Assembly (NCBI GenBank): GCA_025458905.1
Contig: JALORN010000016.1
Location: forward strand, 1-64,000
Direction of reading: 5' to 3'
DNA: 64,000 nucleotides
From: Steroidobacteraceae bacterium
Lineage (GTDB): Bacteria > Pseudomonadota > Gammaproteobacteria > Steroidobacterales > Steroidobacteraceae
Position 1 is the stretch's first letter. Each line of letters starts with the position of its first letter. The translations under genes were made by a program, and so were the position numbers. A model generated the notes under the pieces. The model did no database searches and was not told the origin of the DNA. It was given only the letters and a program-made list of their open reading frames with translations. This document shows, piece by piece, positions 1 to 64,000 of the stretch.

Positions 1-1
1 C

Positions 2-325
2 CGCGTGCCTGACGTGACTGCGGCCCTGGCGGCGACCTGGACGCTGCCGCTGAACGCGTTCGGCGGCGAGTGGTCGGTGCGCGGATCCTGGTCGTACCGC
101 TCGGACTTCGATACCGACGTCGCGAACAACCCCGAACTCGCGCAGGAGTCCTACGCGCTCATCGACCTCAACCTGAACTTCCGTCGCGACGACTGGCGCG
201 TGTCGCTGTTCGGCCGCAACCTCACCAACGAATGGTGGGTCGACGTGAAGAGCATCTCGCAGAACTTCCAGGCGTTCGGCGGCATGCCGCGGATGTACGG
301 CGTCGAGGCCGAGTACCGCTTCTGA
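2..325 (+). CDS. TonB-dependent outer-membrane receptor, C-terminal end (5' truncated by window)
   Basis: Only the last 107 codons lie in the window. The pattern of alternating hydrophobic and polar residues, the segment LFGRNLTNEWW and the final YRF are typical of the last beta strands of TonB-dependent receptors, whose C-terminal aromatic residue is recognised by the Bam machinery. The protein would sit in the outer membrane and import a siderophore, vitamin B12 or another large substrate. The substrate cannot be told because the plug domain and TonB box are outside the window. A strong hairpin follows the stop codon. Confidence 0.8.
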   Translation, partial: RVPDVTAALAATWTLPLNAFGGEWSVRGSWSYRSDFDTDVANNPELAQESYALIDLNLNFRRDDWRVSLFGRNLTNEWWVDVKSISQNFQAFGGMPRMYGVEAEYRF

Positions 326-347
326 CGCGGGCATGAGAGGAGACACG

Positions 348-379
348 GCGAGGCGGTCGGTGCGAGCCGGCCGCCTCGC
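348..379 (+). terminator. Hairpin after TonB receptor gene
   Basis: A 9-bp GC-rich inverted repeat (GCGAGGCGG at 348-356 with CCGCCTCGC at 371-379) is followed by GTCGTTT. It lies 22 nt after the receptor stop codon. The T tract is weak, so termination by this hairpin is likely but not certain. Confidence 0.45.
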
Positions 380-461
380 GTCGTTTACCGCTTTCGATCG
401 ACGTAGCAGTCCGCGGTGTGATGCCGGGATTTTGCCTAGAGCCTGGAATGCCGATGGCGGG

Positions 462-481
462 AAAACCGGGCAGATTCCCGG
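462..481 (-). terminator. Weak intrinsic terminator of tRNA-Asn
   Basis: On the minus strand, 19 nt after the CCA end of tRNA-Asn, CCGGG and CCCGG form a 5-bp stem around a 6-nt loop, followed by TTTT. The stem is short. Confidence 0.4.
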
Positions 482-499
482 CAGGCTAGGCGGTGAGTT

Positions 500-575
500 T
501 GGCTCCCCGGGTTGGACTCGAACCAACGACCAACGGATTAACAGTCCGACGCTCTACCGACTGAGCTACCGGGGA
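500..575 (-). tRNA. tRNA-Asn (GTT)
   Basis: Read on the minus strand, this 76-nt sequence has a 7-bp acceptor stem (TCCCCGG with CCGGGGA), discriminator G, an encoded CCA end, a TTCGAGTC T-loop region and the anticodon loop CTGTTAA with anticodon GTT. It has its own sigma-70-like promoter upstream and a short terminator hairpin downstream, so it is probably a single-gene transcript. Confidence 0.97.
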
Positions 576-601
576 ACGGGAGCCTGCGAACGAAGCGGCG
601 C

Positions 602-630
602 ATTCTCGTGAAAGCACCCCGGCGCGTCAA
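602..630 (-). promoter_or_regulatory. Sigma-70 promoter of tRNA-Asn
   Basis: On the minus strand TTGACG (630-625) and GAGAAT (607-602) are separated by exactly 17 nt. The expected start of transcription is about 20 nt before the mature tRNA 5' end at 575. Confidence 0.65.
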
Positions 631-683
631 GCGGCGCGGGCGCTTCCGTGACGGCCGCCCGGGCAGGCGAAACGGCCGCTGAA

Positions 684-1871
684 TCAGCGTTTTAGGACGT
701 CGGCCATCCGCTCGAGTGCGGCCTCGAGCTGGGCGCGGCTGGTGGCGAAGGAGAGGCGGATGTGCCCGGGCGCGCCGAAGCCCGAGCCGGCCACCACGGC
801 GACGCCGGCCTGGGTGAGCAGCCGGTCGGTGAAGGCGTCGTCGTCGGCGAGCCCGAGGCGGCGGATCGCGCCCTCGACGTTGGCGAAGGCGTAGAAGGTG
901 CCGGCGCCGGGCAGGGCGCTGACGCCGGGCAGGGCGTTCAGGCCCGCGATCACGTAGTCGTGGCGCTCGCGGTAGGCGGCGCACATCCGCGCCACGCAGT
1001 CCTGCTCGCCCTGCAGCGCCGCGACCGCCGCCTTCTGCGAGACGCTGCAGGGGTTCGACGTGGACTGGCCCTGGACGGTGGCCATCGCGGTGACGATCTC
1101 GCGGGGACCGCCGCAATAGCCGATGCGCCAGCCGGTCATCGCGTAGGCCTTGGAGCAGCCGTTGACGGTGATGGTGCGGCCGTGGAGCCCGGGCACGACC
1201 TGCGCGATCGTCGAGAACGGCTCGTCGGCCCACCAGATCTTCTCGTACATGTCGTCGGTGCAGACCAGTACCCGCGGGTGGCGCAGCAGTACCTCGCCGA
1301 GCGCGGCGAGGTCGGCCCGTGAGTAGGCGGCGCCGGTCGGGTTCGACGGCGAGCAGAGGATCAGCAGGCGGGTGCGCGGGGTGATCGCGGCCTCGAGCTG
1401 GGCGGGGGTCATCCGGTAGCCCTGCGCGGGCCCGGTGGGCACGATCACGGGCCGCCCGTCGGCGAGGCCGACCATGTCGGGGTAGGACACCCAGTAGGGC
1501 GCCGGGATCACGACCTCGTCGCCCGGGTCGAGCACGGCCATGCAGAGGTTGTAGATCGTCTGCTTGGCGCCGGTGGACACCAGCACCTGGTTGCGTGCGT
1601 AGCGCAGGCCGTTGTCGCGCTCGAACTTGGCGATGATCGCGTCCTTGAGCTCCGGGGTGCCGCCGACGTCGGTGTAGCGCGTGTGGCCGGCGCGGATCGC
1701 GGCGATCCCGGCCTCGGCGATGTGCGCGGGGGTGTCGAAGTCCGGCTCGCCGGCGGTGAGGCTCACGATGTCCTTGCCCTCGGCACGCAGCTGGGCGGCG
1801 CGCGCGGTGGCGGCGAGCGTGGGGGAGGGCTTGACGCGGCCGATGCGGCCGGAGACGGCGGATGCGCTCAC
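684..1871 (-). CDS. Class I PLP-dependent aminotransferase (aspartate aminotransferase family)
   Basis: This 395-residue cytoplasmic enzyme transfers an amino group between an amino acid, probably aspartate, and 2-oxoglutarate using pyridoxal phosphate. It shows the fold-type I signature: [15 protein letters not shown] near the start, NPTG in the middle, the PLP lysine in [16 protein letters not shown] at about residue 240, and the C-terminal arginine in HIRLSFATS. It resembles the AatA-type bacterial aspartate transaminase rather than E. coli AspC. The frame stays open upstream, but a GTG at 1871 gives the usual family length and has AGG about 9 nt before it, so I chose it. It is transcribed divergently from uvrB across a 91-bp gap. 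The exact substrate is not settled by sequence. Confidence 0.9.
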
Positions 1872-1911
1872 GCGGGAAACCTGCGACGACCCCCGGGGTC
1901 CAACGGGGCGG

Positions 1912-1917
1912 TATATT
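1912..1917. promoter_or_regulatory. AT-rich -10 candidate between aminotransferase and uvrB
   Basis: TATATT in an otherwise very GC-rich 91-bp divergent gap is the only -10-like element. On the plus strand it serves uvrB; the complement (TAATAT, one base shifted) could serve the aminotransferase. No convincing -35 hexamer is visible on either strand. Confidence 0.4.
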
Positions 1918-1962
1918 AAGCGATCCCCGTTCCGGCGCCCGCACCCCCCCGAGGCGATACGC

Positions 1963-4080
1963 ATGCTGCAGACGGACGATGCCCCGATGTTCCAGCTGAA
2001 GGCCGACTACGCGCCCGCGGGCGACCAGCCCGGCGCGATCGCGACCCTGGTCGACGGCCTGCAGCAGGGGCTCGCGCACCAGACGCTGCTCGGCGTCACG
2101 GGCTCGGGCAAGACCTACACGATCGCCAACGTGATCCAGGCGGTGCAGCGCCCGACGCTGGTGCTCGCCCACAACAAGACGCTGGCGGCGCAGCTCTACG
2201 GCGAGTTCCGCGAGTTCTTCCCGCAGAACGCGGTCGAGTACTTCGTCTCCTACTACGACTACTACCAGCCCGAGGCCTACGTGCCCTCGAGCGACACCTT
2301 CATCGAGAAGGACGCCTCGATCAACGAGCACATCGAGCAGATGCGCCTCTCGGCGACCAAGGCGCTGCTCGAGCGGCCGGACTCGATCATCGTCGCCACG
2401 GTCTCCTCGATCTACGGCCTCGGCGACCCGCAGACCTACCTCGCAATGGTGCTGCACCTGAAGCGCGGCGAGCGCATGGACCAGCGCCGGCTGCTGCGCC
2501 GGCTCGCCGACATGCAGTACACGCGCAACGAGGTCGACCTGTCGCAGGGGACCTATCGCGTGCGCGGCGACGTGATCGACATCTTCCCGGCGGAGTCGGA
2601 GCGCGAGGCGCTGCGGCTCGAGCTCTTCGACGAGACGATCGAGTCGCTGGCGCTGTTCGACCCGCTCACGGGCGAGATCCTGCGCCGCGTGCCGCGCTAC
2701 ACGGTCTACCCGGGCACGCACTTCGTGACGCCGAAGGAGCGGCTGCTCGGCGCGATCGACCAGATCCGCGAGGAACTGCGCGCGCGGCTCGCCGAGCTTC
2801 GCGAGGCCGGGAAGCTCCTCGAGGCGCAGCGGCTCGAGCAGCGCACCATGTTCGACATGGAGATGATGAAGGAGGTCGGCTACTGCGCCGGCATCGAGAA
2901 CTACTCGCGCTACCTCTCGGGGCGCAACCCCGGCGAGCCGCCGCCCTGCCTCTACGACTACCTGCCGAAGAACGCGCTGCTGGTGGTCGACGAGAGCCAC
3001 CAGACGATCCCGCAGCTCGGCGCGATGTACAAGGGCGACCGCTCGCGCAAGGAGACGCTGGTCGAGTACGGCTTCCGCCTGCCCTCGGCGCTCGACAACC
3101 GGCCGCTGCGCTTCGAGGAGTGGGAGCGGCTCGCGCCGCAGATGATCTTCGTCTCGGCGACGCCGGGACCGTACGAGAACCGGCTCGCCTCGCAGGTGGC
3201 CGAGCAGGTGGTGCGGCCCACCGGGCTGGTGGACCCCGAGGTCGAGGTGCGGCCGGTGGCGACGCAGGTCGACGACGTGCTCTCGGAGATCAACCGCTGC
3301 GTCGGGCGCGGCGAGCGGGTGCTGATCACGACACTGACCAAGCGCATGGCCGAGGACCTGACCGAGTACCTCGGCGAGCACGACGTGAAGGTCCGCTACC
3401 TGCACGCCGACGTCGAGACGGTGGAGCGCAGCGAGATCATCCGCGACCTGCGGCTCGGTCGGTTCGACGTGCTGGTGGGCATCAACCTGCTGCGCGAGGG
3501 CCTCGACATGCCGGAGGTCGCGCTGGTGGCCATTCTCGATGCCGACAAGGAAGGCTTCCTGCGTTCGTCGAACTCGCTGATCCAGACCATCGGTCGCGCG
3601 GCGCGCAACCTCAACGGCCGGGCGATCCTCTACGCCGACACGGTCACAGGCTCGATGCGCGAGGCGATGGAGGAGACGCGGCGGCGCCGGGAGAAGCAGG
3701 TGGCGTTCAACCGGCAGCACGGGATCGTGCCGCGCGGCATCACCAAGGGCGTCACCGACGTCATGGAGGGCGCGCGCCCCGAGGGCCCGGAGGGCCGGGC
3801 GGGCGCCGCCGGCCGGGGCGGGCGCAAGGTGGCCGCAGGGGGCCGGGCCGGGGGCCGGCGCGGTGCCGCGGCGGGCGCGGGAGTGGAGGCCGAGGCGCAG
3901 GGTTTCGATGGCGCCACGCCGCTGCGCCCGGAGCAGGTGGTCCGCCGGATCAAGCAGCTCGAGGCGGAGATGTTCAAGAAGGCCCGCAACCTCGAGTTCG
4001 AGGAGGCCGCGCGGCTCCGCGACCAGATCGAGCGGCTGAAGCGCAGCGAACTCGGGCTGCCGTCGCAGAAGGCTGGCTGA
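1963..4080 (+). CDS. uvrB: Excinuclease ABC subunit B (UvrB)
   Basis: UvrB is the damage-verifying helicase-like subunit of nucleotide excision repair. It receives damaged DNA from UvrA and recruits UvrC. The 705-residue product starts at ATG 1963 behind GAGG with 8-nt spacing. Visible parts are Walker A GVTGSGKT near residue 44, the beta-hairpin region [12 protein letters not shown], the DEXH-like box DESH in [11 protein letters not shown], helicase motifs V and VI ([23 protein letters not shown]) and a C-terminal UVR domain ([18 protein letters not shown]). A Gly/Ala/Arg-rich low-complexity linker of about 45 residues precedes the UVR domain. SOS control is common for uvrB, but I see no LexA box in the short upstream gap. 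Confidence 0.98.
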
Positions 4081-4295
4081 GAGCGGCGGCGCCGCGCTGC
4101 GCCCCGGGCGCCTCCTCCGGATCGGCCGCCCCCGTCGCCCGAGGCGGGGGGAGGGCGGAGGTGGGTACGGGCCGGCCCCTGCGGCTGCGCGCTGGCCACA
4201 GCGGGTTCGGGCGGTCCGGGCCCCGCCACGGTCGCGGTGAGGGGCGTCGTCGCCCAGCCGGGACGCCCTAAGTGCTTGGAACGGCACGCCTTCAG

Positions 4296-4324
4296 TTGCC
4301 GAGGTTGCCGGGCTCCGGTATCTT
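4296..4324 (+). promoter_or_regulatory. Sigma-70 promoter of tRNA-Val
   Basis: TTGCCG (4296-4301) and TATCTT (4319-4324) are 17 nt apart, placing a start about 40 nt before tRNA-Val. The rest of the 293-nt gap between uvrB and the tRNA is very GC-rich and I see no gene in it. Confidence 0.5.
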
Positions 4325-4373
4325 TCGCGGCCCCTGTGCGATGCCGCCCCCGGCGGTGGGCACTCGGGCCGAC

Positions 4374-4448
4374 AGGCGCGTAGCTCAGTGGTAGAGCATC
4401 ACCTTGACATGGTGGTGGTCGGTGGTTCGATCCCACTCGCGCCTACCA
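4374..4448 (+). tRNA. tRNA-Val (GAC)
   Basis: The 75-nt cloverleaf has acceptor arms AGGCGCG and CGCGCCT, the T-loop GTTCGATCC, an encoded ACCA end and an anticodon loop around TTGACAT giving anticodon GAC. A strong intrinsic terminator follows 11 nt later. Confidence 0.97.
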
Positions 4449-4459
4449 GTCCCCGGAAA

Positions 4460-4492
4460 GGGCGCTTCTGCTGCGCGGAAGCGCCCTTTTTT
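4460..4492 (+). terminator. Strong intrinsic terminator after tRNA-Val, just upstream of thrS
   Basis: A perfect 9-bp stem (GGGCGCTTC 4460-4468, GAAGCGCCC 4478-4486) with a 9-nt loop is followed by TTTTTT. It ends the tRNA-Val transcript. It stands only 65 nt before the thrS start codon, and no clear promoter is visible in between. Confidence 0.92.
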
Positions 4493-4557
4493 CGATGGGC
4501 CGCCGGTCGGCGGGTCCGTGGGGTTCGAGACGGCGCACACCGAGGAGGGCCGCCGCG

Positions 4558-6486
4558 ATGCCGGTGATCACGCTGCCCGACGGCAGCCAGAGGAGCTTCG
4601 AGCAGCCGGTCACCGTGGATGCGGTGGCCGCGAGCATCGGCGCGGGCCTGCGCAAGGCCGCGCTCGCCGGCCGCGTCGACGGCAAGCTGGTGGACACGTC
4701 GTTCGAGATCGACCGCGACGCGAAGCTCGAGATCGTCACCGACAAGCACCCGGCGGCGCTCGAGGTGCTGCGCCATTCGACCGCGCACCTGCTGGCGCAC
4801 GCCGTGCAGTCGCTCTACCCGGACGCGCAGGTGACGATCGGCCCGGTGATCGAGGACGGCTTCTACTACGACTTCGCCTACAAGCGGCCCTTCACGCCCG
4901 AGGACCTGGTCGCGATCGAGGCGAAGATGCAGGAGATCGCGGGCGCGGACCTCAAGGTGGAGCGCCGCGTGCTGGAGCGCGACGCGGCGGTCGCGTTCTT
5001 CAAGAGCCTCGGCGAGCACTACAAGGCCGAGATCATCGCCAGCATCCCCTCGAACGAGCCGATTTCGCTCTATGGGCAGGGCGGCTGGGTCGACCTCTGC
5101 CGCGGCCCGCACGTGCCGTCCACCGGCAAGCTCAAGGCCTTCAAGCTGATGAAGGTCGCGGGCGCCTACTGGCGCGGCGACTCGCGCAACGAGATGCTGC
5201 AGCGCATCTACGGCACCGCCTGGACCAGCGACAAGGACCTGAAGGACTACCTGCACCGGCTCGAGGAAGCCGAGAAGCGCGACCATCGCCGCATCGGCCG
5301 CGAGCTCGACTTCTTCCACATGCAGGAGGAAGCGCCGGGCGCCGTGTTCTGGCACCCCAAGGGCTGGCAGGTCTTCCAGACCCTGATCGGCTACATGCGC
5401 GCCAAGCAGAAGGCCGCCGGCTACCAGGAAGTGAACGCCCCGGAGATGATGGACCGCAGCCTGTGGGAGGCGTCGGGGCACTGGGAGAAGTTCGGCGAGA
5501 ACATGTTCACGACGCAGACGCCCGACGAGCGCGTCTACGCGATCAAGCCGATGAACTGCCCGGGGCACGTGCAGATCTTCAAGCAGGGGCTGCGCAGCCA
5601 CCACGACCTGCCGATCCGCTTCGCCGAGTTCGGCAAGGTGCACCGCTACGAGCCCTCGGGCGCGCTGCACGGCCTGATGCGAGTGCGCGCCTTCACCCAG
5701 GACGACGCCCACGTCTTCATCACCGAGGAGCAGATCACCGACGAGTCGGTGAAGATCATCCGGCTGCTGCTCGAGATCTACCGCGACTTCGGCTTCGACG
5801 ACGTGCGGGTGAAGTTCTCCGACCGCCCTGCCAAGCGCGTCGGCAGCGACGAGATCTGGACCCGGTCCGAGCAGGCGCTGCAGGATGCGGCCCGCGCGGC
5901 CGGCCTCGACTTCACGCTGAACCCGGGCGAGGGGGCCTTCTACGGCCCGAAGCTCGAGTTCGTACTGCGGGATGCGATCGGCCGCGACTGGCAGTGCGGC
6001 ACCCTGCAGGTGGACCTGAACCTGCCGGGGCGGCTCGGGGCCACCTACATCGACGAGCACAGCCAGCGCCGCACCCCGGTGATGCTGCACCGGGCGATCT
6101 TCGGGTCGCTGGAGCGTTTCCTCGGCATCCTGATTGAGCACCATGCCGGGCGGCTGCCGAGCTGGCTCGCGCCGGTGCAGGCCGTGGTGATGAACATCAC
6201 CGACCGCCAGGACGGATACGTCTCCCAGACCGTCGATTTCCTTAAAAATCAGGGGCTTTTGGCGGTCGCCGACTTGCGCAACGAAAAGGTCGGCTTTAAG
6301 ATCCGCGAACATACGCTGCAACGCGTGCCATATCTATTGGTGGCAGGCGACAAGGAAGTGGCGGCGAATCTCGTTTCCGTGCGCACCCGCAGTGGCAAGG
6401 ACCTGGGCTCGATGTCCCCGCAATCGTTCGTCGAACGGCTGCGCGTCGAGCTCGAGAGCCACGGGCGCCGAACTTTGGAGGACTGA
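4558..6486 (+). CDS. thrS: Threonyl-tRNA synthetase
   Basis: ThrRS charges tRNA-Thr with threonine and edits mischarged serine. The 642-residue product has the expected order: TGS domain ([17 protein letters not shown]), editing domain with [11 protein letters not shown] near residue 75 and the distal CRGPHVP, then the class II catalytic core with MNCPGHV (zinc cysteine), motif 2 around [20 protein letters not shown], motif 3 near [11 protein letters not shown] and an anticodon-binding domain. ATG 4558 follows GAGGAGGG. It heads the thrS-infC-rpmI-rplT-pheST cluster. The last 250 nt are clearly less GC-rich than the rest of the gene, which may reflect promoter elements for infC. Confidence 0.98.
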
Positions 6487-6489
6487 TTC

Positions 6490-7011
6490 ATTTCGACTGC
6501 AACGAAGCGCATTCGGCGCAACGAGGAGATCACCGCCCCGCAGGTGCGCGTGATTGCCGCTGACGGATCCCAGGCCGGGATCATGACGAGGTTCGAAGCG
6601 CTCCAGCTCGCCACCTCCAGCGAACTCGATCTCGTCGAAGTGTCGCCGATGGCCGATCCGCCGGTGGTCCGCATCATGGACTTCGGCAAGTTCCTCTTCG
6701 AACAGAAGAAGAAGACGCACTCGGCGCAGAAGAAGACGAAGCAGCAGCAGATCAAGGAAGTGAAGTTTCGTCCCGGTACGGAAGAGGCGGATTACCAGGT
6801 CAAGCTGCGTAACCTCACCCGCTTCCTGACCGAGGGTGACAAGGCCAAGGTGACCCTGAGGTTCCGCGGCCGAGAGATGGCGCACCAGGAAATCGGACGC
6901 CGCCTCCTGGACCGGGTGTCGACCGACCTTCGCGAGATCGCGGTGGTCGAGCAGAACCCGCTGATGGAAGGCCGGCAGATGGTGATGGTGTTCTCGCCAC
7001 GCAAGAAGTGA
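6490..7011 (+). CDS. infC: Translation initiation factor IF-3, AUU start codon
   Basis: IF-3 binds the 30S subunit and checks the start codon and initiator tRNA. The reading frame has no ATG at its proper 5' end. ATT at 6490 stands 7 nt after GGAGGA (6477-6482) and yields [14 protein letters not shown], which matches the IF-3 N-terminus and gives 173 residues, the normal length. The C-terminal domain contains [16 protein letters not shown] and ends FSPRKK. In E. coli the AUU codon lets IF-3 repress its own translation, and the same logic probably holds here. The start lies 4 nt after the thrS stop, so the two genes are co-transcribed. Confidence 0.97.
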
Positions 7012-7118
7012 CGCACTGAAGGGCACGCGGCCGCGCCGCGAAGCCCGACAGGCGTTCCGCCCGTAGCGGGTGCCGCGAGGCGCCTTGTGACCGGGGCCAC
7101 AAGTGAAGGAGTGATGTC

Positions 7119-7322
7119 ATGCCCAAGTTGAAGACCAACCGGGCGGCGGCCAAGCGTTTCCGCAAGACGGCGAAGGGATTCAAGTCCTATTCCGCCGGCC
7201 GTCGCCACAACCTCGGACACAAGCCGCGCAAGACCAAGCGCCAGCTGCGTTCCGGCGGCTCGAGCCTCGTTCACGAGAGCGACGTCGGCCGGCTGGTGCA
7301 GCTGCTGCCGCATCACAAGTGA
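7119..7322 (+). CDS. rpmI: 50S ribosomal protein L35
   Basis: The 67-residue basic protein begins MPKLKTNRAAAKRF and carries the L35 signature KTKRQLR. It is a small component of the large ribosomal subunit. AAGGAG stands 8 nt before ATG 7119. In enterics the rpmI-rplT pair is repressed by L20 binding upstream of rpmI. The 107-nt gap after infC could hold such a site, but I cannot define it by eye. Confidence 0.98.
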   Translation: MPKLKTNRAAAKRFRKTAKGFKSYSAGRRHNLGHKPRKTKRQLRSGGSSLVHESDVGRLVQLLPHHK

Positions 7323-8795
<1,473 letters not shown>

Positions 8796-8808
8796 CGGGG
8801 GGCGCGCC

Positions 8809-11190
8809 GTGAAGCTCTCCCTCGACTGGCTGCGCGACTGGGTCGACGTCGCACTTGCGCCCGCGGACCTCGGTGCACGCCTCACCATGGCGGGTTTCGA
8901 GCTCGAGTCGGCGACGCCGGCGGCTCCGGCGTTCTCGGGGGTCGTCGTCGCCAGGATCCTCTCCGCCGAGCGCCACCCGCAGGCCGACAAGCTGCAGGTC
9001 TGCCGCGTCGACGCGGGGCAGGGCGGCGAGCCGCTGCAGATCGTCTGTGGCGCGCCCAACGCCCGCGCCGGACTCGTGACCGCGCTGGCGCGCGTCGGCG
9101 CCGTGCTGCCGAACGACGTGTCGATCAAGGCGGCGAGGCTGCGCGGCGTGGAATCGGCCGGCATGCTGTGCTCCGCCCGCGAGCTCGGCCTCTCGGAGGG
9201 CCACGAGGGCATCCTCGAACTGCCCGCCGACGCGGCCCCCGGCCAGGACCTGCGGACCCTGCTCGGCCTCGACGACACGGTGCTCGAGCTGAACGTCACG
9301 CCGAATCGCGGCGACGCGATGTCGGTGATCGGCCTCGCGCGCGAGGTGGCGACGCTCACCGGCCAGGCGCTGCGCGGGCCGGCGGCGACGCCCGTCGCGG
9401 CGAGCCTCGACGCGACGTTCCCGGTGCGGCTCGATGCGGCGCAGGCCTGTCCGCGCTTCCTCGGGCGCGCCATCGACGGCGTCGACAACGGACGCGCTTC
9501 GCCGGCCTGGCTGCGCGAGCGGCTGCGGCGCTGTGGCGTGCGCTCGATCAGCCCGGTCGTCGACGTCACCAACTACGTACTGCTCGAGCTCGGGCAGCCG
9601 ATGCACGCCTACGACCGCGACCGGCTGCGGCAGGGCATCCACGTGCGCCATGCCAACGAGGCGGAGCCGCTGGAGCTGCTCGACGGGCGGCGCGTCGAAC
9701 TCGCCTCGGACGTGCTGGTGATCGCCGATGCCGAGGGCCCGGTCGGCCTCGCTGGCATCATGGGGGGCGCACGTACCGCGGTGCAGTCGTCCACCACCCG
9801 AGTGTTCCTCGAGGTGGCGTGGTTCGCGCCCCAGGCGATCGCCGGGCGGGCACGGCGCTTCGGGCTCACCACCGATGCCAGCCAGCGCTTCGAGCGCGGC
9901 GTCGATCCGGAGGTGGGGCGGCGGGCCATCGAGCGCGCGACCGAGCTGCTGCTCGCGATCGCCGGGGGCGCCGCGGGCCCAGTGGTGGCGACCGAGGCGC
10001 CGGCCTTCCTGCCGGTGCGCACGCCGGTGCGCCTGCGCCGCGCGCGGCTGCAGCGCCTGCTCGGGGTGCTGCCGGCGGACGCGACGATCGAGTCGCTGCT
10101 GGGCGGCCTCGGCATGAAGGTCGCGCGCGACGACGAGGGCTTCGTGGTGACGCCGCCCCCGCACCGCTTCGACGTCGCGATCGAGCCCGACCTGGTCGAG
10201 GAAGTGGCACGGCTCGTCGGCTACGACAGCATCCCGGAGGCGGCGCCGGCGCGTGCGCAGCGGCTGCGGCCGATGCCCGAGTCCCTGGCCAGCGAGCGGC
10301 GCGTGCTCGATGCGCTCGCCGCCCGTGGCTTCAACGAGGTGGTCAGCTTCGCGTTCGTCGAACCGGGGCTGCAGCAGCGCCTCTTCCCCGGGCGGGAGGC
10401 CGTGGCACTCGCCAACCCCATCTCCGCCGACCTCGCGGTGATGCGGGTGTCGCTGTGGCCCGGGCTGGTCCGCGTGATCCTCGAGAACCAGCGCCGCCAG
10501 CAGGATCGCCTGCGGCTGTTCGAGCATGGCGTCGTGTTCCAGGCCACGCCCCAGGGGGTGCACGAGCTCGACGTGCTCGCCGGGGCGCTGACCGGCTCGC
10601 GCGCACCCGAGCACTGGGGCAGCGGGCGCGACGGCGCAGATTTCTTCGATCTGAAGGGCGACCTCGAGGCGCTGCTGGCGGCCACCGGGCGCGCCGGGGA
10701 CTTCGCCTTCGCCGCCGCCGAGCATCCCTGCCTGCATCCGGGCCGGAGTGCGCGCGTGCTGCGCGACGGCATCCCCGTCGGCTGGATCGGCGAGTTGCAT
10801 CCGGAGCAGGTGCGGGCGCTCGACTTGACATCTGCGCCGCAGCTCTTCGAGCTCGAGTACGACGCTGCATTGCGCGTCGAAGTGCCTGCTTTCGCTGAAG
10901 TTTCACGCTACCCGCAAGTGCGTCGCGATCTCGCCTTCACCGTCGACGAAGAGCTGCCTTTCAGCCCGATACGCGAACGTGTAACCTTCGTCGCCACGGG
11001 TCTGCTGAAGGACCTGCGCGTTTTCGACATATACCGGGGAGCTGGCGTAGAACCAGGTCGAAAAAGCGTCGCTTTAGGATTGATTTTTCAGGATAATTCT
11101 CGCACCTTGACCGATGAAGACGTGGACCGCCTGATGCAGGCTATCCGCGAGGACTTGGGTGCGAAGTTCCAGGCCAGGTTCAGAGAATAA
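8809..11190 (+). CDS. pheT: Phenylalanyl-tRNA synthetase beta subunit
   Basis: PheT binds tRNA-Phe and edits tyrosine. The 793-residue product starts at GTG 8809, 13 nt after pheS, and begins MKLSLDWLRDWVDV. It shows the tRNA-binding OB fold (VVVARILSAERHPQADKLQVC), the B3/B4 editing domain, the B5 region and a C-terminal ferredoxin-like anticodon-binding domain (FAEVSRYPQVRRDLAF). The last 250-300 nt, especially 11060-11100, fall sharply in GC content. In E. coli the promoter of the next gene, ihfA, lies within pheT, and the same may be true here. Confidence 0.98.
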   Translation: MKLSLDWLRDWVDVALAPADLGARLTMAGFELESATPAAPAFSGVVVARILSAERHPQADKLQVCRVDAGQGGEPLQIVCGAPNARAGLVTALARVGAVLPNDVSIKAARLRGVESAGMLCSARELGLSEGHEGILELPADAAPGQDLRTLLGLDDTVLELNVTPNRGDAMSVIGLAREVATLTGQALRGPAATPVAASLDATFPVRLDAAQACPRFLGRAIDGVDNGRASPAWLRERLRRCGVRSISPVVDVTNYVLLELGQPMHAYDRDRLRQGIHVRHANEAEPLELLDGRRVELASDVLVIADAEGPVGLAGIMGGARTAVQSSTTRVFLEVAWFAPQAIAGRARRFGLTTDASQRFERGVDPEVGRRAIERATELLLAIAGGAAGPVVATEAPAFLPVRTPVRLRRARLQRLLGVLPADATIESLLGGLGMKVARDDEGFVVTPPPHRFDVAIEPDLVEEVARLVGYDSIPEAAPARAQRLRPMPESLASERRVLDALAARGFNEVVSFAFVEPGLQQRLFPGREAVALANPISADLAVMRVSLWPGLVRVILENQRRQQDRLRLFEHGVVFQATPQGVHELDVLAGALTGSRAPEHWGSGRDGADFFDLKGDLEALLAATGRAGDFAFAAAEHPCLHPGRSARVLRDGIPVGWIGELHPEQVRALDLTSAPQLFELEYDAALRVEVPAFAEVSRYPQVRRDLAFTVDEELPFSPIRERVTFVATGLLKDLRVFDIYRGAGVEPGRKSVALGLIFQDNSRTLTDEDVDRLMQAIREDLGAKFQARFRE

Positions 11191-11205
11191 GAGTTAGAAC
11201 GGACG

Positions 11206-11505
11206 ATGGCTCTGACCAAAGCTGAGATGGCCGAAGCGCTGTTCAACCAGCTCGGGCTGAACAAGCGCGAGGCGCGCGAGCTCGTCGACCTGCTGTTCGA
11301 GGAGCTGCGTGCGGCCCTGTCCAATGGCGAGCAGGTGAAGCTCTCGGGCTTCGGCAACTTCGACCTCCGCGACAAGAATCAACGCCCCGGCCGCAACCCC
11401 AAGACCGGCGAGGAGATCCCCATCAGCGCGCGGCGCGTGGTGACCTTCCGTCCGGGACAAAAACTAAAGGCACGTGTCGAGGCCTATGCTGGAAGCAAAG
11501 AATAA
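11206..11505 (+). CDS. ihfA: Integration host factor alpha subunit
   Basis: The 99-residue DNA-bending protein has the HU/IHF signature [21 protein letters not shown], including the proline that intercalates into DNA. It begins [18 protein letters not shown], characteristic of IHF-alpha rather than HU. With IHF-beta it sharply bends DNA and assists sigma-54 promoters, which is relevant to the flagellar genes in this window. It lies 15 nt after pheT, the classical order. Confidence 0.98.
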
Positions 11506-11842
11506 CGACGAGCTGCCGGCGATTCCCGGCAAGCGCTACTTCACCATCGGTGAGGTCAGCGAGCTCTGCGGCGTCAAGCCGCACGTGCTGCGCTACTGGG
11601 AGCAGGAGTTCCCGCAGCTCAAGCCGGTCAAGCGGCGCGGCAACCGGCGCTACTACCAGCGCCAGGACGTCATCGTCATCCGCCAGATCCGCAGCCTGCT
11701 CTACGAGCAGGGTTTCACCATCGGCGGCGCGCGCAACAAGCTGCAGGGCGAGGAAGCGCGCTCGGACGTCAGCCAGAGCCAGCAGATCGTCAAGCAGCTG
11801 CGGATCGAGCTCGAGGAGCTGCTGCGCATCCTGAGGCGCTGA
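11486..11842 (+). CDS. MerR-family transcriptional regulator following ihfA
   Basis: The 118-residue protein has an N-terminal winged helix of MerR type ([24 protein letters not shown], residues 18-42) and [13 protein letters not shown], then a short dimerisation helix. It has no metal-binding cysteines. Homologues follow ihfA in many gammaproteobacteria, and their target is not well defined. The gene overlaps the ihfA end by 20 nt. ATG 11486 gives the N-terminus [18 protein letters not shown] usual for the family; a GTG at 11474 is the alternative. Confidence 0.9.
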
Positions 11843-11921
11843 GGATCCCGGGCAGCCGGCAGCTTCCTCGAGGCGGCGCAACGCCGGCATCAAGCGGCGG
11901 CCCAAGCCCTGCGGGACACGG

Positions 11922-11927
11922 TACAAT
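11922..11927 (+). promoter_or_regulatory. -10 element of tRNA-Pro promoter
   Basis: TACAAT lies 20 nt before the mature tRNA-Pro 5' end. No good -35 hexamer is visible at 16-18 nt spacing. Confidence 0.45.
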
Positions 11928-11946
11928 CTCGGTTCGAACCCTCGGT

Positions 11947-12023
11947 CGGGGCGTGGCGCAGCCTGGTAGCGCACTTGCATGGGGTGCAAGGGGTCCCGAG
12001 TTCAAATCTCGGCGCCCCGACCA
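11947..12023 (+). tRNA. tRNA-Pro (GGG)
   Basis: The 77-nt cloverleaf has acceptor arms CGGGGCG and CGCCCCG, the D-arm GCGCAGCCTGGTAGCGC typical of tRNA-Pro, an anticodon loop ATGGGGT in a CTTGC/GCAAG stem giving anticodon GGG, and an encoded ACCA end. Confidence 0.97.
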
Positions 12024-12173
12024 ACTTCTACCCCGCCTTTCGGCTCCTGCCGGATTCGCATGCGGCTGACGTAACCGTCCACTTACAGCCGCTATCGCCT
12101 GCGTCCTAGGTGGCCTGACCGACGCAGGCGCCATCTTGCCCCCCGGGTCCGTTCACAACCGAGGGCAAGACTG

Positions 12174-12746
12174 ATGGAAACCACCCGTACCACCACTTCC
12201 GGCGGCGCGAGCCGTCCGGCCATCCCGAACGAGCAGGGCATGATGACGGGGCTCTTCAAGGACCGCGACAGCGCGATCGCCGCCTACGAGAGCCTGAAGT
12301 CGCGCGGCTACACGGACGACGACATCAACGTCGTGATGTCGGAGGACACTCGCAAGCAGCATTTCTCCGGCGGGTCTGGTGTGCAGACGGAGATCGGCAA
12401 CAAGGCGGCCAAGGGGGCCGGCGTCGGCGGCGCCCTGGGCGGCACCGTCGGGGCGGTCGCGGCGGGCATCGCGGCGGTGGGCACCTCGATCGCGATCCCG
12501 GGGCTCGGGCTCGTGGTGGCGGGTCCGATCGCGGCGGCGCTCGCGGGTGCAGGGGCCGGGGGTGCCGCGGGCAGCATCCTCGGGGCGCTGGTGGGTGCCG
12601 GCATACCCGAGGAGCGGGTCAAGCACTACGAGGGCGGCCTGAAGCAGGGCGGCGTCCTGATCGGGGTGCGGCCGCGTTCGAGCGCGGATGCCGAGTACCT
12701 GCGGCAGCAGTGGACGGAGCGGCGCGGCGAGCACGTCTACATGTAG
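12174..12746 (+). CDS. General stress protein 17M-like domain protein with glycine zipper
   Basis: This 190-residue protein has an N-terminal ferredoxin-like module (GLFKDRDSAIAAYESLKSRG) seen in general stress protein 17M-type proteins. It is followed by a long Gly/Ala-rich glycine-zipper segment (about residues 75-145) that could insert into or associate with membrane. The end repeats the alpha/beta theme (EERVKHYEGGLKQGGVLIGVRP). Family members are linked to osmotic and general stress, but a biochemical role is not established. It appears monocistronic, with a hairpin 64 nt after the stop codon. Confidence 0.7.
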   Translation: METTRTTTSGGASRPAIPNEQGMMTGLFKDRDSAIAAYESLKSRGYTDDDINVVMSEDTRKQHFSGGSGVQTEIGNKAAKGAGVGGALGGTVGAVAAGIAAVGTSIAIPGLGLVVAGPIAAALAGAGAGGAAGSILGALVGAGIPEERVKHYEGGLKQGGVLIGVRPRSSADAEYLRQQWTERRGEHVYM

Positions 12747-12810
12747 GTCGACGACGCCGATCGCGAGGCGGGCCGTACCGGGCGACCGGGCGGCCTTCGC
12801 CGCCACGGCC

Positions 12811-12830
12811 GGGTGCGTACTTGCGCACCC
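12811..12830 (+). terminator. Hairpin after stress-protein gene
   Basis: GGGTGCG (12811-12817) and CGCACCC (12824-12830) form a perfect 7-bp stem with a 6-nt loop. No T tract follows, so a terminator role is tentative. Confidence 0.3.
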
Positions 12831-12933
12831 GATTCCGTGGCATCGAGAACCCGATCCGGGCATGCTCGCCGCATCGCCCGGTAGGACAGGGCCTACGCCT
12901 GCCGGATCCCGAGAACTCGAAAGAGGATCCGAG

Positions 12934-13527
12934 ATGTCGCACCGCGGATTGATTTCGTTCCTGCTGCTGTGGGGGGCGAGCACTCCCGTCTGGGCCGCTG
13001 GCACGGCCCGCTGGGCTGCCGGCACCACGGTAGCCGGCGAGGCTTCCGGCAGGGTGGCCTCGGTCGCCGCGCGACGCTTCGAGGCGACGCTGGACCCGTT
13101 CGAGGAAGTCCCGGCGATTTCCTCCGATGCTCAAGGTTGGATCGTGCTCGAGGTCGAGCCGGGCGGGGACGTGCTGCGCTACGAACTCCGCTATGAGGGC
13201 CTGGAGGGAAGGGTCTCCCAGGCTCACCTGCACTTCGGTCAGGCCGGGGTGAACGGCGGCGTGCTCGCCTGGCTTTGCGGCACGGCCGATGCCCCGGGAC
13301 CCGCCGATACGCCGGACTGTCCCGACGGGGGCGGTGTCGTCTCCGGAAAGCTATCGGCGGGCGAGGTGACCGGCGCTACGGCCCAGGGTGTCCCGCCGGG
13401 TGGATTCCAGGCACTGTTGCAGGCGCTGCGCGCAGGGTTGGTCTACGCCAACGTGCACAGCTCGGCGTTCCCGGGGGGCGAGGCACGCGGCCAGCTGCGG
13501 GGACCCCGGCAGGGCGCGGCGCGCTAG
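12934..13527 (+). CDS. Exported CHRD-domain protein
   Basis: The 197-residue protein has an N-terminal signal sequence (RGLISFLLLWGASTPVWAAG) and a CHRD domain, a beta-sandwich module named after chordin. It is recognisable by FEATLDPFEEVPAISSDAQG, the QAHLHFGQAGVNGGV histidine motif and the final VYANVHSSAFPGGEARGQL. Bacterial CHRD proteins are secreted and their function is unknown. ATG 12934 follows an AGAGGA ribosome site. It is separate from the downstream leuC-like operon by 76 nt. Confidence 0.8.
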   Translation: MSHRGLISFLLLWGASTPVWAAGTARWAAGTTVAGEASGRVASVAARRFEATLDPFEEVPAISSDAQGWIVLEVEPGGDVLRYELRYEGLEGRVSQAHLHFGQAGVNGGVLAWLCGTADAPGPADTPDCPDGGGVVSGKLSAGEVTGATAQGVPPGGFQALLQALRAGLVYANVHSSAFPGGEARGQLRGPRQGAAR

Positions 13528-13603
13528 GCCTGCGACCGGCGATCGGCCGGGCCGGGTCCGGGCCTCGGCCGGGACGGGCCCGGCAGCGCATAATGCGCGG
13601 ATC

Positions 13604-15010
13604 ATGGCGCGCACGCTGTTCGACAAGCTCTGGGCCCAGCACGAGGTCCTCGCCCTCGGCGGGTCGGTCTCGCTGATCGCGATCGATCGCATCTTCCTCC
13701 ACGAACGCACCGGGTCGGTGGCGCTGAAGAGCCTGCGGCAGGCCGGGCGGCCGGTCGTGGACCCCGGCCGGGTGTTCTGCACGATGGACCACATCGTCGA
13801 CACCCTCCCGGGCCGGGGCGACGAGACGCGGATGCCCGGCGGCAGGGCCTTCATCGTCGAGACGCGGGAAGCCGCGGCCGAGGCGGGGATCCGGGTGTTC
13901 GACGTGCGCGATCCGCAGCAGGGTATCGTGCACGTCATCTCGCCGGAGCTCGGCATCGTGCTGCCCGGAGCGACGGTGGTCTGCCCGGACAGCCATACCT
14001 GCACCCAGGGGGCGATGGGTGCGCTGGCCTGGGGCATCGGTTCGACCGAGGCGGAGCATGCGCTCGCCACGGGCACGCTGCGGGTCGAGAAGCCGAAGAC
14101 CCTGCGGGTGCGGTTCGAAGGGCGCCTCGCGCCCGGGGTCACGGCCAAGGACCTGACGCTCGCGCTGATCTCGCGGCATGGGTCGGTGGGTGGCAACGGC
14201 TATGCCGTGGAATATGCCGGCAGCGCGGTCCGCGACCTGGAGATCGAGGCGCGGCTGACCCTCTGCAACATGGCGACCGAGTTCTCGGCTTTCACCGGGA
14301 TGATCGCGCCGGACGAGAAGACCTTCGACTACCTGCGGGGCAGGCCATACGCCCCCCGCGGCGAGGCGTTCGAGCGGGCCGTCGCGCAGTGGCGCGAGCT
14401 CGCCAGCGACCCCGACGCGACCTTCGACCGCGAGATCCTGATCGAGGTCGACGAGCTCGCGCCGATGGTCACCTGGGGAACGAGCCCGCAGCACGCGGTG
14501 CCGGTGACGGGCGTGGTGCCCGCCGTGCAGGACAGTGGCACGGCGTCCGAAGCCTACGAGCGCGCCCTGAAATACATGGGGCTCGAGCCGGGCGCGCGAC
14601 TCGGCGAGCTCAAGATCGACGCGGCCTTCATCGGTTCCTGCACCAACAGCCGCATCTCCGACCTGCGGCGAGCGGCCGCGATCCTCAGGGGCAGGCGCGT
14701 CGCGCCCGGCGTGCGCGCGATCTGCGTCCCGGGTTCGATGACGGTCAAGCGCCAGGCCGAGGCCGAGGGGCTCGACCAGGTGTTCCGCGACGCCGGTTTC
14801 GAGTGGCGCGAGTCGGGCTGCTCGATGTGCTTCTTCGCCGGTGGCGAGAGCTTCGGCGCCCGGGAGCGGGTGGTGTCCTCGACCAACCGCAACTTCGAGA
14901 GCCGGCAGGGGCCGGAGACGCGCACCCACCTCGCGAGCCCGGAGACCGTCGCGGCGAGCGCGATCGCCGGCCGGATCGCCGACGCGCGCGCGCTGTCGCG
15001 CGCGGCCTGA
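13604..15010 (+). CDS. leuC: Aconitase-family hydro-lyase large subunit (LeuC-like; possible citraconate/(R)-citramalate hydratase)
   Basis: This 468-residue protein aligns along its length with the large subunit of 3-isopropylmalate dehydratase and keeps the three cysteines that hold the 4Fe-4S cluster (GSCTNSR, then GCSMC). It departs from genuine LeuC at normally strict positions: HERTGSVALKSLR replaces the usual HEVTSPQAF segment, and RERVVSSTNRNFESRQG replaces GERCASTSNRNFEGRQG. Those regions sit near the substrate pocket. No other leucine genes are nearby. The next genes encode the small subunit, a lyase and a CoA-transferase, which suggests a C5 branched dicarboxylate such as citraconate rather than isopropylmalate. 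Family assignment is firm; the substrate is inference. Confidence 0.85.
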   Translation: MARTLFDKLWAQHEVLALGGSVSLIAIDRIFLHERTGSVALKSLRQAGRPVVDPGRVFCTMDHIVDTLPGRGDETRMPGGRAFIVETREAAAEAGIRVFDVRDPQQGIVHVISPELGIVLPGATVVCPDSHTCTQGAMGALAWGIGSTEAEHALATGTLRVEKPKTLRVRFEGRLAPGVTAKDLTLALISRHGSVGGNGYAVEYAGSAVRDLEIEARLTLCNMATEFSAFTGMIAPDEKTFDYLRGRPYAPRGEAFERAVAQWRELASDPDATFDREILIEVDELAPMVTWGTSPQHAVPVTGVVPAVQDSGTASEAYERALKYMGLEPGARLGELKIDAAFIGSCTNSRISDLRRAAAILRGRRVAPGVRAICVPGSMTVKRQAEAEGLDQVFRDAGFEWRESGCSMCFFAGGESFGARERVVSSTNRNFESRQGPETRTHLASPETVAASAIAGRIADARALSRAA

Positions 15011-15068
15011 GCTCGGTCCTCGGCCTGCCTGCCGCCGGCGACACCCGAACCGCAGACCGCGAAACGCC

Positions 15069-15713
15069 ATGGAAAAGTTCGACACGCTGACCGCCGTCGC
15101 CGCGCCGCTGCTGCGCGACAACATCGACACCGATGCGATCATTCCCTCGCGCGAGATGAAATCCGTCTCCAAGACCGGGCTCGCCGCCGGCCTGTTCGCC
15201 GGCTGGCGCTACACCGCCATCGGCGGGCGCGAGCCGAATCCGGACTTCGTGCTGAACCAGCCTGCGTACGCCGGCACCCGCATCATCCTCGGCGGCAGCA
15301 ACTTCGGCTGCGGCTCGAGCCGCGAGCACGCCGTCTGGGCCCTGCACGAATACGGGATCCGCGCGGTCATCGCGCCGTCGTTCGCGCCGATCTTCTTCGG
15401 CAACTGCATCCGCAACGGCATCGTGCCGGCGCGCCTGCCCTCCGACGCCGTCGCTGCGCTCGCGGCCTGGGTGGAGCAGGACCCCGCCGTGCACCGCATC
15501 ACCGTGGATCTCGAGGCGCAGCGGGTCACGACCGCCGCCGGCGCCTCGCACCGCTTCGAGCTCGACGAGGAGCCGAAGGCGATGCTGCTCGAGGGCCTCG
15601 ACGCGATCGACCTGACGCTCAAGCAGCGCGCGGCCATCGAGGCGTTTCGCGCGCGCGACCGCGCCGCGCGCCCGTGGATCTACTTGGACGACCCCCGAAC
15701 CGTTTCAACCTGA
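15069..15713 (+). CDS. leuD: Aconitase-family hydro-lyase small subunit (LeuD-like)
   Basis: The 214-residue swivel-domain subunit pairs with the LeuC-like protein to form the active site. It contains DNIDTDAIIPSREMK, the conserved NFGCGSSREHAVWAL loop and IAPSFAPIFFGNCIRNGIVP. Relative to typical LeuD it has V for P after SREHA and NCIRNG where LeuD has NSFNNQ, again pointing to a different substrate pocket. It begins 58 nt after the large subunit and ends 15 nt before the lyase gene. Confidence 0.85.
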   Translation: MEKFDTLTAVAAPLLRDNIDTDAIIPSREMKSVSKTGLAAGLFAGWRYTAIGGREPNPDFVLNQPAYAGTRIILGGSNFGCGSSREHAVWALHEYGIRAVIAPSFAPIFFGNCIRNGIVPARLPSDAVAALAAWVEQDPAVHRITVDLEAQRVTTAAGASHRFELDEEPKAMLLEGLDAIDLTLKQRAAIEAFRARDRAARPWIYLDDPRTVST

Positions 15714-15728
15714 ACTGGGACAACCTGG

Positions 15729-16679
15729 ATGGACATCCTGATCAGCGAAGTCGGGCCGCGCGACGGCCTGCAGAGCATCAAGAACATCATGCCGCTCGAG
15801 GCGAAGAAGGCGTGGATCGACGCCGAGGCGGCCGCGGGCGTCACCGAGATCGAGGTCGGCAGCTTCGTGCCGGCGAAGCTGCTGCCGCAGCTCGCCGACA
15901 CTGCGGAGGTGGTGCGGCACGCGCGCACGATCCCGGGGCTCACCGTGGCCGTGCTGGTGCCGAACCTGAAGGGCGCGGAGGCCGCGGTCGAGGCGGGCGC
16001 CCACAAGATCACGATCCCGCTGTCGGCGTCCGAGACGCACAGCCTCAAGAACGTGCGGCGCACGCACGCGCAGATGCTCGACGAGACGCGTGGCATCGTC
16101 GCGCTGCTGCGCAGCCTGCCGAAGGAGCGGCGCCCGACGTTCGAGGGCGGGCTCTCGACCGCCTTCGGCTGCACGATCGAGGGCGACGTGCCGGCCGACA
16201 AGGTGGTGCGGCTGGCCGAGCAGTTGATGGAGGCGGGTTGCGACGAGGTGGGCCTCTCGGACACCACCGGCTACGCGAATCCGGCGCAGGTGAAGACCCT
16301 GGTGCGGCGCGTGCGCGCGGCGGTCGGCGAACATGCGCTTTCCGGCCTGCACCTGCACAACACGCGTGGGCTCGGCCTCGCCAACGTGGTCGCGGGCCTC
16401 GAGGTCGGCATCACGACCTTCGATTCCTCGCTCGGCGGGCTCGGGGGCTGTCCGTTCGCGCCGGGCGCCTCGGGCAACATCGTGACCGAGGACCTGGTGT
16501 TCATGCTCGAGGCGATGGGGCTGCGCACCGGCATCGACCTGCCGAGGCTGCTGAAGGTGCGCGACATCCTGCGCGCCGCGCTGCCGGGCGACGAGCTCTA
16601 CGGGTTCACGCCGGACGCGGGCCTGCCGCTCGGCTTCCGGCCGGCGACCGTGCGCGTCCCCGACTCGCAGGTGGCCTGA
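15729..16679 (+). CDS. HMG-CoA lyase family protein, possible (R)-citramalyl-CoA lyase
   Basis: The 316-residue TIM-barrel enzyme belongs to the hydroxymethylglutaryl-CoA lyase family. Visible features are EVGPRDGLQ near the start (catalytic Arg and Asp), the HLHNTRGLG metal histidines and the loop GLGGCPFAPGASGN with its catalytic cysteine. HMG-CoA lyase yields acetyl-CoA and acetoacetate. Members of the same family cleave (R)-citramalyl-CoA to acetyl-CoA and pyruvate, as characterised in Chloroflexus. The adjacent class III CoA-transferase and LeuCD-like hydro-lyase, and the absence of leucine-degradation genes, favour the second reaction. The alternative is true HMG-CoA lyase. Confidence 0.85.
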   Translation: MDILISEVGPRDGLQSIKNIMPLEAKKAWIDAEAAAGVTEIEVGSFVPAKLLPQLADTAEVVRHARTIPGLTVAVLVPNLKGAEAAVEAGAHKITIPLSASETHSLKNVRRTHAQMLDETRGIVALLRSLPKERRPTFEGGLSTAFGCTIEGDVPADKVVRLAEQLMEAGCDEVGLSDTTGYANPAQVKTLVRRVRAAVGEHALSGLHLHNTRGLGLANVVAGLEVGITTFDSSLGGLGGCPFAPGASGNIVTEDLVFMLEAMGLRTGIDLPRLLKVRDILRAALPGDELYGFTPDAGLPLGFRPATVRVPDSQVA

Positions 16680-16680
16680 C

Positions 16681-17868
16681 ATGACGAGCACAGCGCAGGA
16701 CCTGCCGCTGCAGGGCATCCAGGTCGTCGAGTTCACGCACATGGTGATGGGACCGGCGGTCGGCGCCATCCTGGTGGAGCTCGGCGCAGAGGTGGTGCGG
16801 GTCGAGCCGGTCGGCGGCGACTCGACCCGCGAGCTGCGCGGCTCGGGCGCGGGCTACTTCCCGATGTACAACCGCAGCAAGAAGAGCATCTGCCTCGACC
16901 TCAAGAATCCGCAGGGGCTCGCGGTCGCGAAGGACCTGTGCCGGCGCGCCGACGTCGTCGTCGAGAACTTCCGCACCGGCACGATGGACAAGCTCGGCCT
17001 CGGCTACGCGGCGCTCTCGGCGGACAACCCGCGGCTGATCTACTGCTCGGAGAAGGGTTTCCTCTCCGGGCCCTACGAGCATCGCACGGCGCTCGACGAG
17101 GTCACGCAGATGATGGGCGGTCTCGCCTACATGACGGGCCCGCCGGGCCGGCCGCTGCGCGCGGGCACCTCGGTGATCGACGTCACGGGCGGCATGTTCG
17201 GTGCGATCGCGATCCTCGCGGCGATCGAGCAGCGTCATCGCACGGGGCGCGGCCAGAAGGTCGGCAGCGCGCTGTTCGAGACCACGGTCTACCTGGTCGG
17301 CCAGCACATGGCGCAGATGGCGGTCACCGGCCAGGCGGCGAAGCCGATGCCGGTGCGCATCTCGGCCTGGGCCATCTACGACGTGTTCGAGACCGGCGAC
17401 GGCGAGCAGGTGTTCGTGGGCATCGTCTCGGACGGCCTGTGGCAGAAGTTCTGCGAGTCGTTCGGGCAGGCGGCGCTCGGCGCGGACCCGAACTACAGGA
17501 CCAACGCGCAGCGCGTCGCGGCGCGCGACGTGCTGCTGCCGAAGGTGCGCGAACTGTTCAAGGGCTTCAGCAAGGCCGAGCTGGTCGCGCGCCTCGAGCG
17601 CACCGGCCTGCCGTTCGCGCCGATCGGCAAGCCCGAGGACATGTTCGACGACCCGCACCTCGCGGCGAGCGGTGGCCTCGGCGAGGTGACGCTGCCCGAT
17701 GGGCGCCGCTCGAAGCTGCCGATACTGCCGATCGAGATGGACGGCCGTCGGCCGAGCGCCGGAGGCCAGCTCGCCAAGGTCGGCGAGCACAGCGTCGAGG
17801 TGCTGCGCGCGCTCGGCTACGACCAGGCGCGCATCGACGCGCTGCTGCAGGACAAGGCCGTGGCCTGA
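16681..17868 (+). CDS. Class III (CaiB/BaiF) CoA-transferase, possible succinyl-CoA:citramalate CoA-transferase
   Basis: The 395-residue protein shows the family III fold: VVEFTHMVMGPAVGAILVELGAEVVRVE at the start, NRSKKSICLDLK, VVVENFRTGTMDKLGLGY, and a catalytic aspartate probably in TALDEVTQMMGG at about residue 140. These enzymes move CoA between carboxylic acids by acyl-aspartyl intermediates. The gene starts 1 nt after the lyase stop, so it is translationally linked. In Chloroflexus a class III succinyl-CoA:D-citramalate CoA-transferase works with an HMGL-family citramalyl-CoA lyase, the same pairing as here. The exact acid is inferred. Confidence 0.85.
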   Translation: MTSTAQDLPLQGIQVVEFTHMVMGPAVGAILVELGAEVVRVEPVGGDSTRELRGSGAGYFPMYNRSKKSICLDLKNPQGLAVAKDLCRRADVVVENFRTGTMDKLGLGYAALSADNPRLIYCSEKGFLSGPYEHRTALDEVTQMMGGLAYMTGPPGRPLRAGTSVIDVTGGMFGAIAILAAIEQRHRTGRGQKVGSALFETTVYLVGQHMAQMAVTGQAAKPMPVRISAWAIYDVFETGDGEQVFVGIVSDGLWQKFCESFGQAALGADPNYRTNAQRVAARDVLLPKVRELFKGFSKAELVARLERTGLPFAPIGKPEDMFDDPHLAASGGLGEVTLPDGRRSKLPILPIEMDGRRPSAGGQLAKVGEHSVEVLRALGYDQARIDALLQDKAVA

Positions 17869-17871
17869 GGG

Positions 17872-19323
17872 TCAGACGTCGCCGGCCGGCGGCGGCAGGA
17901 TCTTCCCCGGGTTCAGGATGTTCCCCGGGTCGAGCGCGCGCTTCAGCGCGCGCATGACCGCGAGGGTGGCCGGGTCGCGCTCGCGGGCGAGGAAGCGCAT
18001 CTTGTGCAGGCCGATGCCGTGCTCGCCGGTGCAGGTGCCGCCCAGGGCGAGCGCCCGCTCGGTCAGGCGGTCGTTGGCCGCCTCGGCCCGCGCGCGCTCT
18101 GCGGCGTCGTCCGGGTCCACGAGGATCAGCACGTGGAAGTTGCCGTCGCCGACGTGGCCGATGATCGCGGTCTCGAGGCTGCTGGCGTCCAGGTCCTCGC
18201 GGGTGCGCTCGATGCACTCGGCGAGCCGCGAGATCGGCACGCAGACGTCGGTGGTCACGCTGCGCGAACCGGGCCGCAGCTGCAACATCGCGAAATAGGC
18301 CATGTGGCGCGCCTGCCAGAGCCGGGTGCGCTCCTCCGGATGGACGGCCCATTCGAAGCCGCCGCCCCCTTCCTCGGTGGCGATGGCCTGCACGCTCTCG
18401 GCCTGCTCGCGCACCGCGGCGGCGCTGCCGTGGAACTCCATGAGCAGCAGCGGCGACTCGCGCAGCGCGAGGTGGCTGTGGCGGTTGACCGCGCGCACCG
18501 CGAGGGCATCCAGCAGCTCGCAGCGCGCGATCGGGATGCCCGACTGGATCACGAGGCTCGCGGTGCGCACCGCGGCGGCGACGTCGGGGAAGTGGCAGAG
18601 CGCGGCGCTCATCGCCTCCGGCAGCGGGTGCAGGCGCAGCGTCACCTCGGTGATCACCGCCAGCGTGCCCTCGCTGCCTACCAGCAGGCGCGTCAGGTCA
18701 TAGCCGGCGGAGCTCTTGCGGGCGCGGGTGCCGGTGTGGATGGTCTCGCCGGCGGCCGTGACGGCGGTCAGCGCCAGCACGTTCTCGCGCATCGTGCCGT
18801 AGCGCACGGCGTTGGTGCCGCTCGCGCCGGTGGCGCACATCCCGCCGAGCGTCGCATCGGCACCGGGGTCGATCGGGAAGAAGAGGCCGCTGCCGCGCAG
18901 CGCGTCGTTCAGCGCGAGCCGGGACACGCCCGCCTGCACGGTGGCGGTGAGGTCCTCCGGCTCGATGCGCAGCACGCGGTCGAGCCGGGTCAGGTCGAGG
19001 CTCATGCCGCCGTCGACCGCGAGCACGTGGCCCTCGAGCGAGGAACCTGCGCCGAACGGTATCAGCGGCACACCGTGGCGGGCAGCGATGCGCACGGCGT
19101 CGACGACGTCCTCGTGGGAGTGCGCGTAGACCACCGCGTCGGGCGGTGGCACGTCGAGCGGCGACTCGTCGCGGCCGTGGTGTTCGCGCACCGCGCGGGC
19201 GACGGAACACTGCGGCCCGAAGCGGGCCTGCAACTCGGCGAGCGCCGCGGCGGCCAGGGGCCGCCGCGAGGCGTGCGCGGCGGGCCGGGCCGCGCGGGGA
19301 GTGGTCGTGGCGGGATCGCTCAT
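17872..19323 (-). CDS. FAD-linked oxidase, D-lactate dehydrogenase (cytochrome)/GlcD family
   Basis: The 483-residue flavoprotein has a PCMH-type FAD-binding domain (PLIPFGAGSSLEGHV, PGADATLGGMCATGASGTNAVRYG, LLVGSEGTLAVITEVTLRL) and a C-terminal cap ending GGTCTGEHGIGLHKMRFL and DPGNILNPGKI. This is the pattern of D-2-hydroxyacid dehydrogenases that pass electrons to cytochrome c or quinone. ATG 19323 gives the normal family N-terminus. It converges on the CoA-transferase with 3 nt between stop codons, and is divergent from cysQ. It may oxidise a D-hydroxyacid related to the neighbouring operon, but D-lactate is the default substrate. Confidence 0.88.
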   Translation of the reverse strand: MSDPATTTPRAARPAAHASRRPLAAAALAELQARFGPQCSVARAVREHHGRDESPLDVPPPDAVVYAHSHEDVVDAVRIAARHGVPLIPFGAGSSLEGHVLAVDGGMSLDLTRLDRVLRIEPEDLTATVQAGVSRLALNDALRGSGLFFPIDPGADATLGGMCATGASGTNAVRYGTMRENVLALTAVTAAGETIHTGTRARKSSAGYDLTRLLVGSEGTLAVITEVTLRLHPLPEAMSAALCHFPDVAAAVRTASLVIQSGIPIARCELLDALAVRAVNRHSHLALRESPLLLMEFHGSAAAVREQAESVQAIATEEGGGGFEWAVHPEERTRLWQARHMAYFAMLQLRPGSRSVTTDVCVPISRLAECIERTREDLDASSLETAIIGHVGDGNFHVLILVDPDDAAERARAEAANDRLTERALALGGTCTGEHGIGLHKMRFLARERDPATLAVMRALKRALDPGNILNPGKILPPPAGDV

Positions 19324-19394
19324 GGCGAGCGGGGACGCTACCACACCTGCGCGGGGCTGGATGTCGCGCAGGGTTCGTGCTCTGCTTGCCGGCG

Positions 19395-20168
19395 ATGACG
19401 ATGCTGGACAGCCTGGTCGAGGCGGCACGTGCAGCCGGCGATGCGATCCTGCGCATCCGGGCCGCCGGTTTCGCGGTCGACCACAAGCGCGATGCGAGCC
19501 CGGTGACGGCCGCGGATCATGCAGCCGAAGACGTGCTGCTCGCGCACCTAGCACGGCGCGCGCCCGGGATCCCGGTGGTGGCCGAGGAGGCGGTCGCGGC
19601 CGGCGTGATCCCGGAGACCGGGGAGCGCTTCTTCCTGGTGGATCCGCTCGATGGCACCCGGGAGTTCGTCGCCGGGCGCGACGAGTTCACCGTGAACGTG
19701 GCGCTGGTGGAGCGCGGGCGCGCCGTGCTGGGTGTCGTGCATGCGCCGGCACTCGGGCGCTGCTTCGCCGGCGACGTGGCGGCGTCACGTGCCTTCGAGT
19801 TGCGGCGCAGCGACGACGGCTCGACGCGGAGCCTGCCGTTGCGCGTGCGGGCGCCGGCGCCCGGTCGACTCGTCGCCGTCGCCTCGCGATCGCACGCTTC
19901 GCCGCAGACCCGGGGCTGGCTCGAGGCGCAGGGCATCGCCGAATGCGTCGCGATCGGCTCCTCCCTCAAGTTCTGCCTGCTCGCCGCCGGCGAAGCCGAC
20001 GTCTACCCGCGATTCGGCCCGACCATGGAGTGGGACACGGCCGCGGGCGACGCGGTGCTCGGTGCCGCCGGGGGCGTGGTGCTCGCGCCGGACGGCGCGC
20101 CGCTGCGCTACGGCAAGCCGGGCTTCCGCAACACGGACTTCATCGCCTCGGCCGCGCCGCCCCGTTGA
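19395..20168 (+). CDS. cysQ: 3'(2'),5'-bisphosphate nucleotidase CysQ
   Basis: The 257-residue enzyme belongs to the inositol monophosphatase fold. It shows the metal-binding motifs DPLDGTREF (residues about 82-90), an upstream EE in VVAEEAV and the distal WDTAAGDAVLGAAGG. CysQ removes the 3'-phosphate from PAP/PAPS formed in sulfate assimilation. TREF after the DG and the KPGFRNTDF end favour CysQ over SuhB. ATG 19395 is used; ATG 19401 two codons later is equally possible, and neither has a strong ribosome site. Confidence 0.92.
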   Translation: MTMLDSLVEAARAAGDAILRIRAAGFAVDHKRDASPVTAADHAAEDVLLAHLARRAPGIPVVAEEAVAAGVIPETGERFFLVDPLDGTREFVAGRDEFTVNVALVERGRAVLGVVHAPALGRCFAGDVAASRAFELRRSDDGSTRSLPLRVRAPAPGRLVAVASRSHASPQTRGWLEAQGIAECVAIGSSLKFCLLAAGEADVYPRFGPTMEWDTAAGDAVLGAAGGVVLAPDGAPLRYGKPGFRNTDFIASAAPPR

Positions 20169-20308
20169 GACGGGGCCGGGTACGCGCCCCCGGAGTGCGA
20201 GGCACATCGCACTGACGCCAGGGGCAGGGCGACTTATGTTGCCTAGGTGCGATCGGCCGATCCTGCTCGTCCAGAATCGGGGCGAGAACAACGCACACAG
20301 GGGATATC

Positions 20309-22333
20309 GTGGCGATCGCTACCTTCGACCGCGATCCGGCGCGTCATGGCGGCGCGTCCGAGCCGCGCTTCACGCTGCTCGAGGAGCTGTTCCGTACCGG
20401 CGACGCGGCGTTCTGGCGCGCCCAGGATCGACGGGGCGGCCGCAGCTGCGTGGTACGCGTGTTCGACTGCGGGCGCGAGGACACCTCGCGGCGGCTGGGC
20501 GAGCTGCACCGCGAGCGCACGCTGGCGGAACGCCTCGGGCACCCGGCGGTGCTGCGCACCGACGTGCCGCTGATCGAGGCAGGTCGGATCCACCAGCTCG
20601 TCGATCCGGAGCCTGCACAGCTGCTGCTGTCGCCGGGCGAGCGGGGGCGGCTCGCGTTGCTGACCGCCCTGGTCGCCGTGGCCCGCGCGCTCGGCGAGGT
20701 GCACGCGCGCGGCGCGTTCCACGGCGGCTTCGGTCGCGACAGCTGCCTGCGCACCGCCGACGGGCGCGTCGTGCTGCAGGGCTTCGCGGGGGACGCACCT
20801 GCGCCGGCCGCGGTCCGCGAGGGCATCGCCGCCGACCACCGCGCGTTCCTCGAGCTGGCACAGCAGCTGCTGGAGCCTAGCGGCGGGCCACCGCCGCGGC
20901 TGCGGCGCTACTTCCAGCGGCACGCCGCGGCCGGTGGCTCCCGGGTGGCCGCCGATGCGCTGGCGAGCCTGGCGGACGAGCTGCGCGAATCGCTGGAGGA
21001 CACTTTCCCGTGGCCCCCCGTCGCCGGCGCTGCGTTCCTGGTCACGCCCATGCCTGTCCCCGCACTCGCACCGGTCGCGGCGCCGATGCCGGCGCCGGGT
21101 GCCGCGCCGCCGCAGCGCGTCCGCTCCACTGCGGCGGCCCCGGCTGCGCCCACGGCCGCGGCTGCGCCGGCGGTAGCGAGCGCGAACTCCGCGGTGGTGA
21201 TCCCCGCGGCCCCGGTGGCGACCGCTGCGGCCGTCGTGCCCTCGGCCGCCGTCGCGGCACTGCCGACCGTCGCGTCGCCGGCGCCGGCGCCGGCGCCGGT
21301 GGTGTTGGCGGCGGCCCGGGCGGGCGGGGGAGCGCCACCCGGTGCGGTGGCCGGATCCGCGGTGCCGGCCACGGCGGCGCCGCCGACCGCGGCCGCGGCC
21401 GGACCGCCCCGCGACGAGGTGACCCGCAGCTCGATTCGACCCTGGCTCGCCGCGATCCTGCTGATCGGCGCGGCGATCGCGGCCTGGCAGCTCGTCGACA
21501 AGGGCGGCGCGGGGTCGCGCTCCCGTCCGGCCGCGGTCGCACCCGCGCCGGTCGCGACCGCTGCGCCGGCGGTGGATCGGCGAGCGGCCCGCGTCTCGGG
21601 GCCGATGGCCGCGCCGCCGCCGCCGGTGGAACGCGCTGCGACGCAGGTGGCGCCTGCTCCCGTACCGGCCACGACGCAGGCCCCGGCGCCTGCGCGCCGC
21701 CCTGCCGCCGCGCGCGTGGTCGCGCCCGCAGCGCCCGCAGCAGGAGCGCGCCGCGCCGCGGCTGCTTCCCCGGCCGGCACCGCGGCAGCGGCCCCGGCCG
21801 CGGAATCGGCACAGGCGGCGCGCAGCCGCGTCGCCAACCTGGTCGCGGGCGGAAATCGCGCCCTCAATGCCCTGGAGCCGACGATCGCGGGCGAAGCCTT
21901 CGCCGCCGCGCTCGCCCTCGCGCCGGACGATCGCGCCGCGCTGGAGGGTCGGCAGCGCGCCCGGCGTCTCGCCGGCGTCGCCGCATTGATGCGCGATGCC
22001 CGCGACGCGAGCGCGCGCGGCGACCATGCGCGTGCGGTCCAGGGCTATGCGCAGGCGCTCTCGAACGATCCCCGGAACCGTGGCCTCGCCGACGCCCTGG
22101 CAACCGCGCGGCGCAGCCTCGCGCGCGATGCCAACGGCAGCCTGCTCGCCGAGGGCCACGCGGCGCTCGGCGCCGGGCGTCTCGAAGCGGCGCGCGAGGC
22201 GTTCGAGCGCGTGCTGGCGGTCGACCCGTCGGCCGCGGCCGCGCGCCGCGGCGTCGAACAGGCGCTGACGGCGATCGCGCTGCGCGACCAGGCGACGGCG
22301 CGCCGCGTCGCCGCGCTGGATTCCACGCGCTAG
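20309..22333 (+). CDS. Membrane-anchored pseudokinase with C-terminal TPR region
   Basis: The 674-residue protein has four parts. Residues 1-235 resemble a Ser/Thr protein kinase but lack key residues: the beta-3 lysine position reads VVRVF, the HRD motif reads HGG in GAFHGGFGRDSC, and the DFG position reads GFA in VVLQGFAGD. An Ala/Pro-rich linker follows, then one membrane segment (WLAAILLIGAAIAAW, about residues 378-392), a second long Ala/Pro linker, and about 170 C-terminal residues of TPR-like helical repeats (ALSNDPRNRGLADAL, AFERVLAVDPSAAAARRG). The layout suggests a cytoplasmic regulatory domain joined to an extracytoplasmic scaffold. No partner gene is identifiable. The start is GTG 20309 behind AGGGG. 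Confidence 0.75.
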   Translation: MAIATFDRDPARHGGASEPRFTLLEELFRTGDAAFWRAQDRRGGRSCVVRVFDCGREDTSRRLGELHRERTLAERLGHPAVLRTDVPLIEAGRIHQLVDPEPAQLLLSPGERGRLALLTALVAVARALGEVHARGAFHGGFGRDSCLRTADGRVVLQGFAGDAPAPAAVREGIAADHRAFLELAQQLLEPSGGPPPRLRRYFQRHAAAGGSRVAADALASLADELRESLEDTFPWPPVAGAAFLVTPMPVPALAPVAAPMPAPGAAPPQRVRSTAAAPAAPTAAAAPAVASANSAVVIPAAPVATAAAVVPSAAVAALPTVASPAPAPAPVVLAAARAGGGAPPGAVAGSAVPATAAPPTAAAAGPPRDEVTRSSIRPWLAAILLIGAAIAAWQLVDKGGAGSRSRPAAVAPAPVATAAPAVDRRAARVSGPMAAPPPPVERAATQVAPAPVPATTQAPAPARRPAAARVVAPAAPAAGARRAAAASPAGTAAAAPAAESAQAARSRVANLVAGGNRALNALEPTIAGEAFAAALALAPDDRAALEGRQRARRLAGVAALMRDARDASARGDHARAVQGYAQALSNDPRNRGLADALATARRSLARDANGSLLAEGHAALGAGRLEAAREAFERVLAVDPSAAAARRGVEQALTAIALRDQATARRVAALDSTR

Positions 22334-22341
22334 CGGGGCGG

Positions 22342-22362
22342 GCGGCCGGGGCCGCCGGCCGC
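22342..22362. terminator. Bidirectional hairpin between convergent genes
   Basis: GCGGCCGG (22342-22349) and CCGGCCGC (22355-22362) form a perfect 8-bp stem with a 5-nt loop in the 40-bp gap between the convergent pseudokinase and universal stress protein genes. T tracts are absent on both sides. Confidence 0.45.
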
Positions 22363-22373
22363 GGGACCCGCCC

Positions 22374-23360
22374 TCAGACCGTCATCTGCGACGGGATCGC
22401 CATCAGCTGCGCGCCGCGGCTGCGCGCCGGTACCGGGCTCTTGAAGCGGCCCGGCTTGATGATCAGCACGTCGCAGGGCAGGGCGTCGAGCACGGCCTCG
22501 GCGGTGTTGCCGATCAGCAGGCGCTTCAGGCCCGAGCGCGAGACGGCGCCCATGACCACGATCGAGGCGCGCGTCGCGCGCGCCGTGGCCGGCAGCGCTT
22601 CGCGTGGCACGCCCTCGAGGACGGTGACCTTGTGCGGCGGCAACGGCAGGCGCTCGAGCTCGGACGCGAGCGCCGCGCGAGCGCGCGCCTCGGCCTCGCG
22701 GCCGTCGGCACCGGGCATCAGCACCGGGCCTGCGACCCAGCCGGCGGTGACCACCACCGGCGGCGGGTAGACGTGCACGACCTGCAGCGTGCCCTTCATC
22801 GCCGTCTTCAGCGAACCCGCGGTCTTCAGGATCTCGGCGTCGAGGCGCACCGGCTTGGCGTGCTGGTGCAGCGGATCGACCGCCGCCATCACCGTCGGGC
22901 GATGGTAGGGGCGGGGAGTCTTGACGATCAGCACGGGGCAGGGCGCGAGCCGCAGCAGCTCCCAGTCCGTGTAGCTGAGCATCCAGCCCGCGACGTGCTT
23001 GCCCGCATGCCGCTCGGCGACCACGAGGTCGACCTTGCGCTTGATCGCGCGGCGCACGATCGCCTCGGAGGGCGGGTGGTCCCATTCCGCGGCGACGCTG
23101 ACCTCGATGCGATGGCGGCGCAGCCGCGCCGCGATCGTCTCGAGCCGCGCGACGGTCCGCGCGACCTGCTCGCGCTCGTACTCGCGCAGGTCGATCTCCT
23201 GCGCCTGCAGCGCATCGACCATGATGGTCTGGGAAAGACTGTGGAACAGCTCCAGCTCGGCGCCGTGCGCCTGCGCGAGCTGCGCGGCCTTGCGCACCGC
23301 GGGCAGGGCGCGGGCCCCCGGATCCTTGATCGCGACCAGGATGCGCTTGACGTTCTGCAT
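22374..23360 (-). CDS. Tandem universal stress protein (UspE-like)
   Basis: The 328-residue cytoplasmic protein contains two UspA domains. The first begins KRILVAIKDPGARALPAV. The second ends with the nucleotide-binding signature VVMGAVSRSGLKRLLIGNTAE, followed by LPCDVLIIKPG. The first domain retains the similar end LAPCPVLIVKTP. This tandem arrangement matches UspE, which in enterics affects stress survival, motility and adhesion. GGGGAGG lies 8 nt before the ATG at 23360. Confidence 0.9.
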   Translation of the reverse strand: MQNVKRILVAIKDPGARALPAVRKAAQLAQAHGAELELFHSLSQTIMVDALQAQEIDLREYEREQVARTVARLETIAARLRRHRIEVSVAAEWDHPPSEAIVRRAIKRKVDLVVAERHAGKHVAGWMLSYTDWELLRLAPCPVLIVKTPRPYHRPTVMAAVDPLHQHAKPVRLDAEILKTAGSLKTAMKGTLQVVHVYPPPVVVTAGWVAGPVLMPGADGREAEARARAALASELERLPLPPHKVTVLEGVPREALPATARATRASIVVMGAVSRSGLKRLLIGNTAEAVLDALPCDVLIIKPGRFKSPVPARSRGAQLMAIPSQMTV

Positions 23361-23525
23361 GAGCTACCTCCCCTCGATGCGCCCGATTGTCGGCAGCGGG
23401 CCGCGAGGCCTGCATCCGTATCACTGCGTAGGACCGCGGGCACGCGCCGGCACCGGCGTGCCCCGGTGCGGCATGGCGCCGGCGATGGGCGCCGGCTAGC
23501 ATCTGCGAAGCAGAGGAGCCCCGCC

Positions 23526-25142
23526 ATGACACAGGCCGCCACGCCGCTCGAACCCACCCGCAGCCTCGCCCGACTGTTCGACGGCCTGCTGGACGCCGAC
23601 GAACTGGTGCTCGACCCGGTGGAACGTCGTCTCGCCTCGAGCGACGTCTACACCAGCGGCGTGCTCGCCGACGCGGTGCTGCGGCCGCGCGACCGTGAGC
23701 GCCTCGCGCGCGCGGTGGGCGCGGCCGCGGCCGCCGGGTACGCGCTCGCGCCACGCGGCGGCGGCATGTCGTACACCGGCGGCTACGTGCCCGAGCGCGC
23801 CGGCACGCTGGTCGTCGACACCTCGCGGCTCGATCGCATCGTCGAGATCAGTGCCGAGGACATGTACGTCACGGTCGAGGCCGGCGTGACCTGGAAGCGC
23901 CTCCACGAGGCGCTGAAGCCGCTCGGCCTGCGCCTGCCGTTCTTCGGCACGTTCTCAGGCGCGCAGGCGACGGTCGGCGGCGGCCTGTCGAACGGCGCGC
24001 TGTTCTTCGGCACCGCGCGCTACGGCACGGCGGCGGACTGCGTGCTGGCGCTCGAGGTGGCGCTCGCAGACGGGACGCTGCTGCGCACGGGGCAGGCTGG
24101 CTTCCGCAACGTCGCCAAGCCGTTCTACCGCACCTATGGTCCGGACCTCACCGGGCTGTTCTGCCACGACTGCGGCGTGCTCGGCATCAAGACGCAGGCG
24201 ACGTTCCGCCTGATCCGCACGCCCGCGCACAGCGGCTATGCCTCGTTCATCTTCACGGCGCCGGACTTCGTCGAGGGCATGAAGGCGGTCGGGCGCGCGC
24301 TCTCCGAGGTGGCGCGCACCGGCGCGGCCGAGGAAGCCTATGTGTTCGACCCCGAGTCGACGCGCAAGAACCTGGAGTCGCACGACCTGCTGAAGGACGC
24401 CAAGACGCTCGCGAGCGTCGTGCGCCAGGGCTCCTCGCTGCTGAAGGGCCTGCGCGACGGGGTGCAGCTGATCGCGGCAGGCCGCGACTTCGTGCCCGCG
24501 GACGCCTTCTCGCTGCACGTCGTGTGCACCGGGCGCACGGAGGCCGCACTGGAGGCCGACATGGCCGCGGTGCGCGAAGCCTGCGAGCGGCTCGGCGGCC
24601 GCGAGATCGCCAACTCCATCCCGAAGGCCGTGCGCGCCGGGCTGTTCCCCGCGCCCGACGGCGTGCTCGGGCCGAAGGGCGATCGCTGGGCGGCGCTGAA
24701 CGCCAAGGTGGCACACTCCGACGCGGCGCGGATCATCGAGGCGAGCGCCGCGGCACTGCGGCCCTACCAGGCCGAGATGCAGGCGAAGAAGGTCTGGATG
24801 AGCCACCTGCTGATCGCGATCGGCACCAACGCCTTCAGCTTCGAGCCGGTGTTCCACTGGTATGACGAGTGGCTGCCGATGCACGAGCGCATGCCCGCGC
24901 CCGAGGTGCTCGCCAAGTTCGACCGGCCGGCCGCCGACCCGGCGGCGCGCGAACTGGTGGAGCGGCTGCGCGGGGTGCTGGTGAAGCTGTTCTCGGACCT
25001 CGGCGCGTCCTCGAACCAGATCGGCAAGACCTATCCGTACCTGCAATCGCTGGAGCCGCGCACCGCGCGGTTCGTCGGCGACCTGAAGAGGGTGCTGGAT
25101 CCTCGCGGGACGATGAACCCGGGCGGGCTCGGGCTGCGCTGA
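23526..25142 (+). CDS. FAD-binding oxidoreductase (GlcD/vanillyl-alcohol-oxidase superfamily)
   Basis: The 538-residue protein has the PCMH FAD-binding signature (ALAPRGGGMSYTGGYVP, FFGTFSGAQATVGGGLSNGA, VLGIKTQATFRLI) and ends LDPRGTMNPGGLG, as in lactate/glycolate-type flavo-oxidases. It is longer than the D-lactate dehydrogenase homologue at 17.9-19.3 kb and clearly different in the substrate domain. The substrate is unknown. It converges on flgN with only 16 nt between stop codons and is not obviously linked to motility. ATG 23526 follows AGAGGAG. Confidence 0.85.
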   Translation: MTQAATPLEPTRSLARLFDGLLDADELVLDPVERRLASSDVYTSGVLADAVLRPRDRERLARAVGAAAAAGYALAPRGGGMSYTGGYVPERAGTLVVDTSRLDRIVEISAEDMYVTVEAGVTWKRLHEALKPLGLRLPFFGTFSGAQATVGGGLSNGALFFGTARYGTAADCVLALEVALADGTLLRTGQAGFRNVAKPFYRTYGPDLTGLFCHDCGVLGIKTQATFRLIRTPAHSGYASFIFTAPDFVEGMKAVGRALSEVARTGAAEEAYVFDPESTRKNLESHDLLKDAKTLASVVRQGSSLLKGLRDGVQLIAAGRDFVPADAFSLHVVCTGRTEAALEADMAAVREACERLGGREIANSIPKAVRAGLFPAPDGVLGPKGDRWAALNAKVAHSDAARIIEASAAALRPYQAEMQAKKVWMSHLLIAIGTNAFSFEPVFHWYDEWLPMHERMPAPEVLAKFDRPAADPAARELVERLRGVLVKLFSDLGASSNQIGKTYPYLQSLEPRTARFVGDLKRVLDPRGTMNPGGLGLR

Positions 25143-25158
25143 AGCGGCGGGCGCTGCG

Positions 25159-25647
25159 TCAGGCCTCGGCGGCCAGCAGCCGCGAACTCGGGCCGGCGGC
25201 CACCTGGCCCTGCGGTCCATAGACGCGGGGTCCAGGCCGCTGGCCGGTGAGGATCTCGAGCATGCCCTCGACGCGCTTCATCCGCGCGGCGACGAGCGCC
25301 CCGTTGCGATCGTTCCGCTCGCGGCAGCGCCGCGCGGCGTCGGCGCAAGCCTGCCAGCGGGCACGAAGCGGCTCGCCGGCGCCACAGGCCCGCAGCACGG
25401 CCTCGAGGCCGGCGTTGTCCGGGCTCTGGCCGAGCATGCGCAGCAGCACGCGGCGCTCCTCCTGGATGCGCAGCAGCTCCCCGATCCGCTGCTGGCGGGC
25501 GCCGCAGGCGGCTTCCAGCGCCTCGGGGCTCTCGTTGCGGACCAGGATGTCGTGTTCGCGAGCGAGCAGCTGTTCGAGGTCGGCGAGCACCCGGCACTCG
25601 TCGTCGATCAGCGCCGAGAACTGCTCGCGCGTAAGGGCCGGATCCAT
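25159..25647 (-). CDS. flgN: Flagellar export chaperone FlgN
   Basis: The 162-residue helical protein is the chaperone for hook-filament junction proteins FlgK and FlgL. It shows the FlgN pattern: an N-terminal coiled helix (FSALIDDECRVLADLEQLLAREHDIL), a central RNDRNGALVAARMKRVEGMLEIL and a C-terminal YGPQGQ. It is the second gene of a flgM-flgN transcript, 3 nt after the flgM stop, driven by a FliA promoter. Confidence 0.88.
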   Translation of the reverse strand: MDPALTREQFSALIDDECRVLADLEQLLAREHDILVRNESPEALEAACGARQQRIGELLRIQEERRVLLRMLGQSPDNAGLEAVLRACGAGEPLRARWQACADAARRCRERNDRNGALVAARMKRVEGMLEILTGQRPGPRVYGPQGQVAAGPSSRLLAAEA

Positions 25648-25650
25648 GGC

Positions 25651-25974
25651 TTACTTCCCGTCCCCGGCGCGCGACAGGTCGTAGTCCATGCGGATCAGCT
25701 TGTCGGCGACCTTCTGGCCGTCGACCTGGTAGCGGCCCTGCTCGATCGCGAGCGACGCGGCAGCCACCCGGGCCTCGTCGACGATCGGCAGGGCGGCGAT
25801 CGCCTTTTCGAGGGTGGCGAGCTGGCGCGCGCCCTCGGTGATGCTGACGTCGGCCCCGCCCACGGCCGCACCGGCGGATTCCTCGCCGGAAGCCACGTCG
25901 CGCGGGCGCGTCACCGGCTGGCCGCCGGTCACGGCTACGGGGCGCGAATCGACGCCATTGATCTTGGTGTTCAT
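25651..25974 (-). CDS. flgM: Anti-sigma-28 factor FlgM
   Basis: The 107-residue protein holds FliA inactive until the hook-basal body is complete, then is exported. The N-terminal 40 residues are disordered and end in a Gly/Ala stretch. The C-terminal half (about residues 48-100) forms the FliA-binding helices, with LATLEKAIAALPIVDEARVAAASLAIEQG compressed as in other FlgM proteins and ending QVADKLIRMDYDL-like. The gene is transcribed from a FliA promoter 30 nt upstream, so FliA raises its own inhibitor. Confidence 0.92.
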   Translation of the reverse strand: MNTKINGVDSRPVAVTGGQPVTRPRDVASGEESAGAAVGGADVSITEGARQLATLEKAIAALPIVDEARVAAASLAIEQGRYQVDGQKVADKLIRMDYDLSRAGDGK

Positions 25975-26003
25975 GGTCCGAACCTCTGCACCTGCTGATG
26001 CGT

Positions 26004-26029
26004 TATCGGCACGTCGGGGGAAAACCTGA
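26004..26029 (-). promoter_or_regulatory. Sigma-28 (FliA) promoter of flgMN
   Basis: On the minus strand TCAGG (26029-26025), 14 nt, and GCCGATA (26010-26004) match the FliA consensus. The start is expected about 20 nt before the flgM ATG at 25974. Confidence 0.85.
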
Positions 26030-26058
26030 GCACCCGTCGACCCGCGCCGCCACGGTGC

Positions 26059-26802
26059 TCAAGGGTCCACCCGGATCATGCCGCTGTCATCGGCACGACC
26101 CTCGACGACCTTGAGCGAATTCACGTTCTGTACCCGTACACGGGCGCCCGGGGCGGCATCGGCCAGCGCCCGGCCGGGCGCGCGGATCTCCATGCCGCCC
26201 TGGCGTGCGACGAGCGTCACGCTCTCGCCGCGCCGCACCACGGGGTCGGCCGCCAGCATCGCGCGGCTGAGCGGGGTTCCGGGCGCGACCGGGCGGGCGA
26301 GATGCAAACCTTCGAGCATTTCGACATTACTTATATAAGTATTTGCGATTCCTGGCAAAGTTTGCTTCACCACCTCGACGTCGTCCGGCCCGGGGCGGGC
26401 GCCGCGGGGCAGTGGACGGCGGGCCACCAGCACGGTCGCCTCGGTCTCGATGGTGACGGGTACCAGCACCGCCCAGCGGGTCGGACCGGCGCAACGCACC
26501 GTGACCACGGCCCGCGCCCCGAGGCCGCCCGGTGGCGTGGCAGCCTCGGCCTCGAGCGGGCCACCGCAGGCGGCGAGTCGCAGGCGCGGGTCCAGCGGGC
26601 GCGCCACGATGCGGAGGGCGCGCACGGGGCGCGCCCCGGCGGCGTCGGCAGGGGTGGGCAGCGCCTCGCGGACGGCGGCCTCGGCGCGCCGCGTCAGACG
26701 CTCGAGCGACTGCACCGCACCCGGCATGACCGGCTCCGCCGGCGCCTGGGCCGCCGCAGGCAGGGTCGACACGAACGGCAGCGTCGTCAGGAAGAGGTGC
26801 AC
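26059..26802 (-). CDS. flgA: Flagellar P-ring assembly chaperone FlgA
   Basis: FlgA is a periplasmic chaperone for P-ring protein FlgI. The mature part has an N-terminal wing domain and the SAF domain typical of FlgA (VEVVKQTLPGIANTYI, GTPLSRAMLAADPVVRRGESVTL, then RVRVQNVNSLKVVEGR). A hydrophobic signal sequence is present (LFLTTLPFVSTLPAAAQA). The first possible start is GTG 26871, but the sigma-54 promoter places the transcript start at about 26873, leaving no leader. I therefore prefer GTG 26802, just before the signal sequence, giving 247 residues. No strong ribosome site precedes it, so the start is uncertain. Confidence 0.88.
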   Translation of the reverse strand: MHLFLTTLPFVSTLPAAAQAPAEPVMPGAVQSLERLTRRAEAAVREALPTPADAAGARPVRALRIVARPLDPRLRLAACGGPLEAEAATPPGGLGARAVVTVRCAGPTRWAVLVPVTIETEATVLVARRPLPRGARPGPDDVEVVKQTLPGIANTYISNVEMLEGLHLARPVAPGTPLSRAMLAADPVVRRGESVTLVARQGGMEIRAPGRALADAAPGARVRVQNVNSLKVVEGRADDSGMIRVDP

Positions 26803-26883
26803 CAGCCGACGCGCCTGGAAGGGCCGCGGCGGCGGTGGCCTGCGGGGGAGACTCGGGGCAATGGATTCCACGACCCCGGATCA

Positions 26884-26899
26884 AGCAAGGCACGTGCCA
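26884..26899 (-). promoter_or_regulatory. Sigma-54 promoter of flgA
   Basis: On the minus strand TGGCACG (26899-26893), 4 nt, TTGCT (26888-26884) is a full sigma-54 -24/-12 match, with GG and GC separated by 10 nt. The predicted start is about 26873. Confidence 0.88.
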
Positions 26900-26913
26900 T
26901 GAGCGGGAGCGCC

Positions 26914-26939
26914 TAAAGTCCGTCGCCCGCCCGCCGATA
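26914..26939 (+). promoter_or_regulatory. Sigma-28 (FliA) promoter facing flgB
   Basis: TAAAG (26914-26918), 14 nt, GCCGATA (26933-26939) is an excellent FliA consensus on the plus strand. It lies between the flgA sigma-54 promoter and the flgB sigma-54 promoter, giving the flgB operon a second promoter about 180 nt upstream of flgB. Confidence 0.75.
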
Positions 26940-27006
26940 CCGATGGTGGCGCGGCATCCCGCGCTGCCCGCGCTTGCCGCCCGCGGCCCGCCGCTGCCGC
27001 CGGCGC

Positions 27007-27021
27007 GGAACTGCGTCACGC
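27007..27021. promoter_or_regulatory. Candidate flagellar activator box between flgA and flgB
   Basis: GGAACTGCGTCACGC on the plus strand is GCGTGACGCAGTTCC on the minus strand. The same GCGTGACGC core occurs upstream of the fleR-like, fliL and fliM sigma-54 promoters and upstream of fliC. The centre lies about 83 bp from the flgB start and 143 bp from the flgA start, so one box may serve both promoters. Confidence 0.6.
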
Positions 27022-27073
27022 CCGGAGAGCCCGAAAGGCCGCATCCGGCCGCGGAAAGCCCGATCGGCGTCTC

Positions 27074-27089
27074 TGGCACGCAGCTTGCT
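27074..27089 (+). promoter_or_regulatory. Sigma-54 promoter of flgB operon
   Basis: TGGCACG (27074-27080), CAGC, TTGCT (27085-27089) is a perfect sigma-54 site with GG-N10-GC. The start is predicted at about 27100, 30 nt before the flgB ATG. Confidence 0.93.
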
Positions 27090-27102
27090 ACCTCCCACGC
27101 GA

Positions 27103-27116
27103 GACGGAATTCCGTC
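27103..27116 (+). other. Hairpin at 5' end of flgB mRNA
   Basis: GACGGAATTCCGTC is a perfect 14-bp palindrome starting about +4 of the predicted flgB transcript. In RNA it gives a 5-bp stem with an AATT loop. GGAGG, the flgB ribosome site, follows directly at 27117. Confidence 0.5.
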
Positions 27117-27129
27117 GGAGGCTGGCCCC

Positions 27130-27537
27130 ATGCTCGATCTCGACACCCACATCGGAGTGCACGCGGACGCGCTGCGCCTGCGCTCGCAGCGTGCCGAGCT
27201 GATCGCCGACAACCTCGCCAACGCCGACACGCCGAACTTCAAGGCGCGCGACCTCGACTTCCGTGCGGCGCTCGCCGCGGCGGGCCATGGGCAGGCTGGC
27301 GGCGGGCTCGCCCTGAGCACCACGCAGGGCGGGCACCTCGGCGGCCCGGGCGCGAACGCCGGTCCCGACGGCGCGCTGCGCTACCGGCAGCCGCTGGCGC
27401 CGGCGCTCGACGGCAACACCGTCGACGTGCAGGTCGAGCAGGCCTCGTTCGCGGAGAACGCGGTGCGCTACCAGGCGACGCTGACCTTCATCAACTCGCG
27501 GCTGCGCGGCCTGATGACCGCGATCACCGGCCAGTGA
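27130..27537 (+). CDS. flgB: Flagellar proximal rod protein FlgB
   Basis: The 135-residue protein forms part of the proximal rod of the flagellar basal body. It has the rod-protein motif ELIADNLANADTPNFKARDLDF near residue 20 and the C-terminal helix that coils with it (YQATLTFINSRLRGLMTAITGQ). It is exported by the flagellar type III system without a signal peptide. It heads the flgBCDEFGHIJKL run, behind a FliA and a sigma-54 promoter. Confidence 0.96.
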   Translation: MLDLDTHIGVHADALRLRSQRAELIADNLANADTPNFKARDLDFRAALAAAGHGQAGGGLALSTTQGGHLGGPGANAGPDGALRYRQPLAPALDGNTVDVQVEQASFAENAVRYQATLTFINSRLRGLMTAITGQ

Positions 27538-27554
27538 GCCGAGGAGCAGGCTGA

Positions 27555-27989
27555 ATGTCCACGTTCAAGGTGTTCGACATCGCCGGCTCCGGCATGGCGG
27601 CGCAGTCGGTACGCATCAACACGGTGGCGAGCAACCTCGCCAATGCCAACAGCGTCAGCGGCGACCCCGGCAAGGTGTACCGGGCACGCCATCCGGTCTT
27701 CGAGGCCGTGCGTGGCGCCGTCGGCGGCGCGCCGGGTGCGGCGCGCGCGGAAGCGAGCGCCGCAGTGCGCGTCGCCGGCATCGTCGAGGCGGACACGCCG
27801 GCGATGGCGCGCTACGAGCCGGGCAACCCGCTCGCCGACCCCAACGGCTACGTCTACGCGCCGAACGTCAACGTGGTCGAGGAGATGGTCGACATGATCT
27901 CGGCCTCGCGCTCGTACCAGAACAACGTCGAGGTGATGAACACCTCGAAGGACATGCTGCTCGCGACCCTGCGTCTCGGCCAGTCCTGA
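27555..27989 (+). CDS. flgC: Flagellar basal-body rod protein FlgC
   Basis: The 144-residue proximal rod protein has the N-terminal SGMAAQSVRINTVASNLANANS and the C-terminal VNVVEEMVDMISASRSYQNNVEVMNTSK typical of FlgC. The two ends form a coiled coil in the assembled rod. AGGAG precedes the ATG. It follows flgB by 17 nt. Confidence 0.96.
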   Translation: MSTFKVFDIAGSGMAAQSVRINTVASNLANANSVSGDPGKVYRARHPVFEAVRGAVGGAPGAARAEASAAVRVAGIVEADTPAMARYEPGNPLADPNGYVYAPNVNVVEEMVDMISASRSYQNNVEVMNTSKDMLLATLRLGQS

Positions 27990-28029
27990 GCCTCGACCCC
28001 GCCCCGAACCGCCACCGGAGTAGCCCGCG

Positions 28030-28707
28030 ATGTCACTCGCCTCAGTCGTCTCCTCGACCGCCACCGACGCGCTGCGCGGCCGTTCCACGGCAGCCGCCGG
28101 CGGCGCGCAGGGCACCGAGCTCGGCCAGGATGCGTTCCTGACCTTGATGCTCGCGCAGCTGCGCAACCAGGACCCCTTGAAGCCGCTCGAGCCGTCCGAG
28201 TTCCTCGGCCAGCTCGCGCAGTTCAGCTCCGTGACCGGCATCCAGGGGATGAAGGAGTCGGTCGGCGAGCTGGCGGGTTCGCTGCGCTCCTCGCAGGTGC
28301 TCGAGGGCGCGACGCTGGTCGGCCGCAACGTTCTGGCCGTCGGCGACGGCGGCCGGCTCGGTGCGAGCGGCGGCATCGCCGGGGCCGTCGCGACGCCCGC
28401 CGGCGCGACCCGCATCGACCTCGCGGTGCGCGACGCTTCCGGGGCGCTGGTGCGCCAGCTGAGCCTTCCACCGCAGGACGGCATGACTCCGTTCAACTGG
28501 GACGGACTCGACGCCCGGGGCAACCGCATGCCCGCCGGCAGCTATCGCCTGGAGGCCGTCGCGAGCGGCGGTGGCCGCAGCGAGTCGGCCGAGACGCTGC
28601 TCCAGCGCCGGGTGGAGAGCGTGAGCTTCGACCCGGCCGCTGGCGGCCTGACCCTGAACACGGCCGGGGGCGCGCTGGCCCTCGGCGACGTGCGCCGCGT
28701 GATGTGA
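28030..28707 (+). CDS. flgD: Flagellar hook capping protein FlgD
   Basis: The 225-residue protein is the scaffold that caps the growing hook and is discarded later. The N-terminal export region contains GQDAFLTLMLAQLRNQDPLKPLE (split by its conserved DPL) and FLGQLAQFSSVTGIQ. The C-terminal part carries a FlgD Ig-like and Tudor-like region (PFNWDGLDARGNRMPAGSYRL). It lies 40 nt after flgC. Confidence 0.95.
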   Translation: MSLASVVSSTATDALRGRSTAAAGGAQGTELGQDAFLTLMLAQLRNQDPLKPLEPSEFLGQLAQFSSVTGIQGMKESVGELAGSLRSSQVLEGATLVGRNVLAVGDGGRLGASGGIAGAVATPAGATRIDLAVRDASGALVRQLSLPPQDGMTPFNWDGLDARGNRMPAGSYRLEAVASGGGRSESAETLLQRRVESVSFDPAAGGLTLNTAGGALALGDVRRVM

Positions 28708-28747
28708 GCCGCGGGCACCGAGATCCCCTTCCGACAGGAGACACTGC

Positions 28748-29965
28748 ATGTCCTTCCGTACCGCCATCTCTGGCCTGAACGCCGCCACCGCCGACCTCTC
28801 CGTGACGGCGAACAACATCGCCAACACCAGCACCGTCGGCTTCAAGGGCTCCCGGGTGCAGTTCGCCGAGCTGTTCGCGGTGTCCGCGACCGGCACCAGC
28901 AACACCCAGGCCGGCAACGGCGTGCGGGTCGCGGACGTCGCACAGCAGTTCACCCAGGGCAACATCGACTTCACCGACAACAGCCTCGACATGGCGATCA
29001 GCGGCGAGGGCTTCTTCATCCTGAGCGATGGCGGGGCGCAGGTGTACTCGCGCGCCGGCGCCTTCCAGGTCGACCGCGACGGCTATGTGGTCAACTCGCG
29101 CGGCCAGCGCCTGCAGGCCTTCCCGCCGACCCCGCAGGGCAGCTTCAACACGGGCGCGCTGTCGGACCTGCGCCTGGTGACCGGCGAGAGCCCGCCGACC
29201 GCGACCGAGAACGTCGAGGTGGTGCTGAACCTGCCGTCCAACGCCACGCCGCCCACCGTGCCCACCTTCAGCCCGACCGATCCCGACAGCTATACGCACT
29301 CGACGTCGATGACGGTGTACGACTCGCTCGGCTCGGCGCACACGGCGACGATCTACTTCAACAAGACCGCGACCGTGAACGAATGGACCCAGCGCCTCTA
29401 CGTCGACGGCACGGCCGTCGGTGCGCCGCAGACGCTGACCTACTCGAACACCGGCGTGCTGCAGGCGCCCGTCGGCGGCCTGATCACCTTCCCGCCCTAC
29501 ACGCCCGCCACCGGCGCCGCGCCGCTCACGCTGTCCTACGACTTCGGCGACACGACCCAGTACGGCCAGACCTTCACCGTCAACTCCGTGGTGCAGGACG
29601 GCTACACGACGGGCCGCCTGATCGGCATCGACACCGACAACTCGGGGGTGGTGCAGGCGCGCTTCACCAACGGCCGCTCGCTCGCCCTCGGCCAGGTCGC
29701 GCTGGCGCAGTTCGCGAATCCCAACGGCCTGCAGCAGCTCGGCGACACCAACTGGTCGGAGACCTTCGCCTCGGGCCAGGCGCTGCGCGGCTCGGCCGGC
29801 AGCGCCGGCCTCGGCATGGTCCAGTCGGGCGCGCTCGAGGCCTCGAACGTGGACATCACCGAGCAGCTGGTGTCGATGATCACCGCGCAGCGCAACTTCC
29901 AGGCGAACGCGCAGATGATCCAGACCAACGACGCGATCACGCAGACGATCATCAACATCCGCTGA
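28748..29965 (+). CDS. flgE: Flagellar hook protein FlgE
   Basis: The 405-residue protein polymerises into the flexible hook. It begins [20 protein letters not shown] with the rod/hook motif [14 protein letters not shown] and ends with the D0 helix ([20 protein letters not shown], then [15 protein letters not shown]). The middle carries the D1-D2 insert. The length is usual for FlgE. CAGGAGA precedes the ATG. Confidence 0.97.
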
Positions 29966-29986
29966 TAGACCCGGGGCGACACGACG

Positions 29987-30727
29987 ATGGACAAGTCGAT
30001 CTACGTGGCGATGAGTGGCGCGAAGGAAGTGCTGCGCGCCCAGGCGGCGAACAACCACAACCTCGCCAACGCCACGACGACCGGCTTCCGCGCCGACCTC
30101 AGCGCGTTCATGAGCCGCGCGGTCGAAGGCCCGGGGCATGCGTCGCGCGCCTATGCCACCACCTCGACCCTCGGCTGGAGCCGCGACGGCGGCTCCGTCG
30201 TCGCCACCGGCCGCGACCTCGACGTCGCGGTCGATGGCGACGGCTGGATCGCGGTTCAGGGGCCGGACGGGCGCGAGGCCTACACGCGCGCCGGCAACCT
30301 GCACGTCGACGTCAACGGGCAGCTGCTGACGGCGACCGGCCGGCCGGTGCTCGGCGACGGCGGTCCGCTGGTGGTGCCGCCGAGCACCGCGGTGTCGATC
30401 GGCACCGACGGCTCGATCTCGGTGGTGCCGGCCGGGCAGGGACCGGCGACGGTGGCGACGGTCGGGCGGATCAAGCTCGTGAATCCGCCCGCGGAGGCGC
30501 TGGAACGCGGCACCGACGGGCTGTTCCGCCAGAAGGACGGCCAGGACGCGCCGGCGGATGCCGCGGTGCGCGTGGTGCCCGGCGCGCTCGAGTCGAGCAA
30601 CGTCAATGCCGCCGGCGCGATGGTCAACATGATCGAGCTGTCGCGGCAGTTCGAGATGCAGATGAAGTCGATCCGCACCGCCGAGGACGACGCGCGCACG
30701 GCCTCGAGCCTGCTGCGGCTCGGCTGA
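29987..30727 (+). CDS. flgF: Flagellar proximal rod protein FlgF
   Basis: The 246-residue rod protein starts [20 protein letters not shown] with [19 protein letters not shown] and ends [25 protein letters not shown]. The D-type insert contains [20 protein letters not shown], as in FlgF. The initial [11 protein letters not shown] distinguishes it from FlgG. It follows flgE by 21 nt. Confidence 0.96.
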
Positions 30728-30768
30728 CGGACCGCGACGGCAACCCCGAACACGACCGAGGACACACC

Positions 30769-31554
30769 ATGGATCCCGCACTCTGGGCCGCGAAGACCGG
30801 CCTCGACGCCCAACAGACCCGGATGGCCGTCACGGCCAACAACCTCGCCAACGTCAGCACGACCGGCTTCAAGCGCGGCCGCGCGGTGTTCGAGGACCTG
30901 CTGTACCAGAACGTGCGGCAGGTGGGCGCCGCCGGCACCCAGGACACGCAGCTGCCCTCGGGCCTGTCCCTCGGCACCGGCACCCGCGTCGTGGCGACCG
31001 AGAAGCTGCACACGCAGGGCAACATGCAGGTCACCGGCAACTCGCTCGACCTCGCGGTCGCCGGTCGTGGCTTCTTCCAGGTGCTCTTGCCCGACGGCAC
31101 GACCGGCTTCACGCGCGACGGCAGCTTCCAGGTCAACGCGCAGGGCGAGCTCGTCACCTCCGCCGGCTACGTGGTCCAGCCGAACATCACGATCCCCGCG
31201 GGGGCGCAGTCGATCACGGTCGGCACCGACGGCGTGGTGACGGTACAGCTGGCCGGGCAGGCCGCCGCGACGCAGATCGGCTCCGTCCAGCTGGTCGACT
31301 TCATCAACGCCGCCGGGCTGCAGCCCCGCGGCGAGAACCTGCTGCTCGAGTCCGCCGCGAGCGGCCCGCCGCAGGTGGGGACGCCGGGCCTCGACGGCCT
31401 CGGCACGATCCAGCAGGGCTCGCTGGAGGCCTCGAACGTGAACGTGGTCGAGGAGCTGGTGTCGATGATCGAGACCCAGCGCGCCTACGAGATGAACTCG
31501 AAGGCCATCTCGACCACCGACCAGATGCTCGAATACCTGACGACCCGGCTCTGA
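30769..31554 (+). CDS. flgG: Flagellar distal rod protein FlgG
   Basis: The 261-residue distal rod protein has [21 protein letters not shown] at the N-terminus with the FlgG-specific [10 protein letters not shown] stretch, and the C-terminal [23 protein letters not shown] (continuing to the last residue). The FlgG sequence rather than FlgF is indicated by [23 protein letters not shown] 30769 lies 41 nt after flgF. Confidence 0.97.
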
Positions 31555-31569
31555 ACCGTGCGGAGCACC

Positions 31570-32268
31570 ATGCGCCCCCTCATCGCCCGCCTCGCCGCAG
31601 TGCTGCCGCGGCTCGCCCTGGCCGCCGCGCTGGCAGCCACCGCCGGATGTGCCGGCTTCGGTGCCGAGCACGGCCCGGCGGAGCCGGAGATGCCCGAGCT
31701 CGCCGCGGCGCCGCCTTCGGGCAACGGCGCGATCTACCAGGCGGGCTACGAGGCACCGCTGTTCGAGAACCCGACGGCGCGCCGTGCCGGCGACATCCTC
31801 ACGATCCGCTTGGTGGAAAACACCAACGCCTCGAAGAGCTCGAGCACCTCGACCTCCAAGGCGACCGCCGTGACGCTGCCGGGTCCGACGATCGGCGGAC
31901 GGCCCGTGACCGTGAACGGCACCGCGATCCTCAGCGGCGGGGTCGAGAACGAGGCGAGCTTCGACGGCGAAGGCTCGAGCCGCCAGAGCAACCGGCTGAA
32001 CGGCGACCTCACGGTCACGGTCGTGCGCCGCCTGCCCAACGGCACGCTGCTGGTGCGCGGCGAGAAGTGGATCACGATCAACCAGGGCCGCGAACTGGTG
32101 CGCGTCAGCGGCCTGGTGCGGCAGATCGACGTCGAGCCCGACAACACCGTGCCCTCGTCGAAGGTCGCCAACGCATCGATCACCTACGTCGGCAAGGGCG
32201 CGCTCGCGGACGCGAGCGCCCCGAGCTGGCTCGCGCGCTTCTTCATGTCGCCGAAGCTGCCGTTCTGA
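31570..32268 (+). CDS. flgH: Flagellar L-ring lipoprotein FlgH
   Basis: The 232-residue outer-membrane lipoprotein forms the L ring. A lipoprotein signal ends in LAATAGC with the lipidated cysteine at residue 27. The conserved body includes [30 protein letters not shown] and [23 protein letters not shown] 31570 is preferred over GTG 31558 because CGGAG lies 5 nt before it. Confidence 0.95.
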
Positions 32269-32279
32269 GGATCCCGACG

Positions 32280-33434
32280 ATGTACGTACGAGTGTTGATG
32301 CTGGTCGCCTGCGCGCTGCTGGCGACGGTCGTCTCGGCTGCGACGACGCCGGCCGGAGCGGGCGGCGTCACCGGGCGCGCGAGCCTGCCCCGCGAGCGCG
32401 TCAAGGACCTCGCATCGGTGGCGGGCGTGCGCAGCAACCAGCTGGTCGGCTACGGGCTGGTCGTCGGCCTCGACGGCACCGGCGACCAGACCGCCCAGAC
32501 TCCGTTCACGGTGCAGAGCATCAAGAACATGCTGGCGCGCTTCGGCGTGCCGATCCCGCCCAACCTCAACCCGCAGCTGACGAACGTCGCGGCGGTCACG
32601 GTGAGTGCCGAGCTGCCGCCGTTCGCCAAGCCCGGCCAGACGATCGACGTCACGGTGGCCTCGATCGGCAACGCCGGCAGCCTGCGCGGTGGCACGCTGC
32701 TGATGGCGCCGCTGCGCGGCGCCGACGGCGAGGTGTACGCCATGGCGCAGGGCAACCTGATCGTCAGCGGCTTCGGCGTCTCGGGCAAGGATGGCTCGAG
32801 GATCGCGCTGAACGTGCCGAGCGGCGGCACGATCCCCAACGGCGCGACCGTCGAGCGCGCGGTGCCGACCAGCTTCGCCACCGAGCCGTACGTCACGCTG
32901 AACCTGAACACGCCGGACTTCACCACCGCGACGCGCCTCGCCGCCGGCATCAACGGCCTGCTCGGCGACGGGACGGCGACACCGGTCGACGCGGTATCGG
33001 TGCGGGTAGCGGCGCCGGTCGACCCGGGCCAGCGGATCGCCTACGTCGCGACGCTGGAGAACGTCGAGATCGAGCCGGGCGCGGCGCCGGCGCGGGTGAT
33101 CGTCAACTCCAGGACCGGCACGGTCGTCATCGGCGCCGACGTGCGCGTGATGCCAGCGGCGGTGTCCCACGGCTCGCTGTCGGTGACCATCACGGAGCGT
33201 ACCGACGTCAGCCAGCCGAACGCGTTCGCCGAGGGCAGCACGGTCGCCGTGCCGCGCTCGAACGTGAGTGCCGAGTCGCCGCCCGCGCGCATGTTCAAGT
33301 TCGAGGCCGGCGTGTCACTCGACGAGCTGGTGCAGGCCGTGAACCGCGTGGGCGCGGCACCCGGCGACCTCGTGGCGATCCTCGAGGCGCTGAAGCAGGC
33401 GGGCGCGCTGCGCGCCGAGCTGATCGTGATCTGA
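32280..33434 (+). CDS. flgI: Flagellar P-ring protein FlgI
   Basis: The 384-residue periplasmic protein forms the P ring around the rod. A signal peptide ([16 protein letters not shown]) is followed by the highly conserved [20 protein letters not shown] and [11 protein letters not shown]. Its folding needs FlgA, encoded at 26 kb. It lies 11 nt after flgH. Confidence 0.97.
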
Positions 33435-33441
33435 GGCCGCC

Positions 33442-34419
33442 ATGGCGATCGACCCCGCGCGCGCCACGACCTACACCGACCTGCAGTCGCTGACCGCGCT
33501 GAAGCGCGAGGCCCGCACCCAGGAGCCGGGTGCGCTGCGCGAGACGGCGCGCCAGTTCGAGAGCGTGTTCACCCGGATGCTGCTGCAGAGCATGCGCCAG
33601 GCGAGCCAGGGCGACGCCCTGTTCGACAGCCAGCAGAGCGGCTTCTACCGCGACATGTTCGATGACCAGCTGGCCATCGAGCTGTCGCGCGGCCGCGGCC
33701 TGGGCCTGGCCGAGATGATGGTCGAGCAGTTGATGCGCTCCGGCGCGACCGCGCCGGGGCCAGGCGCCGCGGCGGCCGGCGCGGCGGACACGGCAGCCGC
33801 GACGTCGGGGCCCGGGCGATGGCCGGGCAGCGCCGCGGCCCAGGCACCGGCCGCAGCCTCGGCGGCCACCGCCACAGACCCGGGCGGCGGCACGACATCC
33901 GCCGACCGCGAGGCGTTCGTGCGCGAGATGCTGCCGCATGCCGAAGCGGCGGGCCGCCGCCTCGGCGTCGCGCCGCGGACCTTGATCGCGCATGCGGCGC
34001 TCGAGACCGGCTGGGGACGATCGATGCCGCGCGGCCCGGAGGGTGCGTCGAGCTTCAACCTGTTCGGCATCAAGGCCGGCGGGGGGTGGCAGGGCGCGTC
34101 GGTCGCGGCGGCGACGACCGAATTCGAAGGCGGCGTCGCAGGGACTCGCATCGAGCGCTTCCGCGCCTATGGGTCACCGTCGGCGAGCTTCGGCGACTAC
34201 GCCGGGCTGCTGCAGGGCTCGGGACGCTACGCCGCGGCGCTCGGCACCGGCGACGACGCGGCGCGCTTCGGCCGCGCACTGCAGCAGGGCGGCTACGCCA
34301 CCGACCCGGATTATGCCCGCAAGCTCGCCGCGGTCGCCGCCGGCGTCGGGGAGATCCTCGATGGGGGCCTCAAGGCCGGCAACGGCTTGCCGATACAACC
34401 GCCAGATCGTTCCAGCTGA
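33442..34419 (+). CDS. flgJ: Rod-binding protein and peptidoglycan hydrolase FlgJ
   Basis: The 325-residue protein has two domains. Residues 1-95 are the rod cap (FESVFTRMLLQSMRQASQGD and the GFYRDMFDDQLAIELSRG region). Residues 155-315 are a glucosaminidase domain that opens the peptidoglycan for the rod; HAALETGWGRSMP carries the likely catalytic glutamate. An Ala/Pro/Gly linker joins them. It begins 7 nt after flgI. Confidence 0.94.
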   Translation: MAIDPARATTYTDLQSLTALKREARTQEPGALRETARQFESVFTRMLLQSMRQASQGDALFDSQQSGFYRDMFDDQLAIELSRGRGLGLAEMMVEQLMRSGATAPGPGAAAAGAADTAAATSGPGRWPGSAAAQAPAAASAATATDPGGGTTSADREAFVREMLPHAEAAGRRLGVAPRTLIAHAALETGWGRSMPRGPEGASSFNLFGIKAGGGWQGASVAAATTEFEGGVAGTRIERFRAYGSPSASFGDYAGLLQGSGRYAAALGTGDDAARFGRALQQGGYATDPDYARKLAAVAAGVGEILDGGLKAGNGLPIQPPDRSS

Positions 34420-34455
34420 CGGGCCCCGCCACGGATGCCCGCGGAGTAACGCACC

Positions 34456-36342
34456 TTGTCGCAAGTCATGTCGTCCGGGCTCTCGGGGCTGCTCGCATTC
34501 CAGCGCGCGCTCGACACCACGGCCCACAACATCGCCAACGCGAACACCGAGGGCTACACGCGGCAGCGGGTCGAGCTCTCGACCCTGCCGGCCTCGGCGT
34601 TCGCCAACGGCTGGATCGGCAAGGGCGTCGAGGTGTCGACGGTCCGGCGGATGGTCGACGACTTCCTGGTGTCGCAGACCCGCGGCTCCAGCAGCTCGCT
34701 GGAGCGTCTGTCGGCGTTCGCCGCGCAGTCCGAGCGCGTCAGCAAGCTCTTCGTCGGTGGCGACACTGGCATCTCCGGCGCGCTGCAGAAGCTGCAGAAC
34801 GCGATCCAGGGGGTGGCGACGGAGCCCACCTCGGTCGCGGCCCGCCAGGTGCTGATCGGCGAGTCCGCGGGGCTCGTCGAGCGGCTCGACTACGTCGATA
34901 CGCAGCTGCGCGCGCTCGACACCGAGACCGCCGGCCAGGTGCGCATCGAGGCCGCGGAGATCAACTCGATCGCCAGCGGCATCGCGCGCCTGAACGAGGA
35001 GATCACCGCGGGCTTCGGCGCCACCGGCCAGCCGCCGAACGACCTGCTGGACCAGCGCGACAAGCTGCTCGACCAGCTGGCCCGCAAGGTCAGCATCAAC
35101 GTCGTCCCGCAGGACGCGGGGGTGCTGAACGTCTTCATCGGCAAGGGCCAGGCGCTGGTGCTGAACGAGAAGGCCGCCACCCTCGGCATCGCCGCGGACC
35201 CGTACGACGGCAGCCGGCCGCGGGTCGTGCTGTCCGGCGGGCAGGGCAGCACGGACGTGACCACCGCGCTGTCGGGCGGCACGCTCGGCGGGCTGCTCGA
35301 CTTCCGCTCGCAGGTGCTCGATCCGGCGCGCAACGACCTCGGGCGCATCGCCGCCGGCCTCGCCGAGGCGGTCAATGCGCAGCACCGTGCCGGCGTCGAC
35401 CTGAAGGGCGCCTTCGGCACCAACCTGTTCTCGACCGGTCCCGTCGCGGGGATCGCGCGCGCCACCAACACCGGCACTGCCCAGGTCACCGCGACGATCG
35501 CCGGCACGGCCGGCCTGACCGGCGCGGACTACGAGCTCGCCTACGACGGCGCCGCATGGTCGATGAAGCGGCTGGACAATGGCAGCAACGTCCCGCTGGC
35601 CGGGGCCGGCACGGCCGCGGACCCGCTGCGCGCCGACGGCCTGTCGATGGTCCTGTCGGGCACGCCCGCGAGTGGCGACACCCTTCTGGTGCGACCGACC
35701 CGTGAGATCGTGCAGGGGATGGACGTCCTGGTCCGGGACCCGACCCGGATCGCCGCCGCGGCGCCGATTGCCGCCCGGGCCAACGCCGCCAACCTCGGCT
35801 CGGCGACGGTCACCCGCGGCGAGGTGGTGGATCCCGGCAACGCGGCCCTGAGGAACACGGTCGACATCCAGTTCGTCGGTCCGGCCACCTACTCGGTGAA
35901 CGGGGCGGGCAGCTTCGCGTACACGAGCGGCCAGCCGATCGAGATCAACGGCTGGCGCGTGACCATCGCCGGCAATCCCGCGGCCGGCGACCGCTTCAGC
36001 GTCGCCGACGCCAGCACGGCCGCCGGCGACAACCGCAACGCGCTCGCGATCGCCGACGCGATCGTCGCGGCGCGCCTCGACGGCGGCGCGACCTCGCCGT
36101 CGCAGTCGCTCGGCCAGCTGACCAGCCGGATCGGCGTCGCGACCCAGCAGGCCCAGGTCAACCGCGACGCCCAGCAGGTGCTGCAGGACGATGCCGTCGA
36201 GCAGCGCCAGAACTTCTCCGGGGTCAACCTCGACGAGGAGGCGGCCAACATGCTGCGCTACCAGCAGGCTTACCAGGCGGCCGCGCAGGTGATCCGGGTC
36301 GCGAACGAAATGTTCCAGACGCTGCTCGAGGCGGCGCGGTGA
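34456..36342 (+). CDS. flgK: Hook-filament junction protein FlgK
   Basis: The 628-residue protein (HAP1) joins hook to filament. The N-terminus reads SSGLSGLLAFQRALDTTAHN and IANANTEGYTRQRVEL, and the C-terminus LDEEAANMLRYQQAYQAAAQ and VIRVANEMFQTLLEA. I use TTG 34456, since GGAG lies 9 nt before it, while the next ATG (34468) has no ribosome site at proper spacing. It follows flgJ by 36 nt with no promoter that I can see. Confidence 0.95.
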   Translation: MSQVMSSGLSGLLAFQRALDTTAHNIANANTEGYTRQRVELSTLPASAFANGWIGKGVEVSTVRRMVDDFLVSQTRGSSSSLERLSAFAAQSERVSKLFVGGDTGISGALQKLQNAIQGVATEPTSVAARQVLIGESAGLVERLDYVDTQLRALDTETAGQVRIEAAEINSIASGIARLNEEITAGFGATGQPPNDLLDQRDKLLDQLARKVSINVVPQDAGVLNVFIGKGQALVLNEKAATLGIAADPYDGSRPRVVLSGGQGSTDVTTALSGGTLGGLLDFRSQVLDPARNDLGRIAAGLAEAVNAQHRAGVDLKGAFGTNLFSTGPVAGIARATNTGTAQVTATIAGTAGLTGADYELAYDGAAWSMKRLDNGSNVPLAGAGTAADPLRADGLSMVLSGTPASGDTLLVRPTREIVQGMDVLVRDPTRIAAAAPIAARANAANLGSATVTRGEVVDPGNAALRNTVDIQFVGPATYSVNGAGSFAYTSGQPIEINGWRVTIAGNPAAGDRFSVADASTAAGDNRNALAIADAIVAARLDGGATSPSQSLGQLTSRIGVATQQAQVNRDAQQVLQDDAVEQRQNFSGVNLDEEAANMLRYQQAYQAAAQVIRVANEMFQTLLEAAR

Positions 36343-36352
36343 GGATGCAGCG

Positions 36353-37546
36353 ATGAGGATCTCCACCGGTTCGATCCAGCAGGGCGGGCTCGCGACCATG
36401 CTGCGCGCGCAGGCCGAGCTCGCGCGCACCCAGGAGCAGATCGCCACCGGTCGCCGCGTCGTGACCGCGGCCGACGACCCGGGCGCCGCCGTCCAGATCC
36501 AGCAGATCGAGCGCGCGCTCGCGGCCAACGCGCAGTTCGCCACCAATGCCGCGGTGGTCACCAACCGGCTGTCGCTGGAGGAGCAGGCGCTGGCGGACGC
36601 CGGCAACACGCTCCGTCGGGTCGGCGAGCTCGCGCTGCAGGCCAACAACGGCGTGATCGACTTCGCGTCGCGACGCGCGATCGCCACCGAGATCCGCTCG
36701 CGGGCCGAGGAGCTGATGTCGATCGCCAACCGCCAGGACGCGAGCGGCGACTACCTGTTCGGCGGCACGCGCTCGACGGGCCGGCCGTTCGCGCGACTCG
36801 CGGCCTCGGTCGCGTACTCGGGCGACTCCGGGTCACGCATGATCCAGGTCAGCACCAGCCAGCGGATCGAGGACGGGCACTCGGGCGACGAGGTCTTCAT
36901 GAACGTCCCCGCCGGCGCCGGCTCCTTCCGCGCCTCGGCGGCGACCACCAACACCGGCACCGGCATCCTCGACCCGGGGACGATGAGCAACCTCGCGGCC
37001 TGGGTTCCCGGCACCTACACGGTGGAGTTCACCAGCCCGACCAGTTGGCAGGCGCGCGACGCCGGCAACGTGGTGATCGGCTCCGGCACCTTCCAGAGCG
37101 GCGCCTCGATCACGGTCAACGGCGCGCGCATCGCGATCAACGGCGAGCCGGCCGCGGGCGATCGCTTCACGATCGCGACCGCGGGCTTCGAAGACATGTT
37201 CACCACCCTCGACCGCCTGGTCGCGACGCTGGAGGCGAGCCCCGGCACCCCGGCGGCGCGCGCGCTGTGGGCCTCGGAGATGAACACCATCATCCAGCAA
37301 CTCGGGCAGGCGGGCGATCACTTGCTGAACGTCCGCGCGGACGTGGGCTCGCGCCTCTCGCGCCTCGACGCGGTCGACTCGGCGCGCGAGGACCTGGAGC
37401 TCGAGCTCAACACCTCCATCTCGGCACTGCGCGACGTCGACTACTCGACGGCGATCACGCGCATGAACGCGCAGATGGTCACGCTGCAGGCGGCGCAGCA
37501 GTCCTACAGCCGGATCGCGGGCCTGACGCTGTTCGACTACCTCTGA
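36353..37546 (+). CDS. flgL: Hook-filament junction protein FlgL
   Basis: The 397-residue protein (HAP3) forms the second junction layer. It is flagellin-like at both ends: RISTGSIQQGGLATMLRAQ with EQIATGRRVVTAADDPGAA at the start, and LRDVDYSTAITRMNAQMVTL with YSRIAGLTLFDYL at the end. GAGGA lies upstream. It is the last gene of the flg run, followed by a 176-nt gap with the fliC promoter. Confidence 0.95.
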   Translation: MRISTGSIQQGGLATMLRAQAELARTQEQIATGRRVVTAADDPGAAVQIQQIERALAANAQFATNAAVVTNRLSLEEQALADAGNTLRRVGELALQANNGVIDFASRRAIATEIRSRAEELMSIANRQDASGDYLFGGTRSTGRPFARLAASVAYSGDSGSRMIQVSTSQRIEDGHSGDEVFMNVPAGAGSFRASAATTNTGTGILDPGTMSNLAAWVPGTYTVEFTSPTSWQARDAGNVVIGSGTFQSGASITVNGARIAINGEPAAGDRFTIATAGFEDMFTTLDRLVATLEASPGTPAARALWASEMNTIIQQLGQAGDHLLNVRADVGSRLSRLDAVDSAREDLELELNTSISALRDVDYSTAITRMNAQMVTLQAAQQSYSRIAGLTLFDYL

Positions 37547-37549
37547 GCA

Positions 37550-37565
37550 CCGTGACGCAGGTCGC
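37550..37565 (+). promoter_or_regulatory. Candidate flagellar activator box upstream of fliC
   Basis: CCGTGACGCAGGTCGC differs from the fleR-like upstream box GCGTGACGCAGTTCGC at two of 16 positions. It begins 4 nt after the flgL stop and lies upstream of the fliC FliA promoter. Confidence 0.45.
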
Positions 37566-37596
37566 AGAACGGCGACGGTGGCACTGTACCGCGCCC

Positions 37597-37622
37597 TCAA
37601 GTGAGGCCGGCACGTACCGATA
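37597..37622 (+). promoter_or_regulatory. Sigma-28 (FliA) promoter of fliC
   Basis: TCAAG (37597-37601), 14 nt, ACCGATA (37616-37622) matches the FliA consensus with one base off in the -10. The transcript start would be about 90 nt before the fliC ATG. Confidence 0.85.
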
Positions 37623-37722
37623 CAGGGATCGGAGAACGGCGAAGCGCCAAGGCGCCGGTCCCTTAACCCCAGAGCGACCCGGAAAGGTCCGGCGCGGTTC
37701 CTAAAGTTCAGGAGTCATTTCA

Positions 37723-39138
37723 ATGGCACAAGTCATCAACACCAACGTGATGTCGCTGAACGCGCAGCGCAACCTGTCGACTTCCGGCAGCGCGCTCGCG
37801 ACCTCCCTGCAGCGACTGTCGTCCGGCCTGCGCATCAACAGCGCCAAGGACGACGCCGCCGGCCTCGCGATCAGCGAGCGCTTCACCTCGCAGATCCGTG
37901 GCCTCAACCAGGCCGTGCGCAACGCGTCGGACGGCATCTCGCTGTCGCAGACGGCCGAGGGCGCCCTGGCCTCGATCGGCAACAACCTGCAGCGCATGCG
38001 CGAGCTGTCGGTGCAGTCGGCCAACTCGACCAACAGCGCCTCGGACCGCGCCGCCCTCCAGCAGGAGGTGGCGCAGCTCGCCGCCGAGATCGACCGCGTC
38101 GCCACCCAGACGCAGTTCAACGGCCTGAACCTGCTCGACGGCAGCTTCTCGGCCCAGCAGTTCCAGGTCGGCGCGAACGCGGGGCAGACGATCACGATCG
38201 CCTCGATCAACAGCGCCCGCACCAGCGCGCTCGGCCAGTTCCAGGGCTTCCAGCTGACGAACCAGAGCATCGGCACCGCCTCCGACACGGCCGCGGCCAA
38301 GAGCGTGACCATCGGCGGCACGACGACCTCGCTCGGCACGATCGCGAACGACGCCAAGGCGCTCGCCGCGGCGATCAACTCGTCGGGCGTCGCCGGGCTC
38401 AGCGCCACGGCGAACGCGACCACGGTCGCGGCCGGCACCTCGGCCGACAATGCCACGGCGAGCGGCAGCGCCACGGTCACCGTCAACGGCGTCGCGATCG
38501 CGGTCGCCGGGGTCGACGGCGCCCTCGGGCAGAACCGCACCAACGTGGTCACCGCGCTCAACGCGCAGTCCTCCGTGACGGGCGTGGTGGCGACCGACAC
38601 CGGTTCGGGCGTCAGCCTGACCGCGGCGGACGGCCGCAACATCACGGTGGCGTACGCCGCCGGCGCCTTCACCGGCTCGACGGTCGCGGACTTCGGCCTG
38701 GCCGCCGCGGCGACGACCGGCGCGACGATCAACGTGACGTACAAGGCCCCGGCCGGCGTCACCGGCAGCGTGACCTGGACGGGTGCGTTCAACCCCGGCC
38801 CGAACGCGATCGCCGCCACCGGCACGGCGATGTCGGCGGTCGACATCTCGACCCTCGGCGGGGCGAACGCGGCGCTGACCGCGATCGACGCCGCGCTGAC
38901 GACGGTCAACTCGACCCGCGCCCAGCTCGGTGCGATCCAGAACCGCTTCGAGTCGACGATCTCGAACCTGCAGACGACCTCCGAGAACCTCTCGGCGTCG
39001 CGCTCGCGGATCCAGGACGCCGACTTCGCCGAGGAGACCGCGCTGCTCACCCGGGCGCAGATCCTGCAGCAGGCGGGCACGGCCATCCTGTCCCAGGCCA
39101 ACTCGGTCCCGCAGAACGTGCTGACGCTGCTGCGATGA
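37723..39138 (+). CDS. fliC: Flagellin
   Basis: The 471-residue filament protein has conserved D0/D1 ends: AQVINTNVMSLNAQRNL, LSSGLRINSAKDDAAGLAIS and GISLSQTAEGALASIGNNL at the start; LGAIQNRFESTISNLQ, DADFAEETALLTRAQILQQAG and the terminal LTLLR at the end. The middle (about residues 180-380) is a Thr/Ala/Val-rich D2/D3 insert. It is the only flagellin in the window. AGGAG lies upstream, transcription comes from a FliA promoter, and a hairpin follows. Confidence 0.98.
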   Translation: MAQVINTNVMSLNAQRNLSTSGSALATSLQRLSSGLRINSAKDDAAGLAISERFTSQIRGLNQAVRNASDGISLSQTAEGALASIGNNLQRMRELSVQSANSTNSASDRAALQQEVAQLAAEIDRVATQTQFNGLNLLDGSFSAQQFQVGANAGQTITIASINSARTSALGQFQGFQLTNQSIGTASDTAAAKSVTIGGTTTSLGTIANDAKALAAAINSSGVAGLSATANATTVAAGTSADNATASGSATVTVNGVAIAVAGVDGALGQNRTNVVTALNAQSSVTGVVATDTGSGVSLTAADGRNITVAYAAGAFTGSTVADFGLAAAATTGATINVTYKAPAGVTGSVTWTGAFNPGPNAIAATGTAMSAVDISTLGGANAALTAIDAALTTVNSTRAQLGAIQNRFESTISNLQTTSENLSASRSRIQDADFAEETALLTRAQILQQAGTAILSQANSVPQNVLTLLR

Positions 39139-39188
39139 TCGGACGGGGGCAATGAGGACGACGCCTTCACCGGCGGTGTCACAGGGCG

Positions 39189-39214
39189 ACGGCGGTCCCG
39201 CGAGGGGCCGCCGT
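39189..39214 (+). terminator. Hairpin after fliC
   Basis: ACGGCGGTCCC (39189-39199) and GGGGCCGCCGT (39204-39214) form an 11-bp stem with one G-T pair and a 4-nt loop, 50 nt after the fliC stop. There is no long T tract. It may end or stabilise the abundant flagellin mRNA. Confidence 0.5.
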
Positions 39215-39244
39215 ACGCCCGTTGTTGCGCGAGGAGACTGAAGC

Positions 39245-39628
39245 ATGAGCCTCACAGCGATCGACCGCGCGATCAACGTCGCGACCGCCGTCCCGGCGGT
39301 CCAGCCGGTGGTGGCGCCCGCTGCCCAGCGCGCCCCGGAAGTGATGCTGAAGGGCACGGCCGTCCCCGGGGTGGCCCAGGCCGACACGCTCGACACGGCC
39401 TCGCTCGAGAAGGCCGCGGCGAGGATGGAGGAGTACGCGCGCAGCGCCGGGCGGAGCCTCCAGTTCCGGGTCGACCAGGACAGCGGCCGGGTGGTCGTGA
39501 GCGTGCGCGACCTGTCGACCGGCGAGCTGATCCGGCAGATCCCGAGCGAAGCCGCGCTGCGCATCGCCCAGGACCTCGGTTCTGGCGAGCCCGGCGCGTC
39601 GAGCCTGATCATCGACGGGCTGGCCTGA
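39245..39628 (+). CDS. flaG: FlaG family protein
   Basis: The 127-residue protein has a disordered N-terminal half and the FlaG domain at the end (LQFRVDQDSGRVVVSVRDL with IRQIPSEAALRIAQDL). FlaG proteins influence filament length in polar flagellates, and the mechanism is not well understood. It lies between fliC and fliD, as in Pseudomonas and Vibrio, 5 nt before fliD. Confidence 0.9.
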   Translation: MSLTAIDRAINVATAVPAVQPVVAPAAQRAPEVMLKGTAVPGVAQADTLDTASLEKAAARMEEYARSAGRSLQFRVDQDSGRVVVSVRDLSTGELIRQIPSEAALRIAQDLGSGEPGASSLIIDGLA

Positions 39629-39632
39629 AGCG

Positions 39633-41006
39633 ATGACCGGTCTCACTTCGAGCGGCATCGGCTCGGGCATCGACATCGACGGCCTGGTGCGCCAGCTGGT
39701 CGCCGCCGAGCGCGCGCCACAGGCGCAGCGCCTGCAGCGGGCCGGCAGTCGCGTCACCACCCAGCTCTCGGCACTCGGCACCTTGCGGGGGGCGCTGTCG
39801 ACCCTGCAGGGTTCGGTGTCCGGCCTGAAGACTGCCAGCACGTTCCAGGGCAGGCGTGCCGACGCCTCCGACAAGTCGATCTTCACGGCCAGCGCCACCA
39901 CCAGCGCGGCCACCGGCAGCTACTCGGTGGAGGTCCGCCAGCTCGCCTCGGCGCAGAAGCTGGCGACGGCGCCGTATCCCGCCGGCGCCACGGCCGTGAT
40001 CGGCACGGGCACGCTGACGATGACCGCGGGCGGCAAGGTGATCAACGTGACGATCGGCGAGTCCGCGAACACGCTCGCGGGCATCCGCGATGCGATCAAC
40101 GCGGCGCCCGACAACGACAAGGTCCAGGCGACCTTGATCACGGCCGTCGACGGCGCGCGCCTGGTGCTCACCTCGCGCCAGTCGGGCATCGCCAACTCGA
40201 TCCAGGTCACTGCGGCGGGCGGCGACGGGGGCCTCGCAGCGCTCGCCTACCAGCCCGGCGTGACGACCAACCTCACCCAGATCGCCCCCGCCCAGGACGC
40301 CGAGGTGCAGATCGAGGGATTCACCGTCAGGAGCCCGACCAACACGGTCGCCAATGCGATGGACGGCGTGACGCTCAACCTGCTGCAGGCGAAGCCCGGC
40401 ACGACCTACCAGCTCGCCGTCGGCACGGACGAGTCACAGACCCGGGAGCGGATCCGCAAGTTCGTCACCGACCTCAACACGGCGCTCGGGGCACTGGCCA
40501 AGCTGCGCTCCTACGACCCTGACACGAAGGCAGCGGGGCCGCTGCTCGGCGACTCGCTGCTGCGCGGCATCGAGGAGAGCATCCGCCGGCAGTTGCAGGC
40601 CCCGTCGCCGTCGGCGAACCCGCCCTACGACACGCTCAACTCGGTCGGCATCCGCATCGGCGCCGATGGCACCTACAGCATCGACGAGACGCGGCTGACG
40701 GCGGCACTGACGGCCGACTTCGACGGGGTGGGGCGACTGTTCGGAGGGACCGACGGCGTCGCCACACGCGTCTGGGACGTGCTCGAGCGCGCCTTGCGCG
40801 CCGACGGGCAGGTGGCCGCGCGCACCACCAGCCTGCAGGCGACGCAGCGCACGCTGGCGCGCGACACCGAGGCGCTGGACGTGCGCATGCAGTCGGTCGA
40901 GCGCCGCTATCGCGAGCAGTTCATCGCGATGGACAAGCTGCTCGCCGGCCTGCAGAGCACCAGCAGCTACCTCGCGCAGAACCTGTCGAGGGCCAACCCC
41001 GGCTGA
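39633..41006 (+). CDS. fliD: Filament cap protein FliD
   Basis: The 457-residue protein (HAP2) caps the filament and inserts flagellin subunits. It starts SSGIGSGIDIDGLVRQLVAAE and contains the FliD_N and FliD_C regions (VNVTIGESANTLAGIRDAIN-like, YDTLNSVGIRIGADGTYSID). The C-terminus ends MDKLLAGLQSTSSYLAQNL. It is co-transcribed with flaG. Confidence 0.95.
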   Translation: MTGLTSSGIGSGIDIDGLVRQLVAAERAPQAQRLQRAGSRVTTQLSALGTLRGALSTLQGSVSGLKTASTFQGRRADASDKSIFTASATTSAATGSYSVEVRQLASAQKLATAPYPAGATAVIGTGTLTMTAGGKVINVTIGESANTLAGIRDAINAAPDNDKVQATLITAVDGARLVLTSRQSGIANSIQVTAAGGDGGLAALAYQPGVTTNLTQIAPAQDAEVQIEGFTVRSPTNTVANAMDGVTLNLLQAKPGTTYQLAVGTDESQTRERIRKFVTDLNTALGALAKLRSYDPDTKAAGPLLGDSLLRGIEESIRRQLQAPSPSANPPYDTLNSVGIRIGADGTYSIDETRLTAALTADFDGVGRLFGGTDGVATRVWDVLERALRADGQVAARTTSLQATQRTLARDTEALDVRMQSVERRYREQFIAMDKLLAGLQSTSSYLAQNLSRANPG

Positions 41007-41074
41007 TGCGCCGCCCGGTGCCTGGCGCCGGCGCGGCCGCGGCCACCCCGCACCCGCTGCATCGCCGCGCCGCC

Positions 41075-41100
41075 TCAAGTCGGCGCACGCAGGGCCGTTA
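41075..41100 (+). promoter_or_regulatory. Sigma-28 (FliA) promoter of fliS
   Basis: TCAAG (41075-41079), 14 nt, GCCGTTA (41094-41100) matches FliA consensus except one base. It lies 38 nt before the fliS ATG and gives the chaperone genes their own late promoter. Confidence 0.75.
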
Positions 41101-41137
41101 AACCCGGTGTCAGCACAAGACACTGCGGAGCCCTGCA

Positions 41138-41554
41138 ATGACCGCCACATCGCGAGCCTCCATGCTCGCCGCGTACCAGATGGTCGCGACCCACGGCAGC
41201 GTGACCGAGGCCGACCCTCACCGGCTCATCGTGATGCTGATGGACGGCGCCCTGTCGCGCATCGCGCAGGCCCGGGGCTGCATGGAGCGCAAGGCGACCG
41301 CCGAGAAGAGCCTGCACCTGCAGCGTGCGATCGCGATCGTCGACGAGCTGCGCTGCAGCCTCGACCTGAGCCAGGGCGAGCTCGCGCAGAACCTGGACAG
41401 CCTCTACGACTTCATGTCGCGGCAGCTGCTGCAGGCGCACGTCTCCGACCGGCTCGAGCTGCTCGACCGCACCGCCTCGCTGCTGCAGGAGATCCGCGGC
41501 GCCTGGATCGCGCTGCCGCCCGAGGCGCGGGCACTGCGCAAGGTGCCACGGTGA
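41138..41554 (+). CDS. fliS: Flagellin export chaperone FliS
   Basis: The 138-residue helical protein binds the flagellin C-terminus and keeps it unpolymerised until export. Diagnostic segments are MLAAYQMVATHGSVTEADPH, RLIVMLMDGALSRIAQARG and LDLSQGELAQNLDSLYDFM. CGGAG lies 7 nt before ATG 41138. It overlaps the next gene by 4 nt. Confidence 0.95.
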   Translation: MTATSRASMLAAYQMVATHGSVTEADPHRLIVMLMDGALSRIAQARGCMERKATAEKSLHLQRAIAIVDELRCSLDLSQGELAQNLDSLYDFMSRQLLQAHVSDRLELLDRTASLLQEIRGAWIALPPEARALRKVPR

Positions 41555-41838
41555 TCGGCGCCGTGCCGCGCCGGCGCCACATGACCTCCAGCCGCCAGCG
41601 CCGGCTCGCCGAGGCGGTGGTCGCGATGACCGGGCGCCTGGTGGGCCTCGCGATGGAGCAGCACTGGGCGGCCGTGCCGCAGGTACTGCGCGAGCGGCGC
41701 GGGCTGCTCGACGACCTGGAGCGCGAGCCGCGCCACGGCGCCCACCAGGCGAGCTGCGTCGCGGCGCTGCGCAGCGCCGTCGCCGAGTCCGAGCGGGTGC
41801 TCGCCCAGCTGAAGCGTTCCCCCGGCGCGCCGTCGTGA
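41551..41838 (+). CDS. Small FliT-like flagellar protein
   Basis: This 95-residue, Arg/Leu-rich helical protein occupies the position of fliT, directly after fliS with a GTGA overlap, and has the length and helix pattern of FliT-type chaperones (MTGRLVGLAMEQHWAAVPQVL, RERRGLLDDLERE). Sequence similarity to enteric FliT, the FliD chaperone, is weak, so the call rests mainly on context. GTG 41551 has AAGG 8 nt upstream; ATG 41581 has none. Confidence 0.55.
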   Translation: MIGAVPRRRHMTSSRQRRLAEAVVAMTGRLVGLAMEQHWAAVPQVLRERRGLLDDLEREPRHGAHQASCVAALRSAVAESERVLAQLKRSPGAPS

Positions 41839-42404
41839 ACGCCACCGGCGACACCGTCATCCTGCACCACGAGCTCGCCTACGCGGACGTGCTGCCGGTC
41901 GCGTTCCGGGCGCTGCAGGGGCCGCTGGATGCGGTCCAGGCCAGCGCGATCGGCGAGCGCAACCTGCGGATGCTGCTCGCGTGTGCGGCCCTCGACGAGC
42001 ACGGCAAGCACGACAAGGCCGCCGACGACACGCCGAACGGGGCCGACATCCAGCGGATCGACCTCAAGGTCAACCTGCTGCTCGACATGGTGGGCGCGCT
42101 GCTCGCCGCGAGCCAGTCGCGGCCACCGGCCGTTCCGGCACGCTTCAATCCGCACGGCATCGTCTGGGAGTCCGCCGGCGCGGTGCCCGCGTCCGGCGCG
42201 CACGGACTGGTCGAGATCCACCTGAAGGATTGCCTGGTGCATCCCGTGGCCCTGGAGGGGACGGTGGCCGAGGGCCCTGCGGACCGTCACGTGCACGTGC
42301 GCTTCGACCCCTTGCCCGACCCGGTGGCGGACCAGCTGGAGCGGCTGGTGTTCCGCAGGCACCGTCGCCAGGTGGCTGGCGGACGCACGCAACGCAGGGC
42401 CTGA
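41835..42404 (+). CDS. PilZ-domain-like protein in flagellar cluster
   Basis: The 189-residue protein overlaps the fliT-like gene by 4 nt. It has a helical N-terminal region (GERNLRMLLACAALDEHG, ADIQRIDLKVNLLLDMVGALL) and a C-terminal beta-rich region (ARFNPHGIVWESAG, GLVEIHLKD, HVHVRFDPLPDPVADQLERL) as in PilZ proteins found after fliS in xanthomonads and related bacteria. The canonical c-di-GMP motifs (RxxxR and DxSxxG) are not evident, so nucleotide binding is doubtful. It might link c-di-GMP or surface signals to flagellar assembly. Confidence 0.6.
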   Translation: MNATGDTVILHHELAYADVLPVAFRALQGPLDAVQASAIGERNLRMLLACAALDEHGKHDKAADDTPNGADIQRIDLKVNLLLDMVGALLAASQSRPPAVPARFNPHGIVWESAGAVPASGAHGLVEIHLKDCLVHPVALEGTVAEGPADRHVHVRFDPLPDPVADQLERLVFRRHRRQVAGGRTQRRA

Positions 42405-42405
42405 G

Positions 42406-42438
42406 GGAATCCCCTAGGGCTCGGGAAAACCCCTAGGA
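42406..42438 (+). repeat. Tandem near-direct repeat with CCCCTAGG cores upstream of fleQ-like gene
   Basis: GGGAATCCCCTAGG (42406-42419) and GGGAAAACCCCTAGG (42424-42438) repeat 18-19 nt apart, starting 2 nt after the PilZ-like stop. A third CTAG occurs at 42457. CTAG is normally rare in high-GC proteobacterial DNA, so this looks like an operator or promoter region for the master activator gene. Confidence 0.6.
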
Positions 42439-42587
42439 ATCAGGGCGCGGCGCAACTAGTGGCAACCCCGATTCGCCGCGAAGTGTGATCCGTTCTTCAT
42501 CGTGCGGCGGATGAATGCCGCGGCGGCGCACGTCCGCTGCTTGCACGACCCAACAGAATCGTTCCCACGAGACGAGGAACGAGACCC

Positions 42588-43871
42588 GTGACGACCGTTG
42601 CCGCTTCTGCCATCGACCGACCCGAGACCCCGCCGCGCGCCGACAGCCGCGCGCGCCTGCCGACCGGCCGCTCCGCGGCGATCCGCGAGGTGCTGCACCT
42701 CGTGCAGCAGGTGGCCGCGCACGACTCGAGCGTCCTGGTGCTCGGTGAGTCCGGCACCGGCAAGGAGGTCGTGGCGCGCGCCATCCACGACTCGAGCCGC
42801 CGCCGCAACGCACCGTTCGTCGCCGTGAACTGCGGTGCGATCCCGGCCGACCTGCTGGAGAGCGAACTGTTCGGCCACGAGAAAGGGTCCTTCACCGGCG
42901 CCTACTCGACGCGCAAGGGCCGGTTCGAGATCGCCGAGGGGGGCACGCTGTTCCTCGACGAGATCGGCGACATGAGCCTGCCGATGCAGGTCAAGCTGCT
43001 GCGGGTGCTGCAGGAACGCGTCTTCGAGCGGGTCGGCAACCACCAGCCGATCTGCTGCAACGTCCGCATCATCGCCGCGACGCACCGCAACCTCGACGAG
43101 GCGATCCTTGGCGGCCAGTTCCGGGGCGACCTCTTCTACCGCCTCAACGTGTTCCCGATCGAGATGCCGAGCCTGCGCGAGCGCCTCGACGACCTGGACC
43201 AGCTGATCGCGGAGTTCGTCGAGCAGAACCGCGAGGCCGGGCGCGAGCCCATCGTGCTGACACCGGCGGCGATGAGCGTCCTGCGCCACCACGCCTGGCC
43301 GGGCAACGTCCGCGAGCTGGCGAACCTCGTGGAGCGGCTGAGCATCCTGCACGGCGGTCGCGTGGTCGACGTCGGCCAGCTCCCGCCGCGCTACCGGCCG
43401 GCGGCGCTGCTCGAGGAACTCGCGCTGCCATCGCCGCTCGCCGCACTGCCCGTCACGCTGCCCGTGGCGGATCCGGCGGCCGCACCGCTCCTCGAGCCGC
43501 GCTACGGGTCGCTGCGCGAGGCCTTCCCCGACGCGATGCCGCGCGGTGTCACCGCGGGCGCCGGGGTAGAGGCCGAGTCCTGCCCCGACGGGACGGGCAT
43601 GGAGCTCGATCCCGAGGCGACGCTGGCGCTGCTCGACGACCGGCTCCCGCGCGAGGCGTGCGCGGGCGACCTCGTGGACCTGCCGGCCGAGGGCATCGAC
43701 CTGCGCGCCCACCTGTTCGCGATCGAGCACCGGCTGATCAGCCAGGCGATGCAGCGCTCCGGTGGCACGGTCGCGCAGGCGGCGCGGCTGCTGGGCCTGC
43801 GTCGCACCACGCTGGTCGAGAAGCTGCGCAAGTTCGGCATCGGCGGCAGCGAGGCGCTGTCGGAAGCTTGA
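42588..43871 (+). CDS. Sigma-54-dependent activator, FleQ/FlrA-like, lacking the N-terminal domain
   Basis: The 427-residue protein has an AAA+ sigma-54 interaction domain from about residue 26 and a Fis-type helix-turn-helix at the C-terminus ([22 protein letters not shown]). Walker A GESGTGKE is near residue 53, the sigma-54 contact loop reads GSFTGA near residue 100, and Walker B is [10 protein letters not shown] linker of about 100 residues separates AAA+ and HTH. The N-terminal FleQ regulatory domain is absent: only about 26 residues precede the AAA+ core. GTG 42588 has GAGG 10 nt upstream. By position it is the candidate flagellar master activator. Confidence 0.85.
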
Positions 43872-43896
43872 CGCCGCCGGCGCGCCGCCGCCGTCC

Positions 43897-43913
43897 TGCG
43901 TGACGCAGTTCGC
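43897..43913 (+). promoter_or_regulatory. Candidate flagellar activator box upstream of fleR-like gene
   Basis: TGCGTGACGCAGTTCGC begins with the perfect 11-bp palindrome TGCGT-G-ACGCA (43897-43907). Its centre is about 59 bp before the predicted transcript start, the same distance as the box upstream of fliM. Confidence 0.65.
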
Positions 43914-43934
43914 GTCCCGCGGCAAGGAAAGGGC

Positions 43935-43950
43935 CGGCATGCTTCTTGCT
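43935..43950 (+). promoter_or_regulatory. Sigma-54 promoter of fleR-like gene and fliEFGHIJK
   Basis: CGGCATG, CTTC, TTGCT (GG 43936-43937, GC 43948-43949, 10 nt apart) fits sigma-54 consensus with one change in the -24 block. The predicted start is about 43961. Confidence 0.8.
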
Positions 43951-43953
43951 CCT

Positions 43954-43988
43954 CTCTGGTCCGGGCGTCCCTGCGGTGGGGACCGGAG
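43954..43988 (+). other. Hairpin enclosing the ribosome site of the fleR-like mRNA
   Basis: CTCTGGTCC (43954-43962) pairs with GGACCGGAG (43980-43988), with one T-G pair. GGAG at 43985-43988 is the only ribosome site for ATG 43997 and lies in the 3' arm. The 5' arm straddles the predicted transcript start, so folding depends on the exact start site. Confidence 0.4.
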
Positions 43989-43996
43989 ACCGAGAG

Positions 43997-45007
<1,011 letters not shown>

Positions 45008-45021
45008 GCGGAGCGGCGCCC

Positions 45022-45363
45022 ATGAGCCAGATGGAGATCGACCGGGTGCTCGCGCAGATCCGCACGATCCGCTCGGAGGCGGGCGGGGCGCTCGGTGCCC
45101 TCGGGCGGCCGCAGGAGCCGGGCGAGGGTGCGAGCGCGGCGGTCAGCTTCGCGGCGGTGCTGCGCAGCGGGCTCGACCAGGTGAACGCCGCGCAGCAGGG
45201 CGCACGCCGCGCGGCCACCGACTTCGAGCTCGGGAAGCCGGGCGTCGACCTGCCTCAGGTGATGCTCGAGATGCAGAAGGCGAGCGTGTCGTTCCGCGCG
45301 GCCGTCGAGGTGCGCAACAAGCTCGTCGGCGCCTACCAGGAAATCATGAACATGCCGGTGTGA
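45022..45363 (+). CDS. fliE: Flagellar hook-basal body protein FliE
   Basis: The 113-residue protein joins MS ring to rod and is the first substrate of flagellar export. The conserved end is LPQVMLEMQKASVSFRAAVE with VRNKLVGAYQEIMNMPV. It lies 14 nt after the fleR-like gene. Confidence 0.95.
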   Translation: MSQMEIDRVLAQIRTIRSEAGGALGALGRPQEPGEGASAAVSFAAVLRSGLDQVNAAQQGARRAATDFELGKPGVDLPQVMLEMQKASVSFRAAVEVRNKLVGAYQEIMNMPV

Positions 45364-45403
45364 CGCTGCCGTCCGCCGTGCCCTTGGCTGAATGGAGAAC
45401 GTG

Positions 45404-47092
45404 ATGGCCGAAGCTGCTGCAGCTCCGGGAATCGTCAAGCTCAACGCGGGACTGCGCCCGCTGCTGCTGCTGGTCGGCATCGCTGCCGCGGTGGCCGCGG
45501 GTGTCGGCGTGGTCCTCTGGGCGCAGGGCCCGACCTACAACCTGCTGTACGGCGACCTCTCGGGCGAGGACGCGGCCGCCGTCACCCAGGCGCTGACCGG
45601 CGCCGGCATCCCCTACCGCCTGGAGAACGGGACCGGCGCGATCTCGGTTCCCGTGGAGCGCCTGAGCGACGCACGGCTGTTGCTGGCGGGCCAGGGTCTG
45701 CCGCAGGAGGGGGGCTTCGCGAGCATGGCGAAGGATCCGGGCTTCGGCGTCTCGCAGTTCATGGAAGGCGCCCGCTACCAGCACGCGCTCGAGTCCGAGC
45801 TGGCGCGCACGATCGCGAGCCTGCAGCAGGTGAGCGCGGCGCGCGTGCACATCGCCACGCCGCGGAACTCCAGCTTCGTGCGCGACCGCATCCCGGCGAG
45901 CGCCAGCGTGTTCGTGCAGTTGCGCCCGGGGCGGACGCTCGCGACCGAACAGGTCACGGCGATCGTCAACCTGGTCGCCTCGAGCGTGCCGGAGCTGGAG
46001 GCCTCCCAGGTCACGGTAGTCGACCAGAAGGGCCGGCTGCTGTCCTCGCCACAGGGCCGGGACGACTTCGCGATCCGCGACCAGCAGCTCGAGTTCGCGC
46101 GGCAGATGGAGGAGGGCTACGCGCAGCGCATCGAGGCGTTGATCTCGCCGCTGGTGGGTGCCGGCCGCGTACGCGCCCAGGTGAGCGCGCAGTTCGACCT
46201 CAGCGCCACCGAGGAGGCGCGGGAGCAGTACCGACCGGAGAGCCAGGTGGTGCGCAGCGAGCAGCTCTCGGAGGAGACCAGCCGCAGCGGCGCGACCGGC
46301 GGGATCCCCGGCGCGCTCACCAACCAGCCACCTGCGGCCGGAGTCGCGCTGCCGCCAGGCGTGCAGCCCGGGGCGACCGGCGCGCCGGCGGCCAATGCCG
46401 CGGCCACGGCCGCGGACGGTAACTCGTCCAAGCAGGCCACGCGCAACTTCGAGATCGACCGGACGGTCGCCTACACCCGCCAGCCCGCGGGCAAGCTGCA
46501 GCGCCTGTCCGTGGCCGTGCTGATCGACAACCTGCGGGTGGTCGGCAAGGACGGCAAGGTCACCGAGACGCCGCTCGCGCCGGAGCAGGTCGAGCGCATC
46601 ACCGCGCTCGTCAAGGATGCGGTCGGATTCGACGAGAAGCGCGGCGACAGCGTCAACGTGGTCAACAGTCCCTGGCGCGGCGAGCCGCTGCCGGATGCCG
46701 ACTCGCTGGTCAGCGTGCCGCTCTGGGAACGACCCTGGGCGCGCGACCTCGCCAAGATCTTCGCGGGACTGATCGTCGCGCTGGTGCTCGTGTTCGCAGT
46801 CCTGAAGCCGCTGCTGCGCCAGCTGACCGGGACGCCCAGGGGCCCGGCGGCGCCGGCCTCCGGCGAGTCGCCGCCGGCGCTCGCCCCGCCGGGGGGCGAC
46901 GAGGCGCGTACCGGTGGACCCGCCGTGGCAGGGACCGCGGGTGCCGAGGCCGGCGCCGCGGCGGCGGCAGCCAGCCCCGGCGCCAGCGCGCTCGCCTACG
47001 AGCAGCAGGTGGCACAGGCGCGGACCGTCGTGGCGCAGGACCCGGCGCGCGTCGCGCAGGTCGTGAAGTCGTGGGTGCAGGCCGATGGCTGA
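45404..47092 (+). CDS. fliF: Flagellar MS-ring protein FliF
   Basis: The 562-residue inner-membrane protein builds the MS ring, which anchors rod and switch. It has an N-terminal membrane helix (LLLLVGIAAAVAAGVGVVLW), the ring-building motifs YNLLYGDLSGEDAAAV and SAASVFVQLRPG-like segments, a second helix near residue 450 (IFAGLIVALVLVFAVLKPLL) and the FliG-binding C-terminus (VVAQDPARVAQVVKSWV). GGAG lies 6 nt before ATG 45404, preferred over ATG 45392. It overlaps fliG by 8 nt. Confidence 0.96.
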   Translation: MAEAAAAPGIVKLNAGLRPLLLLVGIAAAVAAGVGVVLWAQGPTYNLLYGDLSGEDAAAVTQALTGAGIPYRLENGTGAISVPVERLSDARLLLAGQGLPQEGGFASMAKDPGFGVSQFMEGARYQHALESELARTIASLQQVSAARVHIATPRNSSFVRDRIPASASVFVQLRPGRTLATEQVTAIVNLVASSVPELEASQVTVVDQKGRLLSSPQGRDDFAIRDQQLEFARQMEEGYAQRIEALISPLVGAGRVRAQVSAQFDLSATEEAREQYRPESQVVRSEQLSEETSRSGATGGIPGALTNQPPAAGVALPPGVQPGATGAPAANAAATAADGNSSKQATRNFEIDRTVAYTRQPAGKLQRLSVAVLIDNLRVVGKDGKVTETPLAPEQVERITALVKDAVGFDEKRGDSVNVVNSPWRGEPLPDADSLVSVPLWERPWARDLAKIFAGLIVALVLVFAVLKPLLRQLTGTPRGPAAPASGESPPALAPPGGDEARTGGPAVAGTAGAEAGAAAAAASPGASALAYEQQVAQARTVVAQDPARVAQVVKSWVQADG

Positions 47093-48110
47093 CGCAGCAC
47101 GCGCACCCGGCGAGTCGCGCAGCGGCGTGGAGCGCGCCGCGATCTTGCTGCTGAGCCTCGGCGAGAAGGAGGCGGCGGAGGTCCTGAAGCACCTCTCCGC
47201 CAAGGACGTGCAGAAGGTCGGCACCGCGATGACGCAGGTCGGAAACGTCTCGCGGACGGAGGTCATCGAGGTGCTTTCGGCGTTCACCAGCGAGGTCGAG
47301 GCGCAGACCTCGCTCGGCCTCGGCAACGACGAATTCATCCGCAACACGCTGATCAACGCGCTCGGCGAGGACAAGGCCGGTGGGCTGATCGACCGCATCC
47401 TGCTCGGCCGCTCGAGCAAGGGCCTGGAGGCGCTGAAGTGGATGGACGGCAGCGCCATCGCCGAGATGGTGCGGCTCGAGCACCCGCAGATCGCCGCGAT
47501 CATCCTCTCGTACCTCGAGCCCGAGCAGTCTGCCGAGGTCATCGCACTGCTGCCGGAGAACATGCGCTCCGAGCTGCTGCTGCGCGTGGCGACGCTCGAC
47601 GGCGTGCAGCCGGCGGCGCTGCAGGAGCTCGACCAGATCATGGAGCGCCAGTTCTCGGGCTCGAACCAGACCCGCAAGTCGGTGCTCGGCGGCCCCAAGG
47701 TGGTGGCCAGCATCATCAACATGCTCGAGCCGCGGATCGAGAGCGTGGTGATGCAGGAGATCACGGCCGCCGACGAGCAGCTCGGCACCAAGATCCAGGA
47801 CCTGATCTTCGTGTTCGACAACCTGATCGAGGTCGACGACCGCGGCATGCAGGAACTGCTGCGCCAGGTGACGAGCGACAAGCTGCTGCTCGCGCTGAAG
47901 GCCGCCGACGACGCACTCAAGGAGAAGATCTTCAAGAACATGTCGCAGCGCGCGGCCGAGATGCTGCGCGAGGACCTCGCCTCGCGCGGCCCGGTGAAGC
48001 TCTCGGAGGTCGAGGCGGCGCAGAAGGAGATCCTGGTGATCGCGCGCAAGCTCGCCGAGGAAGGCTCGATCAACCTCGGCAGCAAGGGTGGCGGCGAAGC
48101 CTATGTCTGA
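47085..48110 (+). CDS. fliG: Flagellar motor switch protein FliG
   Basis: The 341-residue cytoplasmic switch protein couples stator torque to the rotor. It contains the middle-domain EHPQ motif (MVRLEHPQIAAIILSYLEPEQ) and the C-terminal torque helix with charged residues (IQDLIFVFDNLIEVDDRGMQ and KIFKNMSQRAAEMLREDL). Length and order, between fliF and fliH, are standard. Confidence 0.97.
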   Translation: MADAARAPGESRSGVERAAILLLSLGEKEAAEVLKHLSAKDVQKVGTAMTQVGNVSRTEVIEVLSAFTSEVEAQTSLGLGNDEFIRNTLINALGEDKAGGLIDRILLGRSSKGLEALKWMDGSAIAEMVRLEHPQIAAIILSYLEPEQSAEVIALLPENMRSELLLRVATLDGVQPAALQELDQIMERQFSGSNQTRKSVLGGPKVVASIINMLEPRIESVVMQEITAADEQLGTKIQDLIFVFDNLIEVDDRGMQELLRQVTSDKLLLALKAADDALKEKIFKNMSQRAAEMLREDLASRGPVKLSEVEAAQKEILVIARKLAEEGSINLGSKGGGEAYV

Positions 48111-48783
48111 GGCCACGACGCGGCGCGGAGCCGCAGCCGCGCCCTGGGTGCTGCCCGCGGTACGCGGCCCGGTGGTCGGCAGGCCCGGCGCGGGCCAGTC
48201 GCCCGCGGCACTCGAGGCCGAGTATCGCCAGGCCTGGCGCAACGGCTTCGAGGAAGGCCGGCGCGAGGGACTCGCCGCGGGCGCCACGCAGCTCGAGGCG
48301 CGCGAGCGCGAGCTCGCGTCACGGATCGCCGAAGTCGAGGCGGTGCTGCGCGCACTCGCCCGGCCGCTGGAACGCCTCGACGACGCGGCGGCGGCCGAGC
48401 TCGCGCGGCTCGCCGTGGTCACCGGGACGCAGCTCGCGCGCCGCGAACTGCGGCAGGACCCGGCGCAGATCATCGCCGTGATCCGCGAGTGCGTGAACGC
48501 CCTGCCGGCGAGCGCACGCCACGTGCGCGTGCACCTGCACCCGGCCGACGCGGCGGTCATCCGCGAGCGCCTGGCGCAGCCCGCGGCGGAGCGCGCCTGG
48601 ACCCTGGTCGAGGACCCCGTGCTCGGGCGTGGCGGCTGCAGGGTGACGTCGGACGCGTCGCAGGTCGACGCCCGATTCGACAGCCGCGTCGCCGCCGTGA
48701 TGGCCGCGGTCCTCGGCGACGAGCGCGACGGCGTCCGCGAGGACGACGTGGCGCCACCCGCGGCGGCGGAGGAAGCCCGGTGA
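48103..48783 (+). CDS. fliH: Flagellar export regulator FliH
   Basis: The 226-residue protein is the stalk that binds and restrains the FliI ATPase. It has the FliH pattern: a central [16 protein letters not shown] glycine-repeat helix, a coiled coil ([22 protein letters not shown]) and a C-terminal domain like V-ATPase subunit E ([33 protein letters not shown]). ATG 48103 overlaps the fliG stop; a GTG at 48088 is possible but lies directly on its ribosome site. Confidence 0.92.
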
Positions 48784-50156
48784 GCGCCTCGCGCGCACAG
48801 TCTCCCGGCGGCTTCGCCGCACGCATCGCCGGGTACACGGCACGCGGGGCGGTACCGCTCGCCCCGGTGGTCGAGGGGCGCTTGACGCGGATGGTGGGGC
48901 TCACGCTCGAGGCGACCGGCTGCCAGGCCGCCGTCGGCGATCGCTGCCTGCTGGTGCCGGGTCGCGGCACGCCCTCCGAGGCCGAGGTCGTCGGCTTCGC
49001 CGGCGAGCGGCTGTTGCTGATGCCCACCGGCGACCTGCACGGCCTGGAGCCCGCGACCCGGGTCATCCCCACCAGCCGCTCCGGTGTCGTGCCGGTGGGC
49101 GAGGGCATGCTCGGGCGGGTGATCGACGGCGCCGGGCAGCCGCTCGATGGCCTCGGGCCGATCCGCGCCAGCGGCGAGGGCCGCCTGATGGGGACTTCCG
49201 TCAACCCCCTGCGCCGTCACCCGATCGAGGAGCCGCTCGACGTCGGCGTCCGCAGCATCAACGGCCTGCTGACCATCGGTCGCGGGCAGCGTGTCGGCCT
49301 GTTCGCCGGCAGCGGCGTCGGCAAGAGCGTGCTGCTCGGCATGATGGCGCGCTACACCAGCGCCGACGTCATCGTCGTCGGGCTGATCGGCGAGCGCGGC
49401 CGCGAGGTCAAGGAGTTCGTCGACCGCATCCTCGGGCCGGTCGATCGCCGCCGCGCCGTCGTGGTGGCAGCCCCCGCCGACGCGCCGCCCCTGATGCGGC
49501 TGCACGGGGCCTGGCTCGCGACCGCGATCAGCGAGTGGTTCCGCGACCAGGGACGCTCGGTGCTGCTGCTGATGGACTCGCTGACGCGATTCGCGCAGGC
49601 GCAGCGCGAGATCGGGCTGGCGATCGGCGAGGCACCTGCGACCAAGGGCTACCCGCCCTCGGTGTTCGCGCGCCTGCCGCAACTGGTGGAGCGCGCCGGC
49701 AACGGCACGACCGGTGGCGGGTCGATCACCGCGTTCTACACCGTGCTCACGGAAGGCGACGACCAGCAGGACCCGATCGCCGACTCGGCGCGCGCGATCC
49801 TCGACGGCCACGTGGTGCTGTCGCGACGCATCGCGGAGTCCGGCCACTACCCGGCGATCGACGTCGAGGCCTCGATCAGCCGCGTGATGAACGAGATCGC
49901 GACGCCGCGACAATTGACGCTGGCACGGCGGCTGCGCCAGGTCATGGCGACCTACAACCAGTCGCGCGACCTGGTGACGCTAGGCGCATGGCGACCGGGT
50001 TCGAATCCGCAACTCGACCAGGCGGTGGCGCTGTGGCCGGCGGTGCAGCGCTACCTGGACCAGGACCTGCGGGAACGCGCGGGCTTCGACGCGAGCCTCG
50101 CGGCACTGGCGGAACTGTTCGCGGGCGAGGAGGGCGGCATGGAGAGGACTGAATGA
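48780..50156 (+). CDS. fliI: Flagellum-specific ATP synthase FliI
   Basis: The 458-residue ATPase energises flagellar protein export. It resembles F1-beta: Walker [10 protein letters not shown] near residue 177, [38 protein letters not shown] and the [21 protein letters not shown] arginine region. GTG 48780 overlaps the fliH stop as GTGA. Its own end overlaps fliJ as ATGA. Confidence 0.97.
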
Positions 50157-50602
50157 AGCGTGCACAGCGGCTGGACCACTTCCGCGACGACCTGGAGAAC
50201 ACGGAGAAGGAACAGCGCGCGCGGCTCGCCGCGACCGAGGCGCGCACGCGAGATGCGAGGGCGCGGCTCGCAGAGTTGCAGCGCTACCGCGAGGAGTACC
50301 TGCAGGGGCTTGGCCGGCGCGCCGCGGGCGGGATGGACGCGACCGCGTTGCGCGACTACCAGGCCTTCATCGCACGGATCGGCGAGGCGATCCGGCAGCA
50401 GGCCCAGCTGGTCTCGCGGGCCGACCTGGAGTGCGAGTTCGAGCGGCAGCGCTGGAACGAGACGGCCTCGCGCTGCCGCGCGGTGGCCAGCGTGGTCGAG
50501 CGGTGGAAGGCCGAGGAGCGGATCGGGCTGGCGCGCGCCGAGCAGCGCGACACCGACGAGTGGGCGCGGCTCGTGGCCGCACGCAACGTGGCGGAGGGCT
50601 GA
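50153..50602 (+). CDS. fliJ: Flagellar export protein FliJ
   Basis: The 149-residue coiled-coil protein activates FliI and links it to FlhA. It is almost entirely charged helix ([49 protein letters not shown]), typical of FliJ. It overlaps fliI by 4 nt and precedes fliK by 3 nt. Confidence 0.9.
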
Positions 50603-50605
50603 GGG

Positions 50606-51643
50606 ATGGGCAGTGCATGGGCCGCAGTCGGAACCGCCGCCTCCAGCGCCACTGGCGGAGCGCGCGACGCGGCGCCCGCACCCGCCGGGGCGCCGAGCGA
50701 CGGCGCCACGTCGTTCGCGGAGGTCATGGAGGCGCAGGACAAGCCCGCGTCGCCGGCCGAGGCCGCGGACGAGCCGGAGGCCGGCCCGCCGACCGATCCA
50801 CGGGCCGAGGACTCCGCGGCGCACGACATCGACACACTGCTCGAGCTCTGTGGCGCGCCGGCCGCCGAGACGGACGGCGACGCCATCGCAGGGAGCGACG
50901 TAGGCCCGGCCCCGGCGTGCCCGGACTCGACGATGTCCGTGCCGGTCATGCTGCCCGCACCACCGCGGCAGGCTCCGGTGCCCGCCACGGCCGGACGCGG
51001 CGAGCCGCCGACCGAGCGCAGCGCGCTGCAGGGCATCGGCGGTATGTCGACAGACGCGGCGACCCTGGCGGCGGTCGTCGTTCCCGACGACCGCGGTGGG
51101 TCACGGGATACAGCCGAGGGGACGGGCGCGACCGACTTGCCCGAGTCTCCCCTGGGCGGCGCGACGGTGGACGGCCGCACGGCGACCCGGGTCGGCAGCG
51201 GCGAGCCGGCGACGGCGGGGCGCGCGCCGGAGCTGCGCGCGCCGGTGGGCACGCCAGCATGGGCGGACGAGCTCGGGGCGCGCGTCACCTGGATGGTGGA
51301 GCGGGGCGAACAGGTGGCGTCACTGCGACTCTCGCCCGAGAACCTCGGGCCGCTGGAAGTACGCATCGCCGTGCGCGAAGGCGAGACGACGGTGTGGTTC
51401 GGCGCCGCGCAGGCCGACACCCGCGCCGCGCTGGAGCAGTCGCTGCCGCGGCTGCGGGAGATGCTCGGCGCCTCGGGCCTCGCGCTGGCCAACGCCGGTG
51501 TGTTCAGCCAGACGCCCCGCGATCCCCAGCGCGGCTTCACCGCCGCCGCCCTGGCACGCGCCTCGCAGGAGTCCGGCGCCGAGGCCGTGGGCGCGACCGT
51601 GACGCCATTCACGGGCCGCGGGCTCGTCGACCTCTACGCCTGA
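50606..51643 (+). CDS. fliK: Flagellar hook-length control protein FliK
   Basis: The 345-residue secreted ruler switches export from hook to filament proteins. The first 210 residues are low-complexity, Ala/Pro/Gly/Asp-rich. The C-terminal domain is conserved: LRLSPENLGPLEVRIAVREG, VWFGAAQADTRAALEQSLPR and LREMLGASGLALANAGVF. The gene ends the fleR-fliEFGHIJK run; a perfect hairpin follows. Confidence 0.93.
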   Translation: MGSAWAAVGTAASSATGGARDAAPAPAGAPSDGATSFAEVMEAQDKPASPAEAADEPEAGPPTDPRAEDSAAHDIDTLLELCGAPAAETDGDAIAGSDVGPAPACPDSTMSVPVMLPAPPRQAPVPATAGRGEPPTERSALQGIGGMSTDAATLAAVVVPDDRGGSRDTAEGTGATDLPESPLGGATVDGRTATRVGSGEPATAGRAPELRAPVGTPAWADELGARVTWMVERGEQVASLRLSPENLGPLEVRIAVREGETTVWFGAAQADTRAALEQSLPRLREMLGASGLALANAGVFSQTPRDPQRGFTAAALARASQESGAEAVGATVTPFTGRGLVDLYA

Positions 51644-51653
51644 CCGGCACCGG

Positions 51654-51670
51654 CCGCGGCAGCGCCGCGG
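51654..51670 (+). terminator. Hairpin after fliK
   Basis: CCGCGGC, AGC, GCCGCGG forms a perfect 7-bp stem 10 nt after the fliK stop and before the fliL promoter. No T tract follows. Confidence 0.4.
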
Positions 51671-51689
51671 GCGCCGGATTCCCGGCACC

Positions 51690-51706
51690 TGCGTGACGCG
51701 CGTCTC
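51690..51706 (+). promoter_or_regulatory. Candidate flagellar activator box upstream of fliL
   Basis: TGCGTGACGCGCGTCTC shares the GCGTGACGC core with the other boxes. The centre is about 48 bp before the predicted transcript start, one helical turn closer than at the fleR-like gene and fliM. Confidence 0.6.
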
Positions 51707-51716
51707 GTTCCGCCCA

Positions 51717-51732
51717 TGGCACGGCTATTGCT
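51717..51732 (+). promoter_or_regulatory. Sigma-54 promoter of the fliL operon
   Basis: TGGCACG, GCTA, TTGCT is a perfect sigma-54 site (GG 51718-51719, GC 51730-51731). The predicted start is about 51743, which rules out the in-frame GTG at 51745 as the fliL start. Confidence 0.93.
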
Positions 51733-51743
51733 TGATCGGGCCT

Positions 51744-51759
51744 GGTGTCGCGTGACACC
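51744..51759 (+). other. Hairpin at the 5' end of fliL mRNA
   Basis: GGTGTC, GCGT, GACACC forms a perfect 6-bp stem with a tetraloop beginning at about +1 or +2 of the predicted transcript, 18 nt before the fliL ATG. Confidence 0.5.
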
Positions 51760-51777
51760 GCACGACAGGTCCCATCC

Positions 51778-52290
51778 ATGGCCAAGGCTGAAGCAGCTGC
51801 CGTCGAACTCGCCGACGGCGACGCCCCGAAGAAGGGCGGCAAGGGAAAGCTGATCCTGATCGCGGCACTCGCGCTGGTGGTCGTCGGCGGCGGAGCCGGC
51901 GGGTTCTTCTACTGGAAGTCGACGCAGGGCGGCGCGCACGCCAAGCAGGAAGAGCCCAAGGCGGTGCTGCCGCTGCAGTTCGTGCCGCTCGATCCACCGT
52001 TCGTCGTCAACTTCTCGGGCCAGCAGACGGTGCGCTTCCTGCAGGTCGAGGTGCGCCTCGCCAGCCGCGAGCTCGAGACCATCGAGCGGATGAAGGCCAA
52101 CGAGCCGGTGATCCGCAACGACCTGCTGCTGCTGTTCGGGCAGCAGGAGGCCGCGGAGCTCGCCACCCGCGAGGGCAAGGAGAAGCTGCGCAACGCGGCG
52201 CTCGAGCAGGTCCGCCGGATCGTGAAGGCGGAGGGCGGCAAGCCGGAGACGGTCGACTCCGTCTACTTCACCAGCTTCGTGATGCAGTGA
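51778..52290 (+). CDS. fliL: Flagellar basal-body-associated protein FliL
   Basis: The 170-residue single-pass inner-membrane protein surrounds and supports stator units. It has a short cytoplasmic N-terminus, a membrane helix (LILIAALALVVVGGGAGGFFYW) given here only as residues about 22-43, and a periplasmic stomatin-like domain (PPFVVNFSGQQTVRFLQVEV, LLLLFGQQEAAELATREGKE). The start is ATG 51778. The gene normally after it, fliM, is absent; fliN follows directly. Confidence 0.94.
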   Translation: MAKAEAAAVELADGDAPKKGGKGKLILIAALALVVVGGGAGGFFYWKSTQGGAHAKQEEPKAVLPLQFVPLDPPFVVNFSGQQTVRFLQVEVRLASRELETIERMKANEPVIRNDLLLLFGQQEAAELATREGKEKLRNAALEQVRRIVKAEGGKPETVDSVYFTSFVMQ

Positions 52291-52327
52291 CGGACGGCCA
52301 ACGGCCGCGCGTCGCAGAGGAGCACCG

Positions 52328-52723
52328 ATGAGCGCCAACATGAACGACGAGGCCGCGCAGCTCGCGGCCTTCGAGCAGCTCGCTGCCGCCGAGGCGGCGG
52401 CGCGCCAGCCGGTCGCCGAGACGGCGGCCGAGGGCGGGGTGCTCGAGCCGAAGTCGAAGTCCGAGGTCAACGTCGAGGCGATCCTCGACGTGCCGGTGAC
52501 CCTGTCGATGGAAGTCGGCCGCGCGCGCATCCCGATCCGCAACCTGCTGCAGCTGACGCAGGGCGCGGTGGTGGAGCTCGAGCGCGGCGCCGGCGAACCG
52601 CTCGACGTCTTCGTCAACGGCACGCTGATCGCCCACGGCGAGGTGGTGGTGGTCAACGACAAGTTCGGCGTGCGCGTCACCGACGTCGTCAGCCCCGCGG
52701 AGCGGATCCGCAAGCTGCGCTAG
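52328..52723 (+). CDS. fliN: Flagellar motor switch protein FliN
   Basis: The 131-residue C-ring protein has the surface-presentation (SpoA) domain: ILDVPVTLSMEVGRARIPIR, NLLQLTQGAVVELERGAGEP, LIAHGEVVVVNDKFGVRVTD. The N-terminal 45 residues are Ala-rich and variable. It is too short to be FliM or a FliM-FliN fusion. fliM is located instead at 63 kb. Confidence 0.96.
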   Translation: MSANMNDEAAQLAAFEQLAAAEAAARQPVAETAAEGGVLEPKSKSEVNVEAILDVPVTLSMEVGRARIPIRNLLQLTQGAVVELERGAGEPLDVFVNGTLIAHGEVVVVNDKFGVRVTDVVSPAERIRKLR

Positions 52724-52727
52724 CCCG

Positions 52728-53189
52728 ATGCCCCGGAACCCTCTACCGCAGGCCATCGTGGCCGTCATGGCGAGCCTCGCCGCCTCGGCCGCCCGCGCGG
52801 CCGAAGCGCCGTCCGCCGCCCCGTTCGCCGCGCCGGGCGCGACGGGCTCGGCGTCCGCGCCGGGGTTCGGCAGCCTGACCCAGGTCGCGCTGTCGCTGGC
52901 CCTGGTGCTGGCGCTGGTGTTCGTGCTCGCCTGGGTGATGCGACGCCTGCGCGCCACGCGGCGCCCGGGTGCGCCCGGGATCGACGTGCTCGCGGAAGTC
53001 TCGCTCGGGCCGAAGGAGCGGGCGGTGCTGGTCCAGGTGGAGCGCGTGCGGCTGCTGGTCGGCGTGGCCGCGGGCCAGGTGTGCACGCTGCACGTGTTGC
53101 CCGAGGCGGAGCCGGTCGCGGCACAGCCGGCCGACGCGGCCGTGGGGCCGGACTTCGCCAGCCTGCTGCGCAGGAGCCTCGGCCGATGA
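52728..53189 (+). CDS. fliO: Flagellar biosynthesis protein FliO
   Basis: The 153-residue membrane protein assists FliP assembly in the export gate. It has an N-terminal hydrophobic leader, one membrane helix ([19 protein letters not shown]) and the FliO cytoplasmic domain ([36 protein letters not shown]). It overlaps fliP by 4 nt. Confidence 0.92.
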
Positions 53190-53974
53190 GCCGGTGGATC
53201 GGCCGGCTGCTGCCCCTGCTGCTGTGGCTCGCGCCGCAGCTCGCGCTGGCCGCCGGCGCGGCTGCCCCGGCCGGCGCGCCCGCGGAGTCTCTGCTGGCCG
53301 GCATTCCCGCCCTGCAGGTGCGCGCCGCCCCGGGTGGCGGCGAGACCTATACGCTGACGCTGCAGGTGCTGGCGCTGATGACGGCGCTGACCCTGCTGCC
53401 GGCGATCGTCCTGATGATGACCTCCTTCACGCGGATCGTCATCGTGCTCGGCATCCTGCGCCAGGCGCTCGGCGCCGGCCAGACGCCGCCGAACCAGGTG
53501 ATCATCGGCCTGTCGCTGTTCCTGACGTTCTTCGTGATGTCGCCGGTCATCGACCGGATCAACACCGAGGCGCTGGCCCCGTACCGCAACGGGCAGATCG
53601 AGACCAGCGTCGCGCTCGAGCGCGCCACCGGGCCGCTGCGCCAGTTCATGCTGGCGCAGACGCGCGAGACCGACATCGCGACCTTCGTACGCATCGCCGG
53701 CGGCAAGGGGTTCCAGAAGCCCGAGGACGTGCCGCTCTCGATCCTGGTGCCGGCGTTCGTCACCAGCGAGCTGAAGACCGCGTTCCTGATCGGCTTCCTG
53801 CTGTTCATCCCGTTCGTGATCATCGACCTGGTGGTCGCCAGCGTCCTGATGTCGATGGGCATGATGATGCTGTCGCCGGTGCTGATCTCGCTGCCGTTCA
53901 AGCTGATGCTGTTCGTGCTGGTCGATGGCTGGTCGCTGGTCATGGGCACTCTCGCCGGGAGCTTCTATCGATGA
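53186..53974 (+). CDS. fliP: Flagellar export gate protein FliP
   Basis: The 262-residue protein has a cleavable signal ([17 protein letters not shown]) and four membrane segments. Conserved blocks are [39 protein letters not shown] and [20 protein letters not shown]. FliP and FliR form the spiral gate in the MS ring. It overlaps fliO and fliQ as ATGA junctions. Confidence 0.97.
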
Positions 53975-54240
53975 ACCCCGAGACCGTCGTCGTCGTCGGG
54001 CAGCGCGCGCTGGAGATCATGCTGCTGCTGTCGATGCCTCTGCTGCTGGTGGCACTGGTGGTGGGCCTGCTCGTCGGCGTCTTCCAGGCTGCGACGCAGA
54101 TCAACGAGATGACGCTGTCGTTCATCCCGAAGCTGCTCGCCATGACCGCCGCGCTGGCGCTGTCGGGGCCGTGGATGCTGAAGATCCTGGTCGGCTACAC
54201 CCGCGAGCTCTTCGAGAGCATCCCGTCGCTGATCCACTGA
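53971..54240 (+). CDS. fliQ: Flagellar export gate protein FliQ
   Basis: The 89-residue protein has two membrane hairpins and the conserved [20 protein letters not shown] and [10 protein letters not shown]. It is an outer component of the FliPQR gate. It starts within the fliP stop and ends 1 nt before fliR. Confidence 0.97.
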
Positions 54241-54241
54241 C

Positions 54242-55027
54242 ATGGTCGAGATCACCGAAGCGCAGCTGCAGGGCTGGACGGCGACCTACTTCTGGCCGTT
54301 CGTCCGGATCGCCGCCTTCTTCACGGTCGCGCCGATCTTCGGCGCACGCTTCGTGCCGGCGCGCATCCGCATCGTGCTGGCGGCCGCGGTGACCCTGCTG
54401 GCTGCGCCGCTGCTGCCGTCGCCGCCACTGGTCGCCCTGCTGTCCGCCGACGGCGTCGTGATCACCGTGCAGCAGGTGCTGATCGGCGTGGCGCTCGGCT
54501 TCATCGTGCAGCTGGTGTTCGACGCCGTCGGGCTCGGCGGCCAGCTGCTCGCCAACAGCATGGGCCTGTCGTTCGCGTTCAACGTGGACCCGATGCGCGG
54601 CGCCTCGACCGCCGCGGTCGGCCAGCTCTACCTGCTGCTGATCACCCTGACGTTCGTCGCCCTCAATGGGCACCTGGCCTTCCTGGAGGCGGTGGTCGAG
54701 GGCTTCCGCTCGCTGCCGGTCGGTTCGTCGGGCTTCGGGACCTCCGCCGCGTGGACGGTCCTCGGCTTCGCCTCCCAGCTGTTCGCCGGCGCGGTCGCGG
54801 TCGCGCTGCCCGGGATGACGGCGCTGCTGGTGGTGAACCTGGCCTTCGGCGTGATGAGCCGCGCGGCGCCGAGCCTGAACCTGTTCGCGGTCGGTTTCCC
54901 GATCACCCTGGTGTTCGGGCTGGTGGTGATCTTCGTCGGGCTGCCGGTGGTGCAGCAGAACTTCCACGACCTGGTGGCGCGCGCGCTGGAGGCGGTGCGC
55001 GAGACCCAGGCCGCCGGTCCGCGCTGA
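54242..55027 (+). CDS. fliR: Flagellar export gate protein FliR
   Basis: The 261-residue membrane protein completes the FliPQR gate. It has six hydrophobic segments and characteristic FIVQLVFDAVGLGGQLLANSMGL-type and NVDPMRGASTAAVGQLYLLL sequences. Order and length are normal. Confidence 0.96.
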   Translation: MVEITEAQLQGWTATYFWPFVRIAAFFTVAPIFGARFVPARIRIVLAAAVTLLAAPLLPSPPLVALLSADGVVITVQQVLIGVALGFIVQLVFDAVGLGGQLLANSMGLSFAFNVDPMRGASTAAVGQLYLLLITLTFVALNGHLAFLEAVVEGFRSLPVGSSGFGTSAAWTVLGFASQLFAGAVAVALPGMTALLVVNLAFGVMSRAAPSLNLFAVGFPITLVFGLVVIFVGLPVVQQNFHDLVARALEAVRETQAAGPR

Positions 55028-55048
55028 GCGCCGGGACAGCGAGGGAAC

Positions 55049-56203
55049 ATGGCCGAGAACGACGTCGCCGACCGCACAGAGAGCGCAACACCGAAGCGCC
55101 TGGAAGATGCGCGCAAGCGTGGCCAGGTGCCGCGCTCGCCCGAGCTCGGTGCCGCGGCGGTGACCATGGCGACCGCGGCCGCGCTGATGGCGCTGGGCTC
55201 CGGGCTCGTCGGCCAGATGGCCGACCTGATGCGCCGCGGCCTGAGCCTCGGCGGCCCGCGGGTACTCGACGAGGGCGCGGCGCTCGACGCGTTCGCGGCG
55301 TTCATGCTGGACGGGCTGCTCGGGGTCGCCCCGGTGCTGGGCCTGGTGTTCCTCGCGGCCCTCGCCGCGCCGATGGCGCTCGGCGGCTGGAACTTCAGCG
55401 CCGAGGCGCTCGGATTCAAGTTCGAGCGCATCGACCCGCTGGCCGGCCTCGGGCGCATGTTCTCGCTGCGCAGCTGGGTGGAGCTCGCCAAGTCGCTGGC
55501 GAAGTTCTGCGGCGTCGGGCTCGTCGTGGTGGTGCTGCTGTGGAACCAGACCGACGAGATCCTGCAGCTCTCGCGCGCCGCGCCGGCGCCCGCGATGGCG
55601 CACTCGCTCTGGCTCTCGGCCCAGGCCCTGCTGGCGATGGCGGGGGCGCTGGTCGCCATCGCCGCCATCGACGTGCCCTACCAGGTCTGGCAACACGCCC
55701 GGCAGCTGCGCATGACCCGCGAGGAGGTGCGTCAGGAGCATCGCGAGTCGGAAGGCTCGCCGGAGGTCAAGGGGCGCATCCGCCAGGCCCAGCAGGCGCT
55801 CGCGCGCCGGCGCATGATGGCCGACGTGCCGACGGCGACGGTGGTCGTGACCAACCCGACCCACTATGCCGTCGCCCTGCGCTACGACGAGGGCCGCAAC
55901 GGCGCCCCGGTGCTGGTGGCCAAGGGCGCGGACGAGGTCGCGGCCAGGATCCGCGAGGTCGCCACGGCCAGCGGCGTGCCGCTGGTGTCCGCGCCGCCGC
56001 TGGCGCGCGTGCTGTTCCGCAACGTCGACATCGGTGTCGAGATCCCCGCGGCGCTGTACGTCGCCGTGGCGCAGGTGCTGACCTACGTGATGCACCTGCG
56101 GGCCGCGGCGGGCGCCGGGCTCGCACCGCCGGCGCCGCCGTCGATCGACCCGGCCGTCGAGTCGCTCGGCCGCCAGGGCCCGGCCGCGGGCGGGGGGCGC
56201 TGA
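55049..56203 (+). CDS. flhB: Flagellar export switch protein FlhB
   Basis: The 384-residue protein has four membrane segments and a cytoplasmic domain with the NPTH self-cleavage site (VVTNPTHYAVALRY, about residue 270) that switches substrate specificity. It begins DRTESATPKRLEDARKRGQV, typical of FlhB. The C-terminus carries a Pro/Ala/Gly-rich tail. Confidence 0.97.
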   Translation: MAENDVADRTESATPKRLEDARKRGQVPRSPELGAAAVTMATAAALMALGSGLVGQMADLMRRGLSLGGPRVLDEGAALDAFAAFMLDGLLGVAPVLGLVFLAALAAPMALGGWNFSAEALGFKFERIDPLAGLGRMFSLRSWVELAKSLAKFCGVGLVVVVLLWNQTDEILQLSRAAPAPAMAHSLWLSAQALLAMAGALVAIAAIDVPYQVWQHARQLRMTREEVRQEHRESEGSPEVKGRIRQAQQALARRRMMADVPTATVVVTNPTHYAVALRYDEGRNGAPVLVAKGADEVAARIREVATASGVPLVSAPPLARVLFRNVDIGVEIPAALYVAVAQVLTYVMHLRAAAGAGLAPPAPPSIDPAVESLGRQGPAAGGGR

Positions 56204-56206
56204 GCC

Positions 56207-58297
56207 ATGGCGACCGCGTCCCAGGCCCCGATCGGCGCGCCGCGGCTGCGCGCGCTGCTGCTGAGCGGGATCGGCGTGCCAGCGGGCCTGCTGGCCATGC
56301 TGGCGATGATCGTCGTGCCGCTGCCGCCGCTGGCGCTCGACGTGCTCTTCACCTTCAACATCGCGCTGTCGCTGCTGATCGTGATCGCGGTGTTCTCGAT
56401 CCGCAAGCCGCTGGACTTCGCGATCTTCCCGTCGGTGCTGCTGATCGCGACCATGTTCCGGCTGGCGCTCAACGTGGCATCGACCCGCGTGGTGCTGATC
56501 AACGGCCACACCGGCGCCGGCGCCGCCGGGCACGTGATCGAGTCCTTCGGCCAGTTCGTGATCGGCGGCGACTACGCGGTCGGCATCATCGTCTTCGTCA
56601 TCCTGACCATCATCAACTTCGTCGTGGTGACCAAGGGCGCGGGGCGCATCTCCGAGGTGAGCGCGCGCTTCACCCTCGACGCGATGCCGGGCAAGCAGAT
56701 GGCGATCGACGCCGACCTGAACGCCGGCCTGGTCACCCAGGACGAGGCGCGCGCGCGGCGCGCCGAGGTGCGGGCCGAGGCGGACTTCTACGGCTCGATG
56801 GACGGCGCCAGCAAGTTCGTGCGCGGCGACGCGACCGCCGGCATCCTGATCCTGCTGATCAACATGCTCGGCGGGCTGGCGATCGGCACGCTGGCACACG
56901 CGCTGTCGTTCGCCGATGCGGCGCGCGTCTACGCGCTGCTGACGATCGGCGACGGCCTGGTGGCGCAGATTCCCGCGCTGCTGCTGTCGACGGCGGTCGC
57001 GGTGATCGTGACCCGCATGTCGCGCGACCAGGACATGGGTGGCGAGGTGGCGGCGCGCCTGTTCGGCGACCCGCGCCTGCTCGCCGTGGCGGCCGCCGTG
57101 ATCGGCGCGCTCGGCCTGATCCCGGGGATGCCGAACGTCGCCTTCCTCGGCATGGCCGCGCTCTGCGGCGGCGGCGCCTGGTGGGTCCGGCAGCGGCAGC
57201 TGCGCGAGGCGGCGAAGCCGGCGGCCGCCGCAGCCCCGGCGGCGGTGGCGCCCGAGTCGAAGGAACTCTCCTGGGACGACGTGCGGCCGGTGGACCTGGT
57301 GGGGCTCGAGGTCGGCTATCGCCTGGTGCCGCTGGTCGACAAGGCGCAGGGCGGGGAGCTGCTGGCGCGGATCCGCGGCGTGCGTCGCAAGCTCTCGCAG
57401 GACCTCGGGTTCCTGGTGGCCGCCGTGCACATCCGGGACAACCTCGAGCTCGCCCCGAACGCCTACCGCATCAACCTCTCGGGCGTGCCGGTCGGCGAGA
57501 GCGTGATCTATCCGGACCGGGAGCTCGCGATCAACCCGGGCCGCGTCTTCGGCACGCTGCAGGGCGTCGAGACGCGCGATCCGGCCTTCGGCATGGAGGC
57601 GGTGTGGATCGAGACGGGGCTGCGCGAGCACGCGCAGGCGCTGGGCTACACCGTGGTGGACGCCACGACCGTGGTGGCCACTCACCTCAGCCACGTGGTG
57701 CAGCTGCATGCGCACGAGCTGCTCGGGCACGAGGAGGTGCAGCAGCTGCTGAACGCCGTGGCGAAGGCGGCGCCGAAGCTGGTCGAGGACCTCGTGCCCA
57801 AGACGCTGCCGCTCGCGGCGGTGGTCAAGGTGCTGCAGGGGCTGCTCGCCGAGCGGATCCCGATCCGCAACCTGCGCGCGATCCTCGAGACCATCGCCGA
57901 GCACGCCGCCCGTACGCAGGACCCCCAGGTGCTGAACGCGCACGTCCGCGTCGCGCTGTCGCGCCAGATCGTCCAGGACATCGCCGGCATGGCCGGCGAG
58001 ATCCCCGTGATCACGCTCGAGCCGGAGCTCGAGCAGCTGCTGACCCATTCGGTCGCGACCGGCTCGGCGAACCCCGGCCTCGAGCCGGGCCTCGCGGAGC
58101 GGCTGCAGCAGCGCCTGGCCGAGAGCGCGCGTCTGCAGGAGGCCGCCGGGCAGCCGGCGGTGCTGCTGGTGGCGCCGACGCTGCGGGCGACGCTGTCGCG
58201 CTTCCTGCGCGCCGGCGTGCCGTCGTTGCACGTGCTCGCCTGGAACGAGATCCCCGACAACCGACGCGTGCGCCTGGTGGCCACGGTCGGTCGATAG
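56207..58297 (+). CDS. flhA: Flagellar export gate protein FlhA
   Basis: The 696-residue protein has eight membrane segments at the N-terminus and a large cytoplasmic ring domain that docks chaperones. Conserved blocks include RLALNVASTRVVLINGHTGA, MPGKQMAIDADLNAGL and ARRAEVRAEADFYGSMDGAS. It is a little longer than E. coli FlhA because of an Ala-rich linker near residue 340. It lies 3 nt after flhB. Confidence 0.97.
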   Translation: MATASQAPIGAPRLRALLLSGIGVPAGLLAMLAMIVVPLPPLALDVLFTFNIALSLLIVIAVFSIRKPLDFAIFPSVLLIATMFRLALNVASTRVVLINGHTGAGAAGHVIESFGQFVIGGDYAVGIIVFVILTIINFVVVTKGAGRISEVSARFTLDAMPGKQMAIDADLNAGLVTQDEARARRAEVRAEADFYGSMDGASKFVRGDATAGILILLINMLGGLAIGTLAHALSFADAARVYALLTIGDGLVAQIPALLLSTAVAVIVTRMSRDQDMGGEVAARLFGDPRLLAVAAAVIGALGLIPGMPNVAFLGMAALCGGGAWWVRQRQLREAAKPAAAAAPAAVAPESKELSWDDVRPVDLVGLEVGYRLVPLVDKAQGGELLARIRGVRRKLSQDLGFLVAAVHIRDNLELAPNAYRINLSGVPVGESVIYPDRELAINPGRVFGTLQGVETRDPAFGMEAVWIETGLREHAQALGYTVVDATTVVATHLSHVVQLHAHELLGHEEVQQLLNAVAKAAPKLVEDLVPKTLPLAAVVKVLQGLLAERIPIRNLRAILETIAEHAARTQDPQVLNAHVRVALSRQIVQDIAGMAGEIPVITLEPELEQLLTHSVATGSANPGLEPGLAERLQQRLAESARLQEAAGQPAVLLVAPTLRATLSRFLRAGVPSLHVLAWNEIPDNRRVRLVATVGR

Positions 58298-58312
58298 ACA
58301 GCGAGAAAGCCG

Positions 58313-59542
58313 ATGAAGATGAAGCGATACACCGCACCGGACATGCGCCAGGCGCTGAAGCGGGTCAGGGAGGAGCAGGGCGCCGATGCCGTGATCCTCT
58401 CGAGCCGCCGCGTCGACGGGCGGGTGGAGATCACGGTGGCGGTCGACGAGGACGCGGCACAGTCGCCGCCGGAGCCGGCGGTCGCGGCGGAAGGCGTGGT
58501 GCCGGCCGGCTTCGAGGCGCTGCTGGCGGCGCGCGGCCTCGCGGGCGATGCGGCGCGCGGCGCCGCGTCCGCGGTGGCCGCTCCGCCGCCGGGCGCCCCG
58601 CTCGCTGCCCAGGCCTCGGACGCGGTCAACGGGGAGCTGAAGACGCTGCGCCGCATGCTGGAGACCCAGCTCGCCGCGCTCGCCTGGAACGACCTCACGC
58701 GGCGCGCGCCGCTCGCCACCGAGCTGCTGCGCGAGCTGACCGAGATCGGCTTCGCTGCCGACGTCGCGGCCCAGGTCGCGGACCGACTGCCGCAGGGCCT
58801 CGACTTCACGGGCGCACGGCGCCTCGCGATCGCGCGCCTCGCCGATCGCGTGCAGGTCACCGGCGATCGCTGGTGCGAACACGGCGGCGTGGTCGCGCTG
58901 GTCGGCGCCTCCGGCGTCGGCAAGAGCGCCGCCATCGCCCGGCTCGCTGCCGGGTGGGTCATGCGGCACGGGCCCCAGTCGCTGGCGCTGGTCTCGGCCG
59001 ACGCCCAGCGCTTCGGCGCCCACGAGCAGACGGCGCGCCTCGGTCGGCTGCTCGGTGCGGCGACCTTCCGGATCGACGAGCTCTCGGAGCTGCCGGCGCT
59101 GCTCGGCCGTCTCGGCGACCACCGCTTCGTGCTGGTCGACACCGCCGGGGTGGGGCCGCGCGAGGCGAGCGTCGCGACGCTGGCCACGGGCCTGCAGCCG
59201 GTGCGGGCGCGGCTCGAGGTCGCGCTGGTGCTCGCGGCGTCGGCGCAGGCCGGTACGCTCGGGGAGACCGTCGGACGCTTCGCGCCGTTGCGGCCCGACG
59301 CCTGCGTGCTGACGCGCCTCGACGAGACCGCGAGCCTCGGCGGCGCGCTCTCGGTGCTGATGCGCGCCGCGATCCCGGTCGCCTACGTCAGCGAGGGCCC
59401 GGGCATACCCGACGACCTGCGGCCGGCGCGTGCGCTCGACCTGGTCTGCACCGCGGTGCAGCTCGCCGAGCGCCACGGCGCCGTCGCCGACGAGGACCTG
59501 CTGGCACGCCGCTTCGGGGGTTCGTTCCATGTCGCCTCGTGA
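58313..59542 (+). CDS. flhF: Flagellar SRP-like GTPase FlhF
   Basis: The 409-residue GTPase sets the polar position and number of flagella. It begins MKMKRYTAPDMRQALKRVRE, followed by a variable Ala/Pro-rich basic region and the NG domain with Walker A GASGVGKSAAIARLA near residue 198, DTAGVGPRE and TRLDETASLGG. Its presence next to flhG indicates polar flagellation. Confidence 0.95.
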   Translation: MKMKRYTAPDMRQALKRVREEQGADAVILSSRRVDGRVEITVAVDEDAAQSPPEPAVAAEGVVPAGFEALLAARGLAGDAARGAASAVAAPPPGAPLAAQASDAVNGELKTLRRMLETQLAALAWNDLTRRAPLATELLRELTEIGFAADVAAQVADRLPQGLDFTGARRLAIARLADRVQVTGDRWCEHGGVVALVGASGVGKSAAIARLAAGWVMRHGPQSLALVSADAQRFGAHEQTARLGRLLGAATFRIDELSELPALLGRLGDHRFVLVDTAGVGPREASVATLATGLQPVRARLEVALVLAASAQAGTLGETVGRFAPLRPDACVLTRLDETASLGGALSVLMRAAIPVAYVSEGPGIPDDLRPARALDLVCTAVQLAERHGAVADEDLLARRFGGSFHVAS

Positions 59543-60413
59543 CTCGCAGCGCAAAGAGCCCGCGCGCCAGCGCCGCGCGGCCGCCCCGGCCGTGCAGGTG
59601 ATCGCCGTGACGGGCGGCAAGGGCGGAGTGGGGAAGTCTTCCGTCAGCGTCAACCTCGCGACCGCGTTCGCGCAGCTCGGCCGCCGCACCTTGCTGCTGG
59701 ACGGCGACCTCGGCCTCGCCAACGCCGACGTGCTGCTCGGCCTGACACCGCGGCACACCCTCGCGCACGTGGTGCGCGGCGAGCGATCGATGCAGGAGAT
59801 CCTGGTCGACGCCCCCCAGGGCTTCCAGGTGGTACCCGCGGCCTCGGGCATCGCGCAGATGGCGGCGTTGTCGGCCGTCGAGCACCTCGGGATCGTGCGC
59901 GAGCTCGCGACGGTCTGCGCCGACCTCGAGACCCTGGTGGTGGACACGCCGGCGGGTATCGCGCCCGGGGTGCTGCAGCTGGTGCAGGCCGCGCAGCACG
60001 TGCTGGTGGTGGTCTGCGACGAGCCGACCTCGATCACCGACGCCTATGCGCTGATGAAGGTGCTGCGGCGCGACCACGGGGTGGGAAGCTTCCGCGTGCT
60101 CGCCAACCTGGTCCGCGAGCGCGGCCAGGGCCGCCGGCTGTTCGAGACGCTCAGCCGCGTCACCGGCCGCTTCCTCGACGTGACGCTCGACTACGCAGGC
60201 GAGGTGCCCGAGGACCCCTGGCTGAGACGCTCGATCCGCGACCAGCGCCCCGTGGTCGATGCCTACCCGGCGAGCCCGTCGGCGCGCGCGCTGCGGACGC
60301 TCGCCGAGACCGCCGACGGCTGGCCGTTGCCGCACGGCACCCGCGGCAACATCGAGTTCTTCGCCGAGCGCCTGGTGCGACGTCCGGCGACGACGCTGGA
60401 GGTGGTGCGGTGA
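59529..60413 (+). CDS. flhG: Flagellar number regulator FlhG (FleN)
   Basis: The 294-residue MinD/ParA-type ATPase limits flagellar number, with FlhF, and in Pseudomonas antagonises FleQ. It has the deviant Walker A TGGKGGVGKSSVSVNLA near residue 28, LLDGDLGLANADVLLG and VDTPAGIAPGVL. An N-terminal basic tail with a glutamine (DSQRKEPARQRR) resembles the FlhF-activating segment of FlhG. It overlaps flhF by 14 nt and fliA by 4 nt. Its usual partner FleQ is altered in this genome. Confidence 0.95.
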   Translation: MSPRDSQRKEPARQRRAAAPAVQVIAVTGGKGGVGKSSVSVNLATAFAQLGRRTLLLDGDLGLANADVLLGLTPRHTLAHVVRGERSMQEILVDAPQGFQVVPAASGIAQMAALSAVEHLGIVRELATVCADLETLVVDTPAGIAPGVLQLVQAAQHVLVVVCDEPTSITDAYALMKVLRRDHGVGSFRVLANLVRERGQGRRLFETLSRVTGRFLDVTLDYAGEVPEDPWLRRSIRDQRPVVDAYPASPSARALRTLAETADGWPLPHGTRGNIEFFAERLVRRPATTLEVVR

Positions 60414-61141
60414 GCCCGGTGCGCGCGTACTCCACCGCCGGCGCCAGGACCTCGGAGGCCGACGCGCTGGTGCTGCGCCATGCCGAGCTGGTGAAGCGCA
60501 TCGCCTATCATCTCGCCGGGCGCCTGCCGCCGTCGGTCGACGTCGACGACCTGATCCAGGCGGGCATGCTCGGCCTGCTCGAGGCCGCGAAGCACTTCAC
60601 CGCGGGGCGCGGCGCGAGCTTCGAGACCTACGCCGGCATCCGCATCCGCGGCTCGATGATCGACGCGCTGCGCAAGCTCGACTGGGCCCCGCGCTCGGTG
60701 CACCGCAAGGCGCGCGACGTCGCGCAGGCGATCCGCGAACTCGAGCGCGAGACCGGGCGCGAGGCGCGCGACGTGGAGGTGGCCGCGCGCATGGGACTGC
60801 CGCTCGAGGACTACCACCGCATCGTGCAGGACTCGGCGAGCTGCCAGCTCGCGAGCCTCGACGACGGGCATGGCGTGGACCGCGGCGACGAGACGCTCGA
60901 CCCGTTCCGCGAGACCGTCGAGGACGGCTTCCGCGTGGCTCTGGCGCGCGCGATCGAGGAGCTGCCGGAGCGCGAGCGCCTCGTGATGTCGCTCTACTAC
61001 CAGGACGAGCTCAACCTCAAGGAGATCGGGCTCGTGCTCAAGGTCACGGAGTCGCGGGTCTGCCAGCTGCACGGCCAGGCGCTGACGCGCCTCAAGGCAC
61101 GGCTCGCCGACTGGCGCGACCGGGCCGGGACCCGAGCCTGA
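60410..61141 (+). CDS. fliA: RNA polymerase sigma factor FliA (sigma-28)
   Basis: The 243-residue sigma factor directs late flagellar genes. Region 2 reads LVKRIAYHLAGRLPPSVDVD with DDLIQAGMLGLLEAAKHF and SFETYAGIRIRGSMIDALRK. Region 4 reads ERERLVMSLYYQDELNLKEI and LKVTESRVCQLHGQAL. It is held by FlgM (26 kb). FliA-type promoters lie before flgM, flgB, fliC and fliS. GTG 60410 overlaps the flhG stop. Confidence 0.97.
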   Translation: MSPVRAYSTAGARTSEADALVLRHAELVKRIAYHLAGRLPPSVDVDDLIQAGMLGLLEAAKHFTAGRGASFETYAGIRIRGSMIDALRKLDWAPRSVHRKARDVAQAIRELERETGREARDVEVAARMGLPLEDYHRIVQDSASCQLASLDDGHGVDRGDETLDPFRETVEDGFRVALARAIEELPERERLVMSLYYQDELNLKEIGLVLKVTESRVCQLHGQALTRLKARLADWRDRAGTRA

Positions 61142-61162
61142 GCATGCGCCGCGCTCCCCACC

Positions 61163-61169
61163 GCCGATA
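61163..61169 (+). promoter_or_regulatory. Possible FliA -10 element upstream of the stator genes
   Basis: GCCGATA, the exact FliA -10 consensus, lies 15 nt before the MotC-type ATG. The -35 region at 14-nt spacing reads ATGCG and does not match, so this is only a candidate. Confidence 0.25.
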
Positions 61170-61184
61170 CGGACGGCAATCCCG

Positions 61185-61944
61185 ATGGACCTCCTGACCC
61201 TCGTCGGATTCGTGTTCGCGATCCTCGCGATCGTCGTCGGCTCCATCCTCAAGGGGGCCGGCGTCGGGGCGCTGCTGTCGGGCGCCGCCTTCATGATCGT
61301 CGTGGTCGGCACCTTCGCGGCCATCCTGGTGCAGACGCCGCTGCCCGTGCTGCGCCACGGCATGCGCATGTTCGGCTGGATCATCCGCCCGCCGCGGATC
61401 GACGGGCGCAGCCTGATCGGCAAGATCGTCGAGTGGAGCAACATCGCCCGCAAGCAGGGCCTGCTCGGCCTCGAGCCGAGCATCGGCTCCGAGAGCGACC
61501 CGTTCGTGCGCAAGGCGCTGCAGCTGGTGGTCGACGGCACCGAGCCAGAGCAGATCCGCTCGATCATGGAGGTGGAGCTGTCGGCGCGCGAGCACGCCGA
61601 CCACGCTCGGCCTCATGGCGGTGATGCAGAACCTCGCCGACCCGAGCAAGCTCGGCGCCGGCATCGCCGCGGCCTTCACGGCGACCGTCTACGGCATCGG
61701 GCTCGCCAACCTGCTGTTCCTGCCGGCCGCGGCCAAGCTGAAGGCCATCGTCGCGCGGCAGTCGCAGACGCGCGAGATGGTGATCGAGGGGATGATCTCC
61801 ATCGCCCTCGGCGAGAACCCGCGCTCGATCGAATCCAAGCTGCAGGGATACCTGCACGACAGAGGGGAGCCGCCGTGGCACGCCGCAAGCCGACCGAGGA
61901 ACACACCAACCACGAGGCGTGGGCGATCCCCTACGGCGACCTGA
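61185..61944 (+). pseudogene. motC: Flagellar stator subunit MotC (MotA family), disrupted by internal deletion and frameshift
   Basis: Codons 1-140 read as a normal MotC N-terminus (MDLLTLVGFVFAILAIVVGS, LLGLEPSIGSESDPFVRKAL, SIMEVELSAREHAD). At about 61600 the frame fails: the rest of the protein (TLGLMAVMQNLADPSKLGAG, LLFLPAAAKLKAIVARQS, ALGENPRSIESKLQGYL) continues in the +1 frame from 61603. Compared with MotC proteins, about 20-23 residues are missing at the junction, including the GGYAPTIGIIG block that starts the third membrane helix with its key proline. The distal frame also runs on to 61944, 70 nt into motD, instead of stopping after LQGYLHD. As read, no functional MotC can be made. 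An assembly error is the alternative. Confidence 0.8.
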
Positions 61945-62861
61945 TCACGCTGCTGCTCGCGTTCTTCGTCGTGATGTACGCGATCTCCTCGGTCAACGCC
62001 GGCAAGTACCGGGTGGTGTCCGAGTCGCTGGCCTCGGCGTTCCGCGGCACGCCCCAGACCTCCGACCCCATCGCCCTCGGCGAGAGCCTGCGCGGGCCGG
62101 CCACCGAGCCGCAGGCCGCGGTCTCCTCGCTGCCGAACCACGTCGGTTCGCCGCGCTCCGTGATCGCCTCCGTCCCGGTGCCGGCCGAGACGGCGTCCGC
62201 CCAGCGCGTCGCGCAGCTCGGCGCGGTCGCGCGCGAGGTCGAGCAGGCCATGGCATCGCTGGTGATGCAGGACCAGGTCGTGGTGCGCAACCACGGCGAC
62301 TGGGTCGAGGTGGAACTGCGCACCGACATGCTGTTCGGCAGCGGCTCGGCGACCCTGGCGCCGGCGGCCGAGGGCGTGATCTCGCAGCTGGCCGAAGTGC
62401 TGCGGCCCGCGCCCAACCCGATCCGGGTCGAAGGGCACACCGACGACGTGCCGATCCGCAGTGCCGCGTTCCCGAGCAACTGGGAGCTGTCGGCGGCGCG
62501 CTCGGCGAGCGTGGTGCGCCTGCTCGCCAGCGGGGGCGTCGATCCATCGCGCCTGGCCGTGCTCGGCCTCGGGGAGTTCCGGCCGGCGGCCAGCAATGCC
62601 ACGCCGGAGGGACGCAATGCCAACCGGCGGGTGCTGCTGATCATCCTCGGCAGCGACAACGCGCCCGAGGGCGGCTATGCGGCAGAGCGCGGGCCGGCGC
62701 AGGACGACGGCCCGGCATCGCCACGCAGCGGCGCGGCCGCGGCGGCCGCCACCGCGGCCGCAACGCCGGAGGGTGCCGCGGCGGCGCCGACGCCCGGGGC
62801 CGCGCCGGCAGCGGCTCCCGCTGCGCCCCCGTCGCCCGCGACCGGGCCCGCAGGCGAGTGA
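61875..62861 (+). CDS. motD: Flagellar stator subunit MotD (MotB family)
   Basis: The 328-residue protein anchors the stator to peptidoglycan. It has WAIPYGDLITLLLAFFVVMY, whose aspartate is the proton-binding residue, followed by YAISSVNAGKYRVVSES as in MotD of Pseudomonas, and an OmpA-like domain (VEGHTDDVPIRSAAFPSNWE, LGLGEFRPAASNATPEGRN). A tail of about 65 Ala/Pro-rich residues follows. GTG 61875 has AGGGGAG about 6 nt upstream. The start is in the same frame as the MotC N-terminus only because of the MotC frameshift, so an apparent 558-codon fusion is an artefact of that lesion. Confidence 0.9.
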   Translation: MARRKPTEEHTNHEAWAIPYGDLITLLLAFFVVMYAISSVNAGKYRVVSESLASAFRGTPQTSDPIALGESLRGPATEPQAAVSSLPNHVGSPRSVIASVPVPAETASAQRVAQLGAVAREVEQAMASLVMQDQVVVRNHGDWVEVELRTDMLFGSGSATLAPAAEGVISQLAEVLRPAPNPIRVEGHTDDVPIRSAAFPSNWELSAARSASVVRLLASGGVDPSRLAVLGLGEFRPAASNATPEGRNANRRVLLIILGSDNAPEGGYAAERGPAQDDGPASPRSGAAAAAATAAATPEGAAAAPTPGAAPAAAPAAPPSPATGPAGE

Positions 62862-62916
62862 CGCGCAGGCGAGGGCGCGGATGCCAGCGTCAAGCCTCCG
62901 GCGCCACGTGGCACGA

Positions 62917-62933
62917 AGCGTGATGCGCGTCGC
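62917..62933 (+). promoter_or_regulatory. Candidate flagellar activator box upstream of fliM
   Basis: AGCGTGATGCGCGTCGC shares 14 of 17 positions with the fliL box. Its centre is about 59 bp before the predicted fliM transcript start. Confidence 0.55.
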
Positions 62934-62954
62934 GTTCCCGGACGCCGCGATCCA

Positions 62955-62970
62955 TGGCACGGCGCTTGCT
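62955..62970 (+). promoter_or_regulatory. Sigma-54 promoter of fliM
   Basis: TGGCACG, GCGC? spacing gives TGGCAC at 62955-62960 and TTGCT at 62966-62970, with GG 62956-62957 and GC 62968-62969 exactly 10 nt apart. This is a full consensus match. The predicted start is about 62981, leaving a 109-nt leader before fliM. Confidence 0.92.
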
Positions 62971-63003
62971 GGATCCGGGGAGGAACCGTTCGCCGACCGA
63001 GCC

Positions 63004-63093
63004 ATGACCCAGACCCGACCACGCTCCCGCCGCCACCGCAACGGCCGCGCCGCCCCGCGCGCGACCCTCCCGCCGTGCGAGGCCAGCCGATGA
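63004..63093 (+). CDS. Possible 29-codon leader ORF overlapping the fliM start
   Basis: ATG 63004 opens a frame for an Arg-rich 29-residue peptide whose stop overlaps the fliM start codon as ATGA. It lies wholly within the predicted fliM leader. GGAGGA (62979-62984) is too far upstream (19 nt) to be a good ribosome site. The overlap could couple fliM translation to the leader; it may also be chance in GC-rich DNA. Confidence 0.25.
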   Translation: MTQTRPRSRRHRNGRAAPRATLPPCEASR

Positions 63094-64000
63094 GCGACCC
63101 GGTGCTGAACCAGAACGAGATCGACGCGCTGCTCAACGGCATCAACGGCGTCGAGACGCCGGTCGAGCCGCTGCCGGCGCCCGGCGAGGCCCGCACCTAC
63201 GACTTCAGCAAGGAGATGCGCATCGTCCGCGGGCGCATGCCGACGCTGGAGATGATCAACGAGCGCTTCGCACGACTGTTCCGCCTGAGCATGTACGGGA
63301 TCCTGCGACGCCAGGCCGAGGTGGCCGCCGCAGCGGTCCAGCTGAGGAAGTTCAGCGAGTACGTGCACACCCTGCACCTGCCGACCAGCCTCAACATGGT
63401 GCGGTTCAACCCGTTGCGCGGCACGAGCCTCATCGTCGTGGACCCCAAGCTGGTGTTCGCGATCGTGGACACCGCCTTCGGCGGCAATGGCCGCCACGCC
63501 AAGATCGAGGGCCGCGAGTTCACGGCGACCGAGAACCGGATCATCCGCTCGGTGCTCGACCGGGTGTTCGCCGACCTGCAGCAGGCCTGGTCGCACGTCC
63601 AGCCGATCGAGGTGGAATACCTCAACACCGAGATGAACCCGCACTTCGCGGGCATCGTGAGCCCGACCGAGGTGGTGGTCATCACCGCCTTCCGGGTCGA
63701 CATCGACGGCCACGGCGGCGAGCTGCACGTCACCATGCCGTACTCGATGATCGAGCCGCTGCGCGACGTGCTCGATGCCGGCGTGCAGAGCGACCGCGCC
63801 GACCGCGACGACCGCTGGACCAACGCCCTGCACGACGAGGTGCTCGATGCGCCGGTCGAGCTGCGCGCCGTGCTCGGGCACGGCCACGTCACGCTGTCGG
63901 AGCTGATCGACCTGCAGGTCGGCGACGTGATCCCGTTCGACTTCGACGGGCGTGCCGTCCTGAAGTCGGACGCCACGCCCCTGTTCAAGGGCCTGCTCGG
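63090..64000 (+). CDS. fliM: Flagellar motor switch protein FliM (3' truncated by window)
   Basis: The 303 complete codons present encode the C-ring protein that binds CheY-P and sets rotation direction. The N-terminal CheY-binding motif LNQNEIDALLNGI is intact. The middle domain (RIVRGRMPTLEMINERFARL, FRLSMYGILRRQAEV) and the start of the SpoA-like domain (DAPVELRAVLGHGHVTLSEL, LQVGDVIPFDFDG) follow. It is displaced from the usual fliL-fliM-fliN position and has its own sigma-54 promoter. What follows it is outside the window. Confidence 0.97.
   Translation, partial: MSDPVLNQNEIDALLNGINGVETPVEPLPAPGEARTYDFSKEMRIVRGRMPTLEMINERFARLFRLSMYGILRRQAEVAAAAVQLRKFSEYVHTLHLPTSLNMVRFNPLRGTSLIVVDPKLVFAIVDTAFGGNGRHAKIEGREFTATENRIIRSVLDRVFADLQQAWSHVQPIEVEYLNTEMNPHFAGIVSPTEVVVITAFRVDIDGHGGELHVTMPYSMIEPLRDVLDAGVQSDRADRDDRWTNALHDEVLDAPVELRAVLGHGHVTLSELIDLQVGDVIPFDFDGRAVLKSDATPLFKGLL

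What the first reader, a model, noticed from the sequence alone, without database searches (positions are those of the whole stretch)
26995..62940. A shared palindromic box (core GCGTGACGC) upstream of the sigma-54 flagellar promoters
Near-identical 15-17-bp elements occur at 27007-27021 (flgA/flgB, minus orientation), 43897-43913 (fleR-like), 51690-51706 (fliL) and 62917-62933 (fliM), and a weaker copy at 37550-37565 (fliC). The best copy is the perfect palindrome TGCGT-G-ACGCA. Centres lie about 59, 48, 59 and 83 bp before the predicted starts of the fleR-like gene, fliL, fliM and flgB. This is the expected layout for a sigma-54 enhancer-binding protein. It does not match the FleQ site I know of, so it may be the operator of the truncated FleQ-like protein.
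Basis: partly seen in the sequence, partly recalled or inferred. Interest (0 to 1): 0.8.

Follow-up and report, generated by a model that had tools for sequence, protein, structure and literature searches.

The report
CRP-type sites across flagellar promoters
The repeated DNA box in front of these flagellar genes is real, but relatives suggest it is a landing site for the global regulator CRP, placed at several levels of the flagellum gene cascade, rather than the private operator of the flagellar activator protein.

Summary
The five copies are real and correctly placed. The 9-bp core alone is not enriched; an extended form fitted to the sites occurs in the window only at those five places. 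The window belongs to a Steroidobacteraceae-type gammaproteobacterium. The genome encodes a CRP over NCBI's equivalog cut-off, with a perfect site at its own promoter.

Against an operator of the FleQ-like or FleR-like activator: (1) the box also precedes the sigma-28 fliC promoter, centred 54.5-56.5 bp from its -10 element in 10 of 13 clade upstreams and 58.5 bp in the window; (2) relative G014, sister to the window lineage, keeps both activators with the same recognition helices but shows no box at fleR, flgB, fliL or fliC.

Best reading: accessory CRP sites spread through a cascade that lacks FleS and whose FleR lacks a receiver domain. The window's own copies match CRP weakly (2-4 mismatches of 10). 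Binding, and whether CRP activates or represses, is untested.

The parts
27005..27020 (-). CRP-like box between divergent flgA and flgB (CGTGACGCAGTTCCGC on the minus strand, 4 mismatches of 10); centre 61.5 bp from the flgB -24 and 113.5 bp from the flgA -24
   Evidence: the nearest relative G017 has CGTGAACTGCGTCACT in flgB orientation at the same 61.5 bp
37551..37566 (+). CRP-like box upstream of fliC (CGTGACGCAGGTCGCA, 2 mismatches); centre 58.5 bp from CCGATA of the sigma-28-like promoter
   Evidence: relatives at 54.5-56.5 bp
43899..43914 (+). CRP-like box upstream of the fleR-like gene (CGTGACGCAGTTCGCG, 3 mismatches); centre 28.5 bp from the -24
   Evidence: G017 CGTGACGCCGTTCACA (1 mismatch) at 28.5
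51692..51707 (+). CRP-like box upstream of fliL, promoter-proximal (CGTGACGCGCGTCTCG, 3 mismatches); centre 17.5 bp from the -24
   Evidence: G017 TGTGACCTGCGTCTCG at 18.5
51598..51613 (+).
62919..62934 (+). CRP-like box upstream of fliM (CGTGATGCGCGTCGCG, 3 mismatches); centre 28.5 bp from the -24
42484..42499 (+). Weak CRP-like sequence upstream of fleQ (TGTGATCCGTTCTTCA, 3 mismatches); uncertain
   Evidence: a box with 2 mismatches or fewer lies upstream of fleQ in 13 of 23 loci examined
27074..27089 (+). sigma-54 promoter of flgB (TGGCACGCAGCTTGCT)
26884..26899 (-). sigma-54 promoter of flgA (TGGCACGTGCCTTGCT)
43935..43950 (+). sigma-54 promoter of the fleR-like gene (CGGCATGCTTCTTGCT)
51717..51732 (+). 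sigma-54 promoter of fliL (TGGCACGGCTATTGCT)
62955..62970 (+). sigma-54 promoter of fliM (TGGCACGGCGCTTGCT)
43859..43872 (+). Candidate FleQ-like element GTCGGAAGCTTGAC overlapping the fleQ stop codon, centre 69 bp from the fleR -24; weak evidence
   Evidence: published FleQ inverted repeats GTCAAT/ATTGAC (PMC10723142, passages); the GTC-Nk-GAC spacing test was not specific
42588..43871 (+). FleQ-like sigma-54 activator without N-terminal FleQ/receiver domain (AAA+ and Fis-type HTH)
43997..45007 (+). FleR-like sigma-54 activator without receiver domain

Best explanation
The box is a binding site for the cAMP receptor protein CRP (TGTGA-N6-TCACA), present in this Steroidobacteraceae lineage in front of flagellar operons of several tiers: fleR, fliL, fliM and flgA/flgB (sigma-54), fliC (sigma-28), and in part of the clade fleQ. 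Shown by sequence: the box, the dyad seen in relatives, its conservation and restricted positions, a CRP gene with canonical recognition helix, and its absence from a sister lineage that keeps both activators. Inferred: CRP binds the box; FleQ and FleR still supply the ATPase step at sigma-54 promoters; CRP acts as an accessory protein by bending DNA and/or contacting RNA polymerase. At fliC it would contact E-sigma-28 from about -70. The sign is not shown; I favour activation. The cascade would thus be set by cAMP level in addition to FleQ/FleR, in a clade without FleS and with a receiver-less FleR.
For: GTGA-N6-TCAC in 18 of 55 upstream stretches of sigma-54-like sites from family loci and the window; at nine other spacings 0 (seven) or 1 (two); 0-1 in five random controls. 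Box with 2 mismatches or fewer at 49 of 64 flagellar sigma-54 promoters of the clade (FleR 25/28, FliL 10/13, FliM 6/7, FlgB 5/8, FlgA 3/8) against 1 of 14 unassigned sigma-54-like hits in the same loci; background 0.029 per 116 positions. fliC: centred 54.5 bp from CCGATA in 7 of 7 relatives printed (0-3 mismatches); 10 of 13 clade upstreams at 54.5-56.5 bp. CRP: NF008732 equivalog, 313 bits over a cut-off of 266; helix GCSREMAGRVL in all 30 loci looked at; perfect site at its own promoter; 26 near-consensus sites in the genome against 3 for the reversed pattern; two cyclase-domain (PF00211) proteins. CRP 93-98% identical in box-bearing G017, G026, G027, G032, G033, G036. G014 has no box at fleR, flgB, fliL or fliC although FleQ and FleR helices are unchanged and its FleR is sister to the window lineage. 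Precedents: CRP activates sigma-28 promoters aer and trg (PMC2859248); CRP binds V. cholerae fliK (PMC8753867).
Against: The window's own copies are among the weakest of the clade: 2 mismatches of 10 at fliC and distal fliL, 3 at fleR, proximal fliL and fliM, 4 at flgB. CRP presence does not predict the box: family members G025, G034 and G035 have CRP at 93, 94 and 89% and no box with 2 mismatches or fewer near flgB (L152, L156, L160); 17 of 23 order relatives have CRP at 84-90% (one partial). G030 has a good flgB box (L137) but no CRP match was found (74% complete). 0 of 41 stretches from non-clade loci hold exact GTGA-N6-TCAC; 1 of 29 loci with a long fleQ-fleR gap has a box with 2 mismatches or fewer (6 of the 29 had no convincing sigma-54 site). 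G014's CRP keeps the same helix. Non-clade fliC upstreams also give 7 of 24 at 2 mismatches or fewer. 3 of 13 other sigma-54 matches in the genome also have CGTGAYGC upstream. Helical phasing not shown (0.30 at 10.5 bp). From recall, CRP is often reported to repress sigma-54 promoters. No binding data.
Confidence: 0.72

Rival explanations
1. The box is the operator of the receiver-less FleQ-like activator, a drifted FleQ site: GTCA-N6-TGAC and GTGA-N6-TCAC share the 4-N6-4 plan.
For: Same spacing as the published FleQ repeats (PMC10723142 passages); lies before fleR, fliL and fliM, plausible FleQ targets. The separate FleQ-like element is only weakly supported.
Against: The FleQ helix RRTTLVE(K/R) is kept in most printed FleQ ends, with and without the box (exceptions L030, L091, L097); box present at sigma-28 fliC; box absent in G014; a candidate FleQ-like element lies at 58-71 bp in 15 of 28 fleR promoters.
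Confidence: 0.09
2. The box is the operator of the FleR-like activator, which would autoregulate and drive fliL, fliM and flgB.
For: No FleR operator was found in the passages and listings I saw, so the site cannot be compared; the box-bearing clade coincides with receiver-less FleR.
Against: FleR helix [18 protein letters not shown] is the same in box-less G014 and varies little in box-less outgroups; sigma-28 fliC and fleQ copies are not expected FleR targets.
Confidence: 0.09
3. Another CRP/FNR-family regulator, not the CRP equivalog, binds the box.
For: Nine cyclic-nucleotide-binding domain hits in the genome, seven over the cut-off, two in one frame; the window's boxes (CGTGA-N6-TCGCG-like) deviate from the perfect site at the crp promoter.
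Against: Only the C27 protein was tested against NCBIfam, and it passes the CRP equivalog; relatives' flagellar boxes reach the perfect CRP consensus.
Confidence: 0.08
4. Chance or base-composition effect in 72% G+C DNA.
For: The 9-mer core is as frequent as expected in this genome and under-represented at 1 mismatch; patterns were fitted after the fact.
Against: Conservation and restricted positions in relatives.
Confidence: 0.02

Closest known systems
CRP activation of sigma-28 promoters aer and trg in E. coli (PMC2859248, passages read)
   Same: CRP site upstream of a flagellar-class sigma-28 promoter at one fixed spacing
   Different: E. coli site at -49.5 and no clear CRP binding at fliC there; here at fliC, estimated about two helical turns further upstream, plus sigma-54 promoters
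CRP and CytR at the V. cholerae fliK promoter (PMC8753867, passages read)
   Same: CRP binds upstream of a flagellar operon in a FlrA/FlrC-type cascade
   Different: One promoter, together with CytR; here many promoters in several tiers
Vfr (CRP homolog) repressing fleQ in P. aeruginosa (review PMC8036289, passages read)
   Same: CRP-family control of the flagellar cascade
   Different: Acts negatively and at the top gene; here boxes recur downstream in the cascade
FleQ box of Pseudomonas (PMC10723142, passages read)
   Same: 4-N6-4 inverted repeat near flagellar promoters
   Different: GTCA/TGAC rather than GTGA/TCAC
FleQ/FleT pair of Rhodobacter sphaeroides Fla1 (PMC7277832, passages and abstract start read)
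   Same: Two sigma-54 activators, FleQ switching on an operon that holds the second
   Different: Its FleQ/FleT operator was not available to compare; relation of the proteins not tested

Membership tests
CRP binding site | Inverted repeat TGTGA-N6-TCACA | tested here: met
   Met in relatives (0-2 mismatches of 10 at 49 of 64 clade promoters); window copies have 2-4 mismatches, so membership of the window copies rests on orthology with relatives
CRP binding site | A CRP with canonical recognition helix in the genome | tested here: met
CRP binding site | cAMP-dependent binding | not testable with these tools
   needs gel shift or footprint
CRP binding site | Restricted position relative to the promoter | tested here: met
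   fliC 54.5 bp in 7 of 7 relatives; at sigma-54-like sites 42 of 50 distances fall in five clusters; helical periodicity not shown
FleQ box | GTCAAT-N2-ATTGAC inverted repeat | tested here: not met
   Box is GTGA-N6-TCAC; GTCA-N6-TGAC found in 0 of 55 family upstreams
sigma-54 enhancer-binding-protein operator | Found with sigma-54 promoters and retained wherever the activator is | tested here: not met
   Present at sigma-28-like fliC; absent in G014 with both activators kept

The most novel reading that the evidence does not exclude
In Steroidobacteraceae cAMP-CRP took over signal input of the flagellar cascade: FleR lost its receiver domain and FleS was lost (FleQ's N-terminal domain too in part of the clade), and CRP sites appeared before fleR, fliL/fliM, flgA/flgB and fliC, so that a catabolite signal gates sigma-54 and sigma-28 promoters directly, with CRP working as an accessory bender or contact protein for E-sigma-54.
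Probability: 0.3. Interest if true: 0.75.

Novelty: new variant of a known kind. Interest (0 to 1): 0.5.

Why it matters
Polar-flagellum cascades are usually described as gated by FleQ/FleN with c-di-GMP and by the FleS-FleR phosphorelay. A clade in which FleR has no receiver and FleS is missing, while a CRP site is repeated through the cascade, would show how a two-component input can be exchanged for a global cis-acting one. It would also give a natural set of sigma-54 promoters with CRP sites at several spacings, useful for asking whether CRP can help sigma-54 polymerase, and a named strain (Steroidobacter gossypii S1-65) in which to test it.

Tried and rejected
FleQ or FleR operator: set aside for the reasons given. 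Helical phasing at 10.5 bp: resultant 0.30, and the 66.5-bp fliL/fliM class is out of step. A CRP matrix from crp autoregulatory sites: too few, 8 of 30 upstreams had a site with 2 mismatches or fewer. A FleQ-box spacing test: GTC-Nk-GAC is not specific for k=8 (9 of 64 promoters at k=8, 10 at k=4, 8 at k=14), and the element overlaps the conserved end of fleQ, so it is only a candidate. A GGTGTC-GCGT-GACACC repeat downstream of the fliL -12: seen, not pursued. The binomial figures are not used, since related sequences are not independent.

Changed on re-checking: I first took both activators as receiver-less throughout the clade. Pfam finds no receiver in 7 of 7 clade FleR tested (window, L004, L031, L039, L043, L045, L052), but 6 of 30 clade FleQ frames have 111 or more extra N-terminal residues and one of them (L043) matches the FleQ N-terminal domain PF06490 over its cut-off; the other five do not at E 0.001. 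I therefore limit the claim to FleR and FleS, lowered the novel case from 0.35 to 0.3, and lowered the best explanation from 0.75 to 0.72 because the FleQ-like element is weaker than I had it.

Selections to know when reading counts: the 64 promoters come from the box-bearing clade; box-less L007 (G014) and L009 (G011) were left out there, and only 7 of 28 FlgB loci were passed on, plus L218. Over all 28 FlgB loci, 4 had a box with 2 mismatches or fewer within 130 bp of the flgB -24. One search has 67 rows, two of them duplicate genomes (L002 = L031, L003 = L034). In the 30-row clade, 25 have a box with 2 mismatches or fewer; L001 and L044 (3 mismatches each) were labelled as having it, giving 27. 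fleQ counts are measured from codon 16, include one repeated genome (L034, L219), and in L032, L037 and L042 the site is the one shared with the divergent fliM/fliL promoter. Background rates include the boxes themselves. L222, L223, L224 and L225 were fetched and not analysed further.

Absence from print: (open-licence PMC only; listings, of which a few papers were opened for passages) listed no paper on CRP sites throughout a flagellar sigma-54 cascade or on Steroidobacter flagellar regulation; most subscription papers are not held.
Full report
Where it is. The window is contig C53 of a 4.28-Mb, 109-contig assembly with 72% G+C. The closest relatives by the FleR-like protein are MAGs, several of them labelled Steroidobacteraceae or Steroidobacter, and Steroidobacter gossypii. 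The window holds a large flagellar cluster.

Check of the observation. All five boxes are present. Four stand before sigma-54 elements (27074, 43935, 51717, 62955; flgA at 26899 diverges from flgB), while fliC has a sigma-28-like element TCAAGTGAGGCCGGCACGTACCGATA. The 9-mer GCGTGACGC by itself is ordinary: 266 places in the genome, 5 in the window. The 13-bp form CGTGAYGC[AG][CG][GT]TC occurs only at the five sites, against a mean of 0.2 in 40 Markov sequences, but it was fitted to them. Among 18 strict sigma-54 matches of the genome, CGTGAYGC lies within 130 bp upstream in 8: the five flagellar ones and 3 of 13 others; a random 130-bp stretch of the window has it in 3.75%.

Relatives show the motif. 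Upstream of sigma-54-like sites in family loci the commonest inverted-repeat dyad is GTGA-N6-TCAC, in 18 of 55 stretches, with 0 or 1 at nine other spacings. Perfect TGTGA-N6-TCACA occurs upstream of fliM in L032, fliL in L037 and L042, and fleR in L046. The window copies are CGTGA-N6-TC(G/T/C).. forms of it. In the nearest relative G017 the same places read CGTGACGCCGTTCACA (fleR), TGTGACCTGCGTCTCG (fliL) and CGTGAACTGCGTCACT (flgB) at the same or nearly the same distances. The dyad axis is therefore inside the N6, not on the G of TGCGT-G-ACGCA.

Spread. At sigma-54 promoters of identified flagellar genes in the clade the box (2 mismatches or fewer) is present in 49 of 64, against 1 of 14 unassigned sigma-54-like hits (selections given under Tried and rejected). 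Of 50 box distances to the -24, 42 fall at 16.5-18.5 (7), 26.5-29.5 (15), 41.5 (6), 61.5-63.5 (4) or 66.5-67.5 bp (10). In G036 one box sits exactly between flgA and flgB, 62.5 bp from each.

Not only at sigma-54 promoters. At the sigma-28-like fliC promoter the box is centred 54.5 bp from CCGATA in 7 of 7 relatives printed, and 58.5 in the window. With further genomes, 13 clade fliC upstreams were examined: 9 have a box with 2 mismatches or fewer, and 10 have one with 3 or fewer at 54.5-56.5 bp; the other three are G014 (none), G033 (2 mismatches, no sigma-28 match found) and L053 (3 mismatches at 64.5). Non-clade fliC upstreams gave 7 of 24 with 2 mismatches or fewer, one of them perfect (L066) and one in G025 at 58.5 bp, so a fliC site may be older or wider than the sigma-54 ones. 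Upstream of fleQ a box with 2 mismatches or fewer is found in 13 of 23 loci, some shared with divergent operons.

A candidate FleQ element. FleQ of Pseudomonas binds GTCAAT/ATTGAC repeats (PMC10723142, passages). In 28 fleR promoters a GTC form of such an element is found in 6 and a GAC-N8-GAC form in 14; 15 of these 20 lie 58-71 bp from the -24, and the window has GTCGGAAGCTTGAC at 43859-43872. Box-less relatives L027, L029 and L030 carry a symmetric GTCG-N6-CGAC about 70 bp from the -24. But the spacing test was not specific and the element overlaps the end of fleQ, so it is a lead only.

The activators. The window's FleQ and FleR lack N-terminal domains. Pfam finds no receiver in 7 of 7 clade FleR tested, and a Response_reg domain in FleR of L056 and of family members G025 (L024) and G034 (L018). 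In L056 the gap between fleQ and fleR holds a histidine kinase; 29 loci have such long gaps, but only L056's was scanned. In the clade the gap is short in 29 of 30 (L050 has 1.3 kb; a 250-aa frame there gave no Pfam match). FleQ keeps an N-terminal FleQ domain in L043, and extra N-terminal length in five more, so FleQ truncation is not general. The recognition helices (FleQ RRTTLVE(K/R), FleR G(I)S.RTLRYK) vary little.

A natural control. In the FleR tree the Steroidobacteraceae-type clade has 30 rows, 27 labelled as having the box (25 at 2 mismatches or fewer); G014 and G011 are sister to the window plus G017. G014 keeps FleQ (63%) and FleR (69%) with the same helices but has no box at fleR, flgB, fliL or fliC; G011 has none at fleR or flgB, its fliL and fliC were not looked at. 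G014's CRP is 68% identical, against 93-98% in box-bearing genomes, but its CRP helix is also unchanged, and G025 and G034 have CRP at 93-94% with receiver-bearing FleR and no box near flgB. The box is thus dispensable to FleQ/FleR and looks accessory; CRP identity alone does not predict it.

CRP. The genome's C27 protein matches NF008732 (cAMP-activated CRP) at 313 bits, cut-off 266, and its best solved relatives are catabolite gene activator (CRP) and Vfr entries. It carries a perfect TGTGA-N6-TCACA at its own promoter. Near-consensus sites number 26 against 3 for the reversed pattern; in 13 genomes the count exceeds the control in all, but weakly in G035 (35 to 31) and G007 (24 to 18). Two cyclase-domain proteins are present. 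In G030 a flgB box was found without a CRP match (74% complete).

Mechanism, with status. Shown: sequence features above. Inferred: CRP-cAMP binds; at fleR it lies close upstream of the promoter, where it could bend DNA or touch polymerase. At fliC the site falls at roughly -70 if the start lies 8-10 bp past the CCGATA hexamer (my estimate), about two turns upstream of the -49.5 optimum found for E. coli aer (PMC2859248, passages). Sign unknown; from recall, CRP can repress sigma-54 promoters, and Vfr represses fleQ (PMC8036289, passages).

Known and new. CRP at sigma-28 promoters, CRP at a V. cholerae fliK promoter and Vfr at fleQ are known. CRP-type sites repeated through the tiers of a FleQ/FleR cascade, in a clade with receiver-less FleR and no FleS, were not found in the searches named under Tried and rejected. 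I file it as a new variant of a known kind.

Noticed in passing
window 42588-45007: FleQ-like and FleR-like activators of the window both lack N-terminal signal domains and no FleS gene lies between them; in relatives FleR lacks the receiver in the clade members tested, while FleQ of L043 keeps its N-terminal domain.
   Followed up: partly
window 43859-43872: FleQ-like GTC-N8-GAC element overlapping the fleQ stop codon; in many relatives GAC-N8-GAC at 58-71 bp from the fleR -24; spacing not shown to be specific.
   Followed up: partly
window 51745-52290 and from about 62990: fliL and fliM are about 11 kb apart, each with its own sigma-54 promoter and box; in some relatives a fliL/fliM unit diverges from fleQ and shares one box.
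   Followed up: no
window 51744-51759: Perfect inverted repeat GGTGTC-GCGT-GACACC just downstream of the fliL -12, containing another GTGAC.
   Followed up: no
L164 (G000:C2:32295-32310), L163 (G000:C2:29114-29129): Two strict sigma-54 matches before similar-looking small genes; one has a CRP-like box CGTGACCGGCGTCACG 71 bp upstream, and its product had no Pfam match.
   Followed up: no
L027, L028, L029, L030: Small-genome relatives carry a symmetric GTCG-N6-CGAC at the fleQ 3' end and no CRP-like box at fleR; L030's FleQ helix reads LPRTTFIERLRK.
   Followed up: no
L066 fliC upstream: A perfect TGTGAACTAGATCACA lies upstream of fliC in a Pseudomonadales MAG outside the clade, 167 bp from the start.
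   Followed up: no
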